DNA of 64,000 bases. Origin: Burkholderia contaminans (GTDB lineage: Bacteria; Pseudomonadota; Gammaproteobacteria; Burkholderiales; Burkholderiaceae). The notes beneath the pieces were generated by a model that saw nothing but the letters and a program-made list of their open reading frames with translations, made no database searches and was not told the DNA's origin. The position numbers were made by a program, and so were the translations under genes. The stretch covers positions 3,038,001 through 3,102,000 of the forward strand of contig NZ_CP090640.1 of the NCBI RefSeq assembly GCF_029633825.1. The letters run 5' to 3'. Shown here piece after piece: positions 1-64,000 of the stretch; position 1 is the first letter of the stretch, and the number at the start of each line of letters is the position of its first letter.

Positions 1-271
1 AATCATCGAAATCGGTATACAGCTTGGCGCGATAGGGTGCCGTGAGATTGACGGCGAGGGCCGGAGGCACATCGAAAATGTAGTGATACTGCTTGCCGAT
101 GACCACGAGACTCTTTCCGTCCGCGCTGATCAGAAATGCCGAGAGCGTTTCACGGTATTCCGGATCCTTCAGCATGCGATTGGTGATGGGGCCGATGTTG
201 GCGTCGGAGCAGCCGGCAAGCATGCCGGACGCCGCCACGGCGGGCAGCGCGAGAAATGTTCTTCTTTTCAT
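1..271 (-). CDS. Putative lipoprotein, 3' end beyond window
   Basis: Reading the minus strand from an ATG at 271 gives about 90 residues that stay open to the left edge, so only the N-terminal part is present. It begins MKRRTFLALPAVAASG and continues to a lipobox LAGC at about residue 20, so a lipid-anchored envelope protein cleaved by signal peptidase II is expected. The mature part (SDANIGPITNRMLKDPEYRE...) contains a stretch about reporting a value (ADGKSLVVIGKQYHYIFDVP) but no family I can name. No strong Shine-Dalgarno lies upstream. The following 230 bases up to the next gene hold no other convincing ORF. Confidence 0.6.
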   Translation of the reverse strand, partial: MKRRTFLALPAVAASGMLAGCSDANIGPITNRMLKDPEYRETLSAFLISADGKSLVVIGKQYHYIFDVPPALAVNLTAPYRAKLYTDFDD

Positions 272-503
272 GTGTGCTGTTGGATGTTGTTGGTTATTCA
301 ACGGAACCGCTTGAATGTCGGGCGCTGCGTTCGATGAACGCGGCACCCTGACGGCCGATCATGCGGTTTCTTCGCCTGCGCATTGTAGGGCCAAAACGGC
401 AGGCGCAGTATCCCCCGGGCAAAGCGCCTCACTCGCGTGCGGTAGACTGCACGCTCGCTTGCCCACCACCCACTACACGACCGCTCGCCCCCGCTGATAC
501 GCC

Positions 504-1430
504 ATGGATCGAATCGATGCGATGAAGGTGTTCGTCGCCACGCTGGACGAGGGCAGCCTCGCGGGCGCGGGCCGCAAGCTCGGCCGCTCGCCGGCGGCGG
601 TCAGCCGCGCGATCGCGTTCCTTGAAGCGCACACGGGCACTGCGCTGCTGTACCGCACGACGCGGACGATCCGGCTCAGCGAGGCCGGCGAACGCTACGC
701 GGCCGCGTGCCGCCGCATCCTGTCCGATCTCGAGGAAGCCGACATGCTGGTCGCCGACGAACGTTCGGCGCCGCGCGGCCTGTTGACGGTCACTGCGCCC
801 GTCGCTGCGGGCGAGGACGTGTTGCGCGCGCTGCTCGACGAATTCATCGAACGCCATCCGGCCGTGTCGATCCGGCTGCAGTTGCTCGACCGTCCCGTCA
901 GCCTGATCGACGAAGGAATGGACGTCGCGCTGCGGATCGCACACCTGACCGATTCGACGCTGGTCGCAATCCCGGTCGGCGCGGTGCGGCGGGTCGTCGT
1001 GGCTTCGCCCGATTACCTGGCGAAGCATCCGGCGATCGAGACGCCGGCCGATCTCGCACAGCACCGGATCATCTCGATGACGCACTTCGGCCTCGACTCG
1101 TGGAGCTTCCCGCCGCCCGCACCGTCGGCGCTGCCGCAGGTCGTCCAGTTCACGCCGCGCTTCATCATCAACACGATTCGCGGCGCGGTGGCGTCGGCCG
1201 TCGCCGGGCACGGCGTCACGCGGCTCTTCTCGTATCACGTGGCCGAACCGGTGCGGGACGGCACGCTGCGGATCGTGCTGCGCGACAGCGAACACGCGCC
1301 GCTGCCCATCCATCTCGTCACGCCTTACGGACGCCTTTCTGTGCCGAAGGTACGCGCATTCGTCGATTTCGCGGCGCCGCGCCTGCGCGAGCACTTTGCG
1401 CGGCTGGCAGCCATTACTGACGACGATTGA
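504..1430 (+). CDS. LysR-family transcriptional regulator
   Basis: 308 residues, the usual LysR length. Residues 1-60 form the winged helix-turn-helix (MDRIDAMKVFVATLDEGSL, then GRSPAAVSRAIAFLE), and about 90-300 form the periplasmic-binding-protein-like effector domain typical of the CrgA/DmlR subgroup (RGLLTVTAPVAAGED, PLLDEF-type opening). The protein should be a cytoplasmic DNA-binding regulator; its ligand cannot be read from sequence. It ends 117 bases before the leader ORF of the downstream MFS transporter in the same direction, so that transporter is its most likely local target. The start ATG at 504 aligns with the normal LysR N-terminus. Confidence 0.93.
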   Translation: MDRIDAMKVFVATLDEGSLAGAGRKLGRSPAAVSRAIAFLEAHTGTALLYRTTRTIRLSEAGERYAAACRRILSDLEEADMLVADERSAPRGLLTVTAPVAAGEDVLRALLDEFIERHPAVSIRLQLLDRPVSLIDEGMDVALRIAHLTDSTLVAIPVGAVRRVVVASPDYLAKHPAIETPADLAQHRIISMTHFGLDSWSFPPPAPSALPQVVQFTPRFIINTIRGAVASAVAGHGVTRLFSYHVAEPVRDGTLRIVLRDSEHAPLPIHLVTPYGRLSVPKVRAFVDFAAPRLREHFARLAAITDDD

Positions 1431-1547
1431 ACCGAAACGCGGAAGAATGGCTTTCGCACGGCAGGGATTCACTCGGTAATCGGCTCAATCTAGACTTCCT
1501 TCAACCGACGGACGCGAATGGCGCCCGTTCAGCGAATGGAGGTCAAC

Positions 1548-1685
1548 ATGCATCAAGCGCTTCCCGTCCAGCTTCGTGCCGGTGCGTTCGGACTGACGCA
1601 CCGCGTGGTGTCCGGCATCTGCATCGCCCGTTTCGCATGCGTGCCGTCATCGGCAAGCTTCGTCACGCCGGTGAGCACGCAATGA
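1548..1685 (+). CDS. 45-aa upstream leader ORF, coupled to MFS gene
   Basis: A short ORF begins at ATG 1548 behind a strong ribosome binding site (GGAGGT at 1538-1543) and ends with a TGA at 1683-1685 that overlaps the ATG of the downstream transporter as ATGA. The peptide (MHQALPVQLRAGAFG... to ...FVTPVSTQ) resembles no known protein. By contrast the transporter's own start has only a weak GGTGA. The arrangement suggests either translational coupling or a regulatory leader peptide that controls transporter expression. The reading of the ORF is direct; that it is translated is inferred from the ribosome binding site and overlap. Confidence 0.5.
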   Translation: MHQALPVQLRAGAFGLTHRVVSGICIARFACVPSSASFVTPVSTQ

Positions 1686-2938
1686 GCACGATCTCGCATG
1701 CGCCCGTCACGACACGGGCCGAACGTCCCACCGCCAGCTACGCCGAACGCAACGCGCGCTACTGGCGACGCAATCTCGCCGTCTGCGTGTTCGGGTCGTT
1801 CACGACGCTCGTCAGCCTGAGCATGCTGCTGCCGTTTCTGCCGCTGTACGTGCGGCAACTCGGCGTCGACGCGCAGTCGGCCGTGATCCAGTGGTCGGGC
1901 ATCGCGTTCGGCGCGACGTTCCTCGGCACGGCCGTCACCGCGCCGCTGTGGGGCCGCCTTGCAGACCGCTTCGGTCGCAAGCCGATGCTCGTGCGTGCCG
2001 CGATCGGGATGGCGATCGTGATGTCGCTGATCGGCGTCGCGCACAACGTGGTCGAACTCGTCGCGCTGCGGCTGCTTGCGGGGCTGGTCGGCGGCTACGC
2101 GTCGGCGTCGACCGTGATGGTCGGCACGCAGGCGCCGCGCGAGCGCGCGGGCTGGGCGCTCGGGATCCTGTCAACCGGTGCGCTCGCGGGCAACCTGGTC
2201 GGGCCGCTCGTCGGCGGGTTGCTGCCGGGATGGCTCGGCATTCGCGGCACGTTCTTCGCCGGTGGCGCGATGATCGCCGTCGCCGCGCTGCTGACGATCT
2301 TCGTCGTGAAGGAAGACTTCCATGCGGCCACCGATGCCCGCACACGCACCTCGAGCGCCGCAGCCGGCACGCCGCACCGCACGAATCGCGCGGCAGTCGC
2401 CGCGCTGCTGGTGACGGCGATGATGGTGCTGCTCGCGAACATGTCGATCGAGCCGATCATCACCGTCTATATCGGCGGCCTCGGCGTGGGCGGCGACCAT
2501 CTTGCGCGTGTCGCCGGCGTCGTGATGGCGTGTTCGGCACTCGGCAGCATGCTGACCGCCGCACGGCTCGGCGCGCTGGCCGATCGTGTCGGCAGCTGGA
2601 ACGTGATCATCGGCTGCCTGCTGCTGACCGCGCTCGCGATGGTGCCGCAGGCGTTCGTCACGCACTGGTGGCAGCTTGCCGCGCTGCGCGGGCTGATGGG
2701 CATGTCGCTCGCGGGGTTGCTGCCGTCGATCGGCAAGCTCGTGCGGCAATCGGTCGACGAGCGCGCGACCGGGCAGATGCTCGGCTATCTGCAGTCCGCG
2801 CAGTTCAGCGGGCAGGTGGTCGGCCCGGTGATCGGCGGGCAGATCGGCGTCGCGCTGGGGCTGCATTCGGTTTTCTTCGTGACGGGCGCGCTGCTGGCGG
2901 CCTGTGCGGGGCTCGCGCATTGGGCGCGCGGCCGATAG
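1682..2938 (+). CDS. MFS multidrug transporter, MdtG/TetA-like
   Basis: 418 residues with about 12 predicted membrane segments and the MFS signature GRLADRFGRKPML between segments 2 and 3, which marks a drug:proton antiporter of the inner membrane. A hydrophilic stretch of about 25 residues (DARTRTSSAAAGTPHRTNR) is the usual central loop. I chose ATG 1682 because the polytopic part begins about 30 residues later and the longer in-frame extension upstream is hydrophilic and lacks a ribosome binding site. The start overlaps the stop of the 45-aa leader ORF. The upstream LysR gene is the likely regulator. The exported compound is unknown. Confidence 0.9.
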   Translation: MSTISHAPVTTRAERPTASYAERNARYWRRNLAVCVFGSFTTLVSLSMLLPFLPLYVRQLGVDAQSAVIQWSGIAFGATFLGTAVTAPLWGRLADRFGRKPMLVRAAIGMAIVMSLIGVAHNVVELVALRLLAGLVGGYASASTVMVGTQAPRERAGWALGILSTGALAGNLVGPLVGGLLPGWLGIRGTFFAGGAMIAVAALLTIFVVKEDFHAATDARTRTSSAAAGTPHRTNRAAVAALLVTAMMVLLANMSIEPIITVYIGGLGVGGDHLARVAGVVMACSALGSMLTAARLGALADRVGSWNVIIGCLLLTALAMVPQAFVTHWWQLAALRGLMGMSLAGLLPSIGKLVRQSVDERATGQMLGYLQSAQFSGQVVGPVIGGQIGVALGLHSVFFVTGALLAACAGLAHWARGR

Positions 2939-3208
2939 CGGCTGGCCGGCGGATCGCGGGCTGGCGTAGGATGGGTGCAGTTACGGGTGGCGCGCAGGAA
3001 AACGACGCCCCCTTCGTCGCGCGATGCGTTTTCCGTCACGGCAGACACCATACCGCACGGCGGCTACCCATCGCATTCGACATGACTTTCACATGACCGG
3101 TCGCGCACAAGGCACGACGAACGCGCACCGATCCGAACCCGACCCACGCGCATCGGCCCGCATCCGGCCGACGCATTTCGATGACGAATCTTGCAGGAGG
3201 CAAGCGAC

Positions 3209-4309
3209 ATGAATCAATCGACCGACAACCGGACGCTGCTGCGCACGCTCGGCATGCGCGCCCCGATCGTCCAGGCGCCGATGGCCGGCGTCAGCACGCC
3301 GGCGCTGGCGGCCGCCGTGTCGAATGCGGGCGGGCTCGGCTCGCTCGGCGTGGGCGCGACGAACGCCGACGGCGCCCGCAAGATGATCCGCGACACGCGC
3401 GCGCTCACCGACCGGCCGTTCAACATCAACGTGTTCTGCCACCAGCCGGCGCACGCCGACGCGGCCGTCGAACGCGCGTGGCTCGAATGGCTCGCGCCGG
3501 CGTTCCGCGAATACGGCGCGACGCCGCCCGCATCGCTGTCGGAGATCTATACGAGCTTCGTCGCCGACGATGCGATGCAGGCGATGCTCGTCGAAGAGAA
3601 GCCGGCCGTCGTCAGCTTCCATTTCGGGCTGCCGTCCGCGGACGTGATCGCCGCGCTGAAGCGCGCGGGCGTCACGCTGTTCGCGTCCGCGACGAACCTC
3701 GACGAAGCACGCCAGATCGCCGCCGCCGGCATCGACGCGATCGTCGCGCAGGGGATCGAAGCGGGCGGCCATCGCGGCGTGTTCGATTCGACCGCGCATG
3801 ACGACCGCCTCGGCACGTTCGCGCTCACGCGCCTGATCGTGCGCGAATGCGCGCTGCCGGTGATCGCCGCCGGCGGCATCATGGACGGCGAGGGCATCGC
3901 GGCCGCACTCGCGCTCGGCGCGCAGGCCGCCCAGCTCGGCACCGCGTTCGTCGCGTGCCCGGAAACGTCGATCGACGACGGCTATCGCCGCGCGCTGCTG
4001 GGCGATGCGGCGCGCCGCACGACGTTTACGGCCGCGATCTCGGGCCGGATCGCACGCGGCCTCGCGAACCGGCTGACCGCGCTCGGCGACGACCCGCACG
4101 CGCCGGCCACGCCCGCGTACCCGATCGCGTACGACGCCGGCAAGGCGCTGCACGCGGCCGCGAAGGCGAAGGGTGAATTCGGCTACGGCGCGCAGTGGGC
4201 CGGGCAGGCGGCGCCGCTCGCGCGGTCGCTGCCGGCGGCCGAACTGTTCGCCGCGCTCGAACGCGAAACGCGGGCGGCGATCGAGCGGCTGCAGCACGTG
4301 CTGGATTGA
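3209..4309 (+). CDS. Nitronate monooxygenase (2-nitropropane dioxygenase family)
   Basis: 366 residues of the FMN-dependent TIM-barrel NMO family, which oxidises alkyl nitronates such as propionate-3-nitronate to the aldehyde and nitrite. Visible hallmarks are the N-terminal [20 protein letters not shown], the central [10 protein letters not shown] segment that binds the flavin phosphate region, and the [19 protein letters not shown] segment near residue 225. The start at 3209 follows AGGAGG at 3195-3200 with ideal spacing, so the in-frame upstream TTG is not used. It stands alone between the MFS gene and the GFA gene. Some family members act as enoyl reductases, but these motifs favour NMO. 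Confidence 0.93.
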
Positions 4310-4504
4310 TCGCACGATTCGCGGGCGGCGAACCGCACGCATATCGCGGCGATCGGTGAACGCACCCCGATCGCCGAATCGATACGTCGCGGCCCGCGGC
4401 CAATTTGCAATGTTCTGTATCTGCATGAACCCCGGATACATCGCGATACAAGGCACGTTCGAGCGTCCGTTATAAAGCAGGCGTGACCTATTCGGGAGTC
4501 CATC

Positions 4505-4876
4505 ATGTCTGCAACCTGGTTCAACGGGTCCTGCCATTGCGGGGCCGTCAAATTCGAAGTCAGAACGGCCGTGACGCCGGCGACTCGCTGCAACTGCAGC
4601 ATGTGCCGCCGGCGCGGCGCACTGATGAGCCCGATGTTCGCCGCCGGCGAACTGAAGATCGTCGAGGGCGAGGGCGCGCTGACGTGCTACCAGTTCAACA
4701 CGCGCACGGCCCGTCACTATTTCTGCAGCCATTGCGGCATCTATCCGTTCCATCAGACGCGCAAGGACCCCGCCCGCTGGCGCGTCAATCTCGGCTGCCT
4801 CGACGGCGTCGACCCGTATGCGCTCGATGCAACGGTAGCGGACGGCGCGAGCCTCTCGGTCGTGGAGGACACATGA
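4505..4876 (+). CDS. GFA-fold (glutathione-dependent formaldehyde-activating enzyme-like) protein
   Basis: 123 residues of the zinc-binding GFA/CENP-V family. The metal ligands are visible as GSCHCGAVKFEV near residue 9, CNCSMCRRRG near 33 and FCSHCGIYPFHQ near 72. Family members bind zinc and in some cases glutathione-formaldehyde adducts, but most, including probably this one, have no proven reaction. The gene ends in a TGA overlapping the ATG of a 42-aa secreted or membrane peptide, so the two are probably co-translated. A TATAAA at 4471-4476 could be its -10 element. Confidence 0.9.
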   Translation: MSATWFNGSCHCGAVKFEVRTAVTPATRCNCSMCRRRGALMSPMFAAGELKIVEGEGALTCYQFNTRTARHYFCSHCGIYPFHQTRKDPARWRVNLGCLDGVDPYALDATVADGASLSVVEDT

Positions 4877-5001
4877 AACGCTGGCTGATGATCCTGCTGT
4901 TTGCCGCAGGCGGGCTCGCAACCGAAATCGCACATCCGGTGCAATGCACGCTGCTGTCGGTCAGCCGTACACAGACCGGCAAGCGCCACAGGTCGGGCTG
5001 A
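4873..5001 (+). CDS. Small signal-peptide-bearing protein, 42 aa
   Basis: ATG 4873 overlaps the stop of the GFA gene (ATGA) and is preceded by GGAGG at 4864-4868. The product starts MKRWLMILLFAAGGLATEIA, a typical signal sequence or single membrane anchor, and ends in a short basic tail with one Cys (HPVQCTLLSV). I recognise no family. Tight coupling to a real gene and a good ribosome binding site are the only support. Confidence 0.45.
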   Translation: MKRWLMILLFAAGGLATEIAHPVQCTLLSVSRTQTGKRHRSG

Positions 5002-5035
5002 CGGCGCGCCGGTTCATCGGGAGCGATTATCGAGC

Positions 5036-5064
5036 TTCCGATAAGATCGCATGCGATATATAAT
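5036..5064 (+). promoter_or_regulatory. ohrR promoter with OhrR-type palindromic operator
   Basis: A perfect 12-bp palindrome ATCGCATGCGAT lies at 5046-5057, immediately followed by a consensus -10 box TATAAT at 5059-5064; TTCCGA at 5036-5041 is a possible -35 at 17-bp spacing. A repressor bound to the palindrome would sit between the two boxes. The same 12-mer occurs twice before ohr (11945-11956 and 12002-12013), and I found it nowhere else by eye, so it is very likely the OhrR operator and this copy would give autoregulation. Confidence 0.75.
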
Positions 5065-5103
5065 GCGTCCATCTGCGGCCGTTCGCGCCGCTGGAGGACG
5101 TTC

Positions 5104-5559
5104 ATGAAACCGACCGAAGCCCCATCCGCCGCCGCGCCGAAGCTGTCCGAGTTCCTGTGCTTTGCGATCTACTCGACGAACCTCGCGTTCGGCAAGGCCT
5201 ACAAGCCGATTCTCGAGGAGCTCGGCCTCACGTATACGCAATACATCACGATCATTGCGCTGTGGGAGCAGGACAACCAGACGGTCGGCCAGCTCGGCGA
5301 GAAGCTGTTCCTCGAATCCAATACGCTGACGCCGATCCTGAAGAAGCTCGAGGCGATGGGCTACCTGGAACGGCACCGCGATCCGTCGGACGAGCGCCAG
5401 GTGCTGGTCAGCCTGACGAAGACCGGCCGCCGCGTGAGGGAGAAGGGGCTCGACATGAATCTGGTCGAAGCCACCGGGTTGAAGCCGGACGAATTCGCGA
5501 AGATGCAGAAGGCGATCGTCACGCTGCGCGGCAACCTGATCCGGTCGACCGACGAATAA
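5104..5559 (+). CDS. ohrR: OhrR, MarR-family organic-peroxide-sensing repressor
   Basis: 151 residues with a MarR winged helix (about 35-130). The N-terminal segment LSEFLCFAIYSTNLAF carries the single reactive Cys (C19) that in OhrR proteins is oxidised by organic hydroperoxides, releasing DNA; the following LGLTYTQYITIIALWE and ESNTLTPILKKLEAMGYL are equally typical. The target is ohr at 11482-11904, unusually about 6 kb away instead of adjacent. The shared palindrome before both genes supports the pairing. With one N-terminal Cys visible in this segment and no second Cys elsewhere in the protein, it looks like a one-Cys OhrR that is probably S-thiolated. Confidence 0.92.
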   Translation: MKPTEAPSAAAPKLSEFLCFAIYSTNLAFGKAYKPILEELGLTYTQYITIIALWEQDNQTVGQLGEKLFLESNTLTPILKKLEAMGYLERHRDPSDERQVLVSLTKTGRRVREKGLDMNLVEATGLKPDEFAKMQKAIVTLRGNLIRSTDE

Positions 5560-5607
5560 ACACGCGTACCCGCCGCGGCCGGCACGTCCATCGTGCCGGC
5601 CGCGTCG

Positions 5608-6324
5608 TCATGCGTTTCCGTCGCCGAGCACCAGCAGGTGCATCTCGCGACGGACGACAAAACCGAGTGCGAGATAGCGCTCGATCGCCACCTGATTCGA
5701 CGCGAGGACGTGCAGGAAAGGCGTATCCGAGCGCGCACCGATCTCCGCAATCAGCGACCGCATCAGGCGCGCCGCCAGCCCCTGCCGCCGGAACGCGGCA
5801 TCGACGCACACCGCGCTGATCTCCGTATACCCGTCGACCTGCATCCGCTCGCCGGCCATCGCGGCCAGCCTGCCTTCGCTGCGGATGCCGATGTAATGGC
5901 CGAGCTCGAACGTGCGCGGCCCGAACGGGCCGGGCTGCGCGGCCGTGGTCAGCGCGAGCATCTCGGGCACGTCGGCTTCCGCGAGCGTGACATGGCCGGA
6001 TTCGGGTGCCGGACCGAGCGTCCCTTGCCAGACCATCTGCAACAGGCTCGCGCGCCGGATCGCCGACAATCCCGCCGGCAGCTCGATTTCGTCCGGCGTG
6101 ACCAGCGCCGCCGGCCCGTGAGCCGCGATCAATGGACGCAATGCGTCGAACGACGCCGCGCTCGTATCCTCCATCGCGGCAAACGGTGCGATGGCTACCG
6201 GAAACCGCCATGCACGGTCATGACCGAGCGCCAAGCGGCGCTGCCTGCCCGTCAGCGCGTTCCACACCACACGGTCGAGCGGGTGCGCACTGCCTGGCGC
6301 GTTTCCGGTCGTTGCATCGGACAT
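5608..6324 (-). CDS. GNAT family N-acetyltransferase
   Basis: 238 residues. The C-terminal half is a GNAT domain of FR47 type: the acetyl-CoA loop is visible in VDAAFRRQGLAARLMRSLIAEI near residue 185, followed by FLHVLASNQVAIERYLALGFVVRREM. The N-terminal 100 residues (HDRAWRFPVAIAPFAAMED...) are poorly conserved and may set the substrate. The start at 6324 follows GAGGAG. It transfers an acetyl group from acetyl-CoA to an unknown amine in the cytosol. It is convergent with ohrR and separated by 74 bases from the end of the histidine kinase gene. Confidence 0.88.
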   Translation of the reverse strand: MSDATTGNAPGSAHPLDRVVWNALTGRQRRLALGHDRAWRFPVAIAPFAAMEDTSAASFDALRPLIAAHGPAALVTPDEIELPAGLSAIRRASLLQMVWQGTLGPAPESGHVTLAEADVPEMLALTTAAQPGPFGPRTFELGHYIGIRSEGRLAAMAGERMQVDGYTEISAVCVDAAFRRQGLAARLMRSLIAEIGARSDTPFLHVLASNQVAIERYLALGFVVRREMHLLVLGDGNA

Positions 6325-6398
6325 GAGCTGCTCCTCGATTGAAGGTGTCGGTCGCACAGCATAGACCGGGATCGGACGGGCAGGGCGCGGCGCGCCAA

Positions 6399-7784
6399 CT
6401 AACGCTGCCAGCGCTGCGGATCCACCCATATCGGGAACGACAGGATCACCGTCAGCCCGTTCCCCCCGATCCCGGCCGTCACCTCGACCGACCCGCCGTG
6501 CGACTCGGCGATCCGGGCGACGAGCGACAGGCCAATGCCGCTGCCCGGCTGCACCGTCCCCGGTACCCGGTAGAAGCGTTCGAAGATCCGCTCGCGCTCG
6601 TCGGCCGGCACACCGGGCCCGTCGTCCGCGATCCGCAGCCGGACCCGTGCACCGTCTGCATCGGCAGGGACGTCGCACGTGATCTCGACCCGGCCGCCGT
6701 CACGGCCGTATCGCAGCGCGTTGTCGATCAGGTTGCGCACCGCTATGGCGATCTCGTCCAGGTCGCCCCAGACGCGCACCGGTTCGACTGCGATCCGCAT
6801 CGTCTGTCGGCGCGCATGCGCGGCCGCGTCGAAGTCGCTCGCGATCAGTGCAACGAGCCGCGACAGGTCGACCGGCCCGTGCTGGTCGGCCCGTGACCCT
6901 GCATCCAGCCGCGCCAGTTCGAGCAATTGCCCGGATAGCCGCGCGCTGCGCTCGACGCCCGTTGCCAGCCGGCGCAGTGCTTCGTTCTTGTCCGCCAGGC
7001 TGTCCGCCTGCAACGCCACTTCCGCCTGGGCCGACAACGCAGCGAGCGGCGTGCGCAACTCGTGCGCCGCATCGCCGATGAAGCGGCGCTCGGTGTCGAC
7101 AGCCTGACTCAGCCGCGCGAGCAGGCGATTGAACGATTCGACGAGCGGCCGCAGCTCACGCGGCAGCGTCACCAGCGGCAACGGCGAGAAATCGAAGGCC
7201 GCCTTGCGCTGGATCGCCTGCTGGACGTCGCGCACCGGCCCGAACGACCAGCGGATCACCCACCAGATCACGACGCCCAGCATCCCGAGCATCACCGCCG
7301 TGTTGAACAGGCCGAGTTGCAGCGCATTGTTCGCCTTCTCCTGCCAGGTCGTGGCCGGGCCGCCCGTCTGAACGTGAATCCGGCCTGCCGGATCCGACAG
7401 CGAGTACACGCGCCAGGTCTCGTCGTGCGCGACGCCGCGCCCGGTGCTCACCCCGTATCCGTCCCGCAGGTCGGCCTTGAGGGCCGGCCCCGGTGCGTCC
7501 ACGCTGTGCATCACGTTCCGGCCATCGACCCAGATCTGGAACGCGACGTCGTATTTGCCATACGCCGTTTTCGGTACGACCGCCTGGGCGTTCGCCGCGG
7601 GCAGGCGATCGATCGTATCCGGCAATGCGAGGAGCAGCAGTTGCGCGGCGCTCTCGAGCATGCCGTCGCGCCAGCCGCGCTGCTCACGCCACAGGCCGAT
7701 GCCGAGAAACGCCCCCCAGCTCGCCCAGAACACGACGACCGCCGCCATCACGGTCGCGAGCAGGCGCACGCGTAGCGACTTCAT
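6399..7784 (-). CDS. Sensor histidine kinase, QseC/PmrB-like
   Basis: 461 residues. The order is an N-terminal membrane segment (about 10-32), a periplasmic sensor of about 130 residues, a second membrane segment (about 160-182), a HAMP-like linker, the dimerisation box RRFIGDAAHELRTPLAAL carrying the phosphorylated His, and an ATPase domain with N box (IRNLIDNALRYG-like VRNLIDNALRYG) and G box DDGPGVP. It should autophosphorylate and pass phosphate to the adjacent regulator. Its ATG overlaps the regulator's stop (ATGA), so the two are co-translated. The periplasmic signal is unknown; the PmrA-like box upstream favours a cation, pH or polymyxin stimulus. Confidence 0.93.
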   Translation of the reverse strand: MKSLRVRLLATVMAAVVVFWASWGAFLGIGLWREQRGWRDGMLESAAQLLLLALPDTIDRLPAANAQAVVPKTAYGKYDVAFQIWVDGRNVMHSVDAPGPALKADLRDGYGVSTGRGVAHDETWRVYSLSDPAGRIHVQTGGPATTWQEKANNALQLGLFNTAVMLGMLGVVIWWVIRWSFGPVRDVQQAIQRKAAFDFSPLPLVTLPRELRPLVESFNRLLARLSQAVDTERRFIGDAAHELRTPLAALSAQAEVALQADSLADKNEALRRLATGVERSARLSGQLLELARLDAGSRADQHGPVDLSRLVALIASDFDAAAHARRQTMRIAVEPVRVWGDLDEIAIAVRNLIDNALRYGRDGGRVEITCDVPADADGARVRLRIADDGPGVPADERERIFERFYRVPGTVQPGSGIGLSLVARIAESHGGSVEVTAGIGGNGLTVILSFPIWVDPQRWQR

Positions 7785-8446
7785 GCCGGGCTCTCCCCGA
7801 CGCGATAACCGAAGCCGTGCACCGTCACGATCAGCTCGTCGCCGAGCTTGCGCCGCAGTTGATGGATGTACACCGCGATCGTGTTGCTTTCGATTTCGCT
7901 GTCGTTGCCGTACACGCGCGCTTCGAGCTGCGTGCGCGTGACGACGCGGCCTTGCCGCTCCATCAGCGCCAGCAGCGTGCGGTACTCGTGGATGCTGAGC
8001 ACAACGGGTTCGCCGGCGCGCGTGACTTCCTTGCGCGCCGGATCGACGTGCACGTCGCGGTAGACCAGGCGTTCCGACACGCGGCCCTGGCTGCGACGCG
8101 TCAGCGCGCGCAGCCGCGCGTAGAGTTCGTCGAGCTGGAACGGCTTCACGAGATAGTCGTCGGCGCCTGCGTCGAGGCCGCGGATCCGGTCGCTCAACTG
8201 ATCGCGCGCGGTCACGATCAATACCGGCGTCGGGTCGTAGTTCGCGCGCATCGCAGCGAGTAGCGTGAAGCCGGACGCACCCGGCAGTTGCAGGTCGAGC
8301 AGCACCGCGTCGTAGTCGTGGCCGACGAGCGCGAGCCGCGCGGCGGGAACGTCCGCCGACCAGTCCGCGCGCCAGCCGTTCTGCCTGAGGCCCGCGCACA
8401 CGGCGTCGGCCAGCATGACATCGTCTTCTACCAGCAGGATATGCAT
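7781..8446 (-). CDS. OmpR-family response regulator, QseB/PmrA-like
   Basis: 221 residues. The receiver domain (1-115) has the acidic pair E7/D8/D9, phospho-acceptor D51 in LLDLQLPG and Lys in VKPF; residues 125-221 form the OmpR winged helix ending TVHGFGYRVGE. It acts as a phosphorylation-controlled transcription factor for the kinase downstream, with which it overlaps by four bases. A 17-bp match to the published PmrA box consensus lies 47 bases upstream of its start, oriented towards it, so it is likely autoregulated. Confidence 0.94.
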   Translation of the reverse strand: MHILLVEDDVMLADAVCAGLRQNGWRADWSADVPAARLALVGHDYDAVLLDLQLPGASGFTLLAAMRANYDPTPVLIVTARDQLSDRIRGLDAGADDYLVKPFQLDELYARLRALTRRSQGRVSERLVYRDVHVDPARKEVTRAGEPVVLSIHEYRTLLALMERQGRVVTRTQLEARVYGNDSEIESNTIAVYIHQLRRKLGDELIVTVHGFGYRVGESPA

Positions 8447-8492
8447 CGGTTTCGCTCCTCGATTGTCGAGGTCGCCAGCCTGACCGACCGCG

Positions 8493-8509
8493 ATTAAAAA
8501 CTTCTTAAA
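8493..8509 (-). promoter_or_regulatory. PmrA/BasR-like box upstream of response regulator
   Basis: On the minus strand the sequence reads TTTAAG-AAGTT-TTTAAT, an exact match to the PmrA box consensus YTTAAK-N5-YTTAAK. It sits between the response regulator start at 8446 and the divergent DedA-like gene at 8740. Its direct-repeat half sites fit an OmpR-family dimer. A consensus this short can occur by chance, but AT-rich repeats of this form are rare in this GC-rich window. Confidence 0.6.
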
Positions 8510-8739
8510 GCCCGGGGGCCACGATGCGTGCCATTCGCCGCATTGCCGGTGCAATGCATCTGGCGTTTCCTCGAGAGGCTCGCGATGACCGTGTCACGTC
8601 CTTCAATTCCGTTGCTGCAATGCAATGCGGCACGACGCCCCACCTTCGCGCCGCGCCGGTGCGGGCCATTCTGGCACGGAAGGCCACGTGCGTTGTGCGC
8701 GTCGGCCGCGTCGTGCGCCGGCCGCGCGGGAGCGGTGCG

Positions 8740-9267
8740 ATGAACCAGCTCGCCACGCTCGTCCCGTTCGGCCTCGCGCTCAGCGTGGCCGGCGCCAACA
8801 GCACTGCCTGCCTCGTCGGCCTGTCGCTGATCGAGCGGCTGATCCCCGTGCTGCCGTCCCACGCGCTGCTCACGATGATCGGCGTCGCCAGCGCGCAAGG
8901 CGCTTGGACATTGCCGGAAGCGATCGTCGTCACGGCGCTCGGAAGTTTCGCCGGCTGCCTGCTGCATTACGCGCTCGGCAACCTGTGGCCGGAAGACAGC
9001 GTGCTGACCCTGCTGCACCGCATCGCGCCGCTGGGCCGGCTGCAGCCCGCAAGAATCGACGCGCTGATCGACGGCATCCGCGCGCGGCCCACGCGGCTCG
9101 CACTCTGGTCGCAACTGGTGCCGTTCGTCCGGCTCGTCGCACCGGCGCTCGCCGGCTTGCTGGAAACGAGTTTCGCGCGATTCGCGTCGGGTGCCGCGGC
9201 CGGCATCGCGCTCTGGAACACGCTGTTCATCACGGCGGGCTACCTGGCCGCACGCGCGGCCGCCTAG
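8740..9267 (+). CDS. DedA/VTT-domain-like membrane protein
   Basis: 175 residues from ATG 8740, which follows GGGAG; the in-frame extension to 8524 is Arg-rich and not membrane-like. Several hydrophobic segments surround a DedA-style motif in SQLVPFVRLVAPALAGLLETSFARFASGAAAGIALWNTLFITAGY, with the conserved Arg-x3-P and Gly-x-x-x-W pattern. DedA proteins are inner-membrane proteins implicated in undecaprenyl phosphate or lipid translocation and, in Burkholderia, in polymyxin resistance. It is followed 43 bases later by a phospholipid-methyltransferase-like gene and lies opposite a PmrA-like regulator, so an envelope-lipid role is plausible. Confidence 0.8.
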   Translation: MNQLATLVPFGLALSVAGANSTACLVGLSLIERLIPVLPSHALLTMIGVASAQGAWTLPEAIVVTALGSFAGCLLHYALGNLWPEDSVLTLLHRIAPLGRLQPARIDALIDGIRARPTRLALWSQLVPFVRLVAPALAGLLETSFARFASGAAAGIALWNTLFITAGYLAARAAA

Positions 9268-9310
9268 CCCGACATGCCGTTGACCGATCGATCCCGACTG
9301 GAGCCCGTCG

Positions 9311-10027
9311 ATGCGAATCCCCGACTGGATGCTGTTCCTGCGTACCTGGTTGCGCCATCCGCGCCGCGTCGGCGCGCTCGCGCCGTCCGGCCCGGCGCTC
9401 GCCGCGCTGATCACCGCCGATATCCCGCGCGACGGCGCCACCGTGATCGAGCTCGGTGCGGGCACCGGCGTGTTCACGCGGGCACTGCTCGCACGCGGCG
9501 TCACGAGCGACCGGCTGGTGCTGGTGGAAGCCGATCCCGCTTTCGCGAACACGCTGCGGCATCAGTTTCCCGCGCTGCGGGTCATGCAGATGGATGCGGC
9601 GCAACTCGGCATGACGGGCGACTTCTTCGGCGGGGCGCGCGCGGATGCGATCGTGAGCGGGTTGCCGCTCGTCGCGATGCCGGTCGAACGGGCCGTCGCG
9701 ATCGTTCGCTGCGCGTTTGCGCGCCACCTTGCTGCCGATGGTGCGTTCTACCAGTTCACGTATGTGCCCCGCTGCCCGATCCCGGCGCGCGACCTGGAGG
9801 CCATGCGCATTCGCGCCGTCCGGGTGGGTGTCGCGTGGATGAACTTCCCGCCCGCCATCGTGTATCGCTTCGACCGCCGGATCGATGCGGCCGGCCATCA
9901 GCGGCCCGTTGCGCGGCCGTTGCGCGATGCAGTTGTGGAAGCCACTATTTTGCGGGGCTTCGATGCCATGCCATCGTTCGATTCGAGCGGCATGCGGCCA
10001 TCGACGGATGGAGGTGCGTCGTCGTGA
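9311..10027 (+). CDS. SAM-dependent phospholipid N-methyltransferase-like protein (PmtA type)
   Basis: 238 residues. A class I SAM-binding motif IELGAGTGVFTRALL starts near residue 46, followed by acidic VEADPAF. The opening LRTWLRHPRRVGALAPSGPALA and the closing WMNFPPAIVYRF are typical of the PmtA/LpxT-neighbour family that methylates phosphatidylethanolamine or related lipids. The last 35 or so residues after that motif look unconserved and may be a species-specific tail. It is in a two-gene unit with the DedA-like gene. rRNA dimethylases share the SAM motif but lack these flanking segments. Confidence 0.8.
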   Translation: MRIPDWMLFLRTWLRHPRRVGALAPSGPALAALITADIPRDGATVIELGAGTGVFTRALLARGVTSDRLVLVEADPAFANTLRHQFPALRVMQMDAAQLGMTGDFFGGARADAIVSGLPLVAMPVERAVAIVRCAFARHLAADGAFYQFTYVPRCPIPARDLEAMRIRAVRVGVAWMNFPPAIVYRFDRRIDAAGHQRPVARPLRDAVVEATILRGFDAMPSFDSSGMRPSTDGGASS

Positions 10028-10288
10028 ACGCGCTCGGGTACGGGTTGCTGTCCGGCCTGCCTCGGCTGACGTTTCTGCTTCGACGATCACGAGCCGCGAG
10101 CGTCGACAGCCGCATCGGTACGACGCACCGTCGCATCCCGGGCCGACACGAGCACGTAGTGCGCGCCGACCTGCAACGCAGTTTTTCGCCGACGACCGGC
10201 GAGGCGCGCGCCGTGCTCGCGCGCTCCCGTTTTCTCACACCCCGTACCGAACTGCCCGGATCGGCGCGACGATTCCGACGCGCGATGC

Positions 10289-10618
10289 TCAATGGCCGAA
10301 GTAGATCGAGCGCTCGGCCATGCGAACCACGCTGCGGCTGCCCGACTGCGTTGCACCGCCGGCGTCGCTGCCGTAACCGGATGCCTGCGACTCGGCCGCA
10401 ATTGCATCGGTGTCGTGGGCCCGGCGCAGCGCAGCCTGGAGGTTGTCCGGATAGTTCGGGTCGTTGGGCCGGTTCGGCAGGTAGCCGGCCTTCTGCAGCG
10501 CGGCCAGTTCCGCACGCACCTGCGAGCGCGTCACGGTGCTGTCACCGGCAAACGCCGGCGCGGCAACGGCAGCCGACACGGCAACGAGAACGGCAGCGAT
10601 CAGTTGGGTCTTCATCAT
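10289..10618 (-). CDS. DUF4148 small secreted protein, copy 1
   Basis: 109 residues: signal peptide (MKTQLIAAVLVAVSAAVAAPAFA) and a short mature part with the DUF4148 pattern TRSQVRAELAALQKAGYLPNRPNDPNYPDNLQAAL and a closing RSIYFGH. The family is abundant in Burkholderia and of unknown function; export to the periplasm is expected. GAGGTGA lies before tandem ATGs at 10618 and 10615, and spacing favours the second. It is the first (by coordinate) of three adjacent paralogues on the same strand. Confidence 0.88.
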   Translation of the reverse strand: MMKTQLIAAVLVAVSAAVAAPAFAGDSTVTRSQVRAELAALQKAGYLPNRPNDPNYPDNLQAALRRAHDTDAIAAESQASGYGSDAGGATQSGSRSVVRMAERSIYFGH

Positions 10619-10692
10619 TCACCTCGACAAGAAAAGGGGGATTCAGCAGTTGCGCACCATGCGCCGGCCACCGGCGCCGTTCGCGGTTTCGT

Positions 10693-11022
10693 TCAATGAC
10701 CGAAGTAGATCGAGTGCTCGGCGATTCGCGTCGCAGGCCGGCTGCCCGACTGCGTCGCGGCGGCGGCGTCGCTGCCGTAACCGGACGTCGCGGCCTCGGC
10801 TACTGCGGTGTCGTTCGCGTGAATGCGCGTCAGTGCGGCCTGCAGATCGTCCGGATAGTGCGGATCGTTTGCGCGGCCCGGCCGATAGCCGGCCTGTTCG
10901 AGCTGCACGAGTTCGGCACGCACCTGCGCGCGGGATACGGCGGCTGCGTCGGCGAACGCCGGGGCGGCAGCGGATGCGGAAACGGCCACGAGAAGGGCGG
11001 CAATCAATCGGGTTTTCATCAT
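10693..11022 (-). CDS. DUF4148 small secreted protein, copy 2
   Basis: 109 residues, same length and layout as the flanking copies: signal peptide MKTRLIAALLVAVSASAAAPAFA, then SRAQVRAELVQLEQAGYRPGRANDPHYPDDLQAAL and a terminal HSIYFGH. The leader is nearly identical to that of copy 3, whereas the mature middle differs, which suggests recent duplication followed by divergence. Each copy has its own GAGGTAAATG-like ribosome binding site and a gap of 60-75 bases, so they could be one transcript. Confidence 0.88.
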   Translation of the reverse strand: MMKTRLIAALLVAVSASAAAPAFADAAAVSRAQVRAELVQLEQAGYRPGRANDPHYPDDLQAALTRIHANDTAVAEAATSGYGSDAAAATQSGSRPATRIAEHSIYFGH

Positions 11023-11083
11023 TTACCTCGACAGAAGAGAAAGAGAAGGCATTCAGCGTTCGCGTATCGACGATGCGCTGCGC

Positions 11084-11413
11084 TCAATGACCGAAATACA
11101 CCGAGCGGTCGGCCACGCTGACCGCGTGCCGGCGGCCCGATTGCGTTGCCGTCTCACCGTCGCTGCCGTAGCCGGACGCCTGCTCGTTGCCGGCGACCGC
11201 ATCGGTTGCATGGATCTGCGTGAGCGCAGCCTGGAGATCATTCGGATAGGTGGCGTCGGTCGCGCGATTCAGCGGGTAGCCGGCCTGTTGCAACTGCGCG
11301 AGCTCGGCACGCACCTGCGCACGCGTCACGGTGGATTCGCTGGAGAACGCCGGTGCGGCAACCGTGGCCGAAACAGCGACGAGAAGGGCGGCGATCAATC
11401 GGGTTTTCATCAT
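11084..11413 (-). CDS. DUF4148 small secreted protein, copy 3
   Basis: 109 residues. Signal peptide MKTRLIAALLVAVSATVAAPAFS followed by TRAQVRAELAQLQQAGYPLNRATDATYPNDLQAAL and RSVYFGH. As the promoter-proximal copy it probably heads the three-gene unit. It starts 68 bases downstream of the end of ohr on the same strand, so read-through from the peroxide-inducible ohr promoter is possible; no clear terminator is seen between them. Confidence 0.88.
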   Translation of the reverse strand: MMKTRLIAALLVAVSATVAAPAFSSESTVTRAQVRAELAQLQQAGYPLNRATDATYPNDLQAALTQIHATDAVAGNEQASGYGSDGETATQSGRRHAVSVADRSVYFGH

Positions 11414-11481
11414 TCACCTCGAAAAGAAAGAAAGGAAAGCGGGCATTCGGCAAGGCGGCGCCAGGCCGCCTGATGCATCGT

Positions 11482-11904
11482 TCAAGCGATACGGATGTCG
11501 ACGTCGATGTTGCCGCGCGTCGCCTTCGAATACGGGCAGGTCTGGTGTGCCGCATCGACGATGCGCTGCGCGACGTCGCGGTCGAGCCCCGGCACGCTCA
11601 CGTTCAGCCGGGCCTGCAGGAAGTACGCGTTGCCGGCGGTGCCGAGATCCACTTCGGCGTCGACCGCGAGATCGGCCGGCAGCGTTACCTTCGCGGCACG
11701 CGCCGCAAGCTGCATCGCACCGATGAAGCAGGCCGACCAGCCGGCCGCGAACAGTTGTTCCGGGTTGGTGCCGGTACCGGCGCTGCCCGGCGACGACAAC
11801 TGGATGTCGAGGCGGCCGTCGGAACTGCGTGCCGCGCCGTCGCGGCCGCCCGAAGTCGTATGCGTCTTGCCCGTGTACAGCACTTTGTCGATCTTGCTCA
11901 TCAT
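11482..11904 (-). CDS. ohr: Organic hydroperoxide resistance protein Ohr
   Basis: 140 residues of the Ohr/OsmC fold. Both catalytic cysteines are present: C59 in AAGWSACFIGA and C123 in HQTCPYSKATRGNIDV. Ohr is a lipoyl-dependent thiol peroxidase that reduces fatty-acid and alkyl hydroperoxides in the cytosol. The conserved Arg in the N-terminal region (GGRDG, R21) is also visible. Two OhrR-type palindromes lie upstream, so it should be derepressed by organic peroxides through OhrR at 5104-5559. Confidence 0.96.
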   Translation of the reverse strand: MMSKIDKVLYTGKTHTTSGGRDGAARSSDGRLDIQLSSPGSAGTGTNPEQLFAAGWSACFIGAMQLAARAAKVTLPADLAVDAEVDLGTAGNAYFLQARLNVSVPGLDRDVAQRIVDAAHQTCPYSKATRGNIDVDIRIA

Positions 11905-11944
11905 TTGCTCCGTCGGTTGGGTGGTTTGTTTCAGATGCGATTCG

Positions 11945-12027
11945 ATCGCATGCGATGGAGTTTCGTCGAGACGATCTTCTCCGTCAAGCGCATTCGATTA
12001 AATCGCATGCGATATTTTGTATTTCAA
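11945..12027 (-). promoter_or_regulatory. ohr promoter with two OhrR-type palindromes
   Basis: ATCGCATGCGAT occurs at 11945-11956 and again at 12002-12013. On the minus strand TTGAAA (12027-12022) is a good -35 and is followed after 17 bases by GATTTA as a -10, so the distal palindrome lies in the spacer, as in the ohrR promoter. The proximal copy lies downstream, about 40 bases before the ohr start, and could act as a second roadblock site. Confidence 0.72.
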
Positions 12028-12119
12028 TGTATCAGGAACGTGTACAGCTTTGCGGGAGAAGGCTTTCCGGCGATCGATCCCTGATATTCGCGGACCAACG
12101 AATCCGGGCAGGGCAGGTG

Positions 12120-12159
12120 AAAAAGCCCCGGAAACGGCTGGCCGCCCCGCAGGGCGGCC
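12120..12159 (-). terminator. Possible terminator after RidA-like gene
   Basis: On the minus strand, just past the RidA stop, an 8-bp perfect stem GGCCGCCC/GGGCGGCC (12159-12140) is followed about 15 bases later by five T residues (12124-12120). The distance between stem and T run is long for a canonical intrinsic terminator, so the call is tentative. Confidence 0.4.
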
Positions 12160-12165
12160 GATCGG

Positions 12166-12630
12166 TCAGGCCGGGTCGATCTCGGCGATCACGACAAGGA
12201 TCACGGCCGCGTCGGCCGGCAACTGGCGTTGGGAGAATGCCGACCGCGCGTGGCCCGACTTTTCGCCCAGCACGGCGGCGAACAGGTCCGACGCGCCGTC
12301 GATCACGGCCGGCTGCCCGAAAAAGCCGTCGGCTGAACTCACGTGCCCCTCGACGCGCACGATCTTGCGCAGGCGCTCGAACCCGCGCAGGTGCCGGCGG
12401 ATCTGCGCGAGCACGTTCAGCGCCGCGAGCCGGGCGGCATGCTTGCCTTCGTCGACGCTCAACTGCTCGCCGACGCGGCCGGTACAGGCAACCTTGCCGT
12501 CGACCAGCGGCAGTTGTCCGGAGACGAACAGCAGGTTGCCGGCTTCGCTAGCGGCCGTATAGCTGCCGAGCGGGTTCGGCGGCTCGGGTAACGCGAGGCC
12601 GAGGTCGGCCAGTTTCTGTTCGACGGTCAT
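12166..12630 (-). CDS. RidA/YjgF-family protein
   Basis: 154 residues, the length of the longer YjgF-like subgroup rather than the 128-residue RidA. Visible family features are the opening LADLGLALPEPPNPLGSYTAASEAGNLLFVSGQLPLVDGK and the ending HARSAFSQRQLPADAAVILVVIAEID, where the Arg in ARSAF occupies the place of the catalytic Arg in many members. Canonical RidA deaminates reactive enamine intermediates from PLP enzymes. The start at 12630 follows AAGGAG. It lies divergently from a LysR gene that may regulate it. Confidence 0.88.
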   Translation of the reverse strand: MTVEQKLADLGLALPEPPNPLGSYTAASEAGNLLFVSGQLPLVDGKVACTGRVGEQLSVDEGKHAARLAALNVLAQIRRHLRGFERLRKIVRVEGHVSSADGFFGQPAVIDGASDLFAAVLGEKSGHARSAFSQRQLPADAAVILVVIAEIDPA

Positions 12631-12843
12631 GTCGTGCTCCTTGCGGGAAAAGGGTTCGGGCGATCGGTGCTGCCTGTGAGTCACTGTAGTCATGCGCCCG
12701 AAGCCGGTAAATGTCGGCAGCGCAATTGACTCACGACGTGGTGTAACGAATCGCGCCCGATACGCCCGCTGGTTTCCGCCGCGAGATTCATGCACACTCG
12801 GCGTCATCGCGCGCCACGCGCCGCAGACGGCAGGAATCGCCTC

Positions 12844-13809
12844 ATGCAACGACAATTCGACGATCTGCTGCTGGGCAGCATCGAGCTGTTCTGCCTCGCC
12901 GCCGAACTCGGCAGCTTCACGCTGGCGGCCAACGCGGCGAGCGTCACGCCGGCCGCGGTCAGCCGTTCGGTCGCGCGGCTCGAGGCGCGTCTCGGCGTGC
13001 GGCTGTTCGTGCGCACGACCCGCCAGATCCGCCTGACCGATTCCGGCCGCCGCTATTTCGAGCAGTGTCGCGACGCGCTGTCGCAACTCGTCGACGCGGA
13101 GCGCGAGGCGACCGGCCAGCAGGCGACGCCCGCCGGCGTGCTGCGGATCAGCATGCCGACACCGTACGGGCACTATCGCGTGCTGCCGCTGCTGCCGGCG
13201 TTTCGCGAGCGGTATCCGGACGTGCGCGTCGACACCCACCTGAGCAACCGCAACATCGATTTCGCCGAGGAAGGCTACGATCTCGCGATCCGCGGCAGCG
13301 CGCCGGCCGATTCGAACCTGATCGCACGCAAGCTGGAGGATGCCGAGCTCGTGATCGTCGCGACGCCCGGCTACCTGAAGCGCGCGGGCACGCCGACCGC
13401 CGTCGACGACCTGCATGCACATGAATGCATCCAGTTCGAGCTGCCGAGCAGCGGGCGAACGATTCCGTGGCTGTTCAACGATGGATCGGACGGGATCGAC
13501 GTCGCAACGACCGGAAGCTACGGCACGTCGGGCGACTATCTTGCCGGTGTGACGCTCGCGCGCAGCGGTGCGGGCCTGTTCCAGACCTATCGCTTCATCG
13601 TCGAGCAGGATCTGCGGGCCGGCACGCTCGTGGAAGTGCTGCCCGGCCTCGGCGGCCGGTCGCGGCCGTTCATGCTGCTGTATCCGCATGCGCGCTTTTT
13701 GTCGTCGCGCGTGCGCGTGTTCGTCGACTTTCTCGTCGAGCACCTGGCGCGCGCGCCGGCCACGCAGCCGGCCGGGACACGCGCCAGACGAGCCGGCGCA
13801 TCGCGTTAG
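12844..13809 (+). CDS. LysR-family transcriptional regulator
   Basis: 321 residues. Winged helix at 5-65 (ELFCLAAELGSFTLAANAASVTPAAVSRSVARLE) and an effector domain with GVLRISMPTPYGHYRVLPLLPAF and EEGYDLAIRGS, placing it in the CrgA/DmlR subgroup. ATG 12844 matches the normal N-terminus; the longer upstream reading (from 12790) adds an Arg-rich segment without ribosome binding site and is not used. It is divergent from RidA (213 bases apart) and convergent with the SDR gene, either of which could be its target. Confidence 0.92.
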   Translation: MQRQFDDLLLGSIELFCLAAELGSFTLAANAASVTPAAVSRSVARLEARLGVRLFVRTTRQIRLTDSGRRYFEQCRDALSQLVDAEREATGQQATPAGVLRISMPTPYGHYRVLPLLPAFRERYPDVRVDTHLSNRNIDFAEEGYDLAIRGSAPADSNLIARKLEDAELVIVATPGYLKRAGTPTAVDDLHAHECIQFELPSSGRTIPWLFNDGSDGIDVATTGSYGTSGDYLAGVTLARSGAGLFQTYRFIVEQDLRAGTLVEVLPGLGGRSRPFMLLYPHARFLSSRVRVFVDFLVEHLARAPATQPAGTRARRAGASR

Positions 13810-13822
13810 GCGCGCCGGCTCG
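13789..13822. terminator. Strong stem-loop between convergent LysR and SDR genes
   Basis: An 11-bp inverted repeat CGAGCCGGCGC/GCGCCGGCTCG with a 12-base loop spans the LysR stop codon and lies in the 31-base gap between the convergent genes. There is no T run on either side, so it may stabilise 3' ends or help Rho-dependent termination in both directions rather than act as an intrinsic terminator. Confidence 0.4.
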
Positions 13823-13840
13823 CGGTTTCGACACCGCGCG

Positions 13841-14548
13841 TCAATGCCCGGCGCTCTGGCCGCCGTCGACATGCAGGATCTCGCCCGTGACGAACTGCGC
13901 CGAATCCAGGTACAGGATCGCGTCGACGATGTCGCTCATTTCGCCCATGCGGCCGACCGGATGCAGCGACGCGAGCGTCGCGTGCGTTTCGGGCGCGTGC
14001 ATCGGCGACTTGATGATCCCGGGCGACACCGCATTCACGCGAATGCCGGCCTTCGCATACTCGATTGCGAGCGACTTCGTCGCCGCATTCAATCCGCCTT
14101 TCGTCAGCGACGCGAGCACCGACGGCACGTTGTTGTTCGCGTGATCGACCAGGCTCGTCGTGATGCTGACCACGTGGCCGCCGCCGTGCTTCTGCATCGC
14201 GGCGATCGCATGCTGCGTGACGTGGAAGAAGCCGCTCAGGTTGACGTTCGTGATCTGCGCATAGTCGTCCGCGGTGTACTGCGTGAACGGCTTCGCGATG
14301 AAGATGCCCGCGTTGTTGACGAGCGTGTCGACGCGGCCGAAGCGTTCGATGGCGGCGTCGACCACGCGCCGTGCGACGGCCGCGTCGCCGATGTCGCCCG
14401 CGACGGTGACGAGGTCGGGATCGTTCGACGGCCCGATCGAACGTGACGTTGCGACGACGCGATGGCCGCGGGCCCGGAATGCGTCGACCGTTGCCGCGCC
14501 GATGCCTTGCGATGCGCCGGTGACGATGATGACTTTGGATGCGCTCAT
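13841..14548 (-). CDS. SDR-family protein lacking the catalytic Tyr
   Basis: 235 residues of the short-chain dehydrogenase/reductase fold. The NAD(P) motif TGASQGIG is at 10-17, NNAG at 78-81, a Ser at 132 and Lys at 150, and the C-terminus ends VTGEILHVDGGQSAGH. In classical SDRs the active site is Tyr-x-x-x-Lys; here K150 is preceded at the Tyr position by Ala (A146 in VLASLTKGG). The protein is therefore either a non-canonical reductase or a dinucleotide-binding protein without the normal proton donor. ATG 14548 fits the fold start. It is convergent with the LysR gene. Substrate unknown. Confidence 0.88.
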   Translation of the reverse strand: MSASKVIIVTGASQGIGAATVDAFRARGHRVVATSRSIGPSNDPDLVTVAGDIGDAAVARRVVDAAIERFGRVDTLVNNAGIFIAKPFTQYTADDYAQITNVNLSGFFHVTQHAIAAMQKHGGGHVVSITTSLVDHANNNVPSVLASLTKGGLNAATKSLAIEYAKAGIRVNAVSPGIIKSPMHAPETHATLASLHPVGRMGEMSDIVDAILYLDSAQFVTGEILHVDGGQSAGH

Positions 14549-15136
14549 GATTTGCCTCGATGGGTGAAGGGTTCTCGGCTTCGGTGCCGACCGGATCCGT
14601 GAATCCGATGGGCGAACTGTAGGCGCGCCGCCTGCGATCTCGAATACCCACCGTGGAGCAACAGTCTTGCGTCGGGGGAACAAATGCGGGGAGGGGTGGC
14701 GGGTTGCGAGTCAGGCTAGTGGGCGCGTGGAGTGGACGGCCCGACGCCGGGCATCGGCACTGTGTTGCCCGACTGCACGCGTTCAGCCTCTTCACAGGGA
14801 GGCCGGCTCAAATGCCCGCGATATTCGCGGTTGAACGGCGATGCGCCTGCTGCTCGCCCATACGGCGCCCGACGTCGCCCTCGATGCGCTCAATCGTGGC
14901 GCGAACTCACCGAAAGGAACGATTTTCCTGCGGCCTGACGAGCCGATTCATCTGTCACAAAACACGCAGTTGGATAATCTGTCACGTCTATCCGGATAAC
15001 TTTTCTTATCAAAATAGCACCATGAAGAATCCAAACTCGCCGATTCGAAAACGCGTCTGATACCCGACGTCCGGGCCGCCTTCGTGCTTCTCGCTGCTGA
15101 ACCGAGGGCAGGGAAGCGAACATTCGCGGTGCGCCG
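14549..15136. other. Gene-poor 588-base interval with one doubtful 52-aa ORF
   Basis: No recognised gene lies here. The part next to 14548 is the SDR promoter region. A plus-strand ORF at 14841-14999 (MRLLLAHTAPDVALDALNR... to ...LDNLSRLSG) has protein-like composition but no good ribosome binding site and no family I know; it may be a remnant of a longer gene. The stretch 14940-15060 is noticeably AT-richer than its surroundings. Everything else looks non-coding. Confidence 0.4.
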
Positions 15137-15700
15137 TCAATCCGGTGCGTTGATCCGCGCCAGCAGCACCGTCAGCACATCGGCCGTCGCGCGGGCGACA
15201 TCCTGCGAAGTCGTATCGACGAGCGCATGCGCGCATTCGCGATACAGCGGGTCGCGCAAGCGGTACAACGCGGCGAGCGTTTGCCGCGGGTCGGCCACCC
15301 GCAGCAGCGGCCGGCGCGGGTCGTCGCGCGTGCGGCGCCACAGCGCGTCCGGGTCCGCATGCAGGTAGATCACGCAACCGCGCTCGCTCATGCGCGCGCG
15401 GTTGCGTGGATTCAGCACCGCGCCCCCGCCGGTCGCCACGACGGCGTTCGGGCGCTGCGTCAGTTCGTCGACGATCTGCGTTTCGAGCAGACGAAAGCCG
15501 CCTTCGCCGACCTGATCGAACAGTGCGGCGACCGAACGTCCGGTGCGCCGCTCGATCTCGTCGTCGCTGTCGACAAACGTCCAGCCGAGCGATGCCGCGA
15601 GCGCGCGGCCGAGCGTCGATTTGCCGGCGCCCATCATGCCGACCAGGATTGCGCGGGCGGGCAGGGCGCGCGCGTCGGCGGCCGCGACGACGGCGCTCAC
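15137..15700 (-). CDS. aroK: Shikimate kinase (additional copy)
   Basis: 187 residues. The P-loop GMMGAGKSTLGRAL is near residue 23, the shikimate-binding Asp in FVDSDDEIERRTG, the GGG motif in VVATGGGAVL and the lid Arg pair in RRTRDDPRRPLL, so all parts for ATP-dependent phosphorylation of shikimate are present. I placed the start at GTG 15700, which overlaps the stop of the upstream gene (GTGA). The housekeeping aroK normally sits with aroB in the main shikimate locus; this copy sits beside a thioesterase and opposite a DAHP synthase, suggesting dedicated precursor supply. The housekeeping copy itself is not in the window. Confidence 0.9.
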   Translation of the reverse strand: MSAVVAAADARALPARAILVGMMGAGKSTLGRALAASLGWTFVDSDDEIERRTGRSVAALFDQVGEGGFRLLETQIVDELTQRPNAVVATGGGAVLNPRNRARMSERGCVIYLHADPDALWRRTRDDPRRPLLRVADPRQTLAALYRLRDPLYRECAHALVDTTSQDVARATADVLTVLLARINAPD

Positions 15701-16344
15701 AGGCGCCGCGCGAGCGGCCAGCCGGCCCGCGTTGCCGCACTGATCCGCCGTGCGCGCACCGCGTCCGACAGCGTGTCGAGCGCCGCGCCGGTGGTTGCGT
15801 CGTCGGCGTCGAGCAGCGCGCCGAGTACCTGTCCGCCCGGATCGCCTGCCGCGATATGCTCGGCCGCATCCGCCGCGACGGTTTGCGGCGTGCGCGCGGG
15901 CGCTTCGTCGCGTTCGGGCCGCCGCCATCCGTTGCGCAGGTCGCGCCATCGCACCACCAGGCCGCAGAACAGCCCGCCGCTCGGCACAGTTGCGTCATCG
16001 GCCGGCGCCACCGTGTCGCCGGGCGTCGCGCACTGCGTGACCCAGCTCGCGAACTCGAGCAGCGACGCGTCGTGAGCGAGCGTGGCCGTGTCGAGCGCGA
16101 CGGTCACGCCGGCATCCCGCAACCGCCCGAGCAGCGGCCGCACCCCGTCGTGCGCGCCGCCGCACGGCTGCAGCAGCACCTCGAGTTCGTCCTCGTGGCG
16201 CTCGACGAGCGCGCGGTGCCGCCCGAGCGCTGCCGGCTCGAGCAACGCCTGCGCGGCCTGCCGGACGATGACGATCGCGCGATCGTCGCGACGCTCGACG
16301 ATCGCGCCGATCCGGCGCCGGGCGCGCGCCACCCCGGCGCTCAC
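15697..16344 (-). CDS. Unrecognised 215-aa protein between thioesterase and shikimate kinase
   Basis: GTG 16344 follows GGGAG and the stop overlaps the aroK GTG, so the gene is firmly part of the operon. The protein has no signal peptide and no membrane segment. Its middle alternates hydrophobic strands and short acidic loops (VRPLLGRLRDAGVTVALDTATLA), which hints at a TIM-barrel or Rossmann-like fold, and it has three Cys (in QPCGGAH, TQCATPG and GLFCGLV). I tested it against type I and type II dehydroquinase, prephenate dehydratase and EAL motifs by eye and none fit. Function unknown; context implies work on the same aromatic or acyl intermediate as its neighbours. Confidence 0.75.
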   Translation of the reverse strand: MSAGVARARRRIGAIVERRDDRAIVIVRQAAQALLEPAALGRHRALVERHEDELEVLLQPCGGAHDGVRPLLGRLRDAGVTVALDTATLAHDASLLEFASWVTQCATPGDTVAPADDATVPSGGLFCGLVVRWRDLRNGWRRPERDEAPARTPQTVAADAAEHIAAGDPGGQVLGALLDADDATTGAALDTLSDAVRARRISAATRAGWPLARRL

Positions 16345-16372
16345 GTACCGCTCCCGACATGGCGCGCGCGCA

Positions 16373-16783
16373 TCACAGCGAACCCTGGAATTCGAGCACG
16401 CGTGCCTTGAACTCGTCGGGCACGGCCTGCGTCGTGTTGTTCGCGTAATCGAACATCACGTGCGTCGACATGCCGCGCGCGACGATGGTCTGGTCGTCAC
16501 GCTCCATCAGGTGTTCGAGATCGAAGCTCTTGCTGCCGAAACGCACGATGCTCGACCGGATCGTCAGGTTGTCGCCGAATTGCGCCGGTGCGAGGTACTC
16601 GCATTGCGTCTTCACCATGATGTGCGGCAGCTTCTCGCTCCGCGGCAGGCCGAGGAGATCGAACATGTAGCTGAGGTACGAATGCTGCAGATAATCGTAA
16701 TAGACGGGACTGCTCACATGCCCCATCGAATCCGTATCGCGATATTTGACGTGAATGGGCGTTTCATAATGACGCTTCGACAT
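16373..16783 (-). CDS. Acyl-CoA thioesterase, hot-dog fold (4HBT/YbgC type)
   Basis: 136 residues. The 4HBT active-site motif is clear near residue 13: VKYRDTDSMGHVSSPVYYDYLQ with the catalytic Asp, followed by CEYLAPAQFGDNLTIRSSIVRFGSKSFDLEH. It hydrolyses an acyl- or aryl-CoA thioester in the cytosol. ATG 16783 follows GGAGAA; the in-frame extension MRRTT is less likely. It is the first gene of the thioesterase-unknown-aroK operon, and a promoter with an inverted repeat lies just upstream. The same enzyme class (TdaD, TrlB) appears in bacterial tropolone pathways, which is suggestive only. Confidence 0.9.
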   Translation of the reverse strand: MSKRHYETPIHVKYRDTDSMGHVSSPVYYDYLQHSYLSYMFDLLGLPRSEKLPHIMVKTQCEYLAPAQFGDNLTIRSSIVRFGSKSFDLEHLMERDDQTIVARGMSTHVMFDYANNTTQAVPDEFKARVLEFQGSL

Positions 16784-17164
16784 GGTGGTTCTCCGCAATG
16801 ACTGGGTTGATTTATATATTTGTTCCTGATTGGCCCGTCAGGAATTTGAAAATTAATCGAACGCCTATCGGGACGCCACTATCAGAACGAATAGCGACCC
16901 GCCGCGAAGCGCCACGCACTCCGCATCCCCAACCCGAGCAACTACTCCCGGGTTCCCCGCTGGAAATGGAATTTCCATCCCGCCAAACATCTCAAGAACG
17001 GCAAAGCTGATGCCTCTATTTCCCGAAGTCGCGCTTATTTCTGTCATTCATAAGGATATGAATTGGAAACTGGTAAATATGTTAGTTGCGCTCGGAAAGA
17101 GCCATTCAATACAGTCGCGCTGTAGTAAAAAATCCACCGAATTATCGACAGGAGGGCAGTCCCC
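16784..17164. other. AT-rich divergent promoter region, thioesterase operon / DAHP synthase
   Basis: This 381-base interval is clearly AT-richer than the neighbouring genes, especially 16800-16865 and 17030-17150, and holds no convincing ORF. It separates the leftward thioesterase operon from the rightward DAHP synthase and should contain both promoters. A GGAGGG ribosome binding site at 17151-17156 serves the DAHP synthase. Confidence 0.6.
16812..16844 (-). promoter_or_regulatory. Thioesterase-operon promoter overlapped by inverted repeat
   Basis: A perfect inverted repeat TTCCTGA-N8-TCAGGAA lies at 16823-16844. On the minus strand CTGACG, within its distal half, is a fair -35 and is followed after exactly 17 bases by TATATA as a -10. 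A regulator bound to the repeat would cover the -35 region. The sequence is not a lux-box, OhrR site or other operator I can name. Confidence 0.5.
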
Positions 17165-18277
17165 ATGCATGCGAATACCTGGACGACGCACCGCGACGCC
17201 GTGCTGCACTTGCCGTCCCCCGCCGATCTGGCCGGCGCGCTGCAGCCTGCGTTGCGCGCGACGCGCACGGTTCATCAGGCTCGCCACGCGATCGTCGACG
17301 TGTTGAACGGCACGGACGACCGTCTCGTGGTCATCGCCGGCCCGTGCTCGGTGCACGACCCGGCCGCCGCGCGCGACTATGCGGCGCGGCTCGCGCTGCA
17401 ACGCGCGCGATTCGCGGACGAGCTGGAAATCGTGATGCGCGTGTACTTCGAGAAGCCGCGCACGACGGTCGGCTGGAAAGGGCTCATCAACGATCCGCTG
17501 CTGGACGGCAGCGAACGGATCGACGCCGGGCTGCATACGGCCCGCGCGCTGCTGTGCGACATCAACGGGGCGGAGATGCCGGCGGCGACCGAGTTTCTCG
17601 ATCCGCTGTCGCCGCGCTATCTGGCCGACCTGGTCGCGTGGGGGGCCATCGGCGCGCGCACCGTGGAATCGCAGGTGCATCGCGAGCTGGCGTCGTCGCT
17701 GCCGATCCCGATCGGCTTCAAGAACGGCACCGACGGGAACGTCCAGGTGGCCGTCGATGCGATGCGCGCGGCCGCGCGAGCGCATCGCTTCCTGTCGGTC
17801 GATGCGGGCGGGCGGCTATGTGCGACGGCGTCGCCCGGCAATCCGCATACGCATGTCGTGCTGCGCGGCGGGCGCGAACCGAATTTCGACGCGGCGGCCG
17901 TGAATGCCGTGTGCGAGCGCATGGTGGCCGCGCAATGCGCGCCGCGCGTGATGATCGACATCAGCCACGGCAACAGCCGCCGCCAGTTCCGCAATCAACT
18001 GGGCGTCGGCACGGCCGTCGCCGCGCAGGTCGCGGCCGGCGACGCGCGCATCGTCGGCGTGCTGATCGAGTCGAACCTGATCGAAGGGCGCCAGGATCTC
18101 GTGCCCGGCATGCCGCTGCGCTACGGGCAGAGCATCACCGATGCGTGCCTGTCGTTCGCCGATACCACGCCGCTCCTCGAGACGCTCGCCTACGCAGTGC
18201 GGGCGCGCCGGCGTGGCCATGCGCCGACGCCTGACCTCGACTTCGCGCGCGAGCCGCTGCTCGCGTGCTGCGCGTGA
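17165..18277 (+). CDS. DAHP synthase, class I (additional copy)
   Basis: 370 residues, the length of E. coli AroF/G/H. Signature segments are VVIAGPCSVHDP near residue 55, MRVYFEKPRTTVGWKGLINDP near 92, PIPIGFKNGTDGNV near 180, RGGREPNF and the metal-binding MIDISHGNS. It condenses phosphoenolpyruvate and erythrose 4-phosphate to start the shikimate pathway. Placement opposite an extra shikimate kinase, away from other aro genes, suggests a dedicated isozyme for a secondary product; whether it escapes feedback by aromatic amino acids cannot be told from sequence alone. Confidence 0.95.
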   Translation: MHANTWTTHRDAVLHLPSPADLAGALQPALRATRTVHQARHAIVDVLNGTDDRLVVIAGPCSVHDPAAARDYAARLALQRARFADELEIVMRVYFEKPRTTVGWKGLINDPLLDGSERIDAGLHTARALLCDINGAEMPAATEFLDPLSPRYLADLVAWGAIGARTVESQVHRELASSLPIPIGFKNGTDGNVQVAVDAMRAAARAHRFLSVDAGGRLCATASPGNPHTHVVLRGGREPNFDAAAVNAVCERMVAAQCAPRVMIDISHGNSRRQFRNQLGVGTAVAAQVAAGDARIVGVLIESNLIEGRQDLVPGMPLRYGQSITDACLSFADTTPLLETLAYAVRARRRGHAPTPDLDFAREPLLACCA

Positions 18278-18296
18278 GCGGCCCGGCGCGACGCAA

Positions 18297-19664
18297 TCAG
18301 ATTTCGGCTTCGTCGTAGATCCGTGTCGCGTCGCCGGCCCACGCGTCGCGATAGCGGGCGAGCCAATGCTCGGCCTGGGTCGGCGCACCGGCAACGATCT
18401 CGTCGAGCGGCGCGAGATACACGGATTCGTCGCGGCCGGCCGCGTCCCTGCGTGCCCGCGCGCGCAGGCCGCGATGCGCGATCGCCAGCGCATCGGCCGC
18501 GAATGCGCGCAACGGGCGGCCGTCGACCGAGGCGCCCAACCCGAAACGCGGCACGTCGCGACGCAGGGTCAGCAACGCGCCGCGGTCGATCGCGGCGGAC
18601 AGCGTCTCGGCCTCCGACAGCGCGGCCGGATCGTAGAGCAGGCCGGTCCAGAACGCGGACAGCGCGACCATCATCGCGGGCGAGCCCGCATCGGCGCCGC
18701 GCATCTCGAGATAGCGCTTGAGCCGCACTTCGGTGAAAACCGTCGTCAGATGATCGGCGAAATCGCCGAGCGTCGGCGTGTCGCCCTCGAGGTGCGGAAT
18801 GCGGCGTCGCATGAAATCGCGGAACGTCCAGCCGGTCGCATCCGTGTAGCGGTCGCCGCGCCGCACGAAGTACATCGGCACATTGTCGAGCAGCCAGCTC
18901 ACGTAGCGCTCGAAACCGAAGCTGCGGGACAGGAACAGCGCGGGCGCCCCGCAGCGGTCCTCGTCGGTGTCGAGCCACGTGTGTGCGCGCGTCGACAGCA
19001 GGCCGGTCGGCCGGCCTTCCGCGAACGGCGAATTCGCGAACAGCGCGGTGGCAACGGGCTGCAGCGCGAGCGACACGCGCATCTTGCGCGCCATGTCGCT
19101 TTCCGACGCGAAATCGAGATTGACCTGCACGGTGCAGGTGCGCTGCATCATGTCGAGCCCGCGCGTGCCGACGCGCGGCATATAGCGCTGCATGATCCTG
19201 TAACGCTGCTTCGGCATCCAAGGCAGCGCCGCACGCGCCAGGTGAGGGTGAAAACCCAGCGGCGCGCAGCGCAGGCCGAGCGGCCCGCATGCGTCGCGGG
19301 CCGCGGCAAGGTGCGCATGCAGTTCGGCATGCGTGTCGTGCAGCGTATCGAGCGGCGCGCCCGACAGTTCGAGCTGGCCGGCCGGCTCGAGCGAGATCGC
19401 GGCGCCGTCGGGCTGGATCACGCCGACGATCCGTCCGGCATCGACGATCGGCGTCCCGTCGCGTTGCAGCCGCGCGAGCACCGCGGCGATCCCCGAGGGC
19501 CCGTCGTAAGGCGCGGCGGCGTGTGTCGCACGCGCGACGACAAACTTCTCGTGCTCGGTTCCGATCCGGAATTGCGCGGCCGGCTTGCAGCCGGCGGCCA
19601 GATGATCGGCGAGCTGTTGCTCGGAGACGATCGGCGTGTGGTCCGACCCAACGGCATTCGACAT
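18297..19664 (-). CDS. Glutamate-cysteine ligase, plant/EgtA type
   Basis: 455 residues of the GCS2 superfamily. Family segments include FRIGTEHEKFV near residue 32, GAAISLEPAGQLELSGAP, MQRTCTVQVNLDFASE and LRGADAGSP-type MRGADAGSPAMM. It ligates L-glutamate to L-cysteine through the gamma carboxyl with ATP, the first step to glutathione. ATG 19664 follows GGAGG; the upstream in-frame extension is unlike the family. Betaproteobacteria usually carry a different GshA type for housekeeping, so this plant-type enzyme is probably additional. It faces the DAHP synthase (19 bases between stops). With the GST and C-S lyase at 27-29 kb it may serve sulfur donation. Confidence 0.88.
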   Translation of the reverse strand: MSNAVGSDHTPIVSEQQLADHLAAGCKPAAQFRIGTEHEKFVVARATHAAAPYDGPSGIAAVLARLQRDGTPIVDAGRIVGVIQPDGAAISLEPAGQLELSGAPLDTLHDTHAELHAHLAAARDACGPLGLRCAPLGFHPHLARAALPWMPKQRYRIMQRYMPRVGTRGLDMMQRTCTVQVNLDFASESDMARKMRVSLALQPVATALFANSPFAEGRPTGLLSTRAHTWLDTDEDRCGAPALFLSRSFGFERYVSWLLDNVPMYFVRRGDRYTDATGWTFRDFMRRRIPHLEGDTPTLGDFADHLTTVFTEVRLKRYLEMRGADAGSPAMMVALSAFWTGLLYDPAALSEAETLSAAIDRGALLTLRRDVPRFGLGASVDGRPLRAFAADALAIAHRGLRARARRDAAGRDESVYLAPLDEIVAGAPTQAEHWLARYRDAWAGDATRIYDEAEI

Positions 19665-19788
19665 CGACACCCTCCACAAGTCACATTGAGCGACCGACCG
19701 GCCGGTCACACGACGACTATAGCGACGTCGGTGCGGGTGCTGTACTGGCAGGGGTGATAGGGGCGGGGGACACCGCACCGCGCTACGG

Positions 19789-20625
19789 CTACGGCTGCCG
19801 GCGCTTCGCGAAGTAATGCGCGGGCGAATCGCCGAACGCGCGGCGGAACATCGCGATGAAGTTGCTCGGCGTCGCATAGCCCAGCGCGTCGGCGATGTTG
19901 GCGACGCTGTCGCCGCTCGCGAGGCGTTCGAGCGCGTGCGTCAGGCGCGCCTGCTGGCGCCACTGCGCGAAGCTCGTGCCGGTTTCCGCGACGAACAGCC
20001 GGCTCAGCGTGCGGGCGGACAGCCCGGCCCATTCGGCCCACGCTTCGAGCGTGCGGCTGTCGTGCGGCTGCCCGAGGATCGCGTTCGCGATGCGCAGCAG
20101 CCGCCGGTCGCGCGGCATCGGCAGGTGCAGCGGCTCGTGCGGCGCGCGGCGCATCTCGTCGAGCAGCACGATGCTGATGCGCGCCTGCTCGATGTCGAGC
20201 CGATCCTGGTCGGCCCACGATACCGCGCGCCGCACGAGCGCGCGCATCAACTCGGTGATCGCGATCACGCACGGCTGATCGGGCATTCGCCGGCTCGCGG
20301 CCGGTGCGATCACGACGCTCCAGCCGCTCAATGCGCCGCTGATGCTGACCTTGTGCTGCTCGCCCGGCGGAATCCAGCCGGCGCGATGCGGCGGCAGCAG
20401 CCACGAACCATGCGGCGTGCGCACGTGCGCGAAACCGCTTTCCACGCAGAACACCTGGCCGCGCAGATGGCTGTGCCAGTCGACCTCGCGGGTGCCGAGC
20501 CGATAGGTGTTGCTGCCGTCGTCCTCGCCCCAGACGGCGATCAGCGACGGGCCGTCCTCACGCTCGCTCGGATCGGAGTCGGCGCGCTGCACGGTGCGCG
20601 GGGGAGAAGTGTCTCGGATGGGCAT
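19789..20625 (-). CDS. AraC-family regulator with cupin sensor domain
   Basis: 278 residues. The N-terminal half is a cupin (VDWHSHLRGQVFCVESG, then PPHRAGWIPPGEQHKV), and residues about 180-275 hold the two helix-turn-helix units (LEAWAEWAGLSARTLSRLF and NIADALGYATPSNFIAMFRRAFGDSPAHYF). This layout matches NimR/YdiP-like local regulators. It is divergent from the efflux operon with a 103-base shared promoter region (20626-20728) containing the AT-rich stretch TTTTTTGTCTAAACAAC, so it most likely controls that operon in response to an exported compound. Confidence 0.93.
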   Translation of the reverse strand: MPIRDTSPPRTVQRADSDPSEREDGPSLIAVWGEDDGSNTYRLGTREVDWHSHLRGQVFCVESGFAHVRTPHGSWLLPPHRAGWIPPGEQHKVSISGALSGWSVVIAPAASRRMPDQPCVIAITELMRALVRRAVSWADQDRLDIEQARISIVLLDEMRRAPHEPLHLPMPRDRRLLRIANAILGQPHDSRTLEAWAEWAGLSARTLSRLFVAETGTSFAQWRQQARLTHALERLASGDSVANIADALGYATPSNFIAMFRRAFGDSPAHYFAKRRQP

Positions 20626-20728
20626 GGCCGGAATTCATTATTTTTTGTCTAAACAACATTATCAGCTTTGTCCGGGGGCGTCCAACAATGCGTGTCGTGT
20701 TCAAACCGATACGAAGCAGAGGAATGCG

Positions 20729-22228
20729 ATGCATGCAGCACTTGCTCCCTGGACACGCGATGCCGGCGCACTGCGCGCGATGTCGCGAATCGCCGTCGCC
20801 GCGGCGCTCGTCATGCTCGGCGCGTGCGCGAGCCGCGACGGGCTCGCGCCGGCCGGCACGCTGCGCGGCGCCGATACGCTTGCCGCATCGCGCAGCCTCG
20901 CGCAGGTGCCTGCCGCCGACTGGCCGGCCGCCGACTGGTGGCGCGCGCTGAACGATGCGCAACTGAGCGCGCTGATCGACGAGGCACTCGCCGGCAACCC
21001 CGATCTCGCGACCGCCGACGCGCGCGCACGCGAAGCGCAGGCGCTGGTGATCGAGGCGCAGGCCGCGCGGTTGCCGCACCTCGTCGGCCGTGCGAGCGCG
21101 AAGGCCGAGCGGCTTTCCGGCACCCAGTTTTCGTCGGGCGAGGGCGGCGGCTTCTTCAGCCACACGCGCGAGATCAATCTCGGCCTGAGCTGGGATCTCG
21201 ATCTGTGGGGCGGCCGCCGGGCCGCGTGGGAAGCCGCGCTCGGCGAAGCGCGCGCCGCGCAAGTCGATGCGCAGGCCGCACGCGTGCTGCTGTCGGTCAA
21301 CGTTGCGCGCGCCTACGTGAATCTCGCATACGCCTTCGACCAGCAGGACGTCGCGCGGGCCGAATACGAGCGGGCCGACGAAGCGCTCACGCTCACGCGC
21401 CAGCGCGTCACGAAAGGCATCGACAACGTCGCGCAGCAGCGCCAGGCGGAAAGCGAAGTCGCGGCCGCGACGCGCGAGCAGGCCCGCACCGCGCAGGCGA
21501 TCGACAGTGCGCGCATCGCGCTCGCGATCCTGCTCGGCGCGGGCCCCGATCGCGGCCTCGCGCTGGTGCGGCCCGCGCCGTTGCCGGCCGCCGCGCTCGC
21601 GGTACCGGCCGACCTGCCGGCCGCGCTGCTGGGCCGGCGCGCCGACCTCGTCGCCGCGCGCTGGCGGGTCGAGGCGGCCAGCCGCAACGTCGCGGCCGCC
21701 CGTGCGGATTTCCTGCCCAACGTCAGCCTCACCGCGCTGATCGGGCTCGCGACGCGTGGCGGCGCCTCGCTGTTCCAGGCCGCATCGCGCACCTACAACG
21801 CCAGCCCGGCCGTGAGCCTGCCGATCTTCGACGGCGGCGAACGGCGCGGCGTGCTGCGCAGGCGCGACGCGCAATACGACCTCGCGGTCGCCGGCTACAA
21901 CAAGACGCTGATCGGTGCGATCGGCGAAGTCGCCGACGATCTGCACCGGCTGCATTCGCTCGCCGTGCAGACCGATGCGCAGCAGCGTGCGTTCGACTCC
22001 GCCACCGATGCGTGGCGGCTCGCGGACGCGCGCTACCGGGCCGGCGTCGGCAGCTACCTCGATGCGCTCGTCGTGCGCCAGCAACTGCTGGTCGCGAGCC
22101 GCGAGGTCGCCGCGCTGCGCGCGCAGCGCGCGGACCAGTCGCTGCAGCTCGTCGCCGCGCTCGGCGGCGGCTTCCGCGCCGAGCCGGACGACGCCGCGCT
22201 TGCCGCCACTCCTTCCCAACGTCCTTGA
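20729..22228 (+). CDS. Outer-membrane efflux lipoprotein (NodT/OprM family)
   Basis: 499 residues. A signal peptide ends in lipobox VMLGACAS near residue 35, so the protein is acylated at Cys. Two OEP repeats follow (helical barrels with EAQAARLPHLVGRAS and AARADFLPNVSLTALIG at matching places). It provides the outer-membrane channel for the EmrAB-type pump encoded next. ATG 20729 follows AGAGGAA and gives a normal leader; the longer frame upstream overlaps the AraC gene and is not used. Nine bases separate it from emrA. Confidence 0.94.
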   Translation: MHAALAPWTRDAGALRAMSRIAVAAALVMLGACASRDGLAPAGTLRGADTLAASRSLAQVPAADWPAADWWRALNDAQLSALIDEALAGNPDLATADARAREAQALVIEAQAARLPHLVGRASAKAERLSGTQFSSGEGGGFFSHTREINLGLSWDLDLWGGRRAAWEAALGEARAAQVDAQAARVLLSVNVARAYVNLAYAFDQQDVARAEYERADEALTLTRQRVTKGIDNVAQQRQAESEVAAATREQARTAQAIDSARIALAILLGAGPDRGLALVRPAPLPAAALAVPADLPAALLGRRADLVAARWRVEAASRNVAAARADFLPNVSLTALIGLATRGGASLFQAASRTYNASPAVSLPIFDGGERRGVLRRRDAQYDLAVAGYNKTLIGAIGEVADDLHRLHSLAVQTDAQQRAFDSATDAWRLADARYRAGVGSYLDALVVRQQLLVASREVAALRAQRADQSLQLVAALGGGFRAEPDDAALAATPSQRP

Positions 22229-22237
22229 TATCGAACC

Positions 22238-23617
22238 ATGAGCAGCGACAACTCCCTGCAGACTCCCGCGCGACCGGCCGCCGCCGAAACCGCCAGCGCC
22301 CGCCAGCAGCCGGCGGCCGATCACACCGCCGCGCCGCGCGCGCCGGGCGGGCCGGGTGGCCCTGATGCCCGCACGCAACCGGCACCGGGCGGCGGCGCGC
22401 CCGCAACGCCGCCCGCACCGCCTGCGCGGCGCAAGCATCTGGTGCGCGCGCTCATCGCCGTGTTCGCACTCGGCATCATCGGCTGGGGCATCTGGTACGT
22501 GATCGTCGGGCGCTGGTACGAATCCACCGACAACGCGTACGCGCAAGGCAACGTCGTCGAGCTGACACCGCAGGTGACGGGCACCGTCGTGTCGATCGAC
22601 GCGGACGACGGCAACCTCGTGCGCGCCGGCACGCCGCTCGTCCGACTCGACCCGAGCGACGCGCAGATCGCGCTCGCGACCGCGCAGGCCGATCTCGCGG
22701 CAACGGTGCGCAAGGTGCGCGGCCTGTACAGCAACGAGCGCGGGCTCGCGAACAGCATCGACGGCGCACGCGCCGAACTCGACACGCGCCGCACCGCGCT
22801 CGACAAGGCGAAGGCCGACTACAGCCGCCGCGAGGATCTCGGCCGCTCCGGCGCGATTTCACGCGAGGAACTCGCGCATGCCCGCGACACGCTGACGTCC
22901 GCACAAAGTGCTTACGCGGCCGCGCAGAGCGCGCTCGCGACGCTGAGCGAGCAGCACCAGACGAGCAAGGCGCTGATCGACGACACCGCGGTCGCGTCGC
23001 ACCCGGACGTGCAGGCCGCGGCCGAACGGCTGCGGGCCGCCTACCTCGCGCATGCCCGCACCGCCATCGTCGCGCCGGTGACCGGCTATGTCGCGAAGCG
23101 GACGGTGCAGGTCGGGCAGCGCGTGTCGCCCGGCGTGCCGCTGCTCGCGGTCGTGCCGCTGCGCGAACTGTGGGTCGACGCGAACTTCACCGAGAAGCAG
23201 CTCGAGCACATGCGCATCGGGCAGCCGGTCGAGCTGACCGCCGACCTGTACGGCGACGCGGTGCGCTATACCGGCCGCGTGCAGAGCCTCGGCGTCGGCA
23301 CCGGCAGCGCGTTCTCGCTGCTGCCCGCGCAGAACGCAACGGGCAACTGGATCAAGATCGTGCAGCGGCTGCCGGTCCGCATCGAACTGACCGACCCGGC
23401 GCAGCTCGACGCGCATCCGCTGCGCATCGGCCTGTCGATGCACGCACGCGTCGACCAGCACGATCGCAGCGGGGCGATGCTGTCGCATCGCGAGCAGCGC
23501 GCGCCGCTGTTCCGCACCGACGTGTACCGTGACGAGCTCGCGCGTGCCGACACCCTGATCGCCGAGGTCATCCATGCGAACCTGCCGGCGGCGGTGCGCG
23601 CGGAGGCGGTGCGATGA
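22238..23617 (+). CDS. EmrA/HlyD-family periplasmic adaptor
   Basis: 459 residues. A Pro/Ala/Gly-rich cytoplasmic N-terminus of about 70 residues precedes one membrane segment (HLVRALIAVFALGIIGWGIWYVIVG), then the adaptor part: WYESTDNAYAQGNVVELTPQVTGTV, a coiled-coil hairpin, and AHARTAIVAPVTGYVAKRTVQVGQRVSPGVPLLAVVPL. It joins the MFS pump to the outer-membrane factor across the periplasm. Its stop overlaps the emrB start (ATGA). Confidence 0.94.
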   Translation: MSSDNSLQTPARPAAAETASARQQPAADHTAAPRAPGGPGGPDARTQPAPGGGAPATPPAPPARRKHLVRALIAVFALGIIGWGIWYVIVGRWYESTDNAYAQGNVVELTPQVTGTVVSIDADDGNLVRAGTPLVRLDPSDAQIALATAQADLAATVRKVRGLYSNERGLANSIDGARAELDTRRTALDKAKADYSRREDLGRSGAISREELAHARDTLTSAQSAYAAAQSALATLSEQHQTSKALIDDTAVASHPDVQAAAERLRAAYLAHARTAIVAPVTGYVAKRTVQVGQRVSPGVPLLAVVPLRELWVDANFTEKQLEHMRIGQPVELTADLYGDAVRYTGRVQSLGVGTGSAFSLLPAQNATGNWIKIVQRLPVRIELTDPAQLDAHPLRIGLSMHARVDQHDRSGAMLSHREQRAPLFRTDVYRDELARADTLIAEVIHANLPAAVRAEAVR

Positions 23618-25152
23618 GCGGCCCGATGGCGGCCGCCGACAGCGGCTTTCGTCCGTCGAGCGTCGGGCTCACGACCTTCGGCCTCGCGCTCGCGGTCTTC
23701 ATGCAGGTGCTCGACGGCACCGTCGCGAACGTGTCGCTGCCGACGATCGCCGGCAACTTCGGCGTGAGCACGACGCAGAGCGCATGGGTCGTCACGACGT
23801 TCTCGGTCAGCAACGCGATCGCGCTGCCGCTGACCGGGTTTCTCGTCAAGCGCGTCGGGCAGGTGCGGCTGTTCGTGTGGGCGACGCTCGCGTTCACGTT
23901 CGCGTCGCTCCTGTGCGGCTTCGCGCAGAACCTGCCGCAGCTCATCGCGTTCCGCGCGCTGCAGGGCCTGGTGGCCGGGCCGATGATCCCGACCACGCAG
24001 GCGCTGATGCTGTCGATCTACCCGCCGCAGCGGCGCGGCTTCGCGTTGTCCATGATCGCGATGGTCACCGTCGTCGCGCCGATCGCGGGGCCCGTGTTCG
24101 GCGGCTGGGTCACCGAGCATTACTCGTGGCGCTGGGCATTCCTGATCAACCTGCCGATCGGCGTGTTCGCCGCGATGTGCGTGTTCGCGCAAATGCGTGC
24201 GCGCGTCGAGACGACGGTCGCCGCGCGTGTCGACTATGTCGGCCTCGCCGCGCTGATCGTCGGCGTCGGCGCACTGCAGATCGTGCTCGACAAGGGCAAT
24301 GAAGCCGACTGGTTCAACTCGACGTTCATCGTCGTGATGTCGGTGGTCGCCGCGTTCGGCATCGCGCTGTTCGTGATCTGGGAGCTCAACGAGCCGAACC
24401 CGATCGTGAACCTGCGGCTCTTCGCGCATCGAAACTTCGCGGCCGGCACGCTGACGCTCGTGCTCGCCTATTCGGCGTTCTTCGCGGTCAACGTGATCGT
24501 GCCGCAGTGGCTGCAGCGCACGCTCGGCTACACGGCGTTCTGGGCCGGGCTCGCCGTCGCGCCGATGGGCGTGATCCCGGTGCTGATGACGCCATTCATG
24601 GGCAAGTACGCACCGCGCTTCAACATGCGCGTGCTCGTGTGCTGCGCGTTCGCGATCCTCGGCACGTCGTCGTTCCTGCGTGCGGGCTTCGTGCCCGACA
24701 TCGACTTCACGCACATCGCGCTGATCCAGCTGCTACAGGGCCTCGGCCTCGCACTGTTCATCATGCCGATCAACAGCATCCTGCTGTCCGACCTGAAGCC
24801 GGACGAGATCGCCGCCGGCTCCGGCCTGTCGACGTTCCTGCGCACGCTCGGCGCGAGCTTCGCGGTGTCGATCACGTCGTTCCTGTGGGACCGGCGCGCC
24901 ATTCTGCACCACGCACAGCTCAGCGAGCACGTGAGCGCGTTCGATCCGGCGGTGCGCGCCGAGGTCGCCCGGCTCGGCGGCGGCGATCCGCAACGCGCGG
25001 CCACGCTGCTGAGCAACCTGGTCGATGCGCAGGCGTACCAGATCTCGTTCAACGACGTTTCGTTCGCGCTCGGCTGCGTGTATCTCGCCGTGATCGCGGT
25101 GGTCTGGCTCGCCCGTCCGCCGTTCGGACCCGGCGCGGCCGCAAAACGATGA
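23614..25152 (+). CDS. EmrB/QacA-family DHA2 MFS drug exporter
   Basis: 512 residues with about 14 membrane segments. The DHA2 signature is visible as LDGTVANVSLPTIAGNFGVSTTQSAWVVTTFSVSNAIALPLTGFL, with motif C-like GPMIPTTQ and GPVFGGWVTEHYSWRWAFLINLPIGV. It is the proton-driven inner-membrane pump of a tripartite system with the two preceding genes. The substrate is unknown. The position beside a candidate biosynthetic region suggests self-resistance or product export. Confidence 0.94.
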   Translation: MSGPMAAADSGFRPSSVGLTTFGLALAVFMQVLDGTVANVSLPTIAGNFGVSTTQSAWVVTTFSVSNAIALPLTGFLVKRVGQVRLFVWATLAFTFASLLCGFAQNLPQLIAFRALQGLVAGPMIPTTQALMLSIYPPQRRGFALSMIAMVTVVAPIAGPVFGGWVTEHYSWRWAFLINLPIGVFAAMCVFAQMRARVETTVAARVDYVGLAALIVGVGALQIVLDKGNEADWFNSTFIVVMSVVAAFGIALFVIWELNEPNPIVNLRLFAHRNFAAGTLTLVLAYSAFFAVNVIVPQWLQRTLGYTAFWAGLAVAPMGVIPVLMTPFMGKYAPRFNMRVLVCCAFAILGTSSFLRAGFVPDIDFTHIALIQLLQGLGLALFIMPINSILLSDLKPDEIAAGSGLSTFLRTLGASFAVSITSFLWDRRAILHHAQLSEHVSAFDPAVRAEVARLGGGDPQRAATLLSNLVDAQAYQISFNDVSFALGCVYLAVIAVVWLARPPFGPGAAAKR

Positions 25153-25211
25153 AGCGGGCGCTGCGCGGCCCGTTCCGACCCATGCTGTTCAATTCGATGG
25201 AGGTTGTCCCG

Positions 25212-25643
25212 ATGCCTACCCACCATGCCGGCGCCATGCCGCCCGACCTGGCGACGCTCGCCGTGTTCGACGTGACGGAATTCCCGTTCGTCGTCGTGCG
25301 CAACGATGCGATCGCATCCACCGGCTACGCGCAGCGCTGGCTCGACGACATGCACGTGCTGATGCGGCACGGCGAGCCGTTTGTCATGATCTTTCCGCCG
25401 GCCCGCCCGGAGGAAGCGCACGACGACCGCAAGGAACGCGGGATGTGGCTCAAGCAGAACCGCGCCGCGCTCGCCGCGGTCTGCCGTGCGCTCATCACGA
25501 TCGAACCGGACCCGGCCGAGCGTGAAGCGGCCCGCGCGAACGCATCCGGCATCGAAAAGGCGTTCGGCATTCCGTTAGACGTGACGGCTTCGCTCGACGA
25601 CGCGAAGCAGGCAGGCCGGCAACGTCTGGCCGAGGCGGTCTAG
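25212..25643 (+). CDS. Unrecognised 143-aa protein in efflux operon
   Basis: ATG 25212 follows ATGGAGGT at 25196-25203. The protein has no signal or membrane segment. Its N-terminal half (LATLAVFDVTEFPFVVVRNDAIASTGYAQRWLDDMHVLMRH then PFVMIFPPAR) looks like a small alpha/beta fold similar in feel to STAS or SpoIIAA-like proteins, and the second half is helical and charged (EEAHDDRKERGMWLKQNRAALAAVCRALITIEPD). It starts 59 bases after emrB and ends 86 bases before the LuxR gene. Function unknown; an accessory to the pump or to the adjacent pathway is the contextual guess. Confidence 0.75.
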   Translation: MPTHHAGAMPPDLATLAVFDVTEFPFVVVRNDAIASTGYAQRWLDDMHVLMRHGEPFVMIFPPARPEEAHDDRKERGMWLKQNRAALAAVCRALITIEPDPAEREAARANASGIEKAFGIPLDVTASLDDAKQAGRQRLAEAV

Positions 25644-25729
25644 CGCGGCCCGTTCGCGCGCAACGCCTCGAACCGGTTGCGCAAGTCCGCCTGGATGCAG
25701 ATTCCAACTAAACGAACGGGGTGGCTTGT

Positions 25730-26464
25730 ATGTATGGACTGGATTGTCTGAAATGGTTGGTACCCGGCGACACGGACGCGTCATGGCAGAGAATGACCGA
25801 CGCGGCCGCCGGAATGGGGTTCGACAAGGTCGTGCTGATCGTGCTGCCGTTTGCCGGCGCGTCGTTCGATCTCGCGCGCAAATGGAGCAGCGGCGTGCCC
25901 GGCTGGACGGCGCTGTACCGGCAGCGCCAGTTCGACCGCGTCGACCCGATGCTGCGGCACTGCTTCCGTTCGGCACTGCCGCTCGTCTGGGACGACGCAC
26001 TGTTCGCGCTGCCGGAGCAGCGCCCGTGTTACGAAGCGGCCGCCGCGTACGGCATGCGCAGCGGCGTCGTGCTGCCGGTGCGCGGCGCGAAGGGGGAGGT
26101 CGGCATGCTGTTGTGCGCGAGCACGGACGCACTCGCCGCGACGCGCGAGCACTGCGACCGCCATCTCGCGGCGCTGACGCTGCTGCGCGACGTCGCGTGC
26201 GAAGCGATCGCCGGCACGCGCTGCCATGCGCCGCCGGACAGCGTGCCGCGCCTCAGCCGCCGGGAAGTCGAATGCCTGCGCTGGCACGCGGCCGGCAAGA
26301 CGTCGTGGGAGATCGGCCACATCCTGAACGTGACCGAGTCGTGCATCAATTTCCACTTCATGAACATCCGCCGCAAGTTCAACGTGTCACGTCGGCATGA
26401 GGCCGTGCTGCGCGCGGTCGAGTGGGGCTTGATCAGCATTTCCGACGTGACCGTGCCGACCTGA
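25730..26464 (+). CDS. LuxR-type quorum-sensing receptor (solo)
   Basis: 244 residues, standard for acyl-homoserine-lactone receptors. The ligand pocket residues conserved from TraR are all present: W59 and Y63 in WTALY, D72-P73 in RVDPML, a Trp in LPLVWDD and the Gly in YGMRSGVVLPV. The C-terminal GerE helix-turn-helix is LSRREVECLRWHAAGKTSWEIGHILNVTESCINFHFMNIRRKFNV. No LuxI synthase lies in the window, so it is a solo sensing a signal made elsewhere. It is co-directional with the efflux operon and its 3' end overlaps the convergent amidotransferase gene by 78 bases. Confidence 0.93.
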   Translation: MYGLDCLKWLVPGDTDASWQRMTDAAAGMGFDKVVLIVLPFAGASFDLARKWSSGVPGWTALYRQRQFDRVDPMLRHCFRSALPLVWDDALFALPEQRPCYEAAAAYGMRSGVVLPVRGAKGEVGMLLCASTDALAATREHCDRHLAALTLLRDVACEAIAGTRCHAPPDSVPRLSRREVECLRWHAAGKTSWEIGHILNVTESCINFHFMNIRRKFNVSRRHEAVLRAVEWGLISISDVTVPT

Positions 26465-27169
26465 TGCCGGCGCATCGTCGAGCCAGCGGTCGAGAAACGC
26501 GCTGAGCCATGCGGCCGTCGCGCGATCGTGCCGCCGGCCTTCGAAAGCCTGCGTCGCAAGATCCTGCGCACCGGGCGCCGACAGCTTGTGCGCGGCGGCC
26601 GTGCTCCAGCGCCGCATCATCGGATAACTCACTTCCGGATGGAACTGGACGCCATACGCGCGCGGCCCGTAGCGGACGGCCTGGTTCTCGAAGTGCTCGC
26701 CGGTCGCGAGGATCTCGAGCCCGGCAACGCGCTCGAAGCCCTCGCGATGCCACTGGTAGACGTGCGACGGCCACGACCCGAGCCGCCGGCCGACGGGCGT
26801 CGCGGCGATCGGCCAATAGCCGATTTCCGCGCGCCCGTCGCGATGCGCGGCGACGCGGCCGCCCAGGTGACGAATCATCATCTGCGCACCGAGGCACACG
26901 CCGAGAAAGGGCACAGACTCACGCAGCGGCACGCCGATCCAGTCGATTTCATCCTGAATCCAGCGATCGCCGTCGTTGGCGCTCATCGGGCCGCCGAACA
27001 CCACGGCCCCCGCATGGTCGGCCAGCGTGGCCGGCAGCGGATCGCCGAGGGGCGGGCGGCGAATGTCGAGCGGATGGCCGCGAGCGGCCAGCAGCCGGCC
27101 GATCCGGCCCGGGCTCGACTGTTCGCGATGCAGGACGATCAGGATCGGACGAAGGGCAGTGTGCGTCAT
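26387..27169 (-). CDS. Class I glutamine amidotransferase-like protein
   Basis: 260 residues. The triad is visible: nucleophile Cys in FLGVCLGAQMM near residue 92, His and Glu in YGVQFHPEVSY near 175. There is no fused synthetase domain, so it resembles stand-alone GMP-synthase-like GATases, a group that includes gamma-glutamyl peptidases acting on glutathione conjugates (plant GGP1) and gamma-glutamyl hydrolases. The last 30 or so residues are poorly conserved and run antisense through the LuxR 3' end. It is the last gene of the six-gene operon after the GST (55 bases). Confidence 0.88.
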   Translation of the reverse strand: MTHTALRPILIVLHREQSSPGRIGRLLAARGHPLDIRRPPLGDPLPATLADHAGAVVFGGPMSANDGDRWIQDEIDWIGVPLRESVPFLGVCLGAQMMIRHLGGRVAAHRDGRAEIGYWPIAATPVGRRLGSWPSHVYQWHREGFERVAGLEILATGEHFENQAVRYGPRAYGVQFHPEVSYPMMRRWSTAAAHKLSAPGAQDLATQAFEGRRHDRATAAWLSAFLDRWLDDAPASGRHGHVGNADQAPLDRAQHGLMPT

Positions 27170-27224
27170 GTCGTGTCGGAAGGGTCGTGAGTTCGTGAGA
27201 CCGTGAGGGTCGATACGCGGGACG

Positions 27225-27869
27225 TCAGCCCGGCTGGCCGCGCAGCGCGTCGAACGACACCATCACCTGTTCGCGATAGGCGGGCCGCCGGCACAGGCGC
27301 GCATACCAGGCCTCGACGTGCGGCAACGGCGGCCGCTCGACGTCGAGCGCGAAATAGCGGAACAACGTCGCGCCGGCCGGAATGTCGGCCAGGCCCGGCG
27401 TCGCGCCGCCAAGGAAGGGCTGGGTCGACAGCAGCCGGTCGAGCAGCTGGAAGTGCGTCGCGCTGCGCGCGGCCTTGTCGCGCACGAGGGTATCGTCGCG
27501 CCGCTCCGGCGGCGTTCGCACGAGCGCCCAGAACAGTCCGGTCATCACGTCGGGTTCGAGCGCGGTCTGCGACCAGTCCATCCAGCGCTCCGCGCGTGAA
27601 CGGGCGAACGCGTCGCGGCACCAGAACGGATTGTTCGGCACGCGCGCGGCGAGATAGCGCAGGATCGTGTGCGACTCCCACACGACGTCGCCGTCCCAGT
27701 CGATCACCGGAATCCGGCAGGTCGGGTTCAGCGCCGCGAACGCGGGCGTCTGCAGCGAACCGTGTTCGCCGCCGGCCGCGATGTGCCGGTACGGCACGCC
27801 CAGCTCGCCGATCAGCCACAACACCTTCTGCACGTTGAACGACGTGCGGCGGCCCCAGACGGTCAGCAT
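27225..27869 (-). CDS. Glutathione S-transferase
   Basis: 214 residues with an N-terminal thioredoxin-like domain (MLTVWGRRTSFNVQKVLWLIGELGVPY, cis-Pro region NPTCRIPVIDWDG, ESHTILRYLA) and a C-terminal helical domain (PFLGGATPGLADIPAG). The S/N in RRTSFNVQ is at the usual glutathione-activating position. Its start lies inside the end of the preceding beta-lyase gene (7-base overlap), so it is translationally coupled. In this operon it may attach or transfer glutathione sulfur to a pathway intermediate. Confidence 0.92.
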   Translation of the reverse strand: MLTVWGRRTSFNVQKVLWLIGELGVPYRHIAAGGEHGSLQTPAFAALNPTCRIPVIDWDGDVVWESHTILRYLAARVPNNPFWCRDAFARSRAERWMDWSQTALEPDVMTGLFWALVRTPPERRDDTLVRDKAARSATHFQLLDRLLSTQPFLGGATPGLADIPAGATLFRYFALDVERPPLPHVEAWYARLCRRPAYREQVMVSFDALRGQPG

Positions 27870-29128
27870 CGCGCGGCATCCTCGCAGGCAGTGGCCTGCT
27901 GCGCGCACGCCGCATAGCGATCGAGACCGGCCGCGAGATCGGCGATCAGGTCGCCGGGATCCTCCAGGCCGATATGCAGGCGCACGCCGCGGCTGTCGGC
28001 CGGCCAACGTGCGGCGAGGCCGTGCGCGTCCAGCTCGAACGGCAACGCGAGGCTCTCGTAGCCGCCCCACGAATAGCCGAGCCCGAACAGCGCGAGGTGA
28101 TCGAGAAATGCATCGACCGCGTGCCGCGGTGCCGGCTGCAGCACGATCGAGAACAGCCCCGATGCACCACGAAAATCACGGCGCCACAGCGCATGTCCGT
28201 CGTCGCCGGGCAGCGCCGGATACAGCACGCGCTGCACTTCGGGGCGCGCTGCGAGCCAGGTCGCGACCGTGAGCGCATTGCGCTGGTGCTGCCGCAACCG
28301 CACGCCGAGAGTGCGCAACCCGCGCAGCGCGAGATAGACGTCGTCGGGGCCGGCACACAGCCCGAGATCGCCATGCAGTTGCTTCAACGCGGGCCACGCG
28401 CGCTCGCTGGCCGACACGGTGCCGAGCATCGCGTCGGAATGCCCGACCAGATACTTGGTGCCGGCCTGGATCGACAGGTCGATGCCGAACGCATGCGGCT
28501 GGAAGAAGAGCGGCGTGGCCCAGCTGTTGTCCGCGATGACCAGCGCGTCGTGCGCCTGCGCGAGCCGGACGAGCGCCGGGATATCGTGCATGTCTAACGT
28601 GTAGGACCCCGGCACCTCGACGTACAACGCGCGCGTGTTCGCACGGAATGCGGCTGCGACGGGCGTGCTGCCGTCGTACCAGGTCGTCTCGACGCCGAGC
28701 CGCGCGAGCACGCCTTCGCACGCATGGCGCACCGGGCCGTAGACCGAGGCGGTCATCAGCAGGTGATCGCCGGGCTTCAGGCACGACAGCAGCGCGAGCG
28801 TGCACGCGGACAACCCCGACGGGCAAAGCACCGCGCCGGCGCCGCCTTCGAGGCTCGTCACCGCGCGCTCGAGCGCGTCGGTCGTCGGCGTGCCGCGGCG
28901 GCCGTAGATATACGGCTGCGTGCGGTTCAGCAGATCGGACACCGTCGGGCTGAGCACGGTCGACGCGTGGTAGACGGGCGGATTGACGAAGCCGTGCCAG
29001 GCCGCGCTGTCGCGGCCCGCGTGCATGAGCCGCGTATCGTCGTGCATTCGGCCGTCGATTCGATCGTCGATTCGGGTCTGCAAGGTGCCGCCCGATTGCG
29101 ACGGATGTGCGGCGGACTTCAAGGCCAT
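27863..29128 (-). CDS. Cystathionine beta-lyase-like PLP enzyme (MetC family)
   Basis: 421 residues of the Cys/Met-metabolism PLP family. Visible are the substrate loop YIYGRRGTPTTDALERAVTSLEGG, the cofactor Asp in LVIADNSWATPLFFQP and the Schiff-base Lys in SIQAGTKYLVGHSDAMLG. Family members cleave C-S bonds of cystathionine or cysteine conjugates giving a thiol, pyruvate and ammonia. I used ATG 29128, which overlaps the preceding gene by ten bases; a second ATG at 29046 (MHDDTRLMHAGRD) is closer to the family start and is possible. It sits between a PNPOx-like gene and a GST, which favours a pathway C-S lyase over methionine synthesis. Confidence 0.92.
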   Translation of the reverse strand: MALKSAAHPSQSGGTLQTRIDDRIDGRMHDDTRLMHAGRDSAAWHGFVNPPVYHASTVLSPTVSDLLNRTQPYIYGRRGTPTTDALERAVTSLEGGAGAVLCPSGLSACTLALLSCLKPGDHLLMTASVYGPVRHACEGVLARLGVETTWYDGSTPVAAAFRANTRALYVEVPGSYTLDMHDIPALVRLAQAHDALVIADNSWATPLFFQPHAFGIDLSIQAGTKYLVGHSDAMLGTVSASERAWPALKQLHGDLGLCAGPDDVYLALRGLRTLGVRLRQHQRNALTVATWLAARPEVQRVLYPALPGDDGHALWRRDFRGASGLFSIVLQPAPRHAVDAFLDHLALFGLGYSWGGYESLALPFELDAHGLAARWPADSRGVRLHIGLEDPGDLIADLAAGLDRYAACAQQATACEDAARC

Positions 29129-29772
29129 AGCGCGCACCGTTCCCAGCGTTGATCGGCACGACGGTACGCCTGCCGCGCGAAACGGCGCGCGCTGTCGGCA
29201 CGCCAGAATTCGGCTTCGTCCGGCGCGAGCGTGTACAGGTGCCAGTCGTCCGACACGAGGGCTGGGTCGGCGGCCAGCCGCGCGAGCTGCGCGTCGATCG
29301 CGCGCGTCAGGTCGGCGGGATCGTCGAGCCGCTCGCTTTGCCGGCCTGCCAGGATGCTCGCGCGCGAGCGCTCGGGGCGGCCCGCGAAATCCGCGCGGCC
29401 TTCGGCGGCCGGCAGCCGCTCGACCGGGCCGCTCAGGCGGACCTGACTCGCGATCGCCGGCCAATAGAACGTCAGCGCGGCGAACGGCCGGTTTTCGATC
29501 TGGCGCCCCTTGGGGCTGCGCGTGCTCGCCGCGAAATGCCAGCCGCGCGCGTCGACGTTCAGCAGTACGACGGAGCGCGCATCGGGTCGCCCGTCCGGGC
29601 GGACCGTCGACAGCGTCATCACCTGCGGTTCGACGGCGCCTGCGGCAACCGCCTCGTCGAGCCAGCGTTCGAATTGCGCTTGCGGCGTGTCGGGCCAGTC
29701 CTCGGCCGGAACGTGCGGCGCCGCGTGCGCGAGGGTTTTCAGCGCCTTCAGGCGCGTGGCGATCGTATCCAT
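29119..29772 (-). CDS. Pyridoxamine-phosphate-oxidase-family FMN protein
   Basis: 217 residues. The PNPOx split barrel is seen in MTLSTVRPDGRPDARSVVLLNVDARGWHFAASTRSPKGRQIENRPFAALTFYW, and the C-terminal oxidase extension ends DEAEFWRADSARRFARQAYRR. It binds FMN and could oxidise pyridoxine/pyridoxamine phosphate, but PdxH-like proteins inside biosynthetic operons (for example PhzG of phenazine synthesis) oxidise ring intermediates instead. It overlaps the next gene by ten bases and is preceded by the CitE-like gene at eight bases. Confidence 0.88.
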   Translation of the reverse strand: MDTIATRLKALKTLAHAAPHVPAEDWPDTPQAQFERWLDEAVAAGAVEPQVMTLSTVRPDGRPDARSVVLLNVDARGWHFAASTRSPKGRQIENRPFAALTFYWPAIASQVRLSGPVERLPAAEGRADFAGRPERSRASILAGRQSERLDDPADLTRAIDAQLARLAADPALVSDDWHLYTLAPDEAEFWRADSARRFARQAYRRADQRWERCALWP

Positions 29773-29780
29773 GGCGGGCC

Positions 29781-30683
29781 TCAGGCGATGCCGAATTGCG
29801 TCGCGCGGGCGATCAGCCGATGCGCGGCGAGATAGTCGGGGACTTCCGCGAGGAAACCGTCGACCACGGCCGCGGCCACGCGGCGGCCGCCGGACTCGCG
29901 CCGTGCGGTGTCGAACGCATCGATCACGCGGCGGGCGAGGGCGACCTCGTCGGCCGTCGGCGTCAGCACGCGATTCACGACCGGCACGAACTGCCCGTTG
30001 ACGATCGCCTTGGCCTGGTATCCGAGGCCGCGCGACACGCGCATGTCGAGTTCCGCGCCTTCGTTGTCGGCGTAGCTGTACGGGCAGTCGATCGCCGTGA
30101 CGCCGACCGCCGCGCATTCCACCCGAAAGCGCGAACGCACATAGTCGAGCTCGCGGCCCGCGCGGGTGCGCTCGGCCGCCATGTCGGCCACCATGTCCTC
30201 GGTCGCGACCAGCACCGCCGACACGCGCGGGCTCGACCGCGCGATCGCCATCGTGTTCACGAGGCCGAGCGTCGTCTCGATGTTCGGCACCAGTTCGGTC
30301 GAGCCGGGCGCGATGTCGTATTCGCGCTCGAACCGCGTGACCGCTTCGTCGAGCGCGACGACCTGCTCGGGCGTCGCGACGTACGACATCATCACGATAT
30401 CCGGCCGGCCGCGCATCGCGGCGCGCAGGTCGTCGATGCCGCCCGCATCGAGCGGGTTCACGCGCACCGACGCGAGGATGCCGGCCTCGCGCCAGCCTGC
30501 AAGCACGCGCTCGCTGAGTTCACGCGCGGCCGGACGACGGTCGGGCGGCGTAAAGGTTTCGAGTTCCTGGATCAGGACGTCAGCGCCGCTCGCGGCGCCT
30601 TCGACGAGCGCATCGTGATCGGCGCCGGCGAGGAACAGCCAGGAGCGGCGCAGGCGGGAAGGGCGTCGGTGGGTCGTTGTCAT
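29781..30683 (-). CDS. CitE/HpcH-family CoA-ester lyase
   Basis: 300 residues of the HpcH/HpaI aldolase-citrate lyase beta fold. Conserved parts include RRSWLFLAGADHDAL at the N-terminus, SVRVNPLDAGGIDDL, ELVPNIETTLGLVNTMAIA with the metal-binding Glu, and LVATEDMVADM with the second acidic ligand. Such enzymes cleave or form beta-hydroxyacyl-CoA or malyl-type CoA esters using Mg2+. The C-terminal GYQAKAIVNGQFVPVVNRVLTPTADEV is typical. It lies 49 bases after the ACAD-like gene, with which it may handle the same CoA intermediate. Confidence 0.9.
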   Translation of the reverse strand: MTTTHRRPSRLRRSWLFLAGADHDALVEGAASGADVLIQELETFTPPDRRPAARELSERVLAGWREAGILASVRVNPLDAGGIDDLRAAMRGRPDIVMMSYVATPEQVVALDEAVTRFEREYDIAPGSTELVPNIETTLGLVNTMAIARSSPRVSAVLVATEDMVADMAAERTRAGRELDYVRSRFRVECAAVGVTAIDCPYSYADNEGAELDMRVSRGLGYQAKAIVNGQFVPVVNRVLTPTADEVALARRVIDAFDTARRESGGRRVAAAVVDGFLAEVPDYLAAHRLIARATQFGIA

Positions 30684-30732
30684 GCGTGGATTCCTGTAGG
30701 GCGCGTGGTACGCATATCGATGGCGCGGGCGT

Positions 30733-31872
30733 TCAGCCGGCACGCATCATCTGGTTGAAGATGTTCTTGCGATGCATTTCCTCGGTGCCGCCGACGCTCA
30801 TGAAACCCAGTGCGTCCGACGCGAATGCGGCCACCGGCCCGGCCTGGTAGCCGAGGCTGCCGTACAGCCGCACGAGGCCGAGCGCGCCGTCGACGAGATC
30901 CTGCGCGCCGACCAGCTTCGCGATCGAGCAGGTCATCAGCGCTTGCGGGTGATCCGTCAACAACTGCGCGAGCGCGCCGCGCGCGAGCCAGGTGCCGCGC
31001 TCGATGCCGATCTGCAGGTCGACGAGGCGGCGCTGCACGTACTGGTGCGCGTCGATCGTGCTGTCGAAGCTGCGCCGGTCGCGGCAATAGTTGATCGCGT
31101 CGCGCAGATACGGCGCCGTCACCTGCGCGGCGACGAGGCCGTAATACAGGCGGCCGAGCGAGATGATGTCGATCAGGTTGCCCAGCCCCGCGCCCGGTTC
31201 GCCCAGCAACTGGTCGCGTGCAATCGGACAGTCGTCGAAGTGCAGCGCGCCGGTGGGCAGGTCGTCGAGGCCGAGCTTGCGGTCGGGTTCGGCGACAGTC
31301 ATGCCGGGCTGGTCGCGATCGACGATCACGAGCGCGGTGTTGCGTCGGCCAAGCGTTTCGATGCGCGTGACGACGAGGATGAAGCGCGCGAGCGGCGCGT
31401 GCGCGATGTTGAATTTGCTGCCGGTCAGCCGGTAGCCGTCGCCGTGCTCGGCGAGCTTCGTCGCGATGCTGCGCACGTCGGTGCCGGTGCCCGGTTCGGC
31501 GATCGCCGTCGCGCTCAGTTCGCCGCGCAGGATCGCGCCGAAATAGCGGTCCTGCTGGGTCGCCGTGCCGTAGCGTTCGAGCGCGCGCACCATGCCGGCC
31601 TGTGCGATCACCGACAGCAGCAGCGCCGGGCGGCGGATCGACGACGCGAGCCCTTCGAGCGCCGCGGAAAAGTGCCACCAGCCGTGACCGTCGCCGCCAT
31701 ACGTTTCCGGCACGATCATGTCCCACAGTCCTTCCTGGCCAAGCCGGGTCCAGCCGTTTTCATCGAATCCGGCCGGCGCGCGAACGTCGCGCTCCGCGGC
31801 GGCGATCTCCATGCCGATGTCGCGAAAGCGCGCGAGCGTCGCATGCTGTTCCTGCGTCCAGTCAAATGGCAT
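30733..31872 (-). CDS. Acyl-CoA dehydrogenase-like flavoprotein lacking catalytic Glu
   Basis: 379 residues with the ACAD three-domain layout: helical N-terminus, FAD/substrate segment AIAEPGTGTDVRS near residue 125, and C-terminal helical domain RRSFDSTIDAHQYVQRRLVDL. Aligning the end (DALGFMSVGGTEEMHRKNI) with the usual IYEGT motif puts Gly where the catalytic Glu should be; the alternative Glu position of isovaleryl-CoA-type enzymes (the ER pair) is also Gly (SLGRLYY). It may therefore act as a flavin oxygenase-like ACAD relative rather than a dehydrogenase. It is the first gene of the six-gene operon running left to 26387. Confidence 0.9.
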   Translation of the reverse strand: MPFDWTQEQHATLARFRDIGMEIAAAERDVRAPAGFDENGWTRLGQEGLWDMIVPETYGGDGHGWWHFSAALEGLASSIRRPALLLSVIAQAGMVRALERYGTATQQDRYFGAILRGELSATAIAEPGTGTDVRSIATKLAEHGDGYRLTGSKFNIAHAPLARFILVVTRIETLGRRNTALVIVDRDQPGMTVAEPDRKLGLDDLPTGALHFDDCPIARDQLLGEPGAGLGNLIDIISLGRLYYGLVAAQVTAPYLRDAINYCRDRRSFDSTIDAHQYVQRRLVDLQIGIERGTWLARGALAQLLTDHPQALMTCSIAKLVGAQDLVDGALGLVRLYGSLGYQAGPVAAFASDALGFMSVGGTEEMHRKNIFNQMMRAG

Positions 31873-32165
31873 CTGTCGTGTCTCCGGTCGAAGCGGCGCG
31901 GCCTTCGACGGCGCGCCAGCGATGCCGACAAGGTTAAGGGGGCAGGGACGGGGGAGGTACTGGCAGTAGTGGTAGTTGCAGGGAGAATGAGCGGTTGGCG
32001 GGAACGACGGGCGAGCAGGCGAGCGGTTGCATCCTCGATGGCTTCGTCGTCGATGTGCCGCCCGATGTCGGCATGCGGTGCACGTCAGCCACCTGACCGG
32101 ACGCCGCCTATAATCGCTATCAGCTTTTCCGGGAAATCGCGGTTACCAAGGTGGGGGGTGTCCAA

Positions 32166-33179
32166 ATGGGACAGTGCCGTCGCGTCTGTTCGCGCTTCGT
32201 CCTCGCAAGCTCGATCGCTGGTCTGACAATACTGGCGTGCCCGGGACACGCGCACGCCGAGGAAGGTCCTTCGAGTAAGCCGAGCGAACTCAAACCATCG
32301 GGAAGAACGCTCAACGCGTATGCGGTGTATGGCGACGGACGCGCGACCGAGGGTGGCGACATGCATTGGCGTGCGTACGAAGTCGGCTTCGGTGACGTCC
32401 TGAACGATTACCTGTCGGTCTACCTCGCGTACATGAACGAGGGGCATCCGCTGGATCACCACCGTGACGGTTTTGCCGCCCTGGGTTCGTTTCGTTGGCC
32501 GGTCGGCAATCGTCTGGCGCTCGAATTTTCGGCGGGCCCGTATTTCAGCATGGACACGACACATGTCGACGACCAGCCGCGCAATGACAAGCGCTGGGGC
32601 GTGCGTGCGTCGGCAGCGGTGCGGTATTACGTCGTTCCCAACCGCTTCTTCCTCAAGCTGCAGTACAACCACGTTCAAATGATCGGCGGATTCAATTCGG
32701 ACGCGGTGCTGTTCGGTATCGGCTCGGATTTCGGCGGCGATCCCGGCCCGGCGTTTTCGGACGGCAAGACGCAGGTCGGCGTGTGGGCCGGAACATCGCA
32801 GACGAACCGTCCTCAAGTGCCGATCGAGAAAGGATACATGGTCGAAGTCAAGCGGCCGCTCGGCAATGCGTGGGCCTATTCGGCGAGCTTCGTCTATGAA
32901 GGCAACAATGGCGTTGCCGGCCGACGAGGCGTGGCCGCGCAATTCTGGTACGTCGCGCCGATCAGGAGCAAATGGACGCTTTCGGCAGGCGTCGGTCCGT
33001 ATCTGTCGCGGGATCGGAACGATGCCTCGGGCAGCACGCGACTCAATGCGTTGCTCAGCGCGCAAGTGGCCTATCAGATCACGAACGATTGGGCGGCGAG
33101 CTTGCGCTTCAATCGTGTCGCAACCCGCAACGACAAGGACCAGGACATGTTCATGGTCGGCGTGGCGCGCAATTTCTAG
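32166..33179 (+). CDS. Predicted outer-membrane beta-barrel protein
   Basis: 337 residues. A signal peptide (FVLASSIAGLTILACPGHAHA) is followed by repeated amphipathic strands ending in aromatic residues and a terminal Phe (MFMVGVARNF), the mark of an outer-membrane barrel. The strand pattern (YEVGFGDVLNDYLSVYLAYMNEGHPL, LALEFSAGPYFSMDTTH) has features of acyloxyacyl-hydrolase-like or PagP-like small barrels, but I see no clear catalytic signature, so no enzyme is claimed. ATG 32166 follows GGGGGTG. TATAAT at 32109-32114 is a good -10, though the -35 is poor. Confidence 0.72.
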   Translation: MGQCRRVCSRFVLASSIAGLTILACPGHAHAEEGPSSKPSELKPSGRTLNAYAVYGDGRATEGGDMHWRAYEVGFGDVLNDYLSVYLAYMNEGHPLDHHRDGFAALGSFRWPVGNRLALEFSAGPYFSMDTTHVDDQPRNDKRWGVRASAAVRYYVVPNRFFLKLQYNHVQMIGGFNSDAVLFGIGSDFGGDPGPAFSDGKTQVGVWAGTSQTNRPQVPIEKGYMVEVKRPLGNAWAYSASFVYEGNNGVAGRRGVAAQFWYVAPIRSKWTLSAGVGPYLSRDRNDASGSTRLNALLSAQVAYQITNDWAASLRFNRVATRNDKDQDMFMVGVARNF

Positions 33180-33422
33180 TGAATGACCTTGAAGCGGTCC
33201 AGTTCGCGCATGCTCATAGTGATCCGTTCCGTTGCAGCCTCCGGCAGTTCAAACCACCGCCAGCATGCGCCGAATCCCTCGAGCTACGACATTTCAACTT
33301 TGCTCTTACAACCAAAACTGTCGATAATGTTGATTATGTCAAATACGATATTCCAGCGCCAAACCTGGCGGCAAGCAGCCCCCAACCGACCGCTGCCGCA
33401 CTTTCGAGCGCCTTCGAAACGC

Positions 33423-34070
33423 TCATGAAACCGGATTCATCCACTCCGTCAGTCCTTCGCGCGCGTTCAATTCAATGAATGTCGGCATCGCGCGAAGCGC
33501 GTGGATATAGCGCGTCAGATTCGGCCAAGTCGTCGCCGGGCGCGGCATGTTGCGTGTCCAGCGCATGAGCATCAGCGCCAGGAAGTCGACCGTGCTCAAC
33601 CGGTCGTTGATCAAATACGAACGGCCATCGGACAGCAGATCGTCGAGATGCGCCATCGACGCCTCGACTTGCCCCTGCGAAAAAGCCTTCACCATGTCAG
33701 CGCACCGCGGATCGCCATCCGTCTCCGCATAGAACCAGTTTCGCATCGCCGGCAAGACGGCATTGGCGAGATAGATCATCATCTCGAACCACTCGGCACG
33801 TTCAGGCGAGCCCGGATGCGGAGCCAGGCGCGGCTCCGGATGACGTTCGGCGAGCAGCATCAGCAACGCGGCAGATTCGGTCCGCGGTTTGCCATCGACG
33901 ACCAGCGTCGGCACTCGGCCCGCGGGATTCAACCGCAGGTACTCCGGCGAATGCTGCGCCCCGGTGTCGATATCGACGAGGCGCGTGTCGAACGGCACGC
34001 CGAGTTCGATCAACATCCAGTGCACGGCCATGCTTGCCGCGCCGGGCGAGTAATACAGAACATAGGACAT
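33423..34070 (-). CDS. Glutathione S-transferase
   Basis: 215 residues. N-terminal thioredoxin fold MSYVLYYSPGAASMAVHWMLIELGVPFDTRLVD with Ser in the active-site loop, cis-Pro in NPAGRVPTLVVDG, and ESAALLMLLAERHPEP; the C-terminal domain has INDRLSTVDFLALMLMRW. It is of the bacterial theta/beta-like type. It lies 71 bases downstream of the RND pump gene on the same strand and may be read through from it, but its function need not be linked. Confidence 0.9.
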   Translation of the reverse strand: MSYVLYYSPGAASMAVHWMLIELGVPFDTRLVDIDTGAQHSPEYLRLNPAGRVPTLVVDGKPRTESAALLMLLAERHPEPRLAPHPGSPERAEWFEMMIYLANAVLPAMRNWFYAETDGDPRCADMVKAFSQGQVEASMAHLDDLLSDGRSYLINDRLSTVDFLALMLMRWTRNMPRPATTWPNLTRYIHALRAMPTFIELNAREGLTEWMNPVS

Positions 34071-34141
34071 GGTCTGAATTCGTCTCTTTGAATTGAAATA
34101 TGTGTAAGCCGTTTGCACGGCAACCGCATTTATAAGCGACC

Positions 34142-37100
34142 TCACTCCCCCACCGTCTCCGCCTGCCGATCATCCCGCTTCGCCACCGCCACCGGCCGGC
34201 CCCGTCGCCCAGCCGACGCCACGACCCGAAACGCCACCGGCGCGAACACGAGCCCGAACACCGTCGCCGCCAGCACACCGCCGAACGCGCCCGTGCCGAT
34301 CGACCGCCGGCTTTCCGCACCCGCGCCCGTCGCCAGCACCAGCGGCACGACACCCAGCAGGAAAGCCATCGACGTCATCACGATCGGCCGGAATCGCGCA
34401 GCGGCCGCATCGACCACCGCCTGCCGCAACGGCACGCCGTGCGCGGTCAGGTCACGCGCGTACTGCACGATCAGGATCGCGTTCTTCGCGGCCAGCCCGA
34501 CCACGGTAATCATCCCGACCTTGAAGTACACGTCGTTCGGCATGCCGCGCGCGAGCGCCGCCGCGATCGCGCCGATCATGCCGAGCGGCACGATCGTCAG
34601 CACGGACAGCGGAATCGTCCAGCTTTCGTACAGCGCGGCCAGCGCCATGAAAACCGCGAGCACCGACAGCCCGACGAGCAGCGGCGTCTGCCGCGCGGCG
34701 ACCTGCTCCTCGCGCGCCGCATCGACCCAGTCGAAGCCGATCCCGGCCGGCAGCGCAGCGGCAAGCCGCTCCATCTCCACCATCGCCGCGCCCGAACTCG
34801 TGCCGGTCGCCGCGCGGCCGCTGATGTCGAGCGACGGATAGCCGTTGTACCGGTTCAACATCACCGGCCCGATCGTCCAGTGCGGCGCGGCGATGGCCGA
34901 CAGCGGCACCATGTCGCCGGTGCGGTTCGGCACGGTCAGCGCCATCAGTTGCATATCGGTCGCGCGTGCGACCGGATCGGCCTCGATGATCACCCGCCGC
35001 ATCCGGCCCGATGCCGGAAAGTCGTTGATGTAGTTCGAGCCGAACGTGCCGCCCAGCAGCCCCGCGATCCGCTCGAACGGCACGCCGAGCGCATACGCCT
35101 TCGCGCGATCGACATCGAGCTCGATACGCGGCGCGTCCGGCAGGTCTTCGAAATGCACGGCCGAGAGCAACGGGCTCGCCTTCGCGCGCTCGGCAAGCTG
35201 CTCGCGGGCCGCCTTCAACGCATCGAGCCCGACCCCGCCGCGATCCTCGAGCCGGAACGTGAAGCCGTCCGAATGCCCGATGCCGCGCACCGAAGGCGGC
35301 AGCGCCGCCTCGACGTCGCCGTCGAGGATCGCACCGAACCGCCCGTTGAGCCGGTCGCGCAACGCCATCGCATCGACGTCGCGTTTCGCCCAGTCCTTCA
35401 GTTCCACGAACGCCATGCCGACGTTCTGCCCACTGCCGACGAAACTCCAGCCGATCACGCTCGTCACGTTCGCAATCGCCGGCTCCCCGCGCATGATGGC
35501 CTCCACCCGTTCGACGACCGCGAGCGTGCGCGCCTGCGTGGCGCCGGCCGGCAACTGGATCATCACCTGCAATTGCCCCTGGTCCTCGGTGGGCAGGAAG
35601 CCGCCCGGCATCATCCAGTACAGCAGCCCGCACCCGATCACGAGCGCCGCATAGACAGCCACGACCAGGCCGGTGCGGCGCACCGCAAACACGGCAACGC
35701 GACGATAACCGGTTTCGGCACGCGCGAAGGCCGCACCGAACCGGTCGGCCAGACGCGCGCCGATGCCGCGTCGCCGCGCACGGCCGGCGCCGCCGTCGTG
35801 CCGCGCGACCGACTTCAGCAGGTTCGCGCACAGCGCGGGCGTGAGCGACAGCGCCATGAACGACGACACCAGCATCGACGCGATCATCGCGACCGCGAAC
35901 TGCCGGTAGATGCCGCCGACGCTGCCCGGGAAAAACGCCATCGGCACGAACACGGCGGTCAGCACCGCGGTCACGCCGACGATCGCCCCGCCGATCCGCT
36001 TCATGGCCCGGCGCGTGGCGTCGCGCGGCGACACGCCCTCCTCCATCACGCGGTGCACGCTCTCGACGACGACGATCGCATCGTCGACCAGGATGCCGAT
36101 CGCCAGCACGAGGCCGAACATCGTGAACACGTTGATCGACAGCCCGAATGCCCACATCGCGACGAACGCGCCCATCAGCGTGACCGGAATCACGACGGTC
36201 GGCACCAGCGTGTAGCGCAGGTCGCGCAGGAACAGCCACATCACGCAGAACACCAGCACGACAGCCTCGACGAGCGTCAGCACGACTTCGTGGATCGCGA
36301 TCTTGACGAAATGCGCACCGTCGAACGGAATCTCGACGGCAACGCCCGGCGGCAGCGTCCGCGACAGCTCGGCGAGCCGCGCGCGGATCGCCGTCGACGT
36401 TTCGAGCGCGTTGCCGCGCGGGCCGAGCTGGATGCCGACCGTCGCGGCCGGCCGGCCGTTCAGCCGCGAATAGAACGAATAGTCGTCGCGGCCGATCTCG
36501 ACGCGCGCGACATCGGCCACGCGCACCACCGAGCCGTCCTGTTTCGACTTCAGCACGATCCGGCCGAATTCCTCGGGCGACGTCAGCTGCCCCTTGACCA
36601 CGACCGTCGCGGTGAGCTGCTGGCCGCGCACGAACGGCGCATCGCCGATCGCGCCGGCCGTGACCGTCGCGTTCTGCGCGCTGATCGCCGTGATCACGTC
36701 GTCGGCGCCGAGATCGTATTCGCGCAACCTGACCGGATCGAGCCAGACCCGCAGCGCCTCGTCGGCATCCCACAGCTCGGCCGCGCCCACCCCCGGCGCG
36801 CGCTTCAGCTCGCGCAGCACGTAACGGTTCAGGTAATCGCCGAGCTGCGCGGAATCGCGCGTGCCGTCAGTCGACGTCAGCGTGACGAGCATCAGGAACG
36901 TGTTCGCCGCCTTGAACACGCCGATCCCCTGCTGGACGACCTGCTGCGGCAGCCGCGGCTCGACCTGCTTCAACCGGTTGTTGACGTCGACGAGCGCGAT
37001 GTCCGGATCGGTGCTCGGCGCGAACGTCACGTCGATCTCGAGGTTGCCGTGGCCGTCGCTGCTCGTCTCGTAGTACAGCAGCCCGTCGGCGCCGTCGAGG

Positions 37101-37303
37101 CTTTCCTCGATGATGCTGCCGACGTCGGCATCGACCGTCTCGGTCGACGCGCCCGGATAGGACGCGGTGATCACGACCCGCGGCGGCGCCAGGCGCGGAT
37201 ACTGCGCGATCGGCAACTGCGGAATGGCCAGCACGCCCGCGACGACGATCGCGAGCGCGACGATCCACGCGAAGACGGGACGGTCGATGAAGAATGACGG
37301 CAT
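34142..37303 (-). CDS. RND (HAE1) multidrug pump subunit without adaptor gene
   Basis: 1053 residues, normal for AcrB/MexF-type transporters, with twelve membrane segments and two large periplasmic loops. The proton relay is intact: the Asp pair in ILVDDAIVVVE and the Lys in GLAAKNAILIVQYARD. The N-terminus MPSFFIDRPVFAWIVAL is standard; ATG 37303 is preferred to the in-frame TTG two codons upstream. No membrane-fusion or outer-membrane partner is encoded nearby, so it must borrow partners or use a distant adaptor. It starts 21 bases after pmbA and looks like the last core gene of the Yej-TldD-PmbA operon. Confidence 0.95.
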   Translation of the reverse strand: MPSFFIDRPVFAWIVALAIVVAGVLAIPQLPIAQYPRLAPPRVVITASYPGASTETVDADVGSIIEESLDGADGLLYYETSSDGHGNLEIDVTFAPSTDPDIALVDVNNRLKQVEPRLPQQVVQQGIGVFKAANTFLMLVTLTSTDGTRDSAQLGDYLNRYVLRELKRAPGVGAAELWDADEALRVWLDPVRLREYDLGADDVITAISAQNATVTAGAIGDAPFVRGQQLTATVVVKGQLTSPEEFGRIVLKSKQDGSVVRVADVARVEIGRDDYSFYSRLNGRPAATVGIQLGPRGNALETSTAIRARLAELSRTLPPGVAVEIPFDGAHFVKIAIHEVVLTLVEAVVLVFCVMWLFLRDLRYTLVPTVVIPVTLMGAFVAMWAFGLSINVFTMFGLVLAIGILVDDAIVVVESVHRVMEEGVSPRDATRRAMKRIGGAIVGVTAVLTAVFVPMAFFPGSVGGIYRQFAVAMIASMLVSSFMALSLTPALCANLLKSVARHDGGAGRARRRGIGARLADRFGAAFARAETGYRRVAVFAVRRTGLVVAVYAALVIGCGLLYWMMPGGFLPTEDQGQLQVMIQLPAGATQARTLAVVERVEAIMRGEPAIANVTSVIGWSFVGSGQNVGMAFVELKDWAKRDVDAMALRDRLNGRFGAILDGDVEAALPPSVRGIGHSDGFTFRLEDRGGVGLDALKAAREQLAERAKASPLLSAVHFEDLPDAPRIELDVDRAKAYALGVPFERIAGLLGGTFGSNYINDFPASGRMRRVIIEADPVARATDMQLMALTVPNRTGDMVPLSAIAAPHWTIGPVMLNRYNGYPSLDISGRAATGTSSGAAMVEMERLAAALPAGIGFDWVDAAREEQVAARQTPLLVGLSVLAVFMALAALYESWTIPLSVLTIVPLGMIGAIAAALARGMPNDVYFKVGMITVVGLAAKNAILIVQYARDLTAHGVPLRQAVVDAAAARFRPIVMTSMAFLLGVVPLVLATGAGAESRRSIGTGAFGGVLAATVFGLVFAPVAFRVVASAGRRGRPVAVAKRDDRQAETVGE

Positions 37304-37324
37304 CGGCAAGTCTCGGCGAACGCG

Positions 37325-38686
37325 CTACAGCGTGAGCTCGAACGAACGCGCGAGCAGCCCCGGCAGTTGCGCGCCTCCGGTGGCGCGCTCGCCGTACGTG
37401 TCGTCGCTCGCGAGCAGCGCTGGCGCCGCGCCGAGCTGCTCGAGCGCCGACCCGAACAGCCGGTAGAAGCTGTCGTCGAACCGCATCGCGTCGACCGGCG
37501 CGACGATGCGCCCGCCTTCGACCCAGAACGTCGCGAACCGCGTCATCCCCGTCATCCGGCATGCGATCGGGTCGGAGAAGTTCAGGTACCAGAGGTTGCC
37601 GACGTAGAGCCCCGTGTCGAGCGCGGCCAGCACGTCGGCATCGGCGAGCGTGCCGCCGGCGATCGTCAGCGACTGCGGCGATTCGCCGTTGTCCGCGCCG
37701 TTCGGCGTGCGCCCTTGCTCGCGTGCAGTGCGTGCGCAGACGAGCTGCCCGGCGCCCCGCCCTTCGACGACGAGCGGCACGCTGTCGCGCCGGTAGCCGT
37801 CCGCGTTGAACGCCGGTGCGATGCCCAGCGTGAAATCCTCGGTGATCGACACGCGCGGATCGAGCGCGACCTCGCCGGCGTACAGGCGATGCAGCGGGCT
37901 GCGGGCGCTCGCCACCGCGCGCGCCGAAAAGCCGCTCCAGCCGAGCAGGCTCGTCATCTCGTGAATGGCGTCCGGCGCGAAATACGTGCGGTAGCGCCCG
38001 GGCGCAAGCGCCTTCGGCGCGCGGCCGAGCACGGGCAGCCGCGCGGCGGCCGCATCCACCTTCGCCGCGAATGCCGCATCGCGCCAGTCGTCGCCCGCAT
38101 GGACGGTCTTGATCGCGCGGCCGCTCGGGTCGTACAGCGACCAGCTGAAGTTGAAATTCTCGACCTCGTACCAGCCGCGGCTGCCGGTCGACGACGCGAA
38201 GCCGCGCGCCAGCGTGCCGCCCGCATAAAAGCCGACGAAGTCGAGCCCGCGCGCGCATTCGGCCACGATACGCGCGAGCCCGTCCGCATTCGGCAGGCGC
38301 CCGGTGCGGCGCGTTTCCTGCACCCACGACGAGGTATCGAACAGCAGGTGCGGATCGTCCTGCGCATCGCGCAGGCCGTCGCGCAGCACGGCGAGCGCGT
38401 CGGCCAGCTCGCGCAGGTCGGCCGCCGGATCGCCGCAGACAGTCAGTGCCGAGTGCGCCTGCCGCGCGCCGTCGATGAGCCGCACGGACAGCCGCCCCTG
38501 CGTGACACGCCCGGTCTGGCGAATCCTGCCGCCATTGAAACGGATGAAGTCGGACGTTTCGCCGGAGAAGCCGAGCAGCACGGTTTCGGCCGGCGCGGCC
38601 AGCCGTTGCGCGTCGTCGGCGAGCCGGGCGAAATACGCGTGCCAGTCGATTCCGGCGTGGCGTGCCATCGGATCGAATCCCGTCAT
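37325..38686 (-). CDS. PmbA/TldE-like protease partner subunit
   Basis: 453 residues of the TldD/PmbA (U62) family without the zinc motif, as expected of the TldE/PmbA partner. Characteristic segments are VLLGFSGETSDFIRFNGGRIRQTG at the N-terminus, NFSWSLYDPSGRAIK, and the closing FARVVPVDA-type MRFDDSFYRLFGSALEQLG. With TldD it forms a protease chamber that cuts unfolded or modified peptides, such as the microcin B17 leader. Its ATG shares one base with the tldD stop (TGATG), so expression is coupled. Confidence 0.9.
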   Translation of the reverse strand: MTGFDPMARHAGIDWHAYFARLADDAQRLAAPAETVLLGFSGETSDFIRFNGGRIRQTGRVTQGRLSVRLIDGARQAHSALTVCGDPAADLRELADALAVLRDGLRDAQDDPHLLFDTSSWVQETRRTGRLPNADGLARIVAECARGLDFVGFYAGGTLARGFASSTGSRGWYEVENFNFSWSLYDPSGRAIKTVHAGDDWRDAAFAAKVDAAAARLPVLGRAPKALAPGRYRTYFAPDAIHEMTSLLGWSGFSARAVASARSPLHRLYAGEVALDPRVSITEDFTLGIAPAFNADGYRRDSVPLVVEGRGAGQLVCARTAREQGRTPNGADNGESPQSLTIAGGTLADADVLAALDTGLYVGNLWYLNFSDPIACRMTGMTRFATFWVEGGRIVAPVDAMRFDDSFYRLFGSALEQLGAAPALLASDDTYGERATGGAQLPGLLARSFELTL

Positions 38687-40137
38687 CACGCGCCTCCGAA
38701 TACGTCGACGCCGGCGAACACGCAGGCCGGCGCGGCATGGCCGACACGGATGATCTGCGCGGGCTCGCCCTTCCCGCAGTACGGCGTGCCGTAGATGCCG
38801 AACGTGCTCGCATCGCCGACCGCGCGCAGGCTGCGCCAGAACTGGGCCGAGATGCCGCGGTAGTTCGGGCGCTTGACGACCTGCGTGAGCCGGCCGTTCT
38901 CGATCAGTTGCCCGAATTCGCAGCCGAACTGGAATTTGTTGCGGTGGTCGTCGATCGACCAGGACGTGTTGGTGCGCATCAGGATCCCGTGCTCGGTGCC
39001 CGCGATCAGCGCCTCGAGCGACTGGTCGCCGGGCTCGACGTTCAGGTTCGCCATCCGGTCGATCGGCGCGCGGTTCCAGCTCGACGCGCGCGAGTTGGCC
39101 ACGCCCGGCAAGCCCGCGCGCTGTTGCGACAGCGCCCCGCCGAGCAGCCGTTCGAGCACGCCGTTGCGGATCAGGTACTGCTTGCGCGCGGGCGTGCCGT
39201 CGTCGTCGAACGCGTAGGACGCGGCTTCGGCCGTCGGCTCGGGATCGAACGTGACGTTCAGCAGCGGCGAGCCATATTGATAGTGGCCGACCATCTCCGG
39301 CCTGACGAAGCTCGATCCGGCGAAGTTGCGCTCGTCGCCGAGAATCCGGTCGAGTTCGAGCGGATGACCGATCGACTCGTGGATCTGCAGCATCATCTGG
39401 TCCGGCATCAGCAGCAGGTCGCGCCGGCCGGTCGGGCAGTTCGGCGCGGCGAGCAACTGCAGCGCTTCATCGGCAACGCGAACGCCGGCGCCGTCGAAGC
39501 CGTAGCGCGCCAGCACGTCGATACCGCCCTGCGCCAGCGTGCCCGACTGACCGAGCGAGCGCGTCTGCGTGTCGCCATCGCCATGCGCGACGGCCTGCAG
39601 CTCGGGCATCAGGAAGCGGAAGCGCTGGTCGATCCGCACGCCGTCGCTCGTCACGTAACACTGCTCGGTGTGCACGATCATCACGCTCGCCGAACGCTCG
39701 ACGATGCGCGCGCCGAGGTTCGCCGCTGCGCATTCGTGCGCGAGACGCTCGATCCATTCCGCGCGCGACGGCAGCGCCGCATCGACATCGGGCGACGCAT
39801 AGGTGCCGCTCGCCTGCGGACGCGCGGCCTGGCGATGATCGACCAGCGCCCAAGGCGCGCTGGCCCGGGCCCGCGCCGTTGCGATGTCGAGCGCCGCCTG
39901 CAGCCCGGCCGGCGACAGGTCGGGCGTCGCCGCATAACCCGCGCCCGAGCCGGCCCAGGCCGTCAGCATCGCACCGCGCTCGCGCGTGCGCGAAAACGGC
40001 TGCGCGATGTCGTTGCGCACCGCGTGTTCGTCGATCGTCTCGTCGACGACGCGCAGCGACCAGAAATCGGCGTCGCTGCGCAGCGCCTGCGCCGCCTGCA
40101 CGGCTCGGGCGCCCGGCGCCCGGTTCTCGTCAATCAT
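38686..40137 (-). CDS. TldD-like zinc metalloprotease
   Basis: 483 residues. The metal and catalytic motif HESIGH is at residues 253-258 in MLQIHESIGHPLELDRILG, followed by NFAGSSFVRPEM and a C-terminal NVEPGDQSLEALIAGTEHGILMRTNTSWSIDDHRNKFQFGCEFG. It is the active half of the TldD/PmbA heterodimer. The gene starts inside the end of the YejF ATPase gene (8-base overlap), tying peptide import to peptide cleavage. The housekeeping tldD and pmbA genes are normally elsewhere, so this pair is likely a specialised duplicate. Confidence 0.93.
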   Translation of the reverse strand: MIDENRAPGARAVQAAQALRSDADFWSLRVVDETIDEHAVRNDIAQPFSRTRERGAMLTAWAGSGAGYAATPDLSPAGLQAALDIATARARASAPWALVDHRQAARPQASGTYASPDVDAALPSRAEWIERLAHECAAANLGARIVERSASVMIVHTEQCYVTSDGVRIDQRFRFLMPELQAVAHGDGDTQTRSLGQSGTLAQGGIDVLARYGFDGAGVRVADEALQLLAAPNCPTGRRDLLLMPDQMMLQIHESIGHPLELDRILGDERNFAGSSFVRPEMVGHYQYGSPLLNVTFDPEPTAEAASYAFDDDGTPARKQYLIRNGVLERLLGGALSQQRAGLPGVANSRASSWNRAPIDRMANLNVEPGDQSLEALIAGTEHGILMRTNTSWSIDDHRNKFQFGCEFGQLIENGRLTQVVKRPNYRGISAQFWRSLRAVGDASTFGIYGTPYCGKGEPAQIIRVGHAAPACVFAGVDVFGGA

Positions 40138-41773
40138 CGGTTCTCTCTTGCCTCTCCTGCGGGCCGTGCACCGGCGCCGGCATGGACGACGCGAGCAGCG
40201 CCCGCGTATACGGATGGGATGGCGCGTGCAGCACGTCGAGCGTCTCGCCCTCCTCGACCACGCGCCCTGCCTTCATCACGATGACCCGGTGGGCCATCGC
40301 GCGCATCACCGCCAGATCGTGCGTGATGAACAGGTAGCTGAGTTTGTACTTCTTTTGGAGATTCGTCAGCAGATTCAGCACCTGCTTCTGGATCGACACG
40401 TCGAGCGCGCTCGTCGGCTCGTCGAGCACCAGCAGTTCCGGCTCCACCGCCAGCGCCCGCGCGATCGCGATCCGCTGCCGCTGCCCGCCGGAGAACTCGT
40501 GCGGATAGCGCAGCATCGCCTCGGGCGGCAGGCCCACCTCCTGCAGCAGCGCGGCGATCCGCGCCCGCCGCGCGTCGCCGGCCACCTGCGGCCGGTGCAC
40601 GCCCAGCCCTTCGCCAACGATCTGCTCGACCGTCATGCGCGGCGACAGCGAGCCGAACGGATCCTGGAACACCACCTGCATGCGCCCGTACAGCGTGCGC
40701 CGGCCCTGCGTCGTGCGCAGCGACGCCAGCGGCATCCCGTCGATCTCGATCCCGCCCGATGCCGGCCGCTGCAGGCCGAGCACGGCCGACGCGAGCGTCG
40801 ATTTTCCCGAGCCCGACTCGCCGACGATCCCGAGCGTTTCGCCGCGCTTCAGGCTCAGCTGCACGTCGTGCACGGCGCGGAACGTCGTCTTGCCGAGCAC
40901 CGAGCGCCAGCCCTTTGCCGCGATGCGGTAGTCGACGGCAAGGTGCTGCACGTCGAGGATCGTCTGCGCGTCGTCAGCAACCGGCTCGACCGCCCGTTGC
41001 GGCGCGCTGTCGAGCAGCCGGCGCGTATACGGATGCTGCGGCGCCGCGAACAACGCGGCAGTCGTGTTGGTCTCCACCAGCACGCCCTTCTCCATCACGG
41101 CCACGCGCTGCGCGAAGCGCTGCACGAGGTTCAGGTCGTGCGTGATCAGCAGTACGGCCATCCCGCGCGCGGCGGCCTCCTGCTCCTGCAGCTCGATCAG
41201 CAGGTCGACGATCTGCTGGCGCACCGTCACGTCGAGCGCGGTCGTCGGCTCGTCTGCCAGCAGCAAGCGCGGCCGGCACGCCAGCGCCATCGCGATCATC
41301 GCGCGTTGCCGCTGCCCGCCCGACAGCTGATGCGGGAAGCTGTCGATGCGCCGCTCCGGCTCCGGAATCCCGGTGCGCCGCAGCAGCGCGATCCCGCGTT
41401 CGCGCGCATCGCCCGGGCGCAGCCCCTCGTGCAGCCGCAGGCTCTCGGCGATCTGCTTGCCGATCGTATACAGCGGATTGAGCGCGGTCATCGGCTCCTG
41501 GAACACCATCGCGATGTCGGCGCCGCGAATCCCGCGCATCTGCTGCTCCGTTTTCGCGAGCAGATCCTCGCCGTCGAACAGCATCCGCCCCGACAGCGTC
41601 GCCTGCTGCGCGAGCCGCAGGATCGACAGTGCCGTCACGCTCTTGCCCGACCCCGATTCGCCGACGAGCGCCACGCGCTCGCCGCGGCCGATCGACAGGC
41701 TGAGGTCCTGTACGGCCGCGTTCGCGCCGAAATGCGCGGAAAACCCGTCGATCTGCAGCAACGGAATCGTCAT
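40130..41773 (-). CDS. yejF: YejF-like peptide ABC transporter ATPase (fused, two ABC domains)
   Basis: 547 residues with two complete ABC modules. First module: Walker A GESGSGKSV, signature LSGGQRQR, Walker B LLLADEPTT; second: GESGSGKST, FSGGQRQRIAIARAL, LLVLDEPTSALD. The closing HPYTRALLAS segments are typical of oligopeptide ATPases. It energises YejABEF, the importer through which E. coli takes up microcin C. ATG 41773 overlaps the yejE stop (ATGA). Confidence 0.94.
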   Translation of the reverse strand: MTIPLLQIDGFSAHFGANAAVQDLSLSIGRGERVALVGESGSGKSVTALSILRLAQQATLSGRMLFDGEDLLAKTEQQMRGIRGADIAMVFQEPMTALNPLYTIGKQIAESLRLHEGLRPGDARERGIALLRRTGIPEPERRIDSFPHQLSGGQRQRAMIAMALACRPRLLLADEPTTALDVTVRQQIVDLLIELQEQEAAARGMAVLLITHDLNLVQRFAQRVAVMEKGVLVETNTTAALFAAPQHPYTRRLLDSAPQRAVEPVADDAQTILDVQHLAVDYRIAAKGWRSVLGKTTFRAVHDVQLSLKRGETLGIVGESGSGKSTLASAVLGLQRPASGGIEIDGMPLASLRTTQGRRTLYGRMQVVFQDPFGSLSPRMTVEQIVGEGLGVHRPQVAGDARRARIAALLQEVGLPPEAMLRYPHEFSGGQRQRIAIARALAVEPELLVLDEPTSALDVSIQKQVLNLLTNLQKKYKLSYLFITHDLAVMRAMAHRVIVMKAGRVVEEGETLDVLHAPSHPYTRALLASSMPAPVHGPQERQERTDD

Positions 41774-42885
41774 CACCGCCCTCCGCCGAATGCCGAACCG
41801 CGCGTGCGCGTGTCGAGCGCGTTGCGCAGCGCATCGCCCATGAAGGTGAGCAGCAGCAGCGTCACCACCAGCGCCGCGAACGCCGAGATCGAGATCCACC
41901 ACGCATCCAGGTTGTTCTTGCCTTCCTGCAGCAGCTCGCCGAGGCTCGGGGTCGGCGGCGGCACGCCGAGGCCGAGGAAATCGAGGCTCGTCAGCGACAG
42001 GATCGCCGCGCTCATCCGGAACGGCAGGAACGTAATCACCGGCGTGAGGCTGTTCGGCAGCACGTGGCGCCACATGATCTGCGCGTTGGTCAGCCCCATC
42101 GTGCGCGCCGCTTTCACGTAGTCGAGCGCGCGGTTGCGCAGGAATTCGGCGCGCACGTAGTCGGACAGCACGAGCCAGCCGAACATCGACAGCAGGATGA
42201 ACAGCAGCCACAGCGACGGCGTGAAGATCGACGCGAAAATGATCAGCAGGTACAGGTCCGGCAGCGCGCTCCAAATCTCGATCAGGCGCTGCCCGACCAG
42301 ATCGGTGCGGCCGCCGTAGAAGCCTTGCAACGCGCCCGTCAGCACGCCGACCAGCACGCCCGATACCGTCAGCGCGAACGCCATCAGCACCGACAGCCGG
42401 AACCCGTACAGCAGCCGCGCGAACACGTCGCGCCCGAACTGGTCGGTGCCGAGCCAGTTGCTCGACGACGGCGGCGCCGGATACGGCCGCGACGCGAAAT
42501 AGTCGATCGTGTCGTAGCGATACCGGTTCGGCGGATAGACCGCGAAGTTGCCGTGCGACTCGATCTTCGTGCGGATATACGGGTCGAGATAATTCGTCAT
42601 CGCGGGAAAGTCGCCGCCGAACGCCGTCTCCGGATAGTCCTTCACGATCGGGAAGTAATAGTGCCCGTCGTAGCGCACGATCAGCGGCCGGTCGTTCGAC
42701 AGCAGGTTCGCACCGAGGCTGAGCGCGAACAGCACCGCGAAGATCACGAGGCTCCAGTAGCCGAGCGGCTGCGCGCGAAAGCGCAGCCACGTGCGCCGCC
42801 ACGGCGACGGCGACGCCGCGCACGCGACGCACGCCGGGTCAGTGGTCCAGGCGGTTGAACTGGATACGGGGGTCGACGAGGACAT
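41773..42885 (-). CDS. yejE: YejE-like ABC permease
   Basis: 370 residues with an N-terminal membrane segment, a long periplasmic insertion (PLIVRYDGHYYFPIVKDYPETAFGGDFP...) characteristic of YejE, and a permease core with GTDQFGRDVFARLLYGFRLSV and the EAA loop AARTMGLTNAQIMWRHVLPN. It pairs with YejB in the inner membrane. Its first 47 bases overlap yejB, so I keep ATG 42885 with some reservation; a later start is possible. Confidence 0.93.
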   Translation of the reverse strand: MSSSTPVSSSTAWTTDPACVACAASPSPWRRTWLRFRAQPLGYWSLVIFAVLFALSLGANLLSNDRPLIVRYDGHYYFPIVKDYPETAFGGDFPAMTNYLDPYIRTKIESHGNFAVYPPNRYRYDTIDYFASRPYPAPPSSSNWLGTDQFGRDVFARLLYGFRLSVLMAFALTVSGVLVGVLTGALQGFYGGRTDLVGQRLIEIWSALPDLYLLIIFASIFTPSLWLLFILLSMFGWLVLSDYVRAEFLRNRALDYVKAARTMGLTNAQIMWRHVLPNSLTPVITFLPFRMSAAILSLTSLDFLGLGVPPPTPSLGELLQEGKNNLDAWWISISAFAALVVTLLLLTFMGDALRNALDTRTRGSAFGGGR

Positions 42886-43888
42886 AGCAGATATCCGCGA
42901 TGAGTTTGGTCAGCAGGCCGATCAGCGTGAACAGGAACAGCGAGCCGAGCACGACCGGATAGTCGCGGCGGATCACCGAGTCGTACGACAGTTGCCCCAT
43001 GCCGTCGAGCGAGAACAGCGTCTCGATCAGCAGGTTGCCGTTCAGGAACGCGCCGACGAATGCGGCCGGCAGCCCGGTGAGCAACGGGATCGCCGCATTG
43101 CGCAGCACGTGTTTCCACAGCACGTCGTGCTCCGGTGCGCCCTTCGCGCGCGCGGTCAGCACGTACTGGCGGCCGATTTCCTCGAGGAACGTGTTCTTGG
43201 TCAGGATCGTGACGATCGCAAAGTTGCCGATGACCGACGCCGTCACCGGCATCACGATGTGCCACAGATAGTCGAGCGCCTTGCCGATCAGCGTCAGGTC
43301 GTCGAAGTTGTCGGACGTGAGCCCGCGCATCGGGAACACCTGCCAGAATGTGCCGCCGCCGAACAGCATCAGCAGCAGCACGCCGAGCACGAAGCCCGGC
43401 ACCGCGTAGCCGGTCAGCACCAGCACGCTCGTCACGGTGTCGAACCGCGACCCGTTGCGCACCGCCTTCGCGATGCCGAGCGGCACCGACACCATGTACG
43501 TGAGGATCACCGTCCACATCCCGAGCGTGATCGACACCGGCAGCTTCGAGCGGATGACCGCCCACACGCTGCGGTGCGCGAAATAGGACTGGCCGAGATC
43601 GAACGTCGCATAGCTTTTCAGCATCAGCACGTAGCGTTCGAGCGGCGGCTTGTCGAAGCCGAACTGCTTGCGGATCTGCTCGATCTGCTGCGGGTCGACG
43701 CCCTGGCTGCCGTGGTAGCCGCCTGCGCCGCCCGCCTCCCCGCCGCGCGCGCTGCCGTGGCGCAACTGCGCGAGCACCTGTTCGACCGGGCCACCCGGCA
43801 CGAACTGCGTGACCGCGAACGTGATCGTCACCACGCCGATCAGCGTCGGGATCATCAGCAGCAATCGCCTGAGTATGTATGCCAGCAT
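42839..43888 (-). CDS. yejB: YejB-like ABC permease
   Basis: 349 residues. MLAYILRRLLLMIPTLIGVVTITFAVTQFVPGGPVEQ is the classical DppB/OppB-type opening, and ARAKGAPEHDVLWKHVLRNA is the EAA loop contacting the ATPase. A Gly-rich linker (GSARGGEAGGAGGYHGSQG) follows the first segment, as in YejB proteins. It starts 13 bases after yejA. Confidence 0.93.
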   Translation of the reverse strand: MLAYILRRLLLMIPTLIGVVTITFAVTQFVPGGPVEQVLAQLRHGSARGGEAGGAGGYHGSQGVDPQQIEQIRKQFGFDKPPLERYVLMLKSYATFDLGQSYFAHRSVWAVIRSKLPVSITLGMWTVILTYMVSVPLGIAKAVRNGSRFDTVTSVLVLTGYAVPGFVLGVLLLMLFGGGTFWQVFPMRGLTSDNFDDLTLIGKALDYLWHIVMPVTASVIGNFAIVTILTKNTFLEEIGRQYVLTARAKGAPEHDVLWKHVLRNAAIPLLTGLPAAFVGAFLNGNLLIETLFSLDGMGQLSYDSVIRRDYPVVLGSLFLFTLIGLLTKLIADICYVLVDPRIQFNRLDH

Positions 43889-43901
43889 CGTCGTTCCTCC
43901 G

Positions 43902-45824
43902 TCAGGCGGCCGGCGCGGGTTTCGCCGCCGGTTGCTTCACGTACCAGTAGTCGATGATCCAGTCCTCGTATTGATAGGAGTCCGGCACGATTGTGGGGTG
44001 GCCGAGCGTCGCCTTGTACGCGATCCGCGCATTCGGCAGGTAGTACTGCGGGATCAGCGCGTACAGGTTGATCAGCACGCGGTCGAGCGCGTGCGTGGCC
44101 GTCTCGAGATCATCGAGCGTGTCGGCTGCGAGCGCCGCACGGATCAGCGCATCGACCGCCTTCGACTTCACGCCCGGATAGTTCTCGGAGCCCGGCTGCG
44201 ACGCGGCCGCACTGCCGAAGCGGCGCGTGAGCTCCGCGCCCGGAATCGTCACGGGCAGGTAAATGTACGTCGTCATGTCGTACTCGAAATTGTCGAGGCG
44301 CTTCAGGTAGAGCGCGCTGTCGATCTCGTGCAGGTAGGCCTGGATGCCGAGCATCGCGAGAGCCTGCGTGTACGGCAGGATCAGGCGGTCCATGCCGGGC
44401 TGGTCGTCGATGATCTCGATCGTCATCGGCGTGCCGTTCGCGTCGCGCAGCGCGCCGTCGCGGTAATGCCAGCCGGCCTGCGCGAGCAGGTCGCGCGCCT
44501 CCTTCAGGTTCGCGCGCAGCGAGTTCGGCGGCAGCGTCGACGGCTGCCGGACCATCGGGCCGAACACCTCGGGCGGCAGCGTCGAACGGAACGGTTCGAG
44601 CAGCGCAAGTTCCTTCTCGCTCGGCATGCCCGATGCCGCGAACGGGCTCGCCTCCCAGAAGCTGTTGGTGCGGCGATACTGCCCGTAGAACATCATCCGG
44701 CTCATCCAGTCGAAGTCGAACGCCAGCGCGAGCGCATGCCGCACCCGCACGTCCTGGAACATCGGCTTGCGCATGTTCATCAGGAAGCCCTGCATCTGCG
44801 CGGGGCCGTCGGGAAACTCGCCGCGCTTCAGCATGCCGTTGCGGAAATTCTTGCCGACGTACTTGCGCGCCCACTGCGTCGCGCTGTATTCCATGCGCGC
44901 GTCGATGTCGCCGGCCTTGAACGCTTCGAGCGCCGTGTATTGATCCAGGTACAGCTTGAACGACACATGCGCGAAGCGGAACATGCCGCGTCGCGACGGC
45001 AGGTTCGCTGCCCAGTAGTGCGGGTTGCGCACGTAGCTGATCTGCTTGTCGTTCCTGCGCTGGTCGATCAGGTACGCGCCGCTCGCGATCGGCGGCACGT
45101 TCGCGATCTGGTCGAACGGCGGTCGCGTGCCGTCCGCGCGCTGCCCCCATTTCGGCGAGAACACCGGCAGGTCGCCCGCGATCAGCGCGGCGTCGCGCTC
45201 CGCGTGCTTGAATTCGAAGCGCACCGTGTGGCCGTCGACCACCACCGCGCGCTTGATGATCGCGAACTGCGCGTTGTACAGCGGCGACGCCTGCGGGCTC
45301 GTCAGCGTGTCGAACGAATATTTGACGTCGGCCGCGGTGATCGGGTCGCCGTTCGAGAAGCGTGCGGCCGGGTTGATGCGGAACGTCGCCGACAGCCCGT
45401 CGGGCGCGATGTCGACGTCGTCGGCGATCAGTGCGTATTCGGATGCGAGCTCGTCCCAGCTGCGCTGCATCAGCGTGTCGAACATCAGGTTCTTGATGTC
45501 CGGTGCGGGCGAGCCGCGCACGAGGAACGGGTTCAGCGAATCGTAGCTCTGCGCTTCATCGTAGTTTTCGAACTGGAGCGTGCCGCTGTCGGGTGCGTCC
45601 GCATTCGCGTAGTCGAAATGCGTGAAGCCCGGCGGATACTTCGGGTGGTCGTATTGCGAAATCGCCGGCACCGCGAGCGCGGCCTGCGGCATGACGCCGC
45701 CCGACACGAGCCACACGGCGCACGCGAGCAGCGCGGCGCGCGTGGCGGTGCGCATCCGCCCGTGCGTGCGCGTCAGGTGCGAGTGGCGCGGCACACGTGC
45801 CCGTCGCCCATTCAACAGTCTCAT
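43902..45824 (-). CDS. yejA: YejA-like peptide-binding protein (SBP family 5)
   Basis: 640 residues, the size of YejA rather than the shorter OppA/DppA. A Sec signal (MRTATRAALLACAVWLVSGGVMPQAALA) precedes the mature start VPAISQYDHPKYPPGFTHFDYANADAP, which is typical. The family 5 signature region DVKYSFDTLTSP is present. It captures peptides in the periplasm for the YejBE-F pore. ATG 45824 gives 23 extra residues before the signal; the internal ATG at 45755 would give a cleaner leader and may be the real start. A terminator-like hairpin lies upstream, between this gene and the receptor. Confidence 0.92.
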   Translation of the reverse strand: MRLLNGRRARVPRHSHLTRTHGRMRTATRAALLACAVWLVSGGVMPQAALAVPAISQYDHPKYPPGFTHFDYANADAPDSGTLQFENYDEAQSYDSLNPFLVRGSPAPDIKNLMFDTLMQRSWDELASEYALIADDVDIAPDGLSATFRINPAARFSNGDPITAADVKYSFDTLTSPQASPLYNAQFAIIKRAVVVDGHTVRFEFKHAERDAALIAGDLPVFSPKWGQRADGTRPPFDQIANVPPIASGAYLIDQRRNDKQISYVRNPHYWAANLPSRRGMFRFAHVSFKLYLDQYTALEAFKAGDIDARMEYSATQWARKYVGKNFRNGMLKRGEFPDGPAQMQGFLMNMRKPMFQDVRVRHALALAFDFDWMSRMMFYGQYRRTNSFWEASPFAASGMPSEKELALLEPFRSTLPPEVFGPMVRQPSTLPPNSLRANLKEARDLLAQAGWHYRDGALRDANGTPMTIEIIDDQPGMDRLILPYTQALAMLGIQAYLHEIDSALYLKRLDNFEYDMTTYIYLPVTIPGAELTRRFGSAAASQPGSENYPGVKSKAVDALIRAALAADTLDDLETATHALDRVLINLYALIPQYYLPNARIAYKATLGHPTIVPDSYQYEDWIIDYWYVKQPAAKPAPAA

Positions 45825-45984
45825 GGTCAGTCTGTCCGGAAGCGTGCGGGTGTGAAGCCTGCGCGCAATCGATGCCCGTGCCGGACGCCGCGTACGGCCG
45901 CGTCCCGCGGATGGTTCGTGCTGTCACGATCGGATGAACTGCACCGCCGCGCGCCCCGGTTGCGGGCCGTCGTGGCGCCAGGTG

Positions 45985-46029
45985 AAAAAAGGCCGCCCCG
46001 AAAAGGGGGTAGTGGACGTGGAGCGGCCT
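45985..46029 (-). terminator. Intrinsic terminator after TonB-dependent receptor gene
   Basis: On the minus strand AGGCCGCTCC (46029-46020) pairs with GGGGCGGCCT (45999-45990) with one wobble pair, across a 20-base loop, and is followed directly by five or six T residues. It lies 33 bases after the receptor stop, so it likely limits read-through into yejA. Confidence 0.75.
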
Positions 46030-46061
46030 GTCCAAAACCTGTCAGTGCATCGCGATCGCCA

Positions 46062-48845
46062 TCAGAACTTGTACGTCGCGCCGACCTGCGCGAACCGGCC
46101 GATGTACGAGTACACCGACGTGTCGTACCCGCTCTGGCTCAGCGTGCCGTTCGCGAAGATCGGGTCGTACGGCGGCGTGCGGTTGAAGAGGTTGTCGATG
46201 CCGCCGTAGATCGTCCAGTTCTTGAAGCCCGTGTACGTCACCATCAGGTTGAACTGGCTGTACGAACCGACCTTGCTCGGCTCGGGCATCAGGTTCTGCG
46301 CGTACGGGCCCGTGAACTGCCACGTCAGCGCCGCATCGAACTTCCGGTAGTTCCAGTCCAGCGTCGTGTTGCCGCGCCAGCGCGGGAAGCTGCCGCCGAA
46401 CGGCTGCGTGATCGTGAAGTTGTTGCCCGCGCCGTTGACCGGTGCGGCGCCCGGGAAGCCGATCTTGTAGCTGTTGACGTAGGCCCAGTCGCCCGACAGC
46501 GTAAGCGTGCCCCAGCCCTTCAGCGGCAAGCCCTGGCGGAACGTGCCTTCGAAGCCGTTCGTGTCGAGGTAGCCGAGGTTCTGGTACGGAATCACCTTGT
46601 ACAGCAGCTGGCCGGTCGTCGGGTCGGTCACGACCTGCGACGGCTTGCCCTGGCCGATCACGTTGTCGATGCGGATCTTGTACCAGTCGAAGCCGAGGTC
46701 GGTGTAACGGCTCGGCGAGACCTGGAAGCCGATATTGAGGTTACGCGTGCGCTCCGGCGCGAGGTTCGGGTTGCCGACGGTGATCGACGTGTAGTTCTGG
46801 CCGGTGGCCGGATCGACCTGGATGCCGAGCGTCTGCGATTTGCTGTCCTCGACGAAGGTCGGCGCGCGGAAGCCGCGGTTGTACGACGTATACAACGTGA
46901 GCGCCTTGATCGGCTGGTACCGCAACGCGAAGCGCGGCGAGAAAGCGCCGCCCACGTCGGTGTAGTGATCGTAGCGGCCTGCCTGGCTGAACGTCAGGTT
47001 TTCGATGATCGGTATGTTGATCTGGTAATAGATGGCCGCGACGTTGCGCTGGCCATCCACCGTCTCGAGGTCCGGTGTGATGACGGCCCCGCTCAGGTAC
47101 TCGGAACCCGGCGTCAGCGTTTCGCTCTGGTGCGTGAACTGCGCGCCGAAGCCGATGCCGACGTCGCCGGCCGGCAAATGGAACAGGTTCGGCGTCGACA
47201 GCGTCGCATCGATCGTGTCGAGCTTCGAGATGCCGAGGTTGTTCGCCTCCTGATAGAGGCCGTTGAACGCGTTCGGCGTCGCGGCCGGGTTCGCGAAATT
47301 CAGCGTGCCGTTCTGGTAGATGTTGTTCAGCGCATTCACGTTCAGCTGGTTCGTGAACACGTTCGACACCGTGCTCTGCGAATGGCTGACCGACGTCGCC
47401 CAGTCCCAGTCGCCGTACGGCAGCGTGAACGACCCCTTGATGCCGGCGGCCGCCCGCCAGTAGTTGGCCCAGGTCTTTTGCGCGACCGTGTTCGGAAACG
47501 CATAGGTGAGCGGCGTGGCCGCGCCCGTCGTGTTGTACGGGTTGCTGGCCGGCACCGTGTAGTTGAACGGCGACAGCAGCTTCGTCTGCGGATTCCAGAC
47601 GAGCGCCGGGTTCTGCGAGTTGCCGATCACGTTGTTCCACAGGCCGTCGTTGGTCGTGGTCGTGTTGTAGCTCTCCATGAAGTCGGCGAACGCGGTCGTC
47701 TTGTCGTCGATCTTGAAGTCACCATGGAGCTTCGCGTTCAGGCGCTCGGTCATCGGCAGGATCGACGTGCTTTCCGCCGTGTTGTACCCGCAGACGGTGC
47801 CCGGCAACCCGGCCGACAGCGAATTCGACGCGGCCGGACGAACCGAGCCGCCGAACGGGCAGCCGCCGCTCAGCGCCTGCGCACTGCCGTCGGGCATGTT
47901 CCAGTAGGACGGCGCGAGCAGCGAGAAGCCGCCCGGCTTGCCCGTGAAGTCCTGGTTGCGCGTGGAATCGCGGTCGGCCAGCGTGAAGCCGTTCGACTTG
48001 TAGTAGCTGAGCGCGGCCGTCACGTTGAAGCGGTCGGCGTTCAGGTCGCCGAAGCCGCCGAGCACGCCGAACTTCATCGTGCCGTCGCCGTTGCCGGCGT
48101 TGATCGCGCTGCCGAGGCTGCCGTCGAGCTGCAGCCCGCGGAAATTGTGTTTCGTGATGATGTTGACGACACCGCCGATCGCGTCCGAACCGTACTGCGA
48201 CACGGCGCCCGTCTTCACGATTTCGATCCGCTCGATGTCGTTGAGCGGGATCGTGTTGAGGTCGAAGAACGAATCGACGCTGTTCGAGAAGAATGCATAC
48301 GGCGCGACGCGCTGGCCGTCGACCAGCACGAGCGTGTACTTCTCCGAGAGGCCGCGCAGTGCAATGCCGGCCGCGCCCGCCGCGAAGTTGCCCGACTGCC
48401 CTTCGCCCCAGCTGTTCGCCGAGTTGGCTGCCGCATCGCGCAGGAAGTCGGCGACGGTCACCGCGCCGCTGGCCTGGATTTCCTTCGGCGTGATCGTCTG
48501 CACCTGCTGGAAGCCCGTCTTGTCGGCTTGCCGGATCAGCGAGCCCGTCACTTCGAACCGCTTGATCTGCGCGACCTTGCCCTGCCCGTCCGCGGCGGGT
48601 GCGGCAGGCGTCGCGTCGGCCGACGCATCAGGCGCCGCGGGCGCTGCGGTGCTTGCGGCAGCACCCGCCGTGCCGCCCGCCTGTGCAACGGTCACGGGCG
48701 CGCCGCTCGCGACCGCATCCGCGATCGCGACGGCGCCCGGCGCCGGCTGGCTCTGGGCGAACGCCGGCGGCGCCAGTACGGCCGTCAGCGCGAGTTCCGC
48801 CCAGACTATCCTCTTGATGGCCAACGCCAACACTCTCTGCTTCAT
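46062..48845 (-). CDS. TonB-dependent outer-membrane receptor
   Basis: 927 residues. A signal peptide (MKQRVLALAIKRIVWAELALTAVLAPPAFA) is followed by an Ala/Pro-rich spacer of about 60 residues, the plug (VEVTGSLIR-type FEVTGSLIRQADKTGFQQVQTITPKEI, then GLSEKYTLVLVDGQRVAPY and VNIITKHNFRG) and a 22-strand barrel ending in GRFAQVGATYKF with a terminal Phe. The substrate cannot be read directly. Co-directional tonB-exbBD upstream and the Yej peptide importer downstream point to a peptide or peptide-metal ligand rather than a simple siderophore. GAGGGA precedes ATG 48845; a terminator follows the gene. Confidence 0.94.
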   Translation of the reverse strand: MKQRVLALAIKRIVWAELALTAVLAPPAFAQSQPAPGAVAIADAVASGAPVTVAQAGGTAGAAASTAAPAAPDASADATPAAPAADGQGKVAQIKRFEVTGSLIRQADKTGFQQVQTITPKEIQASGAVTVADFLRDAAANSANSWGEGQSGNFAAGAAGIALRGLSEKYTLVLVDGQRVAPYAFFSNSVDSFFDLNTIPLNDIERIEIVKTGAVSQYGSDAIGGVVNIITKHNFRGLQLDGSLGSAINAGNGDGTMKFGVLGGFGDLNADRFNVTAALSYYKSNGFTLADRDSTRNQDFTGKPGGFSLLAPSYWNMPDGSAQALSGGCPFGGSVRPAASNSLSAGLPGTVCGYNTAESTSILPMTERLNAKLHGDFKIDDKTTAFADFMESYNTTTTNDGLWNNVIGNSQNPALVWNPQTKLLSPFNYTVPASNPYNTTGAATPLTYAFPNTVAQKTWANYWRAAAGIKGSFTLPYGDWDWATSVSHSQSTVSNVFTNQLNVNALNNIYQNGTLNFANPAATPNAFNGLYQEANNLGISKLDTIDATLSTPNLFHLPAGDVGIGFGAQFTHQSETLTPGSEYLSGAVITPDLETVDGQRNVAAIYYQINIPIIENLTFSQAGRYDHYTDVGGAFSPRFALRYQPIKALTLYTSYNRGFRAPTFVEDSKSQTLGIQVDPATGQNYTSITVGNPNLAPERTRNLNIGFQVSPSRYTDLGFDWYKIRIDNVIGQGKPSQVVTDPTTGQLLYKVIPYQNLGYLDTNGFEGTFRQGLPLKGWGTLTLSGDWAYVNSYKIGFPGAAPVNGAGNNFTITQPFGGSFPRWRGNTTLDWNYRKFDAALTWQFTGPYAQNLMPEPSKVGSYSQFNLMVTYTGFKNWTIYGGIDNLFNRTPPYDPIFANGTLSQSGYDTSVYSYIGRFAQVGATYKF

Positions 48846-49182
48846 TTTGTTCCCTCTCGCTCGTAGTAAGACCCCACCTGCTGTGCGCCGGAACCTTGTG
48901 AATTCCTTGCGCGTCCTGGGTGCCCGTGTACCGGAACCCGCGATTGCCACGCTTTCGACTGCCACGACTCGAACGGATCGGCCTCGGGTCACCCGCACCA
49001 TCCAGCGTCACCGTCTTTTTCTATTTTGATTCGACATGCTAAACACCTACATTGAGCGCATTGCCTGCTTCTTCCCGATTCGACGGGCAGCGGGTTCCGT
49101 ACAACGCGAACCCGTGTGCGCGCCGTACCGCGCCCGCTTCTGCCGTCGATCGGGTACTTCTCCTTCCTGCCGGCCGCCTTCG
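48846..49182. other. Promoter/5' region of the TonB-dependent receptor
   Basis: 337 bases between the regulator stop and receptor start. There is no convincing ORF. The AT-richer part at 49010-49050 may hold the receptor promoter, but I could not find a clear -35/-10 pair, and I see no convincing Fur box. Confidence 0.4.
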
Positions 49183-49758
49183 CTAGAACAGCCTGGGCGT
49201 ACCGACCCAGACGATCACCGCCTCTTCGTCGGCCGTATTGCGCCACGCATGCGGCATCGTCGATTCGTAATGCGCGGTATCGCCCTCGTTCAGCGTGAAC
49301 GTGCAATCCTCCAGCGTCAGCGCCAACTGCCCGCGCAACACGTAGACGAACTCCTCGCCGGCATGCGTCGTCATCTCGGACGGCAGTTGCCCCGCCGGCA
49401 TCCGGACGAGAATCGCGTCGAGCTTGCGACTGTCCACCGGGTTCGTCAGCCTGGCGAACCGGCTGGCCGAGTTCGTGAACTGGAAATACTGCAGCGCGTT
49501 GCCGCGGCATACCGAGCGCGCTTCCGTCGGCGTGTCGATGAAGTACTGCATCGTCACGCCCAGCGCCTTCGCGATCCGCACCAGCGACGTGATCGACGGC
49601 GTCGCCCGCCCGCGCTCGACCTGCGACAGGAACGGCTTCGAAATGCCGGCGATCGTCGACGTTTCGTCGAGCGTGAGTTTCAGGCGCTGGCGCAGCGCCC
49701 GGATCTTGTTGCCGAGCGACACGGCGACGAGCACCGACTCATCAGGGGGCAAAGCCAT
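49183..49758 (-). CDS. XRE-cupin transcriptional regulator
   Basis: 191 residues. The HTH_3 domain is at about 14-68 (GNKIRALRQRLKLTLDETSTIAGISKPFLSQVERGRATPSITSLVRIAKALGV) and a cupin_2 sensor occupies the C-terminal 75 residues (THAGEEFVYVLRGQLALTLEDCTFTLNEGDTAHYESTMPHAWRN). Regulators of this PuuR/SutR type respond to small molecules such as amino acids, polyamines or peptides. Lying inside the TonB-receptor-Yej run, it is the obvious candidate local regulator. ATG 49758 matches the usual start; the longer frame upstream is not conserved-looking. Confidence 0.92.
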   Translation of the reverse strand: MALPPDESVLVAVSLGNKIRALRQRLKLTLDETSTIAGISKPFLSQVERGRATPSITSLVRIAKALGVTMQYFIDTPTEARSVCRGNALQYFQFTNSASRFARLTNPVDSRKLDAILVRMPAGQLPSEMTTHAGEEFVYVLRGQLALTLEDCTFTLNEGDTAHYESTMPHAWRNTADEEAVIVWVGTPRLF

Positions 49759-50058
49759 GGAAAGACGGTCCCTCTCAGTCGAAATCGGTTTGATGTCGTC
49801 AAGCCTCGACCGATGCCGTGATGCAGCCGGCCCGGCGCGATCCCCCGCCGCACGCTGCCGCGACGTGCAAGCCACGCGCGGTGCGGCAGCGCACCGGCGT
49901 CGTGCGGCCTCGCAGCGCGTGCTCATTTCATTCGGTTTACTAATTAACAAGATTGCCCCTTTCCATCGGCTTACCTGCTCGTCGTGCATCGGTGCGATCG
50001 CGGCGGCACACCGCTTTCCGGCCGCTGGCGTGGCGCGCGGCCGTGTCCTTCCGTTGCG
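49759..50058. other. 300-base gap upstream of XRE-cupin gene
   Basis: Non-coding as far as I can see. An AT-rich patch at 49925-49970 (TTTACTAATTAACAAG) is the likeliest promoter position for the regulator. Confidence 0.4.
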
Positions 50059-51249
50059 TTACCGTGAGGCCACCACCGTCCAGAGCCGTGCCAGATCACC
50101 GGAACCGTCGGTGCCCTTGACCGTGCGCAGCACCTGGACCGCACGCGCCTTCTGGCCGGCCACGTAATACGCCTCGCCGAGCCGCAGCCGCGCCGCATCG
50201 GGATGCTCGAGCCCGCCCTTCGCGATCGCCTGCTCCATCATCGACAGCCCCTGCTGCGCATGGCCCTCGAAGACGAGGTTCATGCCCGCGTCGATCGGCG
50301 CGGCCGGCGTCGTGGCGTCTGCGCCCGATTGCGCGCGCTTCGCCGCGAGCGTCTGCAGCCGCTTCTCGCGATCCGCCTGCGCGTCCTTGCCGAGTACGCC
50401 GGACGCGAACCCCTGGTCGATCACCTGCTTGCCTTCGGCGGCCGAGCCCGCGACCAGCGCGAGCTGCGTCATTTCCATGTATGCGCCGGCGGTCGAGAGC
50501 GAGCCCGTCGCCCGTCGCAACCGGTAGATGTCGAGGTCGAGCGACGGTAGATACCCGGGGTTGCCGCGAATGGCCGTGACCATTTCGTCCCAGTACGCGG
50601 GGCTCGGGTGATACGCCACCAGCAGTCCGAGCGCACTGCGATATGCGTTGCCGTCCTTCACTTTCTGCGCGCAGCTCGCCAGCATCTGCAACTGCCCTTC
50701 ATCCGGTGCGTGTCCGCCATTCGCCTGCGCGTCGGTGCTCGCTTTCAACTGGCTCACGAGCGGTGCGCAATCGTTCGACAGGTAGTAAGACTGCGTGAGC
50801 AGCGTGCGCATTTCCGGATCCGAGCCACCCGCCTTCAGGTAGCGCTGTGCGACGCGGATCGCCAGCGGGTAGTTCTTCTGCTGGAAGTAGATGCCGGCCA
50901 GCGCCGCCGTGGTCCGCTGCTCGTCTTCGCCCGACAGCCGGCCGGAGTTCAGCACGCTCTCGTAGGCTTGTGCGGCCGTGCCCGAGTCGCCGGCTGCCAT
51001 CGCTGCCGCGCCGCGCATTTCTTCCACCACGGTGGTTTCGTACGGCGTCCGGTTCGGCACGGCGGCCGCCTGGGCGATCTTGCCCAGCGCGTCGCGATAC
51101 TTGTGCGCCCGGTACAGCTCCTGCGCGGCCGCCAACGGTTTCGCCACGTCCGGCCGCAGCGCGTCCGCCGGCAGCGCCGGGCGGCCGAGCAGGGCCGCCG
51201 CGCCGAGCGCCGCCACCGCCATCATCCGTTTCAGTCGTCGCGGGTTCAT
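50059..51249 (-). CDS. Periplasmic TPR-repeat protein of the TonB system
   Basis: 396 residues with a signal peptide (MMAVAALGAAALLGRPALPA) and TPR-like helical pairs (AAQELYRAHKYRDALGKIAQAAA, AAQAYESVLNSGRLSGEDEQRTTAALAGIYFQQKNYPLAIRVAQRYL, and a last pair at LEHPDAARLRLGEAYYVAGQKARAVQVLRTVKG). It lies 16 bases after exbD on the same strand. TPR proteins found with TonB/ExbBD in other proteobacteria are thought to organise the energy-coupling complex; a scaffold role in the periplasm is inferred. Confidence 0.88.
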   Translation of the reverse strand: MNPRRLKRMMAVAALGAAALLGRPALPADALRPDVAKPLAAAQELYRAHKYRDALGKIAQAAAVPNRTPYETTVVEEMRGAAAMAAGDSGTAAQAYESVLNSGRLSGEDEQRTTAALAGIYFQQKNYPLAIRVAQRYLKAGGSDPEMRTLLTQSYYLSNDCAPLVSQLKASTDAQANGGHAPDEGQLQMLASCAQKVKDGNAYRSALGLLVAYHPSPAYWDEMVTAIRGNPGYLPSLDLDIYRLRRATGSLSTAGAYMEMTQLALVAGSAAEGKQVIDQGFASGVLGKDAQADREKRLQTLAAKRAQSGADATTPAAPIDAGMNLVFEGHAQQGLSMMEQAIAKGGLEHPDAARLRLGEAYYVAGQKARAVQVLRTVKGTDGSGDLARLWTVVASR

Positions 51250-51265
51250 CGGCTCGTCCGTGTCG

Positions 51266-51697
51266 TCATTGCATGAACTGTTCGTTACCGATCAGGCCGA
51301 TCTTGGTCGCGCCCACGCGTTGCGCGGAGGCGAGCACCGCGGCCACGTCCTTGTACGGCACCAGCTTGTTGGGGCGCAGATGGATCTCCGCCTGCACGGG
51401 CTCCGCTGCCACCTGGGTCAGTTTCGACTCGAGCGTCGCGCGGTCCGGCACCGGCGCGCCGTTCCATGTCGTCGTACCGTCGAAGTCGATGTCGATCTGC
51501 ACGATTTCCGGCGGCGCGGCCGGCGGCGGCGGATTCCCCACCGGCAGGTCCATCTTCACCGAATGCATCTGAATCGGGATCGTGATGATCAGCATGATCA
51601 GCAACACCAGCATCACGTCGATCAGCGGCGTGGTGTTGATATCGACCATCACTTCCGGTTCGGCATTGCTCCCGCCCGAAGGCACATTCATTCCCAT
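51266..51697 (-). CDS. ExbD-like energy-coupling protein, copy 1
   Basis: 143 residues: short cytoplasmic N-terminus ending EVMVDINTTPLIDVMLVLLIMLIITIPI, with the critical Asp in the membrane segment (PLIDVML), and a periplasmic domain (VQIDIDFDGTTTWNGAPVPDRATLESKL). It forms the proton-driven ExbB/ExbD motor for TonB. AGGAG precedes ATG 51697. It differs clearly from copy 2, so the two may form a heteromeric or ligand-specific motor. Confidence 0.92.
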   Translation of the reverse strand: MGMNVPSGGSNAEPEVMVDINTTPLIDVMLVLLIMLIITIPIQMHSVKMDLPVGNPPPPAAPPEIVQIDIDFDGTTTWNGAPVPDRATLESKLTQVAAEPVQAEIHLRPNKLVPYKDVAAVLASAQRVGATKIGLIGNEQFMQ

Positions 51698-51710
51698 CGT
51701 CGACTCCTGT

Positions 51711-51876
51711 CGATCCACGTTAGCGCTTTAGCGCTTACGTGGGTCCCATGCTTCGCGGTCGATCCACGTCAGCCCTTCAGCGCTTACGTGGGTCCCATGC
51801 TTCGCGCTCAACCCACGTCACCCCTTCAGCGCGTACTTGGATCTCATGCCTCGCGCTCGACCGGCGTCAGCGCTCC
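51711..51876. repeat. 49-bp tandem repeat, three and a half copies
   Basis: Units begin at 51711, 51760, 51809 and (partial) 51858, giving an exact 49-base period. The core is CCACGT...CTTACGTGGGTC...CATGCTTCGCGCT; the first two units are nearly identical and the third has drifted. Each unit contains an inverted repeat (CCACGT with ACGTGG) that can fold into a 6-9 bp hairpin. The period is not a multiple of three and no gene uses it. It lies in the 225-base gap between the two exbD genes. Confidence 0.9.
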
Positions 51877-51922
51877 ACCACTTGCCGCCAGCCCCCTATC
51901 CCGCCACGATTGCGCGGCGCGA

Positions 51923-52345
51923 CTATCCCCCGCGCGCCGGCGGCTCCGTAATGAACGACAGCTTCGCGATCCCCGCGCGCTCGCACATCGTGACCACCCG
52001 ACCGATGAACTCGTAGCGCGTGTTCTGATCGCCCCGCACGTGGACGCTCGGCTGCGGCTGCTGCTGCGACACGTCCTTCAGTTTCGCGAGCAGCGTCTGT
52101 GCGTCCACCAGTTGCTCGCCCCAGAAGAAATCGCCGTCGCGGTTCACCGCGATCTCGATGCTCTTCGGCGTCGTCTGCAGCGGCTGCACCGTCTCCTTCG
52201 GCAACTGAAGCTGGATCGTGTGCGTCACGACCGGAATCGTGATCAGGAAGATGATCAGCAACACCAGCATCACGTCGACGAGCGGCGTCGTGTTGATGTT
52301 GGCGATCACCTCGTCGCTATCGTCCTGCCCGACGTTCATGGCCAT
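51923..52345 (-). CDS. ExbD-like energy-coupling protein, copy 2
   Basis: 140 residues: ANINTTPLVDVMLVLLIIFLITIPVVTHTI with the conserved membrane Asp, then a periplasmic domain (PKSIEIAVNRDGDFFWGEQLVDAQTLLAKL, SVHVRGDQNTRYEFIGRVVTMCERAGI). It starts 20 bases after exbB and is probably its direct partner. Systems with one ExbB and two ExbD are known in Xanthomonas and relatives. Confidence 0.94.
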   Translation of the reverse strand: MAMNVGQDDSDEVIANINTTPLVDVMLVLLIIFLITIPVVTHTIQLQLPKETVQPLQTTPKSIEIAVNRDGDFFWGEQLVDAQTLLAKLKDVSQQQPQPSVHVRGDQNTRYEFIGRVVTMCERAGIAKLSFITEPPARGG

Positions 52346-52365
52346 CGCGCGTCTCCGTCAGCCGA

Positions 52366-53277
52366 TCAGTTCGCAAGCGACGCAGTTGCCGGCGACGACG
52401 CGCGCACCGGGCGCCGATTGCCGGCCAGCAGCACCGTGTGCAGTTGCGCACCGAAGTTGCGCACCCGCTCCATCACCGATTTGTTGCGCCGAACCAGGAA
52501 GTTGTAGCCGAGCACCGCCGGCACCGCGACGGCGAGGCCGATTGCGGTCATGATGAGCGCCTCGCCCACCGGGCCGGCGACCTTGTCGATCGATGCCTGG
52601 CCGGCGATGCCGATGGCCGTCAGCGCGTGATAGATCCCCCAGACCGTGCCGAACAGCCCGACGAACGGCGCGGTGGAGCCCACCGTGGCGAGGAAGGCGA
52701 GCCCGTCCTGCATCCGGTTCGACACGTTCGTGATCGAGCGCTCGACCGACACGTCGATCCACGTATTGCGGTCCACTGCTTCCAGCAGCGCCTCGTCATG
52801 ATGCTCGCCGGCCTCGATCGCCGTTTCGGCGATGAAGCGGAACGGCGATGCCTCGTCGAGCAGCTTGGCGCCCTCGGCCAGCGACGGTGCGGACCAGAGC
52901 TGGGCGTCCGCCAGCTTCGCGCGGCGATTGGCGCGCAACTGCTCCACGAACTTCGTGATCATGATGTACCAGCTTCCCATCGACATGATCACGAGCAGGA
53001 TCAGCACGAAACGGGCGACGAAATCGCCGTTCTTCCAAAGCGCACCGAGCCCGTACGGATTCTCGACCGCTTCCGTCGTGGCCGGCGCGGGCGGCGGAGC
53101 CGGCTCGGCGGCGGCCGGAGCCTGCGCCGGCGCAGCCGACGGCGCCGCGGCCTGTGCCGACGTGCCGGCCGCGCCGCTTGCCTGCGCGTGGGCGAGCTGC
53201 GGTGCAACGAACCCGTCGATTGCGGCGACGGACATCAGGATGCTTGCCGCCAGCGCGGCCAGTGAACGCTTCGTCAT
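52366..53277 (-). CDS. exbB: ExbB-like (MotA/TolQ/ExbB) proton channel protein
   Basis: 303 residues. A signal-like N-terminus (ALAASILMSVAAIDGFVAPQLAHA) and an Ala/Pro-rich periplasmic spacer precede three membrane segments: FVARFVLILLVIMSMGSWYIMITKF, LATVGSTAPFVGLFGTVWGIYHAL and ALIMTAIGLAVAVPAVLGYNFLVRR, where the GSTAPFVGLFGTVWG motif is the family hallmark. It forms the pentameric channel around ExbD and powers TonB. It lies 86 bases after tonB. Confidence 0.95.
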   Translation of the reverse strand: MTKRSLAALAASILMSVAAIDGFVAPQLAHAQASGAAGTSAQAAAPSAAPAQAPAAAEPAPPPAPATTEAVENPYGLGALWKNGDFVARFVLILLVIMSMGSWYIMITKFVEQLRANRRAKLADAQLWSAPSLAEGAKLLDEASPFRFIAETAIEAGEHHDEALLEAVDRNTWIDVSVERSITNVSNRMQDGLAFLATVGSTAPFVGLFGTVWGIYHALTAIGIAGQASIDKVAGPVGEALIMTAIGLAVAVPAVLGYNFLVRRNKSVMERVRNFGAQLHTVLLAGNRRPVRASSPATASLAN

Positions 53278-53363
53278 ACCCCACTCCAGTTAATTCGATG
53301 AACTTAATATGCCAGTTCGAGATGGTTTTCTCCGGCCCGGATCGCACCGGGCCGCCCACTGCA

Positions 53364-54062
53364 TCAATTCAGATTGAACGAGAACGGTACCTGGACCCGT
53401 ACCGGCTGGCCCTGCGCGACGCACTTGAATCGCTTCACGGTGTTGAAGGCAGCGCGATCGAGGATCGGATCGGCCGACTGCGCCACACGCTCGTTCGTGA
53501 TGTTCCCTTCCGCATCCACGACGAATTCGATGGTCACGTCACCCGTGATGTTGTTTTCCTGCGCTTCCTTCGGGTACTGGATCGACGCGCGAAGCGTGTC
53601 CGAATTCGGGCAGACCACCCCCACGTCATGGCTGACCGGCTTGGCCGGCGCCGGAGGCGCCACGACCGGCGCCTGCACGGCCGGCGCGGACGGTACCGGG
53701 GCCGCCTGATGCGTGATCGTCGCCTGCGGCGGCGCCTGCACCGGCACTTCCGGCGGCGGGACGAACGGCGGTGGCGGCGGCGCGAATTTCGGCGGCGGGA
53801 GCTTGACGACGGGCATCGGCGGCGGCGGCGGTGGCTTGACCGGCTCGATGATGCGGGTTTCGATCGGGTGCTGGATCACCTGCACGACTTTCGTCGCAAG
53901 GCCGTTGAGCAGCGCGTAGATCAGCACGGCATGCAGCACCAGGACGATTCCGATGCCGCCGAACCGGCGTACCGGGTTCTGTTGCTTCTTGCCGAACTCT
54001 CGCGGACGGCCCAGCGTAGCCAGTCCGCTGTTCGACGTAGCCAGACGTTCTTCGACTTTCAT
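53364..54062 (-). CDS. tonB: TonB energy-transducing protein
   Basis: 232 residues: a cytoplasmic N-terminus, one membrane anchor (IGIVLVLHAVLIYALLNGLATKV), a long Pro-rich periplasmic spacer with poly-Pro runs (KPPPPPPMPVVKLPPPKFAPPPPPFVPPP), and a C-terminal TonB domain (RASIQYPKEAQENNITGDVTIEFVVDAEGNITNERVAQSADPILDRAAFNTVKRFKC). I prefer ATG 54062; another in-frame ATG lies three codons upstream at 54071. It links the motor to the receptor at 46062-48845 and heads the minus-strand run. Confidence 0.94.
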   Translation of the reverse strand: MKVEERLATSNSGLATLGRPREFGKKQQNPVRRFGGIGIVLVLHAVLIYALLNGLATKVVQVIQHPIETRIIEPVKPPPPPPMPVVKLPPPKFAPPPPPFVPPPEVPVQAPPQATITHQAAPVPSAPAVQAPVVAPPAPAKPVSHDVGVVCPNSDTLRASIQYPKEAQENNITGDVTIEFVVDAEGNITNERVAQSADPILDRAAFNTVKRFKCVAQGQPVRVQVPFSFNLN

Positions 54063-54888
54063 GCCCACCATCCATCCCCCAAGCGATTCGCCCAGTATCG
54101 GATTGCTGCCGGCGGCGAAGCCAGGTCGGCATCACCACCACATCAACCCGAACATTTCATTTCAAATTCAATTAGCAATCCAAATTGAAAGAATTCAATT
54201 CGAATGCAAATTCATTCTTTTCAAGGAATCGTTCCGGCCGGCGCGGCCCGGTTATGCACCGAAAAAAAACGCGCCAGCACGTTCAGGCAATTGTCAGCCG
54301 AGCGGGCGGCACCTTACATTTCGTATGACGACCCACCGTTCGTTACACGGTGATGTCAGCGGCGCCGTTCACTTGGGTGCAGAAGATAGCAAGGAAAAAA
54401 TTTTGACGTCAAACTTTATTTGATACCCGAATACAAAGTTTGGAGGGTTTACTCAAATAATATTCCGGTAAGCAGGAATCAGCCTTTTATTATAAAAACG
54501 GTAATTGAATTGTATGGATATATGCAAAACCGGATATTAATCTGCTTCAGCATAAATATCGGCTTATTTCCCGCGACGCACCAAAATGGCCCGCTCCGGA
54601 TGCGACTGGCAAGATGCACGCCTCCCCTCATCGGCACCCCAATCGGTCGCCAGATGCGCTGATCAACTGCCCCGAACTGGTCGACACAGCTTCTTCAGAA
54701 CGTCCGAAACACTTCGGATATCCAGAAAAGTTAGTCAGCAATGCGATACAAATTTCATGATGGACCTGGCATCCTACAACCTACGGAAAATAATTTCGCA
54801 TACCGAATTAACTATCGCGCGACCATTTGCCGCCTCTCCAACGCGACCCGTCAGACTCGCACCAACCAGCGCCCACACACCGCGCGCA
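54063..54888. other. AT-rich non-coding region upstream of tonB
   Basis: About 820 bases with no convincing gene; the part 54155-54580 and 54720-54840 is far more AT-rich than anything else in the window. Directly upstream of tonB, AATTCAATT occurs at 54165-54173 and 54192-54200 with an inverted AATTGAA at 54183-54189, which could be operator half-sites and overlaps plausible minus-strand promoter elements. A Fur-type site was looked for and not clearly found. The composition suggests either a complex regulatory region or foreign DNA at the edge of the island. Confidence 0.55.
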
Positions 54889-55374
54889 TCAGGAGTGCAT
54901 GCCCTGCATCTTGTGCGAGAAATGCGCGCGCTCGGCCGTCTCCATCAGCGTCAGGAATTCATCCTGCATCATGTGGATCAGCGCTTCGTGGTCACCGGCC
55001 TCGAAATACACTTCCGGCTGCTGCGCGAGACGTTCCTCGAGAAACGTCTTCATGCCGTACGCCATGCACACCGGCGGCAACGCGCCCATGTCGCAATCCT
55101 TGAACAGCTCGCGCAGCTCGACCTCCCGGGCGAGCACGAGATGGCGTCCCGTCTTCACCCAGAGATCCGACAGGCGCACGGCGTACGTGGTCGGCAATAC
55201 GGCGGCGACGTAGCCTTCGTCGTCTTCGAGGAGCACGGTTTTCGCGAGGCGATCGCCGGGAATATGCGCGGCGGCGGCCGTCTCCATGCTCGTATGGCTA
55301 TAGGGGTGGTACACCACTTCGTACCGCGATGACTTCTGACGCAGGCAATCCTGCAGGGTGGCTGACACAGGCAT
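54889..55374 (-). CDS. YbaK/ProX-type aminoacyl-tRNA deacylase-like protein
   Basis: 161 residues of the YbaK/EbsC (INS-like editing) fold. Typical segments are YEVVYHPYSHTSMETAAAAHIPGDRLAKTVLLEDDEGYVAAVLPTTYAV, with the catalytic-type Lys in AKTVLL, and DMGALPPVCMAYGMKTFLEE, where the GxxPP motif is family-defining. Members hydrolyse mischarged tRNAs, mostly Cys-tRNAPro or Ala-tRNAPro. ATG 55374 follows GAGGTG. It lies 124 bases after the cysteine synthase gene on the same strand. Confidence 0.9.
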   Translation of the reverse strand: MPVSATLQDCLRQKSSRYEVVYHPYSHTSMETAAAAHIPGDRLAKTVLLEDDEGYVAAVLPTTYAVRLSDLWVKTGRHLVLAREVELRELFKDCDMGALPPVCMAYGMKTFLEERLAQQPEVYFEAGDHEALIHMMQDEFLTLMETAERAHFSHKMQGMHS

Positions 55375-55498
55375 GGCACACCTCGTCTGGACGAAACGGG
55401 CGAACGGCGTTCGCACCGGATTCGTTCAGCATAGGTCGCATTCCGGCGGATGGAAAACCTCGGCGCTGCCGCGCTTCGCACCGACTCGACACACGGGT

Positions 55499-56476
55499 TC
55501 AGTCCCCCGGATCCAGTCCCTTTTCGCGCAGCCATTCCCGATTGAACAGCCGCGTGCGATAGATGTCGCCACGGTCGCACAGCAAGGTCACGATCGTGTG
55601 CCCCGGGCCCATCCGGCGGGCCAGCCAGGCCGCCGCCGCGACGTTGATGCCGCTCGATCCGCCGACGTACAGCCCCTCCTCGCGCAGCAGCCGGTAGACC
55701 ATCGTCACGCACTGCTGATCGTCGATCCGCACGGCGTCGTCGATCGGCGTGCCCGCCAGGTTCATCGTGACGCGCGTCGATCCGATTCCTTCGGTGATCG
55801 AGCTGCCCTCCGCGCCGAGGTCGCCCGTTTTCACGTAACCGTAGAGCCCGCTGCCGTGCGGGTCGGCCAGCACGATCCGGACGTCCGGATTCTGCTCTTT
55901 CAGAAAACGGCTCACGCCCGCCAGCGTGCCGCCCGTCCCGGTCGCGCAAACGAACGCATCGATCGTGCCCGCCGTATCGCGCCAGATCTCGGGCCCGGTC
56001 GTCTCGTAGTGCGCCTGGCGATTGACGACGTTGTCGAACTGGTTGGCCCACACCGCGCCGTCGAGTTCGTCCGCGAGCCGCCCGGCAATCTTCTGATAGT
56101 TGTTCGGGTCACGGTAGGGCGCCGCCGGCACCGGGCGCACGTCGGCGCCGAGCGTGCGCAGGATCGCCAGCTTGTCCGGCGATTGCGTGTCGGGAATCAC
56201 GATCACGCAGCGATAGCCGCGCGCCGCGCAGATATGCGCGAAACCAATGCCGGTGTTGCCCGCCGTGCCCTCGACCACGGTGCCGCCTGGCTTCAGCACG
56301 CCGCGCCGCTCGGCGTCGCGGATGATGTAGAGTGCCGCGCGGTCCTTCACCGACCCGCCCGGATTCATGAATTCCGCCTTGCCGAGGATCTCGCAGCCCG
56401 TCTCGGCGCTGAGCTTCGTCAAGCGAATCAGCGGCGTGCGCCCCACGCAGTCGACGAAGCCTTGTCGCACGTCCAT
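55499..56476 (-). CDS. Cysteine synthase / CBS-like PLP beta-family enzyme
   Basis: 325 residues. The PLP Lys is in FMNPGGSVKDRAALYII, the substrate loop is VEGTAGNTGIGFAHICAARGY and the phosphate loop is ATGTGGTLAG. These match the O-acetylserine sulfhydrylase / cystathionine beta-synthase fold; no C-terminal CBS domain is present, so cysteine synthesis from O-acetylserine and sulfide is most likely. ATG 56476 follows GGAGGA. It is divergent from the adenosine-specific kinase gene. Confidence 0.92.
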   Translation of the reverse strand: MDVRQGFVDCVGRTPLIRLTKLSAETGCEILGKAEFMNPGGSVKDRAALYIIRDAERRGVLKPGGTVVEGTAGNTGIGFAHICAARGYRCVIVIPDTQSPDKLAILRTLGADVRPVPAAPYRDPNNYQKIAGRLADELDGAVWANQFDNVVNRQAHYETTGPEIWRDTAGTIDAFVCATGTGGTLAGVSRFLKEQNPDVRIVLADPHGSGLYGYVKTGDLGAEGSSITEGIGSTRVTMNLAGTPIDDAVRIDDQQCVTMVYRLLREEGLYVGGSSGINVAAAAWLARRMGPGHTIVTLLCDRGDIYRTRLFNREWLREKGLDPGD

Positions 56477-56621
56477 GTCTTCCTCCGTTGACATCGCGCA
56501 GCGCACGCGCCACACACTACGAAGGATAGGCCGCCCTCGCCGCTTTCGTCGCCGGCTGCCGCGTATTAAGCTTGAAGAGCCCATTGCGGCCCACGCGCCG
56601 CATCGCGAGACGAGGTCCGCC

Positions 56622-57110
56622 ATGCTGCAACTGCAAACCGTTGCCGTCGACAAGCCCGAGACCGTGAACTTCATCCTCGGCCAGTCGCATTTCATCAAGT
56701 CCGTCGAGGACATCCACGAGGCGCTGGTCGGCACCGTGCCCGGCATCCGCTTCGGGCTCGCATTCTGCGAGGCGTCGGGCAAGCGACTGGTGCGCCACTC
56801 CGGCACCGATGCGGCGCTCGTCGACCTTGCCTGCCGCAACGCCAGCGCGATCGGCGCCGGTCACGCGTTCATCGTGTTCCTCGGCGACGGCTTCTTTCCG
56901 GTCAACGTACTCAATGCGATCAAGGCCGTGCCGGAGGTCTGCCGGATCTATTGCGCGACCGCGAACCCGATCGAGGTGATCGTCGCGGAAACCGCGCAAG
57001 GACGCGGGATCGTCGGCGTCGTCGACGGCTTCGGGCCGCTCGGCGTCGAAAATGACGACGACATCCGCTGGCGCAAGGACCTGCTGCGCACGATCGGCTA
57101 CAAGGCGTAG
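56622..57110 (+). CDS. Adenosine-specific kinase family protein
   Basis: 162 residues matching the archaeal/bacterial adenosine-specific kinase fold: ETVNFILGQSHFIKSVEDIHEALVGTVPGIRFGLAFCEASGKRLVRHSGTD, then GAGHAFIVFLGDGFFPVNVLNAIKAVPEVCRIYCATANPIEVIVAE. The biochemical role in bacteria is uncertain. ATG 56622 follows GAGGT. It stands alone. Confidence 0.88.
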   Translation: MLQLQTVAVDKPETVNFILGQSHFIKSVEDIHEALVGTVPGIRFGLAFCEASGKRLVRHSGTDAALVDLACRNASAIGAGHAFIVFLGDGFFPVNVLNAIKAVPEVCRIYCATANPIEVIVAETAQGRGIVGVVDGFGPLGVENDDDIRWRKDLLRTIGYKA

Positions 57111-57334
57111 GGACGCCCCCCGCCGGGTCACCTGTAGACCGGGCTGCATCGAAGGCGCGTCGCGGCCGGGATTCCAGGGCGGACGACACTTAGACCGTTA
57201 GTTGCGTTTATGGCCACAGAAGCGCGCCGCCCTCCGCGTCGTGCCGCCGCCGTGCGCGTGCCCTATACTGCCCGCAGCACACTGACCGACGGCGCGCTGA
57301 CGCACCGGCCGCCGCGATTCTTCCCGGAGCCGCC

Positions 57335-57628
57335 ATGCATTACCAGTTGACCTACGAACTCGTCGACGATTACCTGTCCCGTCGCGAACCGTTCCGCGCC
57401 CAGCACCTCGCGCTTGCGCAGGCGGCGACCGAGCGCGGCGAACTCGTGCTCGCCGGCGCGCTGTCGGACCCGGCCGACCAGGCCGTGCTCGTCTTCGAGG
57501 GGGATTCGCCGGAGGCGGCCGAGTCGTTCGCGCGCGCCGATCCGTACGTGCAGAACGGCCTCGTGAAATCGTGGCGCGTGCGTCCGTGGCGCGTCGTGGT
57601 CGGCAAGCACGCGCCGCCCCGCGCGTGA
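57335..57628 (+). CDS. YciI-like protein
   Basis: 97 residues. The YCII fold is visible in MHYQLTYELVDDYLSRREPFRAQHLALAQAATERGELVLAGAL with the conserved His (REPFRAQHL) and Asp (LSDPADQA), followed by the SPEAAESFARADPYVQNGLV segment. The family is small and ferredoxin-like with no settled enzyme activity. The product is close to a full-length family member. It is convergent with corA, 7 bases apart. Confidence 0.9.
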   Translation: MHYQLTYELVDDYLSRREPFRAQHLALAQAATERGELVLAGALSDPADQAVLVFEGDSPEAAESFARADPYVQNGLVKSWRVRPWRVVVGKHAPPRA

Positions 57629-57635
57629 AGCGGGA

Positions 57636-58640
57636 CTACAGCCACCCTGCCCGCTTGAAGCGCCACCACAACCCGAAGTCGGCGGCGACCATCACGGCGA
57701 TGCAGCCGTAGAAGCCGTATTTCAGGTGCAGTTCGGGCATGTTCGCGAAGTTCATCCCGTAGATGCCGGCGATCATCGTCGGGATCGCGAACAGCGCGGC
57801 GAACGAACCGAGCCGCTTCGTCACCTCGTTCTCCGCCAGCGAGATCATCCCGAGGTTGACCTGGATCGCCGTGACCACCATCTCGCGCCGCCCTTCGATC
57901 GTCTTCACGATCCGCTGCAGATGGTCGTACACGTCGCGAAAGTACGGCTCCATGCCGCTGCAGACTTGCGGAATGCGCCCGCCGGTGAGCTTCGCGAGCG
58001 GCTCGAGCAGCGGCGCCGTGTGCTGGTACAGCATCACGAGCCGGCGCTTCAGCGAATAGAGATCCTCGATGATCGCGCGCGACGAGGCGGGCGTGGCCTT
58101 CGCGAAGATGCGGTCCTCGAGCTCCTCGAGTTCGGCGCCGAGCGTTTCGAGGATCGGGAAATAGCGGTCGACGACCTGGTCCATCAGCGCGTAGAACACG
58201 AATGCCGAACCTTCCCGGAGCAGATGCGGCTCACGCTCGCAGCGCTTGCGCACGTCGCGAAAATCGTGCTCGGTATGGTTGCGGATCGACAGCACGTAGT
58301 TCGGGCCGACGAACACGTTGAGCTCGCCGACATTGAATTCATCGTCGTCGTCCAGCTCGACCGTATGCAGCACCGCGAACAGCGAATCGCCGTACTCCTC
58401 GATCTTCGGCCGCTGATGCCCCTTGCGGGCATCCTCGAGCGCCAGTTCGTGCAACCCGAATTCCTCGCCCATCAGGTCGAGTTCGTCGGGTGTCGGATCC
58501 TTCAGCGCGACCCACACGAAGCACTCGGGCTTCGACACGTAGTCGCTGATGGCGTCGATATCGATGTCGGCCAGCTTGCGGCCGTCCTGGTATGCAGCAC
58601 AGTTGATCAGCATGTTGTCGTGACGTTGCGGTTTGCGCAT
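57636..58640 (-). CDS. corA: CorA-type magnesium/cobalt transporter
   Basis: 334 residues. A large cytoplasmic funnel precedes two C-terminal membrane segments; the selectivity motif GMN is in YGMNFANMPEL, in the loop between them. The acidic stretch DDDDEFNVGELNVFVGPNYVLSIRNH is typical. It is a homopentameric Mg2+ channel. I chose ATG 58640; ATG 58613 (MLINCAAYQDGR) is an equally reasonable start, and neither has a strong ribosome binding site. Confidence 0.94.
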   Translation of the reverse strand: MRKPQRHDNMLINCAAYQDGRKLADIDIDAISDYVSKPECFVWVALKDPTPDELDLMGEEFGLHELALEDARKGHQRPKIEEYGDSLFAVLHTVELDDDDEFNVGELNVFVGPNYVLSIRNHTEHDFRDVRKRCEREPHLLREGSAFVFYALMDQVVDRYFPILETLGAELEELEDRIFAKATPASSRAIIEDLYSLKRRLVMLYQHTAPLLEPLAKLTGGRIPQVCSGMEPYFRDVYDHLQRIVKTIEGRREMVVTAIQVNLGMISLAENEVTKRLGSFAALFAIPTMIAGIYGMNFANMPELHLKYGFYGCIAVMVAADFGLWWRFKRAGWL

Positions 58641-58789
58641 CAGTTTACCGGTTTGCTGCGCGGGCGGCCCGGCTTGCGCGGCACGGCGATATTGGTCATG
58701 ATCGGGCTGCGTGCGCCGCAGCATGCGCACCCGGCACTTCGCCCCCCCGGCCGCACGGTGTGCGGCCCAACCGTCAAGGAGACAGACCC

Positions 58790-58936
58790 ATGTGGTATTT
58801 CTCGTGGATACTCGGCATCGGCGTGGCGCTCGGCTTCGGCATCATCAATGCGATGTGGCTGGAAGCGGAAGTCTTCTCGCGCGGCGACAAGCGCAACGGC
58901 GCGTCGAGCCCGCGCTCGGGAGGCAACGCTTCGTGA
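58790..58936 (+). CDS. cydX: CydX/CbdX-like small subunit, orphan
   Basis: 48 residues: MWYFSWILGIGVALGFGIINAMWLEAEVFS, an almost textbook CydX (YbgT) sequence with one membrane helix, plus a short polar tail. CydX stabilises cytochrome bd oxidase next to the hemes. AAGGAG precedes ATG 58790, and an 8-bp perfect hairpin GGCCGCAC/GTGCGGCC lies just upstream at 58749-58767. No cydA or cydB is nearby, which is unusual. Its stop overlaps the GTG start of the kinase gene (GTGA). Confidence 0.85.
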   Translation: MWYFSWILGIGVALGFGIINAMWLEAEVFSRGDKRNGASSPRSGGNAS

Positions 58937-59550
58937 CGCATCTGGTGTTCTTCTGCGGTCACGCCGGTACCGGCAAGACCACGCTCGCGAAGCGGCTCAT
59001 CGGGCCGCTGATGCGCGCGACCGGCGAGGCCTTCTGCCTGCTCGACAAGGACACGCTGTACGGCCGCTACAGCTCGGCCGCGATGGGTGCGCTCACCGAG
59101 GATCCGAACGACCGCGACAGCCCGCTCTACCTGAAGCACCTGCGCGATCCCGAATACCAGGGCCTGCTCGACACGGCCCGCGAAAATCTCGCGCTCGGCA
59201 TCGGCGCACTCGTGGTCGGCCCGCTGTCGCGCGAAGTGCGCGATCGCCGCATTCTCGACCGTGCATGGCTCGGCATCGCGCCCGACGTCACGCTGACGGT
59301 GGTCTGGGTCTACACGTCGGAAGACGTCGCGCACCAGCGGATCGTCGCGCGCGGCAACCCGAACGATGCGTACAAGCTCGCGCACTGGGACGAATACCGG
59401 CAGCGCCGCTTCGTGCCCACCGGCCACGAATGCGACGGCATCGTGATGTTCGACAATACCGCGCCATCCGATGCCGACGTCGATGCACTGCTGTACCGCA
59501 TCGCGCCGCCCCCGGCGGCGGCCGCGATCGTCCCGCCGCTGCCGGCCTGA
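58933..59550 (+). CDS. P-loop NTPase/kinase of unknown substrate
   Basis: 205 residues from GTG 58933, which overlaps the cydX stop. Walker A is CGHAGTGKTTLAKRL at about residue 9 and an acidic LLDKDTLYG follows; a lid-like KLAHWDEYRQRRFVPTGHECDG lies near 155. This matches small AAA_33/gluconate-kinase-like ATP-dependent kinases whose substrate is unknown. Coupling to an orphan CydX hints at a respiratory or heme-related link, but that is speculative. Confidence 0.8.
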   Translation: MTHLVFFCGHAGTGKTTLAKRLIGPLMRATGEAFCLLDKDTLYGRYSSAAMGALTEDPNDRDSPLYLKHLRDPEYQGLLDTARENLALGIGALVVGPLSREVRDRRILDRAWLGIAPDVTLTVVWVYTSEDVAHQRIVARGNPNDAYKLAHWDEYRQRRFVPTGHECDGIVMFDNTAPSDADVDALLYRIAPPPAAAAIVPPLPA

Positions 59551-59597
59551 CCGGCCGCTCTTTTTGGCCTGGCCGGCCGCTCTGTTTCGTCACCCGC

Positions 59598-59633
59598 AAA
59601 AAACAACGCCGGAAGCGCTGCTGCGCTCCCGGC
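59598..59633 (-). terminator. Intrinsic terminator of saccharopine dehydrogenase-like gene
   Basis: On the minus strand GCCGGGAGCGC (59633-59623) pairs with GCGCTTCCGGC (59618-59608) around a four-base loop, with a G:T or mismatch in the middle, and is followed by GTTGTTTTTT. It lies 36 bases after the gene's stop. This is a good Rho-independent terminator. Confidence 0.8.
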
Positions 59634-59668
59634 GTCGTACGGCCCTCGTGCCTGAGGCTGGCGGGTGA

Positions 59669-60769
59669 TCAGGCCACTTCGTGCACGCGCTCCATCGTGC
59701 CGCCTTCGTACAGCTTGCCGAAGCGGTTCGACAGGAATGCCTTCAGCGACACCTTTTCCTGCGGGATGAAACCGCTCTGCGGCAGCTTCTTTTCGCGGAA
59801 CAGATCCAGCACCGCGCACATCGCGCCGGCCGTCGTGATCTGGATCGCGCTCATGTGCATCCCGCACACGTCCTTCGCGAAGATCTTGCGCGTGAACACG
59901 TCCTGCACCAGTTGGCCGTCCTTCACGCCCGTCACCGTGATGAACACGAGCACGACGTCCTGCTTCGTCGACGGCACCGCGCGGCGCATGATCGACTTCA
60001 GCGTGTCGCGGTCGGTCGACAGGCGCAGGTCTTCCAGCAGGAACTGCACGAGATCGCGGTGGCCCGGATAGCGCACCGACTTGTAGTCGAGCGTCTCGAC
60101 CTTGCCCGACAGCGTCTCGCACAGCGTGCCCAGGCCGCCCGACGTATTGAACGCTTCGTATTCGGTGCCGTCGAGCGAGAAGTGCTCGAGGCCTTCGAGC
60201 GGCTGCACCCACTGCTTGCGGCCGTCGCGGATCGCTTCGCACGGCTGGCAGTATTCGTTGATCAGGCCGTCGACGCTCCACGTCAGGTTGTACTTCAGCG
60301 CGTTGGTCGGATACTCGGGCAGCGCGCCGACGCGCATCTTTACGTCGCGCACTTCGCTGAAGCCGTTCACCAGCTCATGGGCGGCGAGACCGATGAAGCC
60401 CGGTGCGAGGCCACACTGCGGCATGAACGCACGGTCTGAGCCTTCGGCCAGTTCGCGGATCGCGTGGGTTGCGCGCACGTCTTCGGTCAGGTCGAAGTAG
60501 TGGACGCCGGCAGCCTTCGCGGCGGCGGCAACGTTGACCGCGAGGTAGTAAGGCAGCGCGTTGACGAGCGCATCGAAGCCCTTCACTGCTTCGCGAATCG
60601 CGTTCGCGTCGGCCGAATCGACCCGCTGCGTCGCGATGCCTTCGCGCGACAGCTTCGCAAGCGCATCCGCATCGCGGTCGAACGCGACGACTTCGTAGTC
60701 GCCCGTTTCACGCAGCATGTGAGCAATGGTGTGGCCGATCAGACCTGCGCCGACGATGGCGATTTTCAT
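59669..60769 (-). CDS. Saccharopine dehydrogenase-like reductase
   Basis: 366 residues. An N-terminal Rossmann fold begins MKIAIVGAGLIGHTIAHML and continues with DRDADALAKL and VNALPYYLAVNVAAAAKAAGVHYFDLTED; the middle domain carries MPQCGLAPGFIGLAAHELV. This fits the saccharopine dehydrogenase / Lys9-type family, acting on an imino-type intermediate of lysine metabolism or a related amino acid. GGAGA precedes ATG 60769. It is followed by a clear terminator and is a single-gene unit. Confidence 0.9.
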   Translation of the reverse strand: MKIAIVGAGLIGHTIAHMLRETGDYEVVAFDRDADALAKLSREGIATQRVDSADANAIREAVKGFDALVNALPYYLAVNVAAAAKAAGVHYFDLTEDVRATHAIRELAEGSDRAFMPQCGLAPGFIGLAAHELVNGFSEVRDVKMRVGALPEYPTNALKYNLTWSVDGLINEYCQPCEAIRDGRKQWVQPLEGLEHFSLDGTEYEAFNTSGGLGTLCETLSGKVETLDYKSVRYPGHRDLVQFLLEDLRLSTDRDTLKSIMRRAVPSTKQDVVLVFITVTGVKDGQLVQDVFTRKIFAKDVCGMHMSAIQITTAGAMCAVLDLFREKKLPQSGFIPQEKVSLKAFLSNRFGKLYEGGTMERVHEVA

Positions 60770-61017
60770 GCGCTTATCTCCTGATGATGGGTTGGTGTTG
60801 TGAACGGCGTTGAGCCATGAACACAGTGTAGGGACGCGCAAAATCAGTTCCAAGACGAAGAATGATGCGAAACGACCGATACTTTCGACGTTTCGACCAC
60901 GCATTTCGTCGAAACGTCGAAATGACGCTTTTTGCCCGCTGCCGGCCTCGCTATGGCTGGCCTAAGTCTTCCGTTTCAGACTGCATGCCGACCACCCGAT
61001 TTCCAAGGAGGCATCGC

Positions 61018-61800
61018 ATGCAATCCCTGCCTGTCCATCGCACGCCGCACTGGCTGAACAAAGTGCCCGACGTCGCGCTGTCGTTCTGGATCATCAAGAT
61101 CATGTCGACCACGGTCGGCGAAACCGGCGCCGACTTTCTCGCGGTCAACGCGGGCCTCGGCCAGACCGTCACCCGCATCGCGATGGCGTCGCTGCTCGCG
61201 ATCGCGCTGTGGCTGCAGTTGCGCACGCGCCGCTACGTGCCGTGGATCTACTGGCTCACGGTGGTGCTGGTCAGCATCGTCGGCACGCAGATCACCGACC
61301 TGCTCACCGACGGCCTGAACGTCAGCCTCTATGCGAGCACCGCCGCGTTTGCCGTCGCGCTCGCCGCGATCTTCTTCGTGTGGCATCGCGTCGAAGGCAC
61401 GCTGTCGATCGACACCATCGTCACGCCGCGGCGCGAGCTGTTCTACTGGGCCGCGATCCTCTGCACGTTCGCGCTGGGCACCGCCGCGGGCGATCTCGCG
61501 ACCGAGGCGCTCGGGCTCGGCTTCACGCTCGGCGCGCTGTGCTTCGGCGGCTTGATCGCGGCCGTGTTCGTGATGTGGCGGCTGGGCGCCAACGCGGTGC
61601 TCGCGTTCTGGATCGCGTACATCCTGACGCGCCCGTTCGGCGCCTCGCTCGGCGACCTGCTCACGCAGGCCCGCACCTATGGCGGGCTCGGCTTCGGCGC
61701 CGCCTGGACGAGCCTGCTGTTCCTGACCGTGATCGTGCTGCTCGTCGCCGTCGCGCAATTCGGCAGCAGTCCGCGCACGCGCGCCGGTACCGCCGAATGA
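61018..61800 (+). CDS. COG4705-type polytopic membrane protein
   Basis: 260 residues with about eight membrane segments in a repeated pattern: [32 protein letters not shown] at the start and [33 protein letters not shown] in the second half. The two matching TxGExxxD/TAAGDLxTE segments indicate an internal duplication. Members are annotated as uncharacterised membrane-anchored proteins, some linked to metal or Mn export. AAGGAGG precedes ATG 61018. It may form a unit with the following lipoprotein gene (47 bases). Confidence 0.9.
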
Positions 61801-61847
61801 CGCCCTTTCCTTTCCGCTTTTTCCGTTCATCGCATCGAGGACACGCC

Positions 61848-62288
61848 ATGCGCATTCCCCATCCCGTTTCCCGCCTCGCCGTGGCCGCGGCCACGATTGC
61901 CCTGCTGGGCGCCGCCGCCGGCTGCTCGAAGCAGCAGGATGCAAGCGCAGCGACTCCGGTGGCCGCGTCGGCCGCCGCATCGCCTGCCGCGGCCCGCGCA
62001 TCGAAGCTCGGCGACCTGTCGCAGTTCCGCACGATCGCGGTCGACGTGAACACGCTCGTCGCCAAGGGCGACCTGCCCGGCGCGAAAACGCGCATCAAGG
62101 ATCTCGAGATCGCGTGGGACTCGGCCGAGGCCGGCCTCAAGCCGCGCGCGGCCGCCGACTGGCACACGGTCGACCAGGAGATCGACCGCGCGCTTTCCGC
62201 GCTGCGTGCCGACCATCCGACCCAGGCCGATTCGGCCGCCGCGATGAAGAGCCTGCTCGCGGCCATCGACCGGTTCAGCGGCAAATAA
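61848..62288 (+). CDS. Putative periplasmic lipoprotein
   Basis: 146 residues. The signal peptide ends in a lipobox GAAAGCSK near residue 26. A disordered Ala-rich linker of about 25 residues precedes a helical mature domain ([87 protein letters not shown]) of the type often found beside COG4705 proteins and two-component systems. Function unknown. The regulator gene starts 80 bases downstream. Confidence 0.85.
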
Positions 62289-62368
62289 GGATCGCAGCGC
62301 GCGTGCCGCGTGACGCCCGTGCGGGAATCGCATACGCTGGCGGCGTTTGCACGGCACGGAGAACACGC

Positions 62369-63034
62369 ATGCGAATACTGCTCGTCGAAGACGACCCGAT
62401 GATCGGCGAGGCCGTCCACGCCGCGCTGAAGGACGCGTCGTACGCCACCGACTGGGTCACCGACGGCGTGCGCGCGTTGACCGCGTTCGCCGCGCAGCCC
62501 TACGACCTGGTCCTGCTCGATCTCGGCCTGCCCGGCCGCGACGGGCTCGACGTGCTGGCCGCCATCCGCGCGAAGGACGCCAGCGCACCGCTGCTGATCG
62601 TCACCGCCCGCGACGGGCTCGACGATCGCCTGGCCGGCCTCGACGGCGGCGCCGACGACTACATCGTGAAGCCGTTCGAGATGGCCGAGCTGCTCGCGCG
62701 GATTCGCGTCGCGATCCGGCGCCGGGCCGGTTCGGCCGCGCCGCTGCTGAGCAACGGAATCGTGTCGCTCGATCCGGCCACGCGCGAGGCCGCCGTCGAC
62801 GGGCAAGCGCCGGTGCCGCTGTCGAATCGCGAATTCTCACTGCTGCGCGCGTTGCTGGTGCGCCCGGGCGCGATCCTGTCGCGGCGCGAGCTCGAGGATC
62901 GCCTGTACGGCTGGGGCGAGGAAGTCGAAAGCAATGCAGTCGAATTCCTGATCCATTCGCTGCGCCGCAAGCTCGGCAGCACCGTGATCAAGAACGTCAG
63001 GGGTGCGGGATGGATGGTTTCAAGAAGCGCCTGA
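62369..63034 (+). CDS. OmpR-family response regulator
   Basis: 221 residues. Receiver domain with E7/D8/D9 and phospho-acceptor D51 in LLDLGLPG, Lys in VKPFEMAEL, then an OmpR/PhoB winged helix ending VIKNVRGAGWMV. It overlaps the sensor kinase start by 25 bases, so the two are co-translated. The COG4705 and lipoprotein genes just upstream are its likely targets. Confidence 0.94.
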   Translation: MRILLVEDDPMIGEAVHAALKDASYATDWVTDGVRALTAFAAQPYDLVLLDLGLPGRDGLDVLAAIRAKDASAPLLIVTARDGLDDRLAGLDGGADDYIVKPFEMAELLARIRVAIRRRAGSAAPLLSNGIVSLDPATREAAVDGQAPVPLSNREFSLLRALLVRPGAILSRRELEDRLYGWGEEVESNAVEFLIHSLRRKLGSTVIKNVRGAGWMVSRSA

Positions 63035-64000
63035 GCGAGTCGATCGGCTTGCGGCTGTCGGTCGCGCTGTCGGCCGCGATCCTGGCCGTCGCGACCGCCG
63101 CGGCCGCGTTCGCGTTTTCATCGGCATTCGATGAAGCGCACGAACTGCAGGACGACGTGCTGCGCGAGGTCGCGACACTGCTCGACCGCGAGCACGCGCC
63201 GTCGCTCCATGCCGACGGTACCGGGCACGCACGCGAAAGCGACGAACTGTCGCGCGTGTTCGTGCAGCCGCTCGGCGGCACACCGCAACCGGGCAGCGAC
63301 GGCGCACCGCGGCTCGCGCTGGCGCCGTCGCTCGCCGACGGGCTGCATACGGTCGATGCCGGCGGCAGCACGTATCGCGTGATGGTCCGCACCTTCGCGA
63401 ACGGCGAGCGCATCGCGGTCGCGCAGGAAGCCGGCATGCGCGACGACGTCGCACGCGAAAGCGCGTGGCGCACCGCGCTGCCGCTGCTGCTCCTCGTCCC
63501 GATCCTGCTGTTGCTCGTCGCCGATCTCGTGCGCAAGCTGTTTCGCCCGGTCGCCGTGCTGTCCGCCGGCATCGATGCGCGCGACGAGCACGACCTGCGC
63601 CCGGTGCCGGCCGAGCACGTGCCGGTCGAAGTGCGGCCGTTCGTCGTCGCGATCAACCGGATGCTCGGGCGCGTCGCGCAGTCGGTCGCCGCGCAGCGCC
63701 GCTTCGTCGCCGACGCCGCGCACGAACTGCGCTCGCCGCTCACGGCGATGTCGCTGCAGGCCGAGCGCCTCGCCGAGGCCGACCTGCCGGACGATGCGCG
63801 CGCACGGCTCGCCGCGCTGCGCGGCGGGCTCGACCGCAGCCGCCACCTGATCGGTCAACTGCTCGCGCTCGCGCGAGCGCAAAACGCGCCGGCCGCGCCG
63901 CCCGGCGACGTGTCGGTGCATGCGATCTATCGGCGCGTGCTGGAAGACCTGATGCCGCTCGCCGACGCGAAGACCATCGACATCGGCATCGAAGACGGCC
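63010..64000 (+). CDS. Sensor histidine kinase, 3' end beyond window
   Basis: The frame opens at ATG 63010 and remains open to the right edge, giving 330 residues of a longer protein. It has an N-terminal membrane segment (LSVALSAAILAVATAAAAFAF), a periplasmic domain of about 130 residues, a second membrane segment (ALPLLLLVPILLLLVADLV), and the phosphorylation box RRFVADAAHELRSPLTAMSLQAERL. The ATPase domain lies beyond the window. It is of the QseC/EnvZ class and partners with the regulator it overlaps. Confidence 0.92.
   Translation, partial: MDGFKKRLSESIGLRLSVALSAAILAVATAAAAFAFSSAFDEAHELQDDVLREVATLLDREHAPSLHADGTGHARESDELSRVFVQPLGGTPQPGSDGAPRLALAPSLADGLHTVDAGGSTYRVMVRTFANGERIAVAQEAGMRDDVARESAWRTALPLLLLVPILLLLVADLVRKLFRPVAVLSAGIDARDEHDLRPVPAEHVPVEVRPFVVAINRMLGRVAQSVAAQRRFVADAAHELRSPLTAMSLQAERLAEADLPDDARARLAALRGGLDRSRHLIGQLLALARAQNAPAAPPGDVSVHAIYRRVLEDLMPLADAKTIDIGIEDG

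Follow-up and report, generated by a model that had tools for sequence, protein, structure and literature searches.

In Proteobacteria, TonB-dependent receptors are mostly interpreted as receptors for iron or vitamins, and the passage of peptides over the outer membrane is usually ascribed to porins; microcin C, for example, enters E. coli via a porin. TonB-driven uptake of peptides across the outer membrane is known from RagAB of the Bacteroidota, and in methanobactin uptake the receptor MbnT pairs with the binding protein MbnE. At the inner membrane, self-derived peptides 10-19 residues long are ligands of E. coli YejA, as passages of PMC10924461 describe, and according to parts of PMC9790009 the Yej-type transporter YejBEF-YepA of Agrobacterium serves muropeptide recycling. 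Passages of PMC9239234 describe microcin C import by Yej, acetylation of the payload by the N-acetyltransferase (GNAT) MccE and an MFS exporter. We read the locus analysed here, with moderate confidence, as a module devoted to the uptake of oligopeptides, in which the inner-membrane stage can be exchanged and the peptidase is optional.

Each of the fourteen genes listed for this locus in a sequence-only reading of the window, i.e. the whole stretch of 64,000 nucleotides from Burkholderia contaminans, proved to be real and to lie on the minus strand where that reading had placed it, as judged from open reading frames, codon-position GC and Pfam and NCBIfam matches. The motor consists of the energy transducer gene tonB (53364..54071; Pfam TonB_C 5.7e-17, NCBIfam tonB_Cterm), exbB (52366..53277; Pfam MotA_ExbB 1.3e-32) and two exbD genes at 51923..52345 and 51266..51718 (Pfam ExbD 9e-30 and 5.9e-25, respectively). 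The next gene (50059..51249; Pfam TPR_16/TPR_19) encodes a TPR protein with no assigned function, the N-terminus of which resembles a signal peptide by eye; in Pfam it matched TPR-type models only, with no SusD/RagB match, and in NCBIfam no family at 1e-6. An XRE-cupin regulator (49183..49758; Pfam HTH_3 and Cupin_2) precedes the TonB-dependent receptor (46062..48845), whose plug (PF07715, 4.9e-20) and barrel (PF00593, 8.4e-40) both score over the Pfam cut-off. The longest open reading frames of these two genes, extending to 49989 and 49001, respectively, start too far upstream. Since alignments with more distant relatives begin only at about residues 47-53 of the receptor and 60-90 of the regulator, covering just the final 66-78% of the regulator's long frame, the likely starts were placed at 49758 for the regulator and, using a 19-member receptor alignment, at 48845 (MKQR...) for the receptor.

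Downstream follow a solute-binding protein, two permeases and a double ATPase, as in the YejABEF transporter: yejA for a periplasmic peptide-binding protein (43902..45824; SBP_bac_5), yejB (42839..43888), yejE (41773..42885) and yejF (40130..41773). The top NCBIfam matches of the latter three were Yej models, each scoring below its curated cut-off (YejB, 6.4e-129, 430 bits versus 445; microcin C permease for YejE, 1.4e-116, 389 versus 439; YejF, 5.6e-188, 626 versus 834). For YejA, the top NCBIfam match was NikA and no Yej model was listed; its best PDB sequence matches were 4ony, 7z8e, which we take to be an S. meliloti protein, the methanobactin-binding MbnE (5icq) in third place, and E. coli YejA. 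The locus closes with an optional tldD-like metallopeptidase subunit gene (38686..40137; PmbA_TldD domains), its likewise optional pmbA/tldE-like partner (37325..38689; PmbA_TldD_3rd 9.2e-22, 13-member alignment) and an RND pump permease of the AcrB type (34142..37303; ACR_tran E=0, NCBIfam RND_permease_1 over cut-off). No adaptor gene was recognised beside the pump; its downstream neighbour is a GST gene, and their apparent 4-bp overlap is probably a start artefact too. The overlaps reported from yejE through pmbA are borne out by coordinates and translations, being of the TGATG type for yejE/yejF and tldD/pmbA and 8 bp long for yejF/tldD. A search of 33000-56000 with Rfam at gathering thresholds matched no known RNA. 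As the genome carries a second Yej elsewhere (its YejB is 69% identical to that of the locus) and further TldD/PmbA copies, the set in the window is an extra one.

A Yej like that of the window (E<=1e-180) was found in 28 of 150 Burkholderiaceae genomes, a count that is not biased by tldD yet depends on the E cut-off and comes from whole-genome searches in which only the best first-look candidates were scored. This survey excludes an adjacency confined to one strain. Receptor and TonB/Exb motor genes accompany 27 of these 28 Yej loci; the exception (L195) passes the cut-off with neither. The gene set is kept in Burkholderia, Paraburkholderia and Trinickia in varying order, with the motor inverted in some relatives and replaced in others, and a motor is retained even where a non-orthologous ExbB-ExbD-TonB trio took its place. 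Because the set is conserved across three genera, the locus is more than a chance neighbourhood. Among the matches listed by a search of the open-licence literature for this gene combination, no title described such a module. Recovery of cell-wall peptides, the task of the Agrobacterium transporter (in the parts of PMC9790009 cited above), is the least probable of the readings considered and very improbable in itself: recycling of the cell's own wall would require no outer-membrane receptor, the module is accessory, being present in 28 of 150 genomes, and the genome holds a second Yej.

The 80 named loci, the best 80 of 542, were fetched via tldD, so that tldD-positive modules are over-represented among them; they end 10 kb from tldD, and motor genes frequently fall beyond that limit (tonB was seen in 7 of 59). 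The series L023-L037 and L038-L117 share genomes. Nine duplicate loci were removed for the Yej tree, and the counts of motifs, hairpins and Fur boxes given below exclude near-identical stretches. The receptor and the GNATs described below were the fastest-diverging module members among relatives, in a comparison that kept the nine duplicates.

The locus is probably not a single operon, because a terminator-like hairpin followed by a T run (45985..46029, minus strand; 10-bp stem, 20-nt loop) separates the receptor gene from yejA. Of 26 non-redundant receptor-yejA gaps in relatives, 8 contain such a hairpin, compared with 0 in mononucleotide shuffles; folded on its own, the 45985-46029 stretch is unremarkable (z -1.31), and a scan restricted to shorter loops does not list it. 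This hairpin, the shuffled gene order and the coming and going of tldD/pmbA would suit a set of unrelated genes adjacent by chance. Nevertheless, these genes remain neighbours in three genera despite reordering, motor inversion and motor replacement, which makes such an accident very unlikely.

With respect to regulation, the motif TTAG-N5-CKAA was detected as a candidate operator ahead of the receptor gene (49030..49042, minus strand) and again ahead of the likely XRE start (49931..49943, minus strand). It was picked by eye from the same sequences in which it was later counted, where 9 of the 38 non-redundant sequences upstream of the receptor had an exact copy versus 0.3 expected. The site ahead of the likely XRE start is one of just two exact matches in the 64 kb (0.45 expected; at least two in 4 of 100 shuffles). 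The motif is enriched ahead of the XRE gene in Burkholderia, a signal that vanishes with the long XRE start. A copy ahead of tonB (54172..54184, minus strand) has one mismatch and is a weak candidate, since the window holds 27 such matches versus 20.8 expected; among exbB upstreams, 1 of 11 carried an exact copy. Upstream of pmbA, an excess of 7-of-8 matches (21 of 48) falls inside the tldD coding sequence and was set aside as a presumed coding effect. A motif search found no shared operator upstream of yejA, and blind dyad counting for palindromic operators gave no clear signal. The XRE-cupin protein may control the receptor gene.

Relatives of the receptor also occur with other importers. 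In all three genomes examined of one other genus, the receptor family is found with OppABCD (NCBIfam scores all below the curated cut-offs) and the alternative ExbB-ExbD-TonB trio. At two loci of one genus (L213, L216), receptor paralogues are followed by genes for a Dpp-like binding protein and ABC components, and a POT di/tripeptide symporter gene lies directly after yejF in two Yej loci (L198, L199). At L214, a receptor paralogue is followed by a dipeptidase gene, which adjoins one for an NMT1/nitrate-type binding protein. Since no partner change extends beyond a single genus, each counts once. In four genomes chosen because they carry the receptor family, 5 of 11 family receptors had an SBP_bac_5 gene no more than about 5 kb away, compared with 2 of 88 other receptors (Fisher p 1.2e-4); five of the 11 belong to Yej modules, and without these the figures are 2 of 6 versus 2 of 88 (p 0.019). 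No recognised peptide importer was present at 3 of the 9 receptor-family loci examined outside the Yej module (L208, L215, L217). A distant receptor (L207; 33%, another family) had no other module gene alongside, and another TonB set of the window's genome (L203), with a receptor just 26-32% alike, adjoins luciferase-like monooxygenases and perhaps serves sulfur scavenging.

These partners bear on the question whether the cargo could be a peptidic siderophore or metallophore, with the receptor importing a metal-peptide, Yej moving it on, TldD/PmbA and GNATs breaking or modifying it and the RND pump recycling it. Among solved structures, the receptor matched the plug regions of receptors for siderophores, colicin I and B12, sub-cut-off NCBIfam matches were to heme and siderophore receptors, MbnE ranks among the matches of YejA, and a pump is at hand. 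On the other hand, the partners elsewhere (Opp, Dpp-like, POT) resemble general peptide transporters and not siderophore permeases, the block yielded no recognisable siderophore-release enzyme, and Fur boxes were not enriched upstream of the module genes. Using a single Fur consensus and corrected starts, mean best scores for real versus shuffled upstreams were 9.57 and 9.91 for tonB, 10.24 and 10.05 for the XRE gene, 9.92 and 10.16 for the receptor, 9.67 and 9.59 for yejA and 10.00 and 9.93 for the alternative exbB. We therefore regard metallophore uptake as unlikely.

The sequence-only reading had treated the protease as integral; TldD/PmbA was present in 15 of the 28 genomes with this Yej and absent from 13, and its presence changed at least seven times on the Yej tree. 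TldD/PmbA is an optional, removable part of the uptake locus. In TldD, H253, E254, H258 and C454 are shared by all 13 aligned proteins, and their counterparts in E. coli TldD (5nj5) are HE..GH and a Cys, in keeping with an HExxxH-type metal site and a C-terminal Cys. The RND gene occurs in 7 of 13 TldD-less loci (L187-L199) and at L212; 7 of the 59 named Yej loci with TldD lack it. Two GNATs are encoded in many Paraburkholderia loci, and some genomes have neither TldD/PmbA nor GNATs; the window's locus lacks a GNAT, a 42% relative being found elsewhere in the genome. Outside Burkholderia's family, none of 27 tldD/pmbA loci from 27 genomes held the module, in stretches mapped by tblastn with the module proteins only, some of them short (L177, 4.6 kb; L152, 11.6 kb). 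Among them, Dpp-like permeases lie near tldD/pmbA in three loci (L155, L157, L163) and a 28-31% receptor in two (L161, L170), L170 also having ExbB/ExbD-like genes. Two other neighbourhoods of tldD/pmbA, one with a C39-type exporter and a GNAT close by (L043) and one beside betaine-type genes in Pseudomonas (L115), showed no consistent link.

The same enzymes could argue for immunity against a Trojan-horse peptide, such as a microcin C-like compound or one carrying a toxic amino acid, which would be imported and cut by TldD/PmbA, its payload being acetylated by the GNATs and exported by the RND pump. The parts mirror microcin C biology, and TldD/E reportedly activates a Yersinia microcin. Both GNATs of relatives have sub-cut-off matches to arsinothricin-resistance acetyltransferase, and GNAT2 weakly matches phosphinothricin acetyltransferases in the PDB (best match PA1377); rapid divergence of receptor and GNATs would also fit. 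However, a receptor for a poison would pay only where the cell feeds on it, the window's locus has no GNAT, and TldD/PmbA is missing in 13 of 28 genomes. Precursor-peptide or biosynthesis genes were not recognised among the annotated genes of the locus, nor biosynthesis genes with the module, and immunity of this kind seems quite improbable. Likewise, no specific feature suggests that the cargo is a modified peptide (RiPP or microcin) or one from the host. Of the original interpretation, the peptide line of receptor, motor and importer over both membranes thus holds up, the set being conserved in many species, whereas the integral protease and the modified or host peptide do not.

For the oligopeptide uptake module that we favour, the large receptor would carry a peptide over the outer membrane, energised by the locus's own TonB-ExbB-ExbD-ExbD set; YejA would pass it to YejBEF, which would pump it into the cytoplasm. 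There TldD/PmbA may act as a plug-in processing step that cuts the peptide, with GNATs and the RND pump possibly handling the products. More broadly, we see even chances that these receptors form an unnamed Proteobacteria family of TonB-dependent oligopeptide receptors, often with their own motor, served by interchangeable importers (Yej, Opp, Dpp-like, POT) and processing enzymes (TldD/PmbA, dipeptidase, GNATs), a Burkholderiaceae counterpart of RagAB. If true, a receptor family recurring with several peptide importers would open a way in for peptides too large for porins. Such a family would provide a starting point for a ligand search, might also admit peptide antibiotics, and would bear on the ways in which Burkholderiaceae of soil and plants exploit or neutralise peptides; TldD/PmbA, for its part, can be a removable component of an uptake locus.

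Compared with YejABEF of E. coli, Sinorhizobium and Brucella, YejB, YejE and YejF are nearest to Yej models and YejA to solved YejA-type proteins, whereas the locus Yej is a second copy with its own receptor and motor and stays below the NCBIfam Yej cut-offs. The adjacent tldD-like and pmbA-like genes, with PmbA_TldD domains over cut-off and metal-site-type residues aligning with E. coli TldD, correspond to the heterodimeric metalloprotease TldD/TldE (PmbA), but belong to a distant subfamily: the locus TldD scores 81 bits to E. coli TldD, and the PmbA-like protein had no NCBIfam match at 0.001. With microcin C import and immunity, as passages of PMC9239234 present it, the locus shares Yej and an exporter, GNATs recurring only in relatives; no gene annotated in the block was recognised as mcc-like. 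Microcin C itself enters E. coli by a porin and not by a TonB receptor. Methanobactin uptake likewise combines a receptor with a YejA-like binding protein (5icq), while the locus has a complete ABC importer, its own motor and a peptidase, and no metal link was seen. RagAB/SusCD shares the proposed job of TonB-driven peptide uptake through the outer membrane; in contrast to it, the locus has no match to a SusD/RagB lid, and its receptor is partnered by a binding-protein ABC importer.

The 14 genes from tonB (54071) to the RND permease gene (34142) all lie on the minus strand according to ORFs and profile matches, which bears out the sequence-only reading of a one-strand locus proposed as a candidate peptide uptake and processing system. 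They comprise a tonB-exbB-exbD-exbD motor, a TPR gene, an XRE-cupin regulator, a TonB-dependent receptor, yejABEF, tldD, pmbA and the RND gene. The genome carrying them is 9.4 Mb in size; of the named loci that were fetched, those most closely related to it come from Burkholderia aenigmatica, B. puraquae and B. lata. The likely start of the receptor gene is 48845 and that of the XRE-cupin gene 49758. The gap between the receptor gene and yejA holds a hairpin followed by a stretch of Ts (45985-46029), and a comparable hairpin was detected in 8 of 26 non-redundant gaps of relatives and in none of the mononucleotide shuffles. Since this element recurs in relatives, at least two transcripts are likely. 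Between the two exbD genes (51710-51871), a 49-bp unit that itself contains an inverted repeat is repeated in tandem 3.3 times; its copy number may vary, as the length of this gap is unequal among close relatives.

The locus represents a conserved module. Window-type TldD (E ≤ 1e-60) was found in 16 of 150 Burkholderiaceae genomes, counting the window's own, and Yej genes adjoin tldD in 15 of them, the remaining genome (G071) carrying tldD-pmbA alone. A survey of co-occurrence across genomes, as proposed in the sequence-only reading, demonstrated that the gene set recurs: among the loci fetched through tldD (best 80 of 542), yejB was present in 59 of 80, all 59 of which also contained yejE, yejF, tldD and pmbA, with a receptor visible in 56 and RND in 52. 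A receptor of 80% identity is also recorded for the plant endophyte Paraburkholderia phytofirmans. Gene order is variable. Within the set L023-L036, five loci (L029, L032-L035) have the receptor and regulator genes ahead of tonB. In L046, L048, L061 and L063, and partly so in L056, the motor is inverted and placed beyond RND. In nine loci (L036, L070, L072, L075, L080, L091, L094, L095 and L098, with L036 and L094 from one genome) a different ExbB-ExbD-TonB trio is located between the receptor gene and yejA. Retention of a motor despite replacement of its genes argues that the motor belongs to the module. In L041 (Burkholderia paludis), the only remnants near the aminoacyl-tRNA editing gene are tldD, pmbA, RND and a fragment of yejF, as though the module had degenerated at that same position.

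Within this module, the TldD/PmbA peptidase is an optional, plug-in part. Yej (E ≤ 1e-180) was detected in 28 of the 150 genomes, 15 of which also have TldD (E ≤ 1e-60); one further genome has TldD without such Yej. Loci from all 13 TldD-less Yej genomes were fetched and mapped, and receptor and motor genes were present in 12, L195 having neither. In seven loci (L187, L188, L189, L193, L196, L197 and L212) RND comes next after yejF, at a spacing of about 27-163 bp, and in L194 two GNAT genes stand between them. As the TldD-less genomes were searched whole, TldD has not simply been relocated, as far as the search can see. In a rapidly built tree with 78 Yej sets, including 13 without TldD (among them the second copy of genome G141), presence and absence of TldD switch at least seven times, gain and loss being indistinguishable. 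G141 carries two Yej/receptor modules (L190 and L025), one with and one without tldD/pmbA.

Outside the Burkholderiaceae, the TldD/PmbA pair occurred without the module in 27 stretches from 27 genomes, two of the stretches being short. Dpp-like permeases were located near the pair in three of these stretches and a receptor of 28-31% identity in two, one of which also has ExbB/ExbD-like genes. In L170 (genome G781) another family's tldD/pmbA pair has a 28% receptor and, at 44-45%, ExbB/ExbD-like genes in its vicinity, which may be a parallel arrangement. Residues H253, E254, H258 and C454 of TldD, present in 13 of 13 aligned proteins, match E. coli TldD. The window genome encodes six PmbA_TldD-domain proteins (L001-L006), namely the pair in the window, two neighbouring genes on contig C3 and two solitary ones on contig C1. 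In Burkholderia sp. SRS-46 (L043, 365-12792), tldD/pmbA are found downstream of genes for HlyD, a C39-peptidase ABC exporter, an outer-membrane channel, an MFS protein and a GNAT; apart from a 29% ATPase match, this locus gave no match to Yej genes or to a receptor.

The receptor family is joined to differing peptide importers across genomes. Three genomes of another Burkholderiaceae genus combine it (48-50% identity to the window receptor) with the alternative motor trio and OppABCD. The OppA of one of these (L209) has OppA as its best NCBIfam match (3e-158, below the cut-off) and matches OppA proteins of known structure at roughly 1e-140 or lower; L210 and L211 contain the same genes by tblastn with the L209 genes (70-90% identity). 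In L213 and L216, both from one genus, a paralogous receptor gene precedes those for a Dpp-like binding protein and ABC components; in L214 such a gene precedes those for a dipeptidase and for an NMT1/nitrate-like binding protein. Among the receptor-family loci not belonging to a Yej module, nine were examined: five contain Opp or Dpp-like genes, one contains a dipeptidase gene, and in the other three (L208, L215 and L217) no peptide importer was recognised. A POT symporter gene comes after yejF, on the same strand, in L198 and L199. The L199 protein matches a POT of known structure at 3.9e-188, and a tblastn search of the module loci detected this POT in these two only; they are sisters on the Yej tree, so that this counts as one event. 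In four genomes picked for carrying the receptor family, an SBP_bac_5 gene is found within about 5 kb of 5 of 11 family receptors versus 2 of 88 other receptors (Fisher p 1.2e-4); five of the 11 are members of Yej modules, and leaving these out gives 2 of 6 (p 0.019). The window genome has a second, related TonB-ExbB-ExbD set (L203, G000:C3:741000-760999; 67-83% identity). The neighbourhood of this set contains a receptor, a GNAT, Opp-like ABC genes and luciferase-like monooxygenases, and may be concerned with sulfur scavenging.

At least one of two GNAT acetyltransferase genes follows pmbA in 43 of the 59 Yej loci fetched through tldD, and in 4 of 15 loci of the set comprising the window locus and L023-L036, the window having none there; NCBIfam matches of both GNATs were all below cut-off. 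Divergence was compared in locus pairs with YejB/E/F and TldD averaging at least 88% identity, a comparison that includes duplicate genomes and a best-match choice between tandem receptors (as in L027, L047, L049 and L055). The receptor showed a median identity of 62.5% and fell below 65% in 51% of 253 pairs, as did GNAT1 in 27% of 288, GNAT2 in 40% of 311 and XRE in 12% of 138 pairs; yejA, yejB, yejE, yejF, tldD, pmbA, RND, TPR and exbB did so in none. The outer and chemical-modification parts are thus the most variable, which would be in line with changing ligands.

A candidate operator, TTAG-N5-CKAA, was picked by eye. Of 38 receptor upstreams, 9 contain an exact copy (0.3 expected), as do 6 of 47 XRE upstreams (0.33 expected; all six Burkholderia) and 1 of 11 exbB upstreams (0.05 expected). 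Upstreams of tonB contain one-mismatch copies only (4 of 7, 1.3 expected), and those of yejA showed no exact copy (0 of 48) and no excess over chance. The sole two exact sites of the window are located ahead of the receptor gene (49030-49042) and of the likely XRE start (49931-49943). Fur boxes, searched with a single consensus, were not enriched upstream of tonB, XRE, receptor, yejA or the alternative exbB.

Most likely, a peptide would enter via the receptor, powered by the module's own TonB motor, be bound by YejA, pass inward through YejBEF, and then be cut by TldD/PmbA where present and by other peptidases where absent; the module may serve nutrition, detoxification or signalling. Yej is reported to import microcin C (PMC9239234, PMC6495379), and phazolicin to enter S. 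meliloti via BacA and YejABEF (PMC10128002). The latter report names porins or TonB-ExbBD transporters as the common outer-membrane route of intracellularly acting peptides and does not pinpoint phazolicin's own outer-membrane transporter (PMC10128002). E. coli YejA is described as binding self-derived peptides of 10-19 residues in a large pocket, and the same account states that binding of antimicrobial peptides was not observed (PMC10924461). Ligands co-purifying with E. coli YejA have reportedly been identified by mass spectrometry. No published description of the module was found among the matches listed, judged by title. A receptor combined with an ABC importer is an already known kind of arrangement; new in this case are the exchangeability of the peptide importers joined to one receptor family and the dispensability of the TldD/PmbA step.
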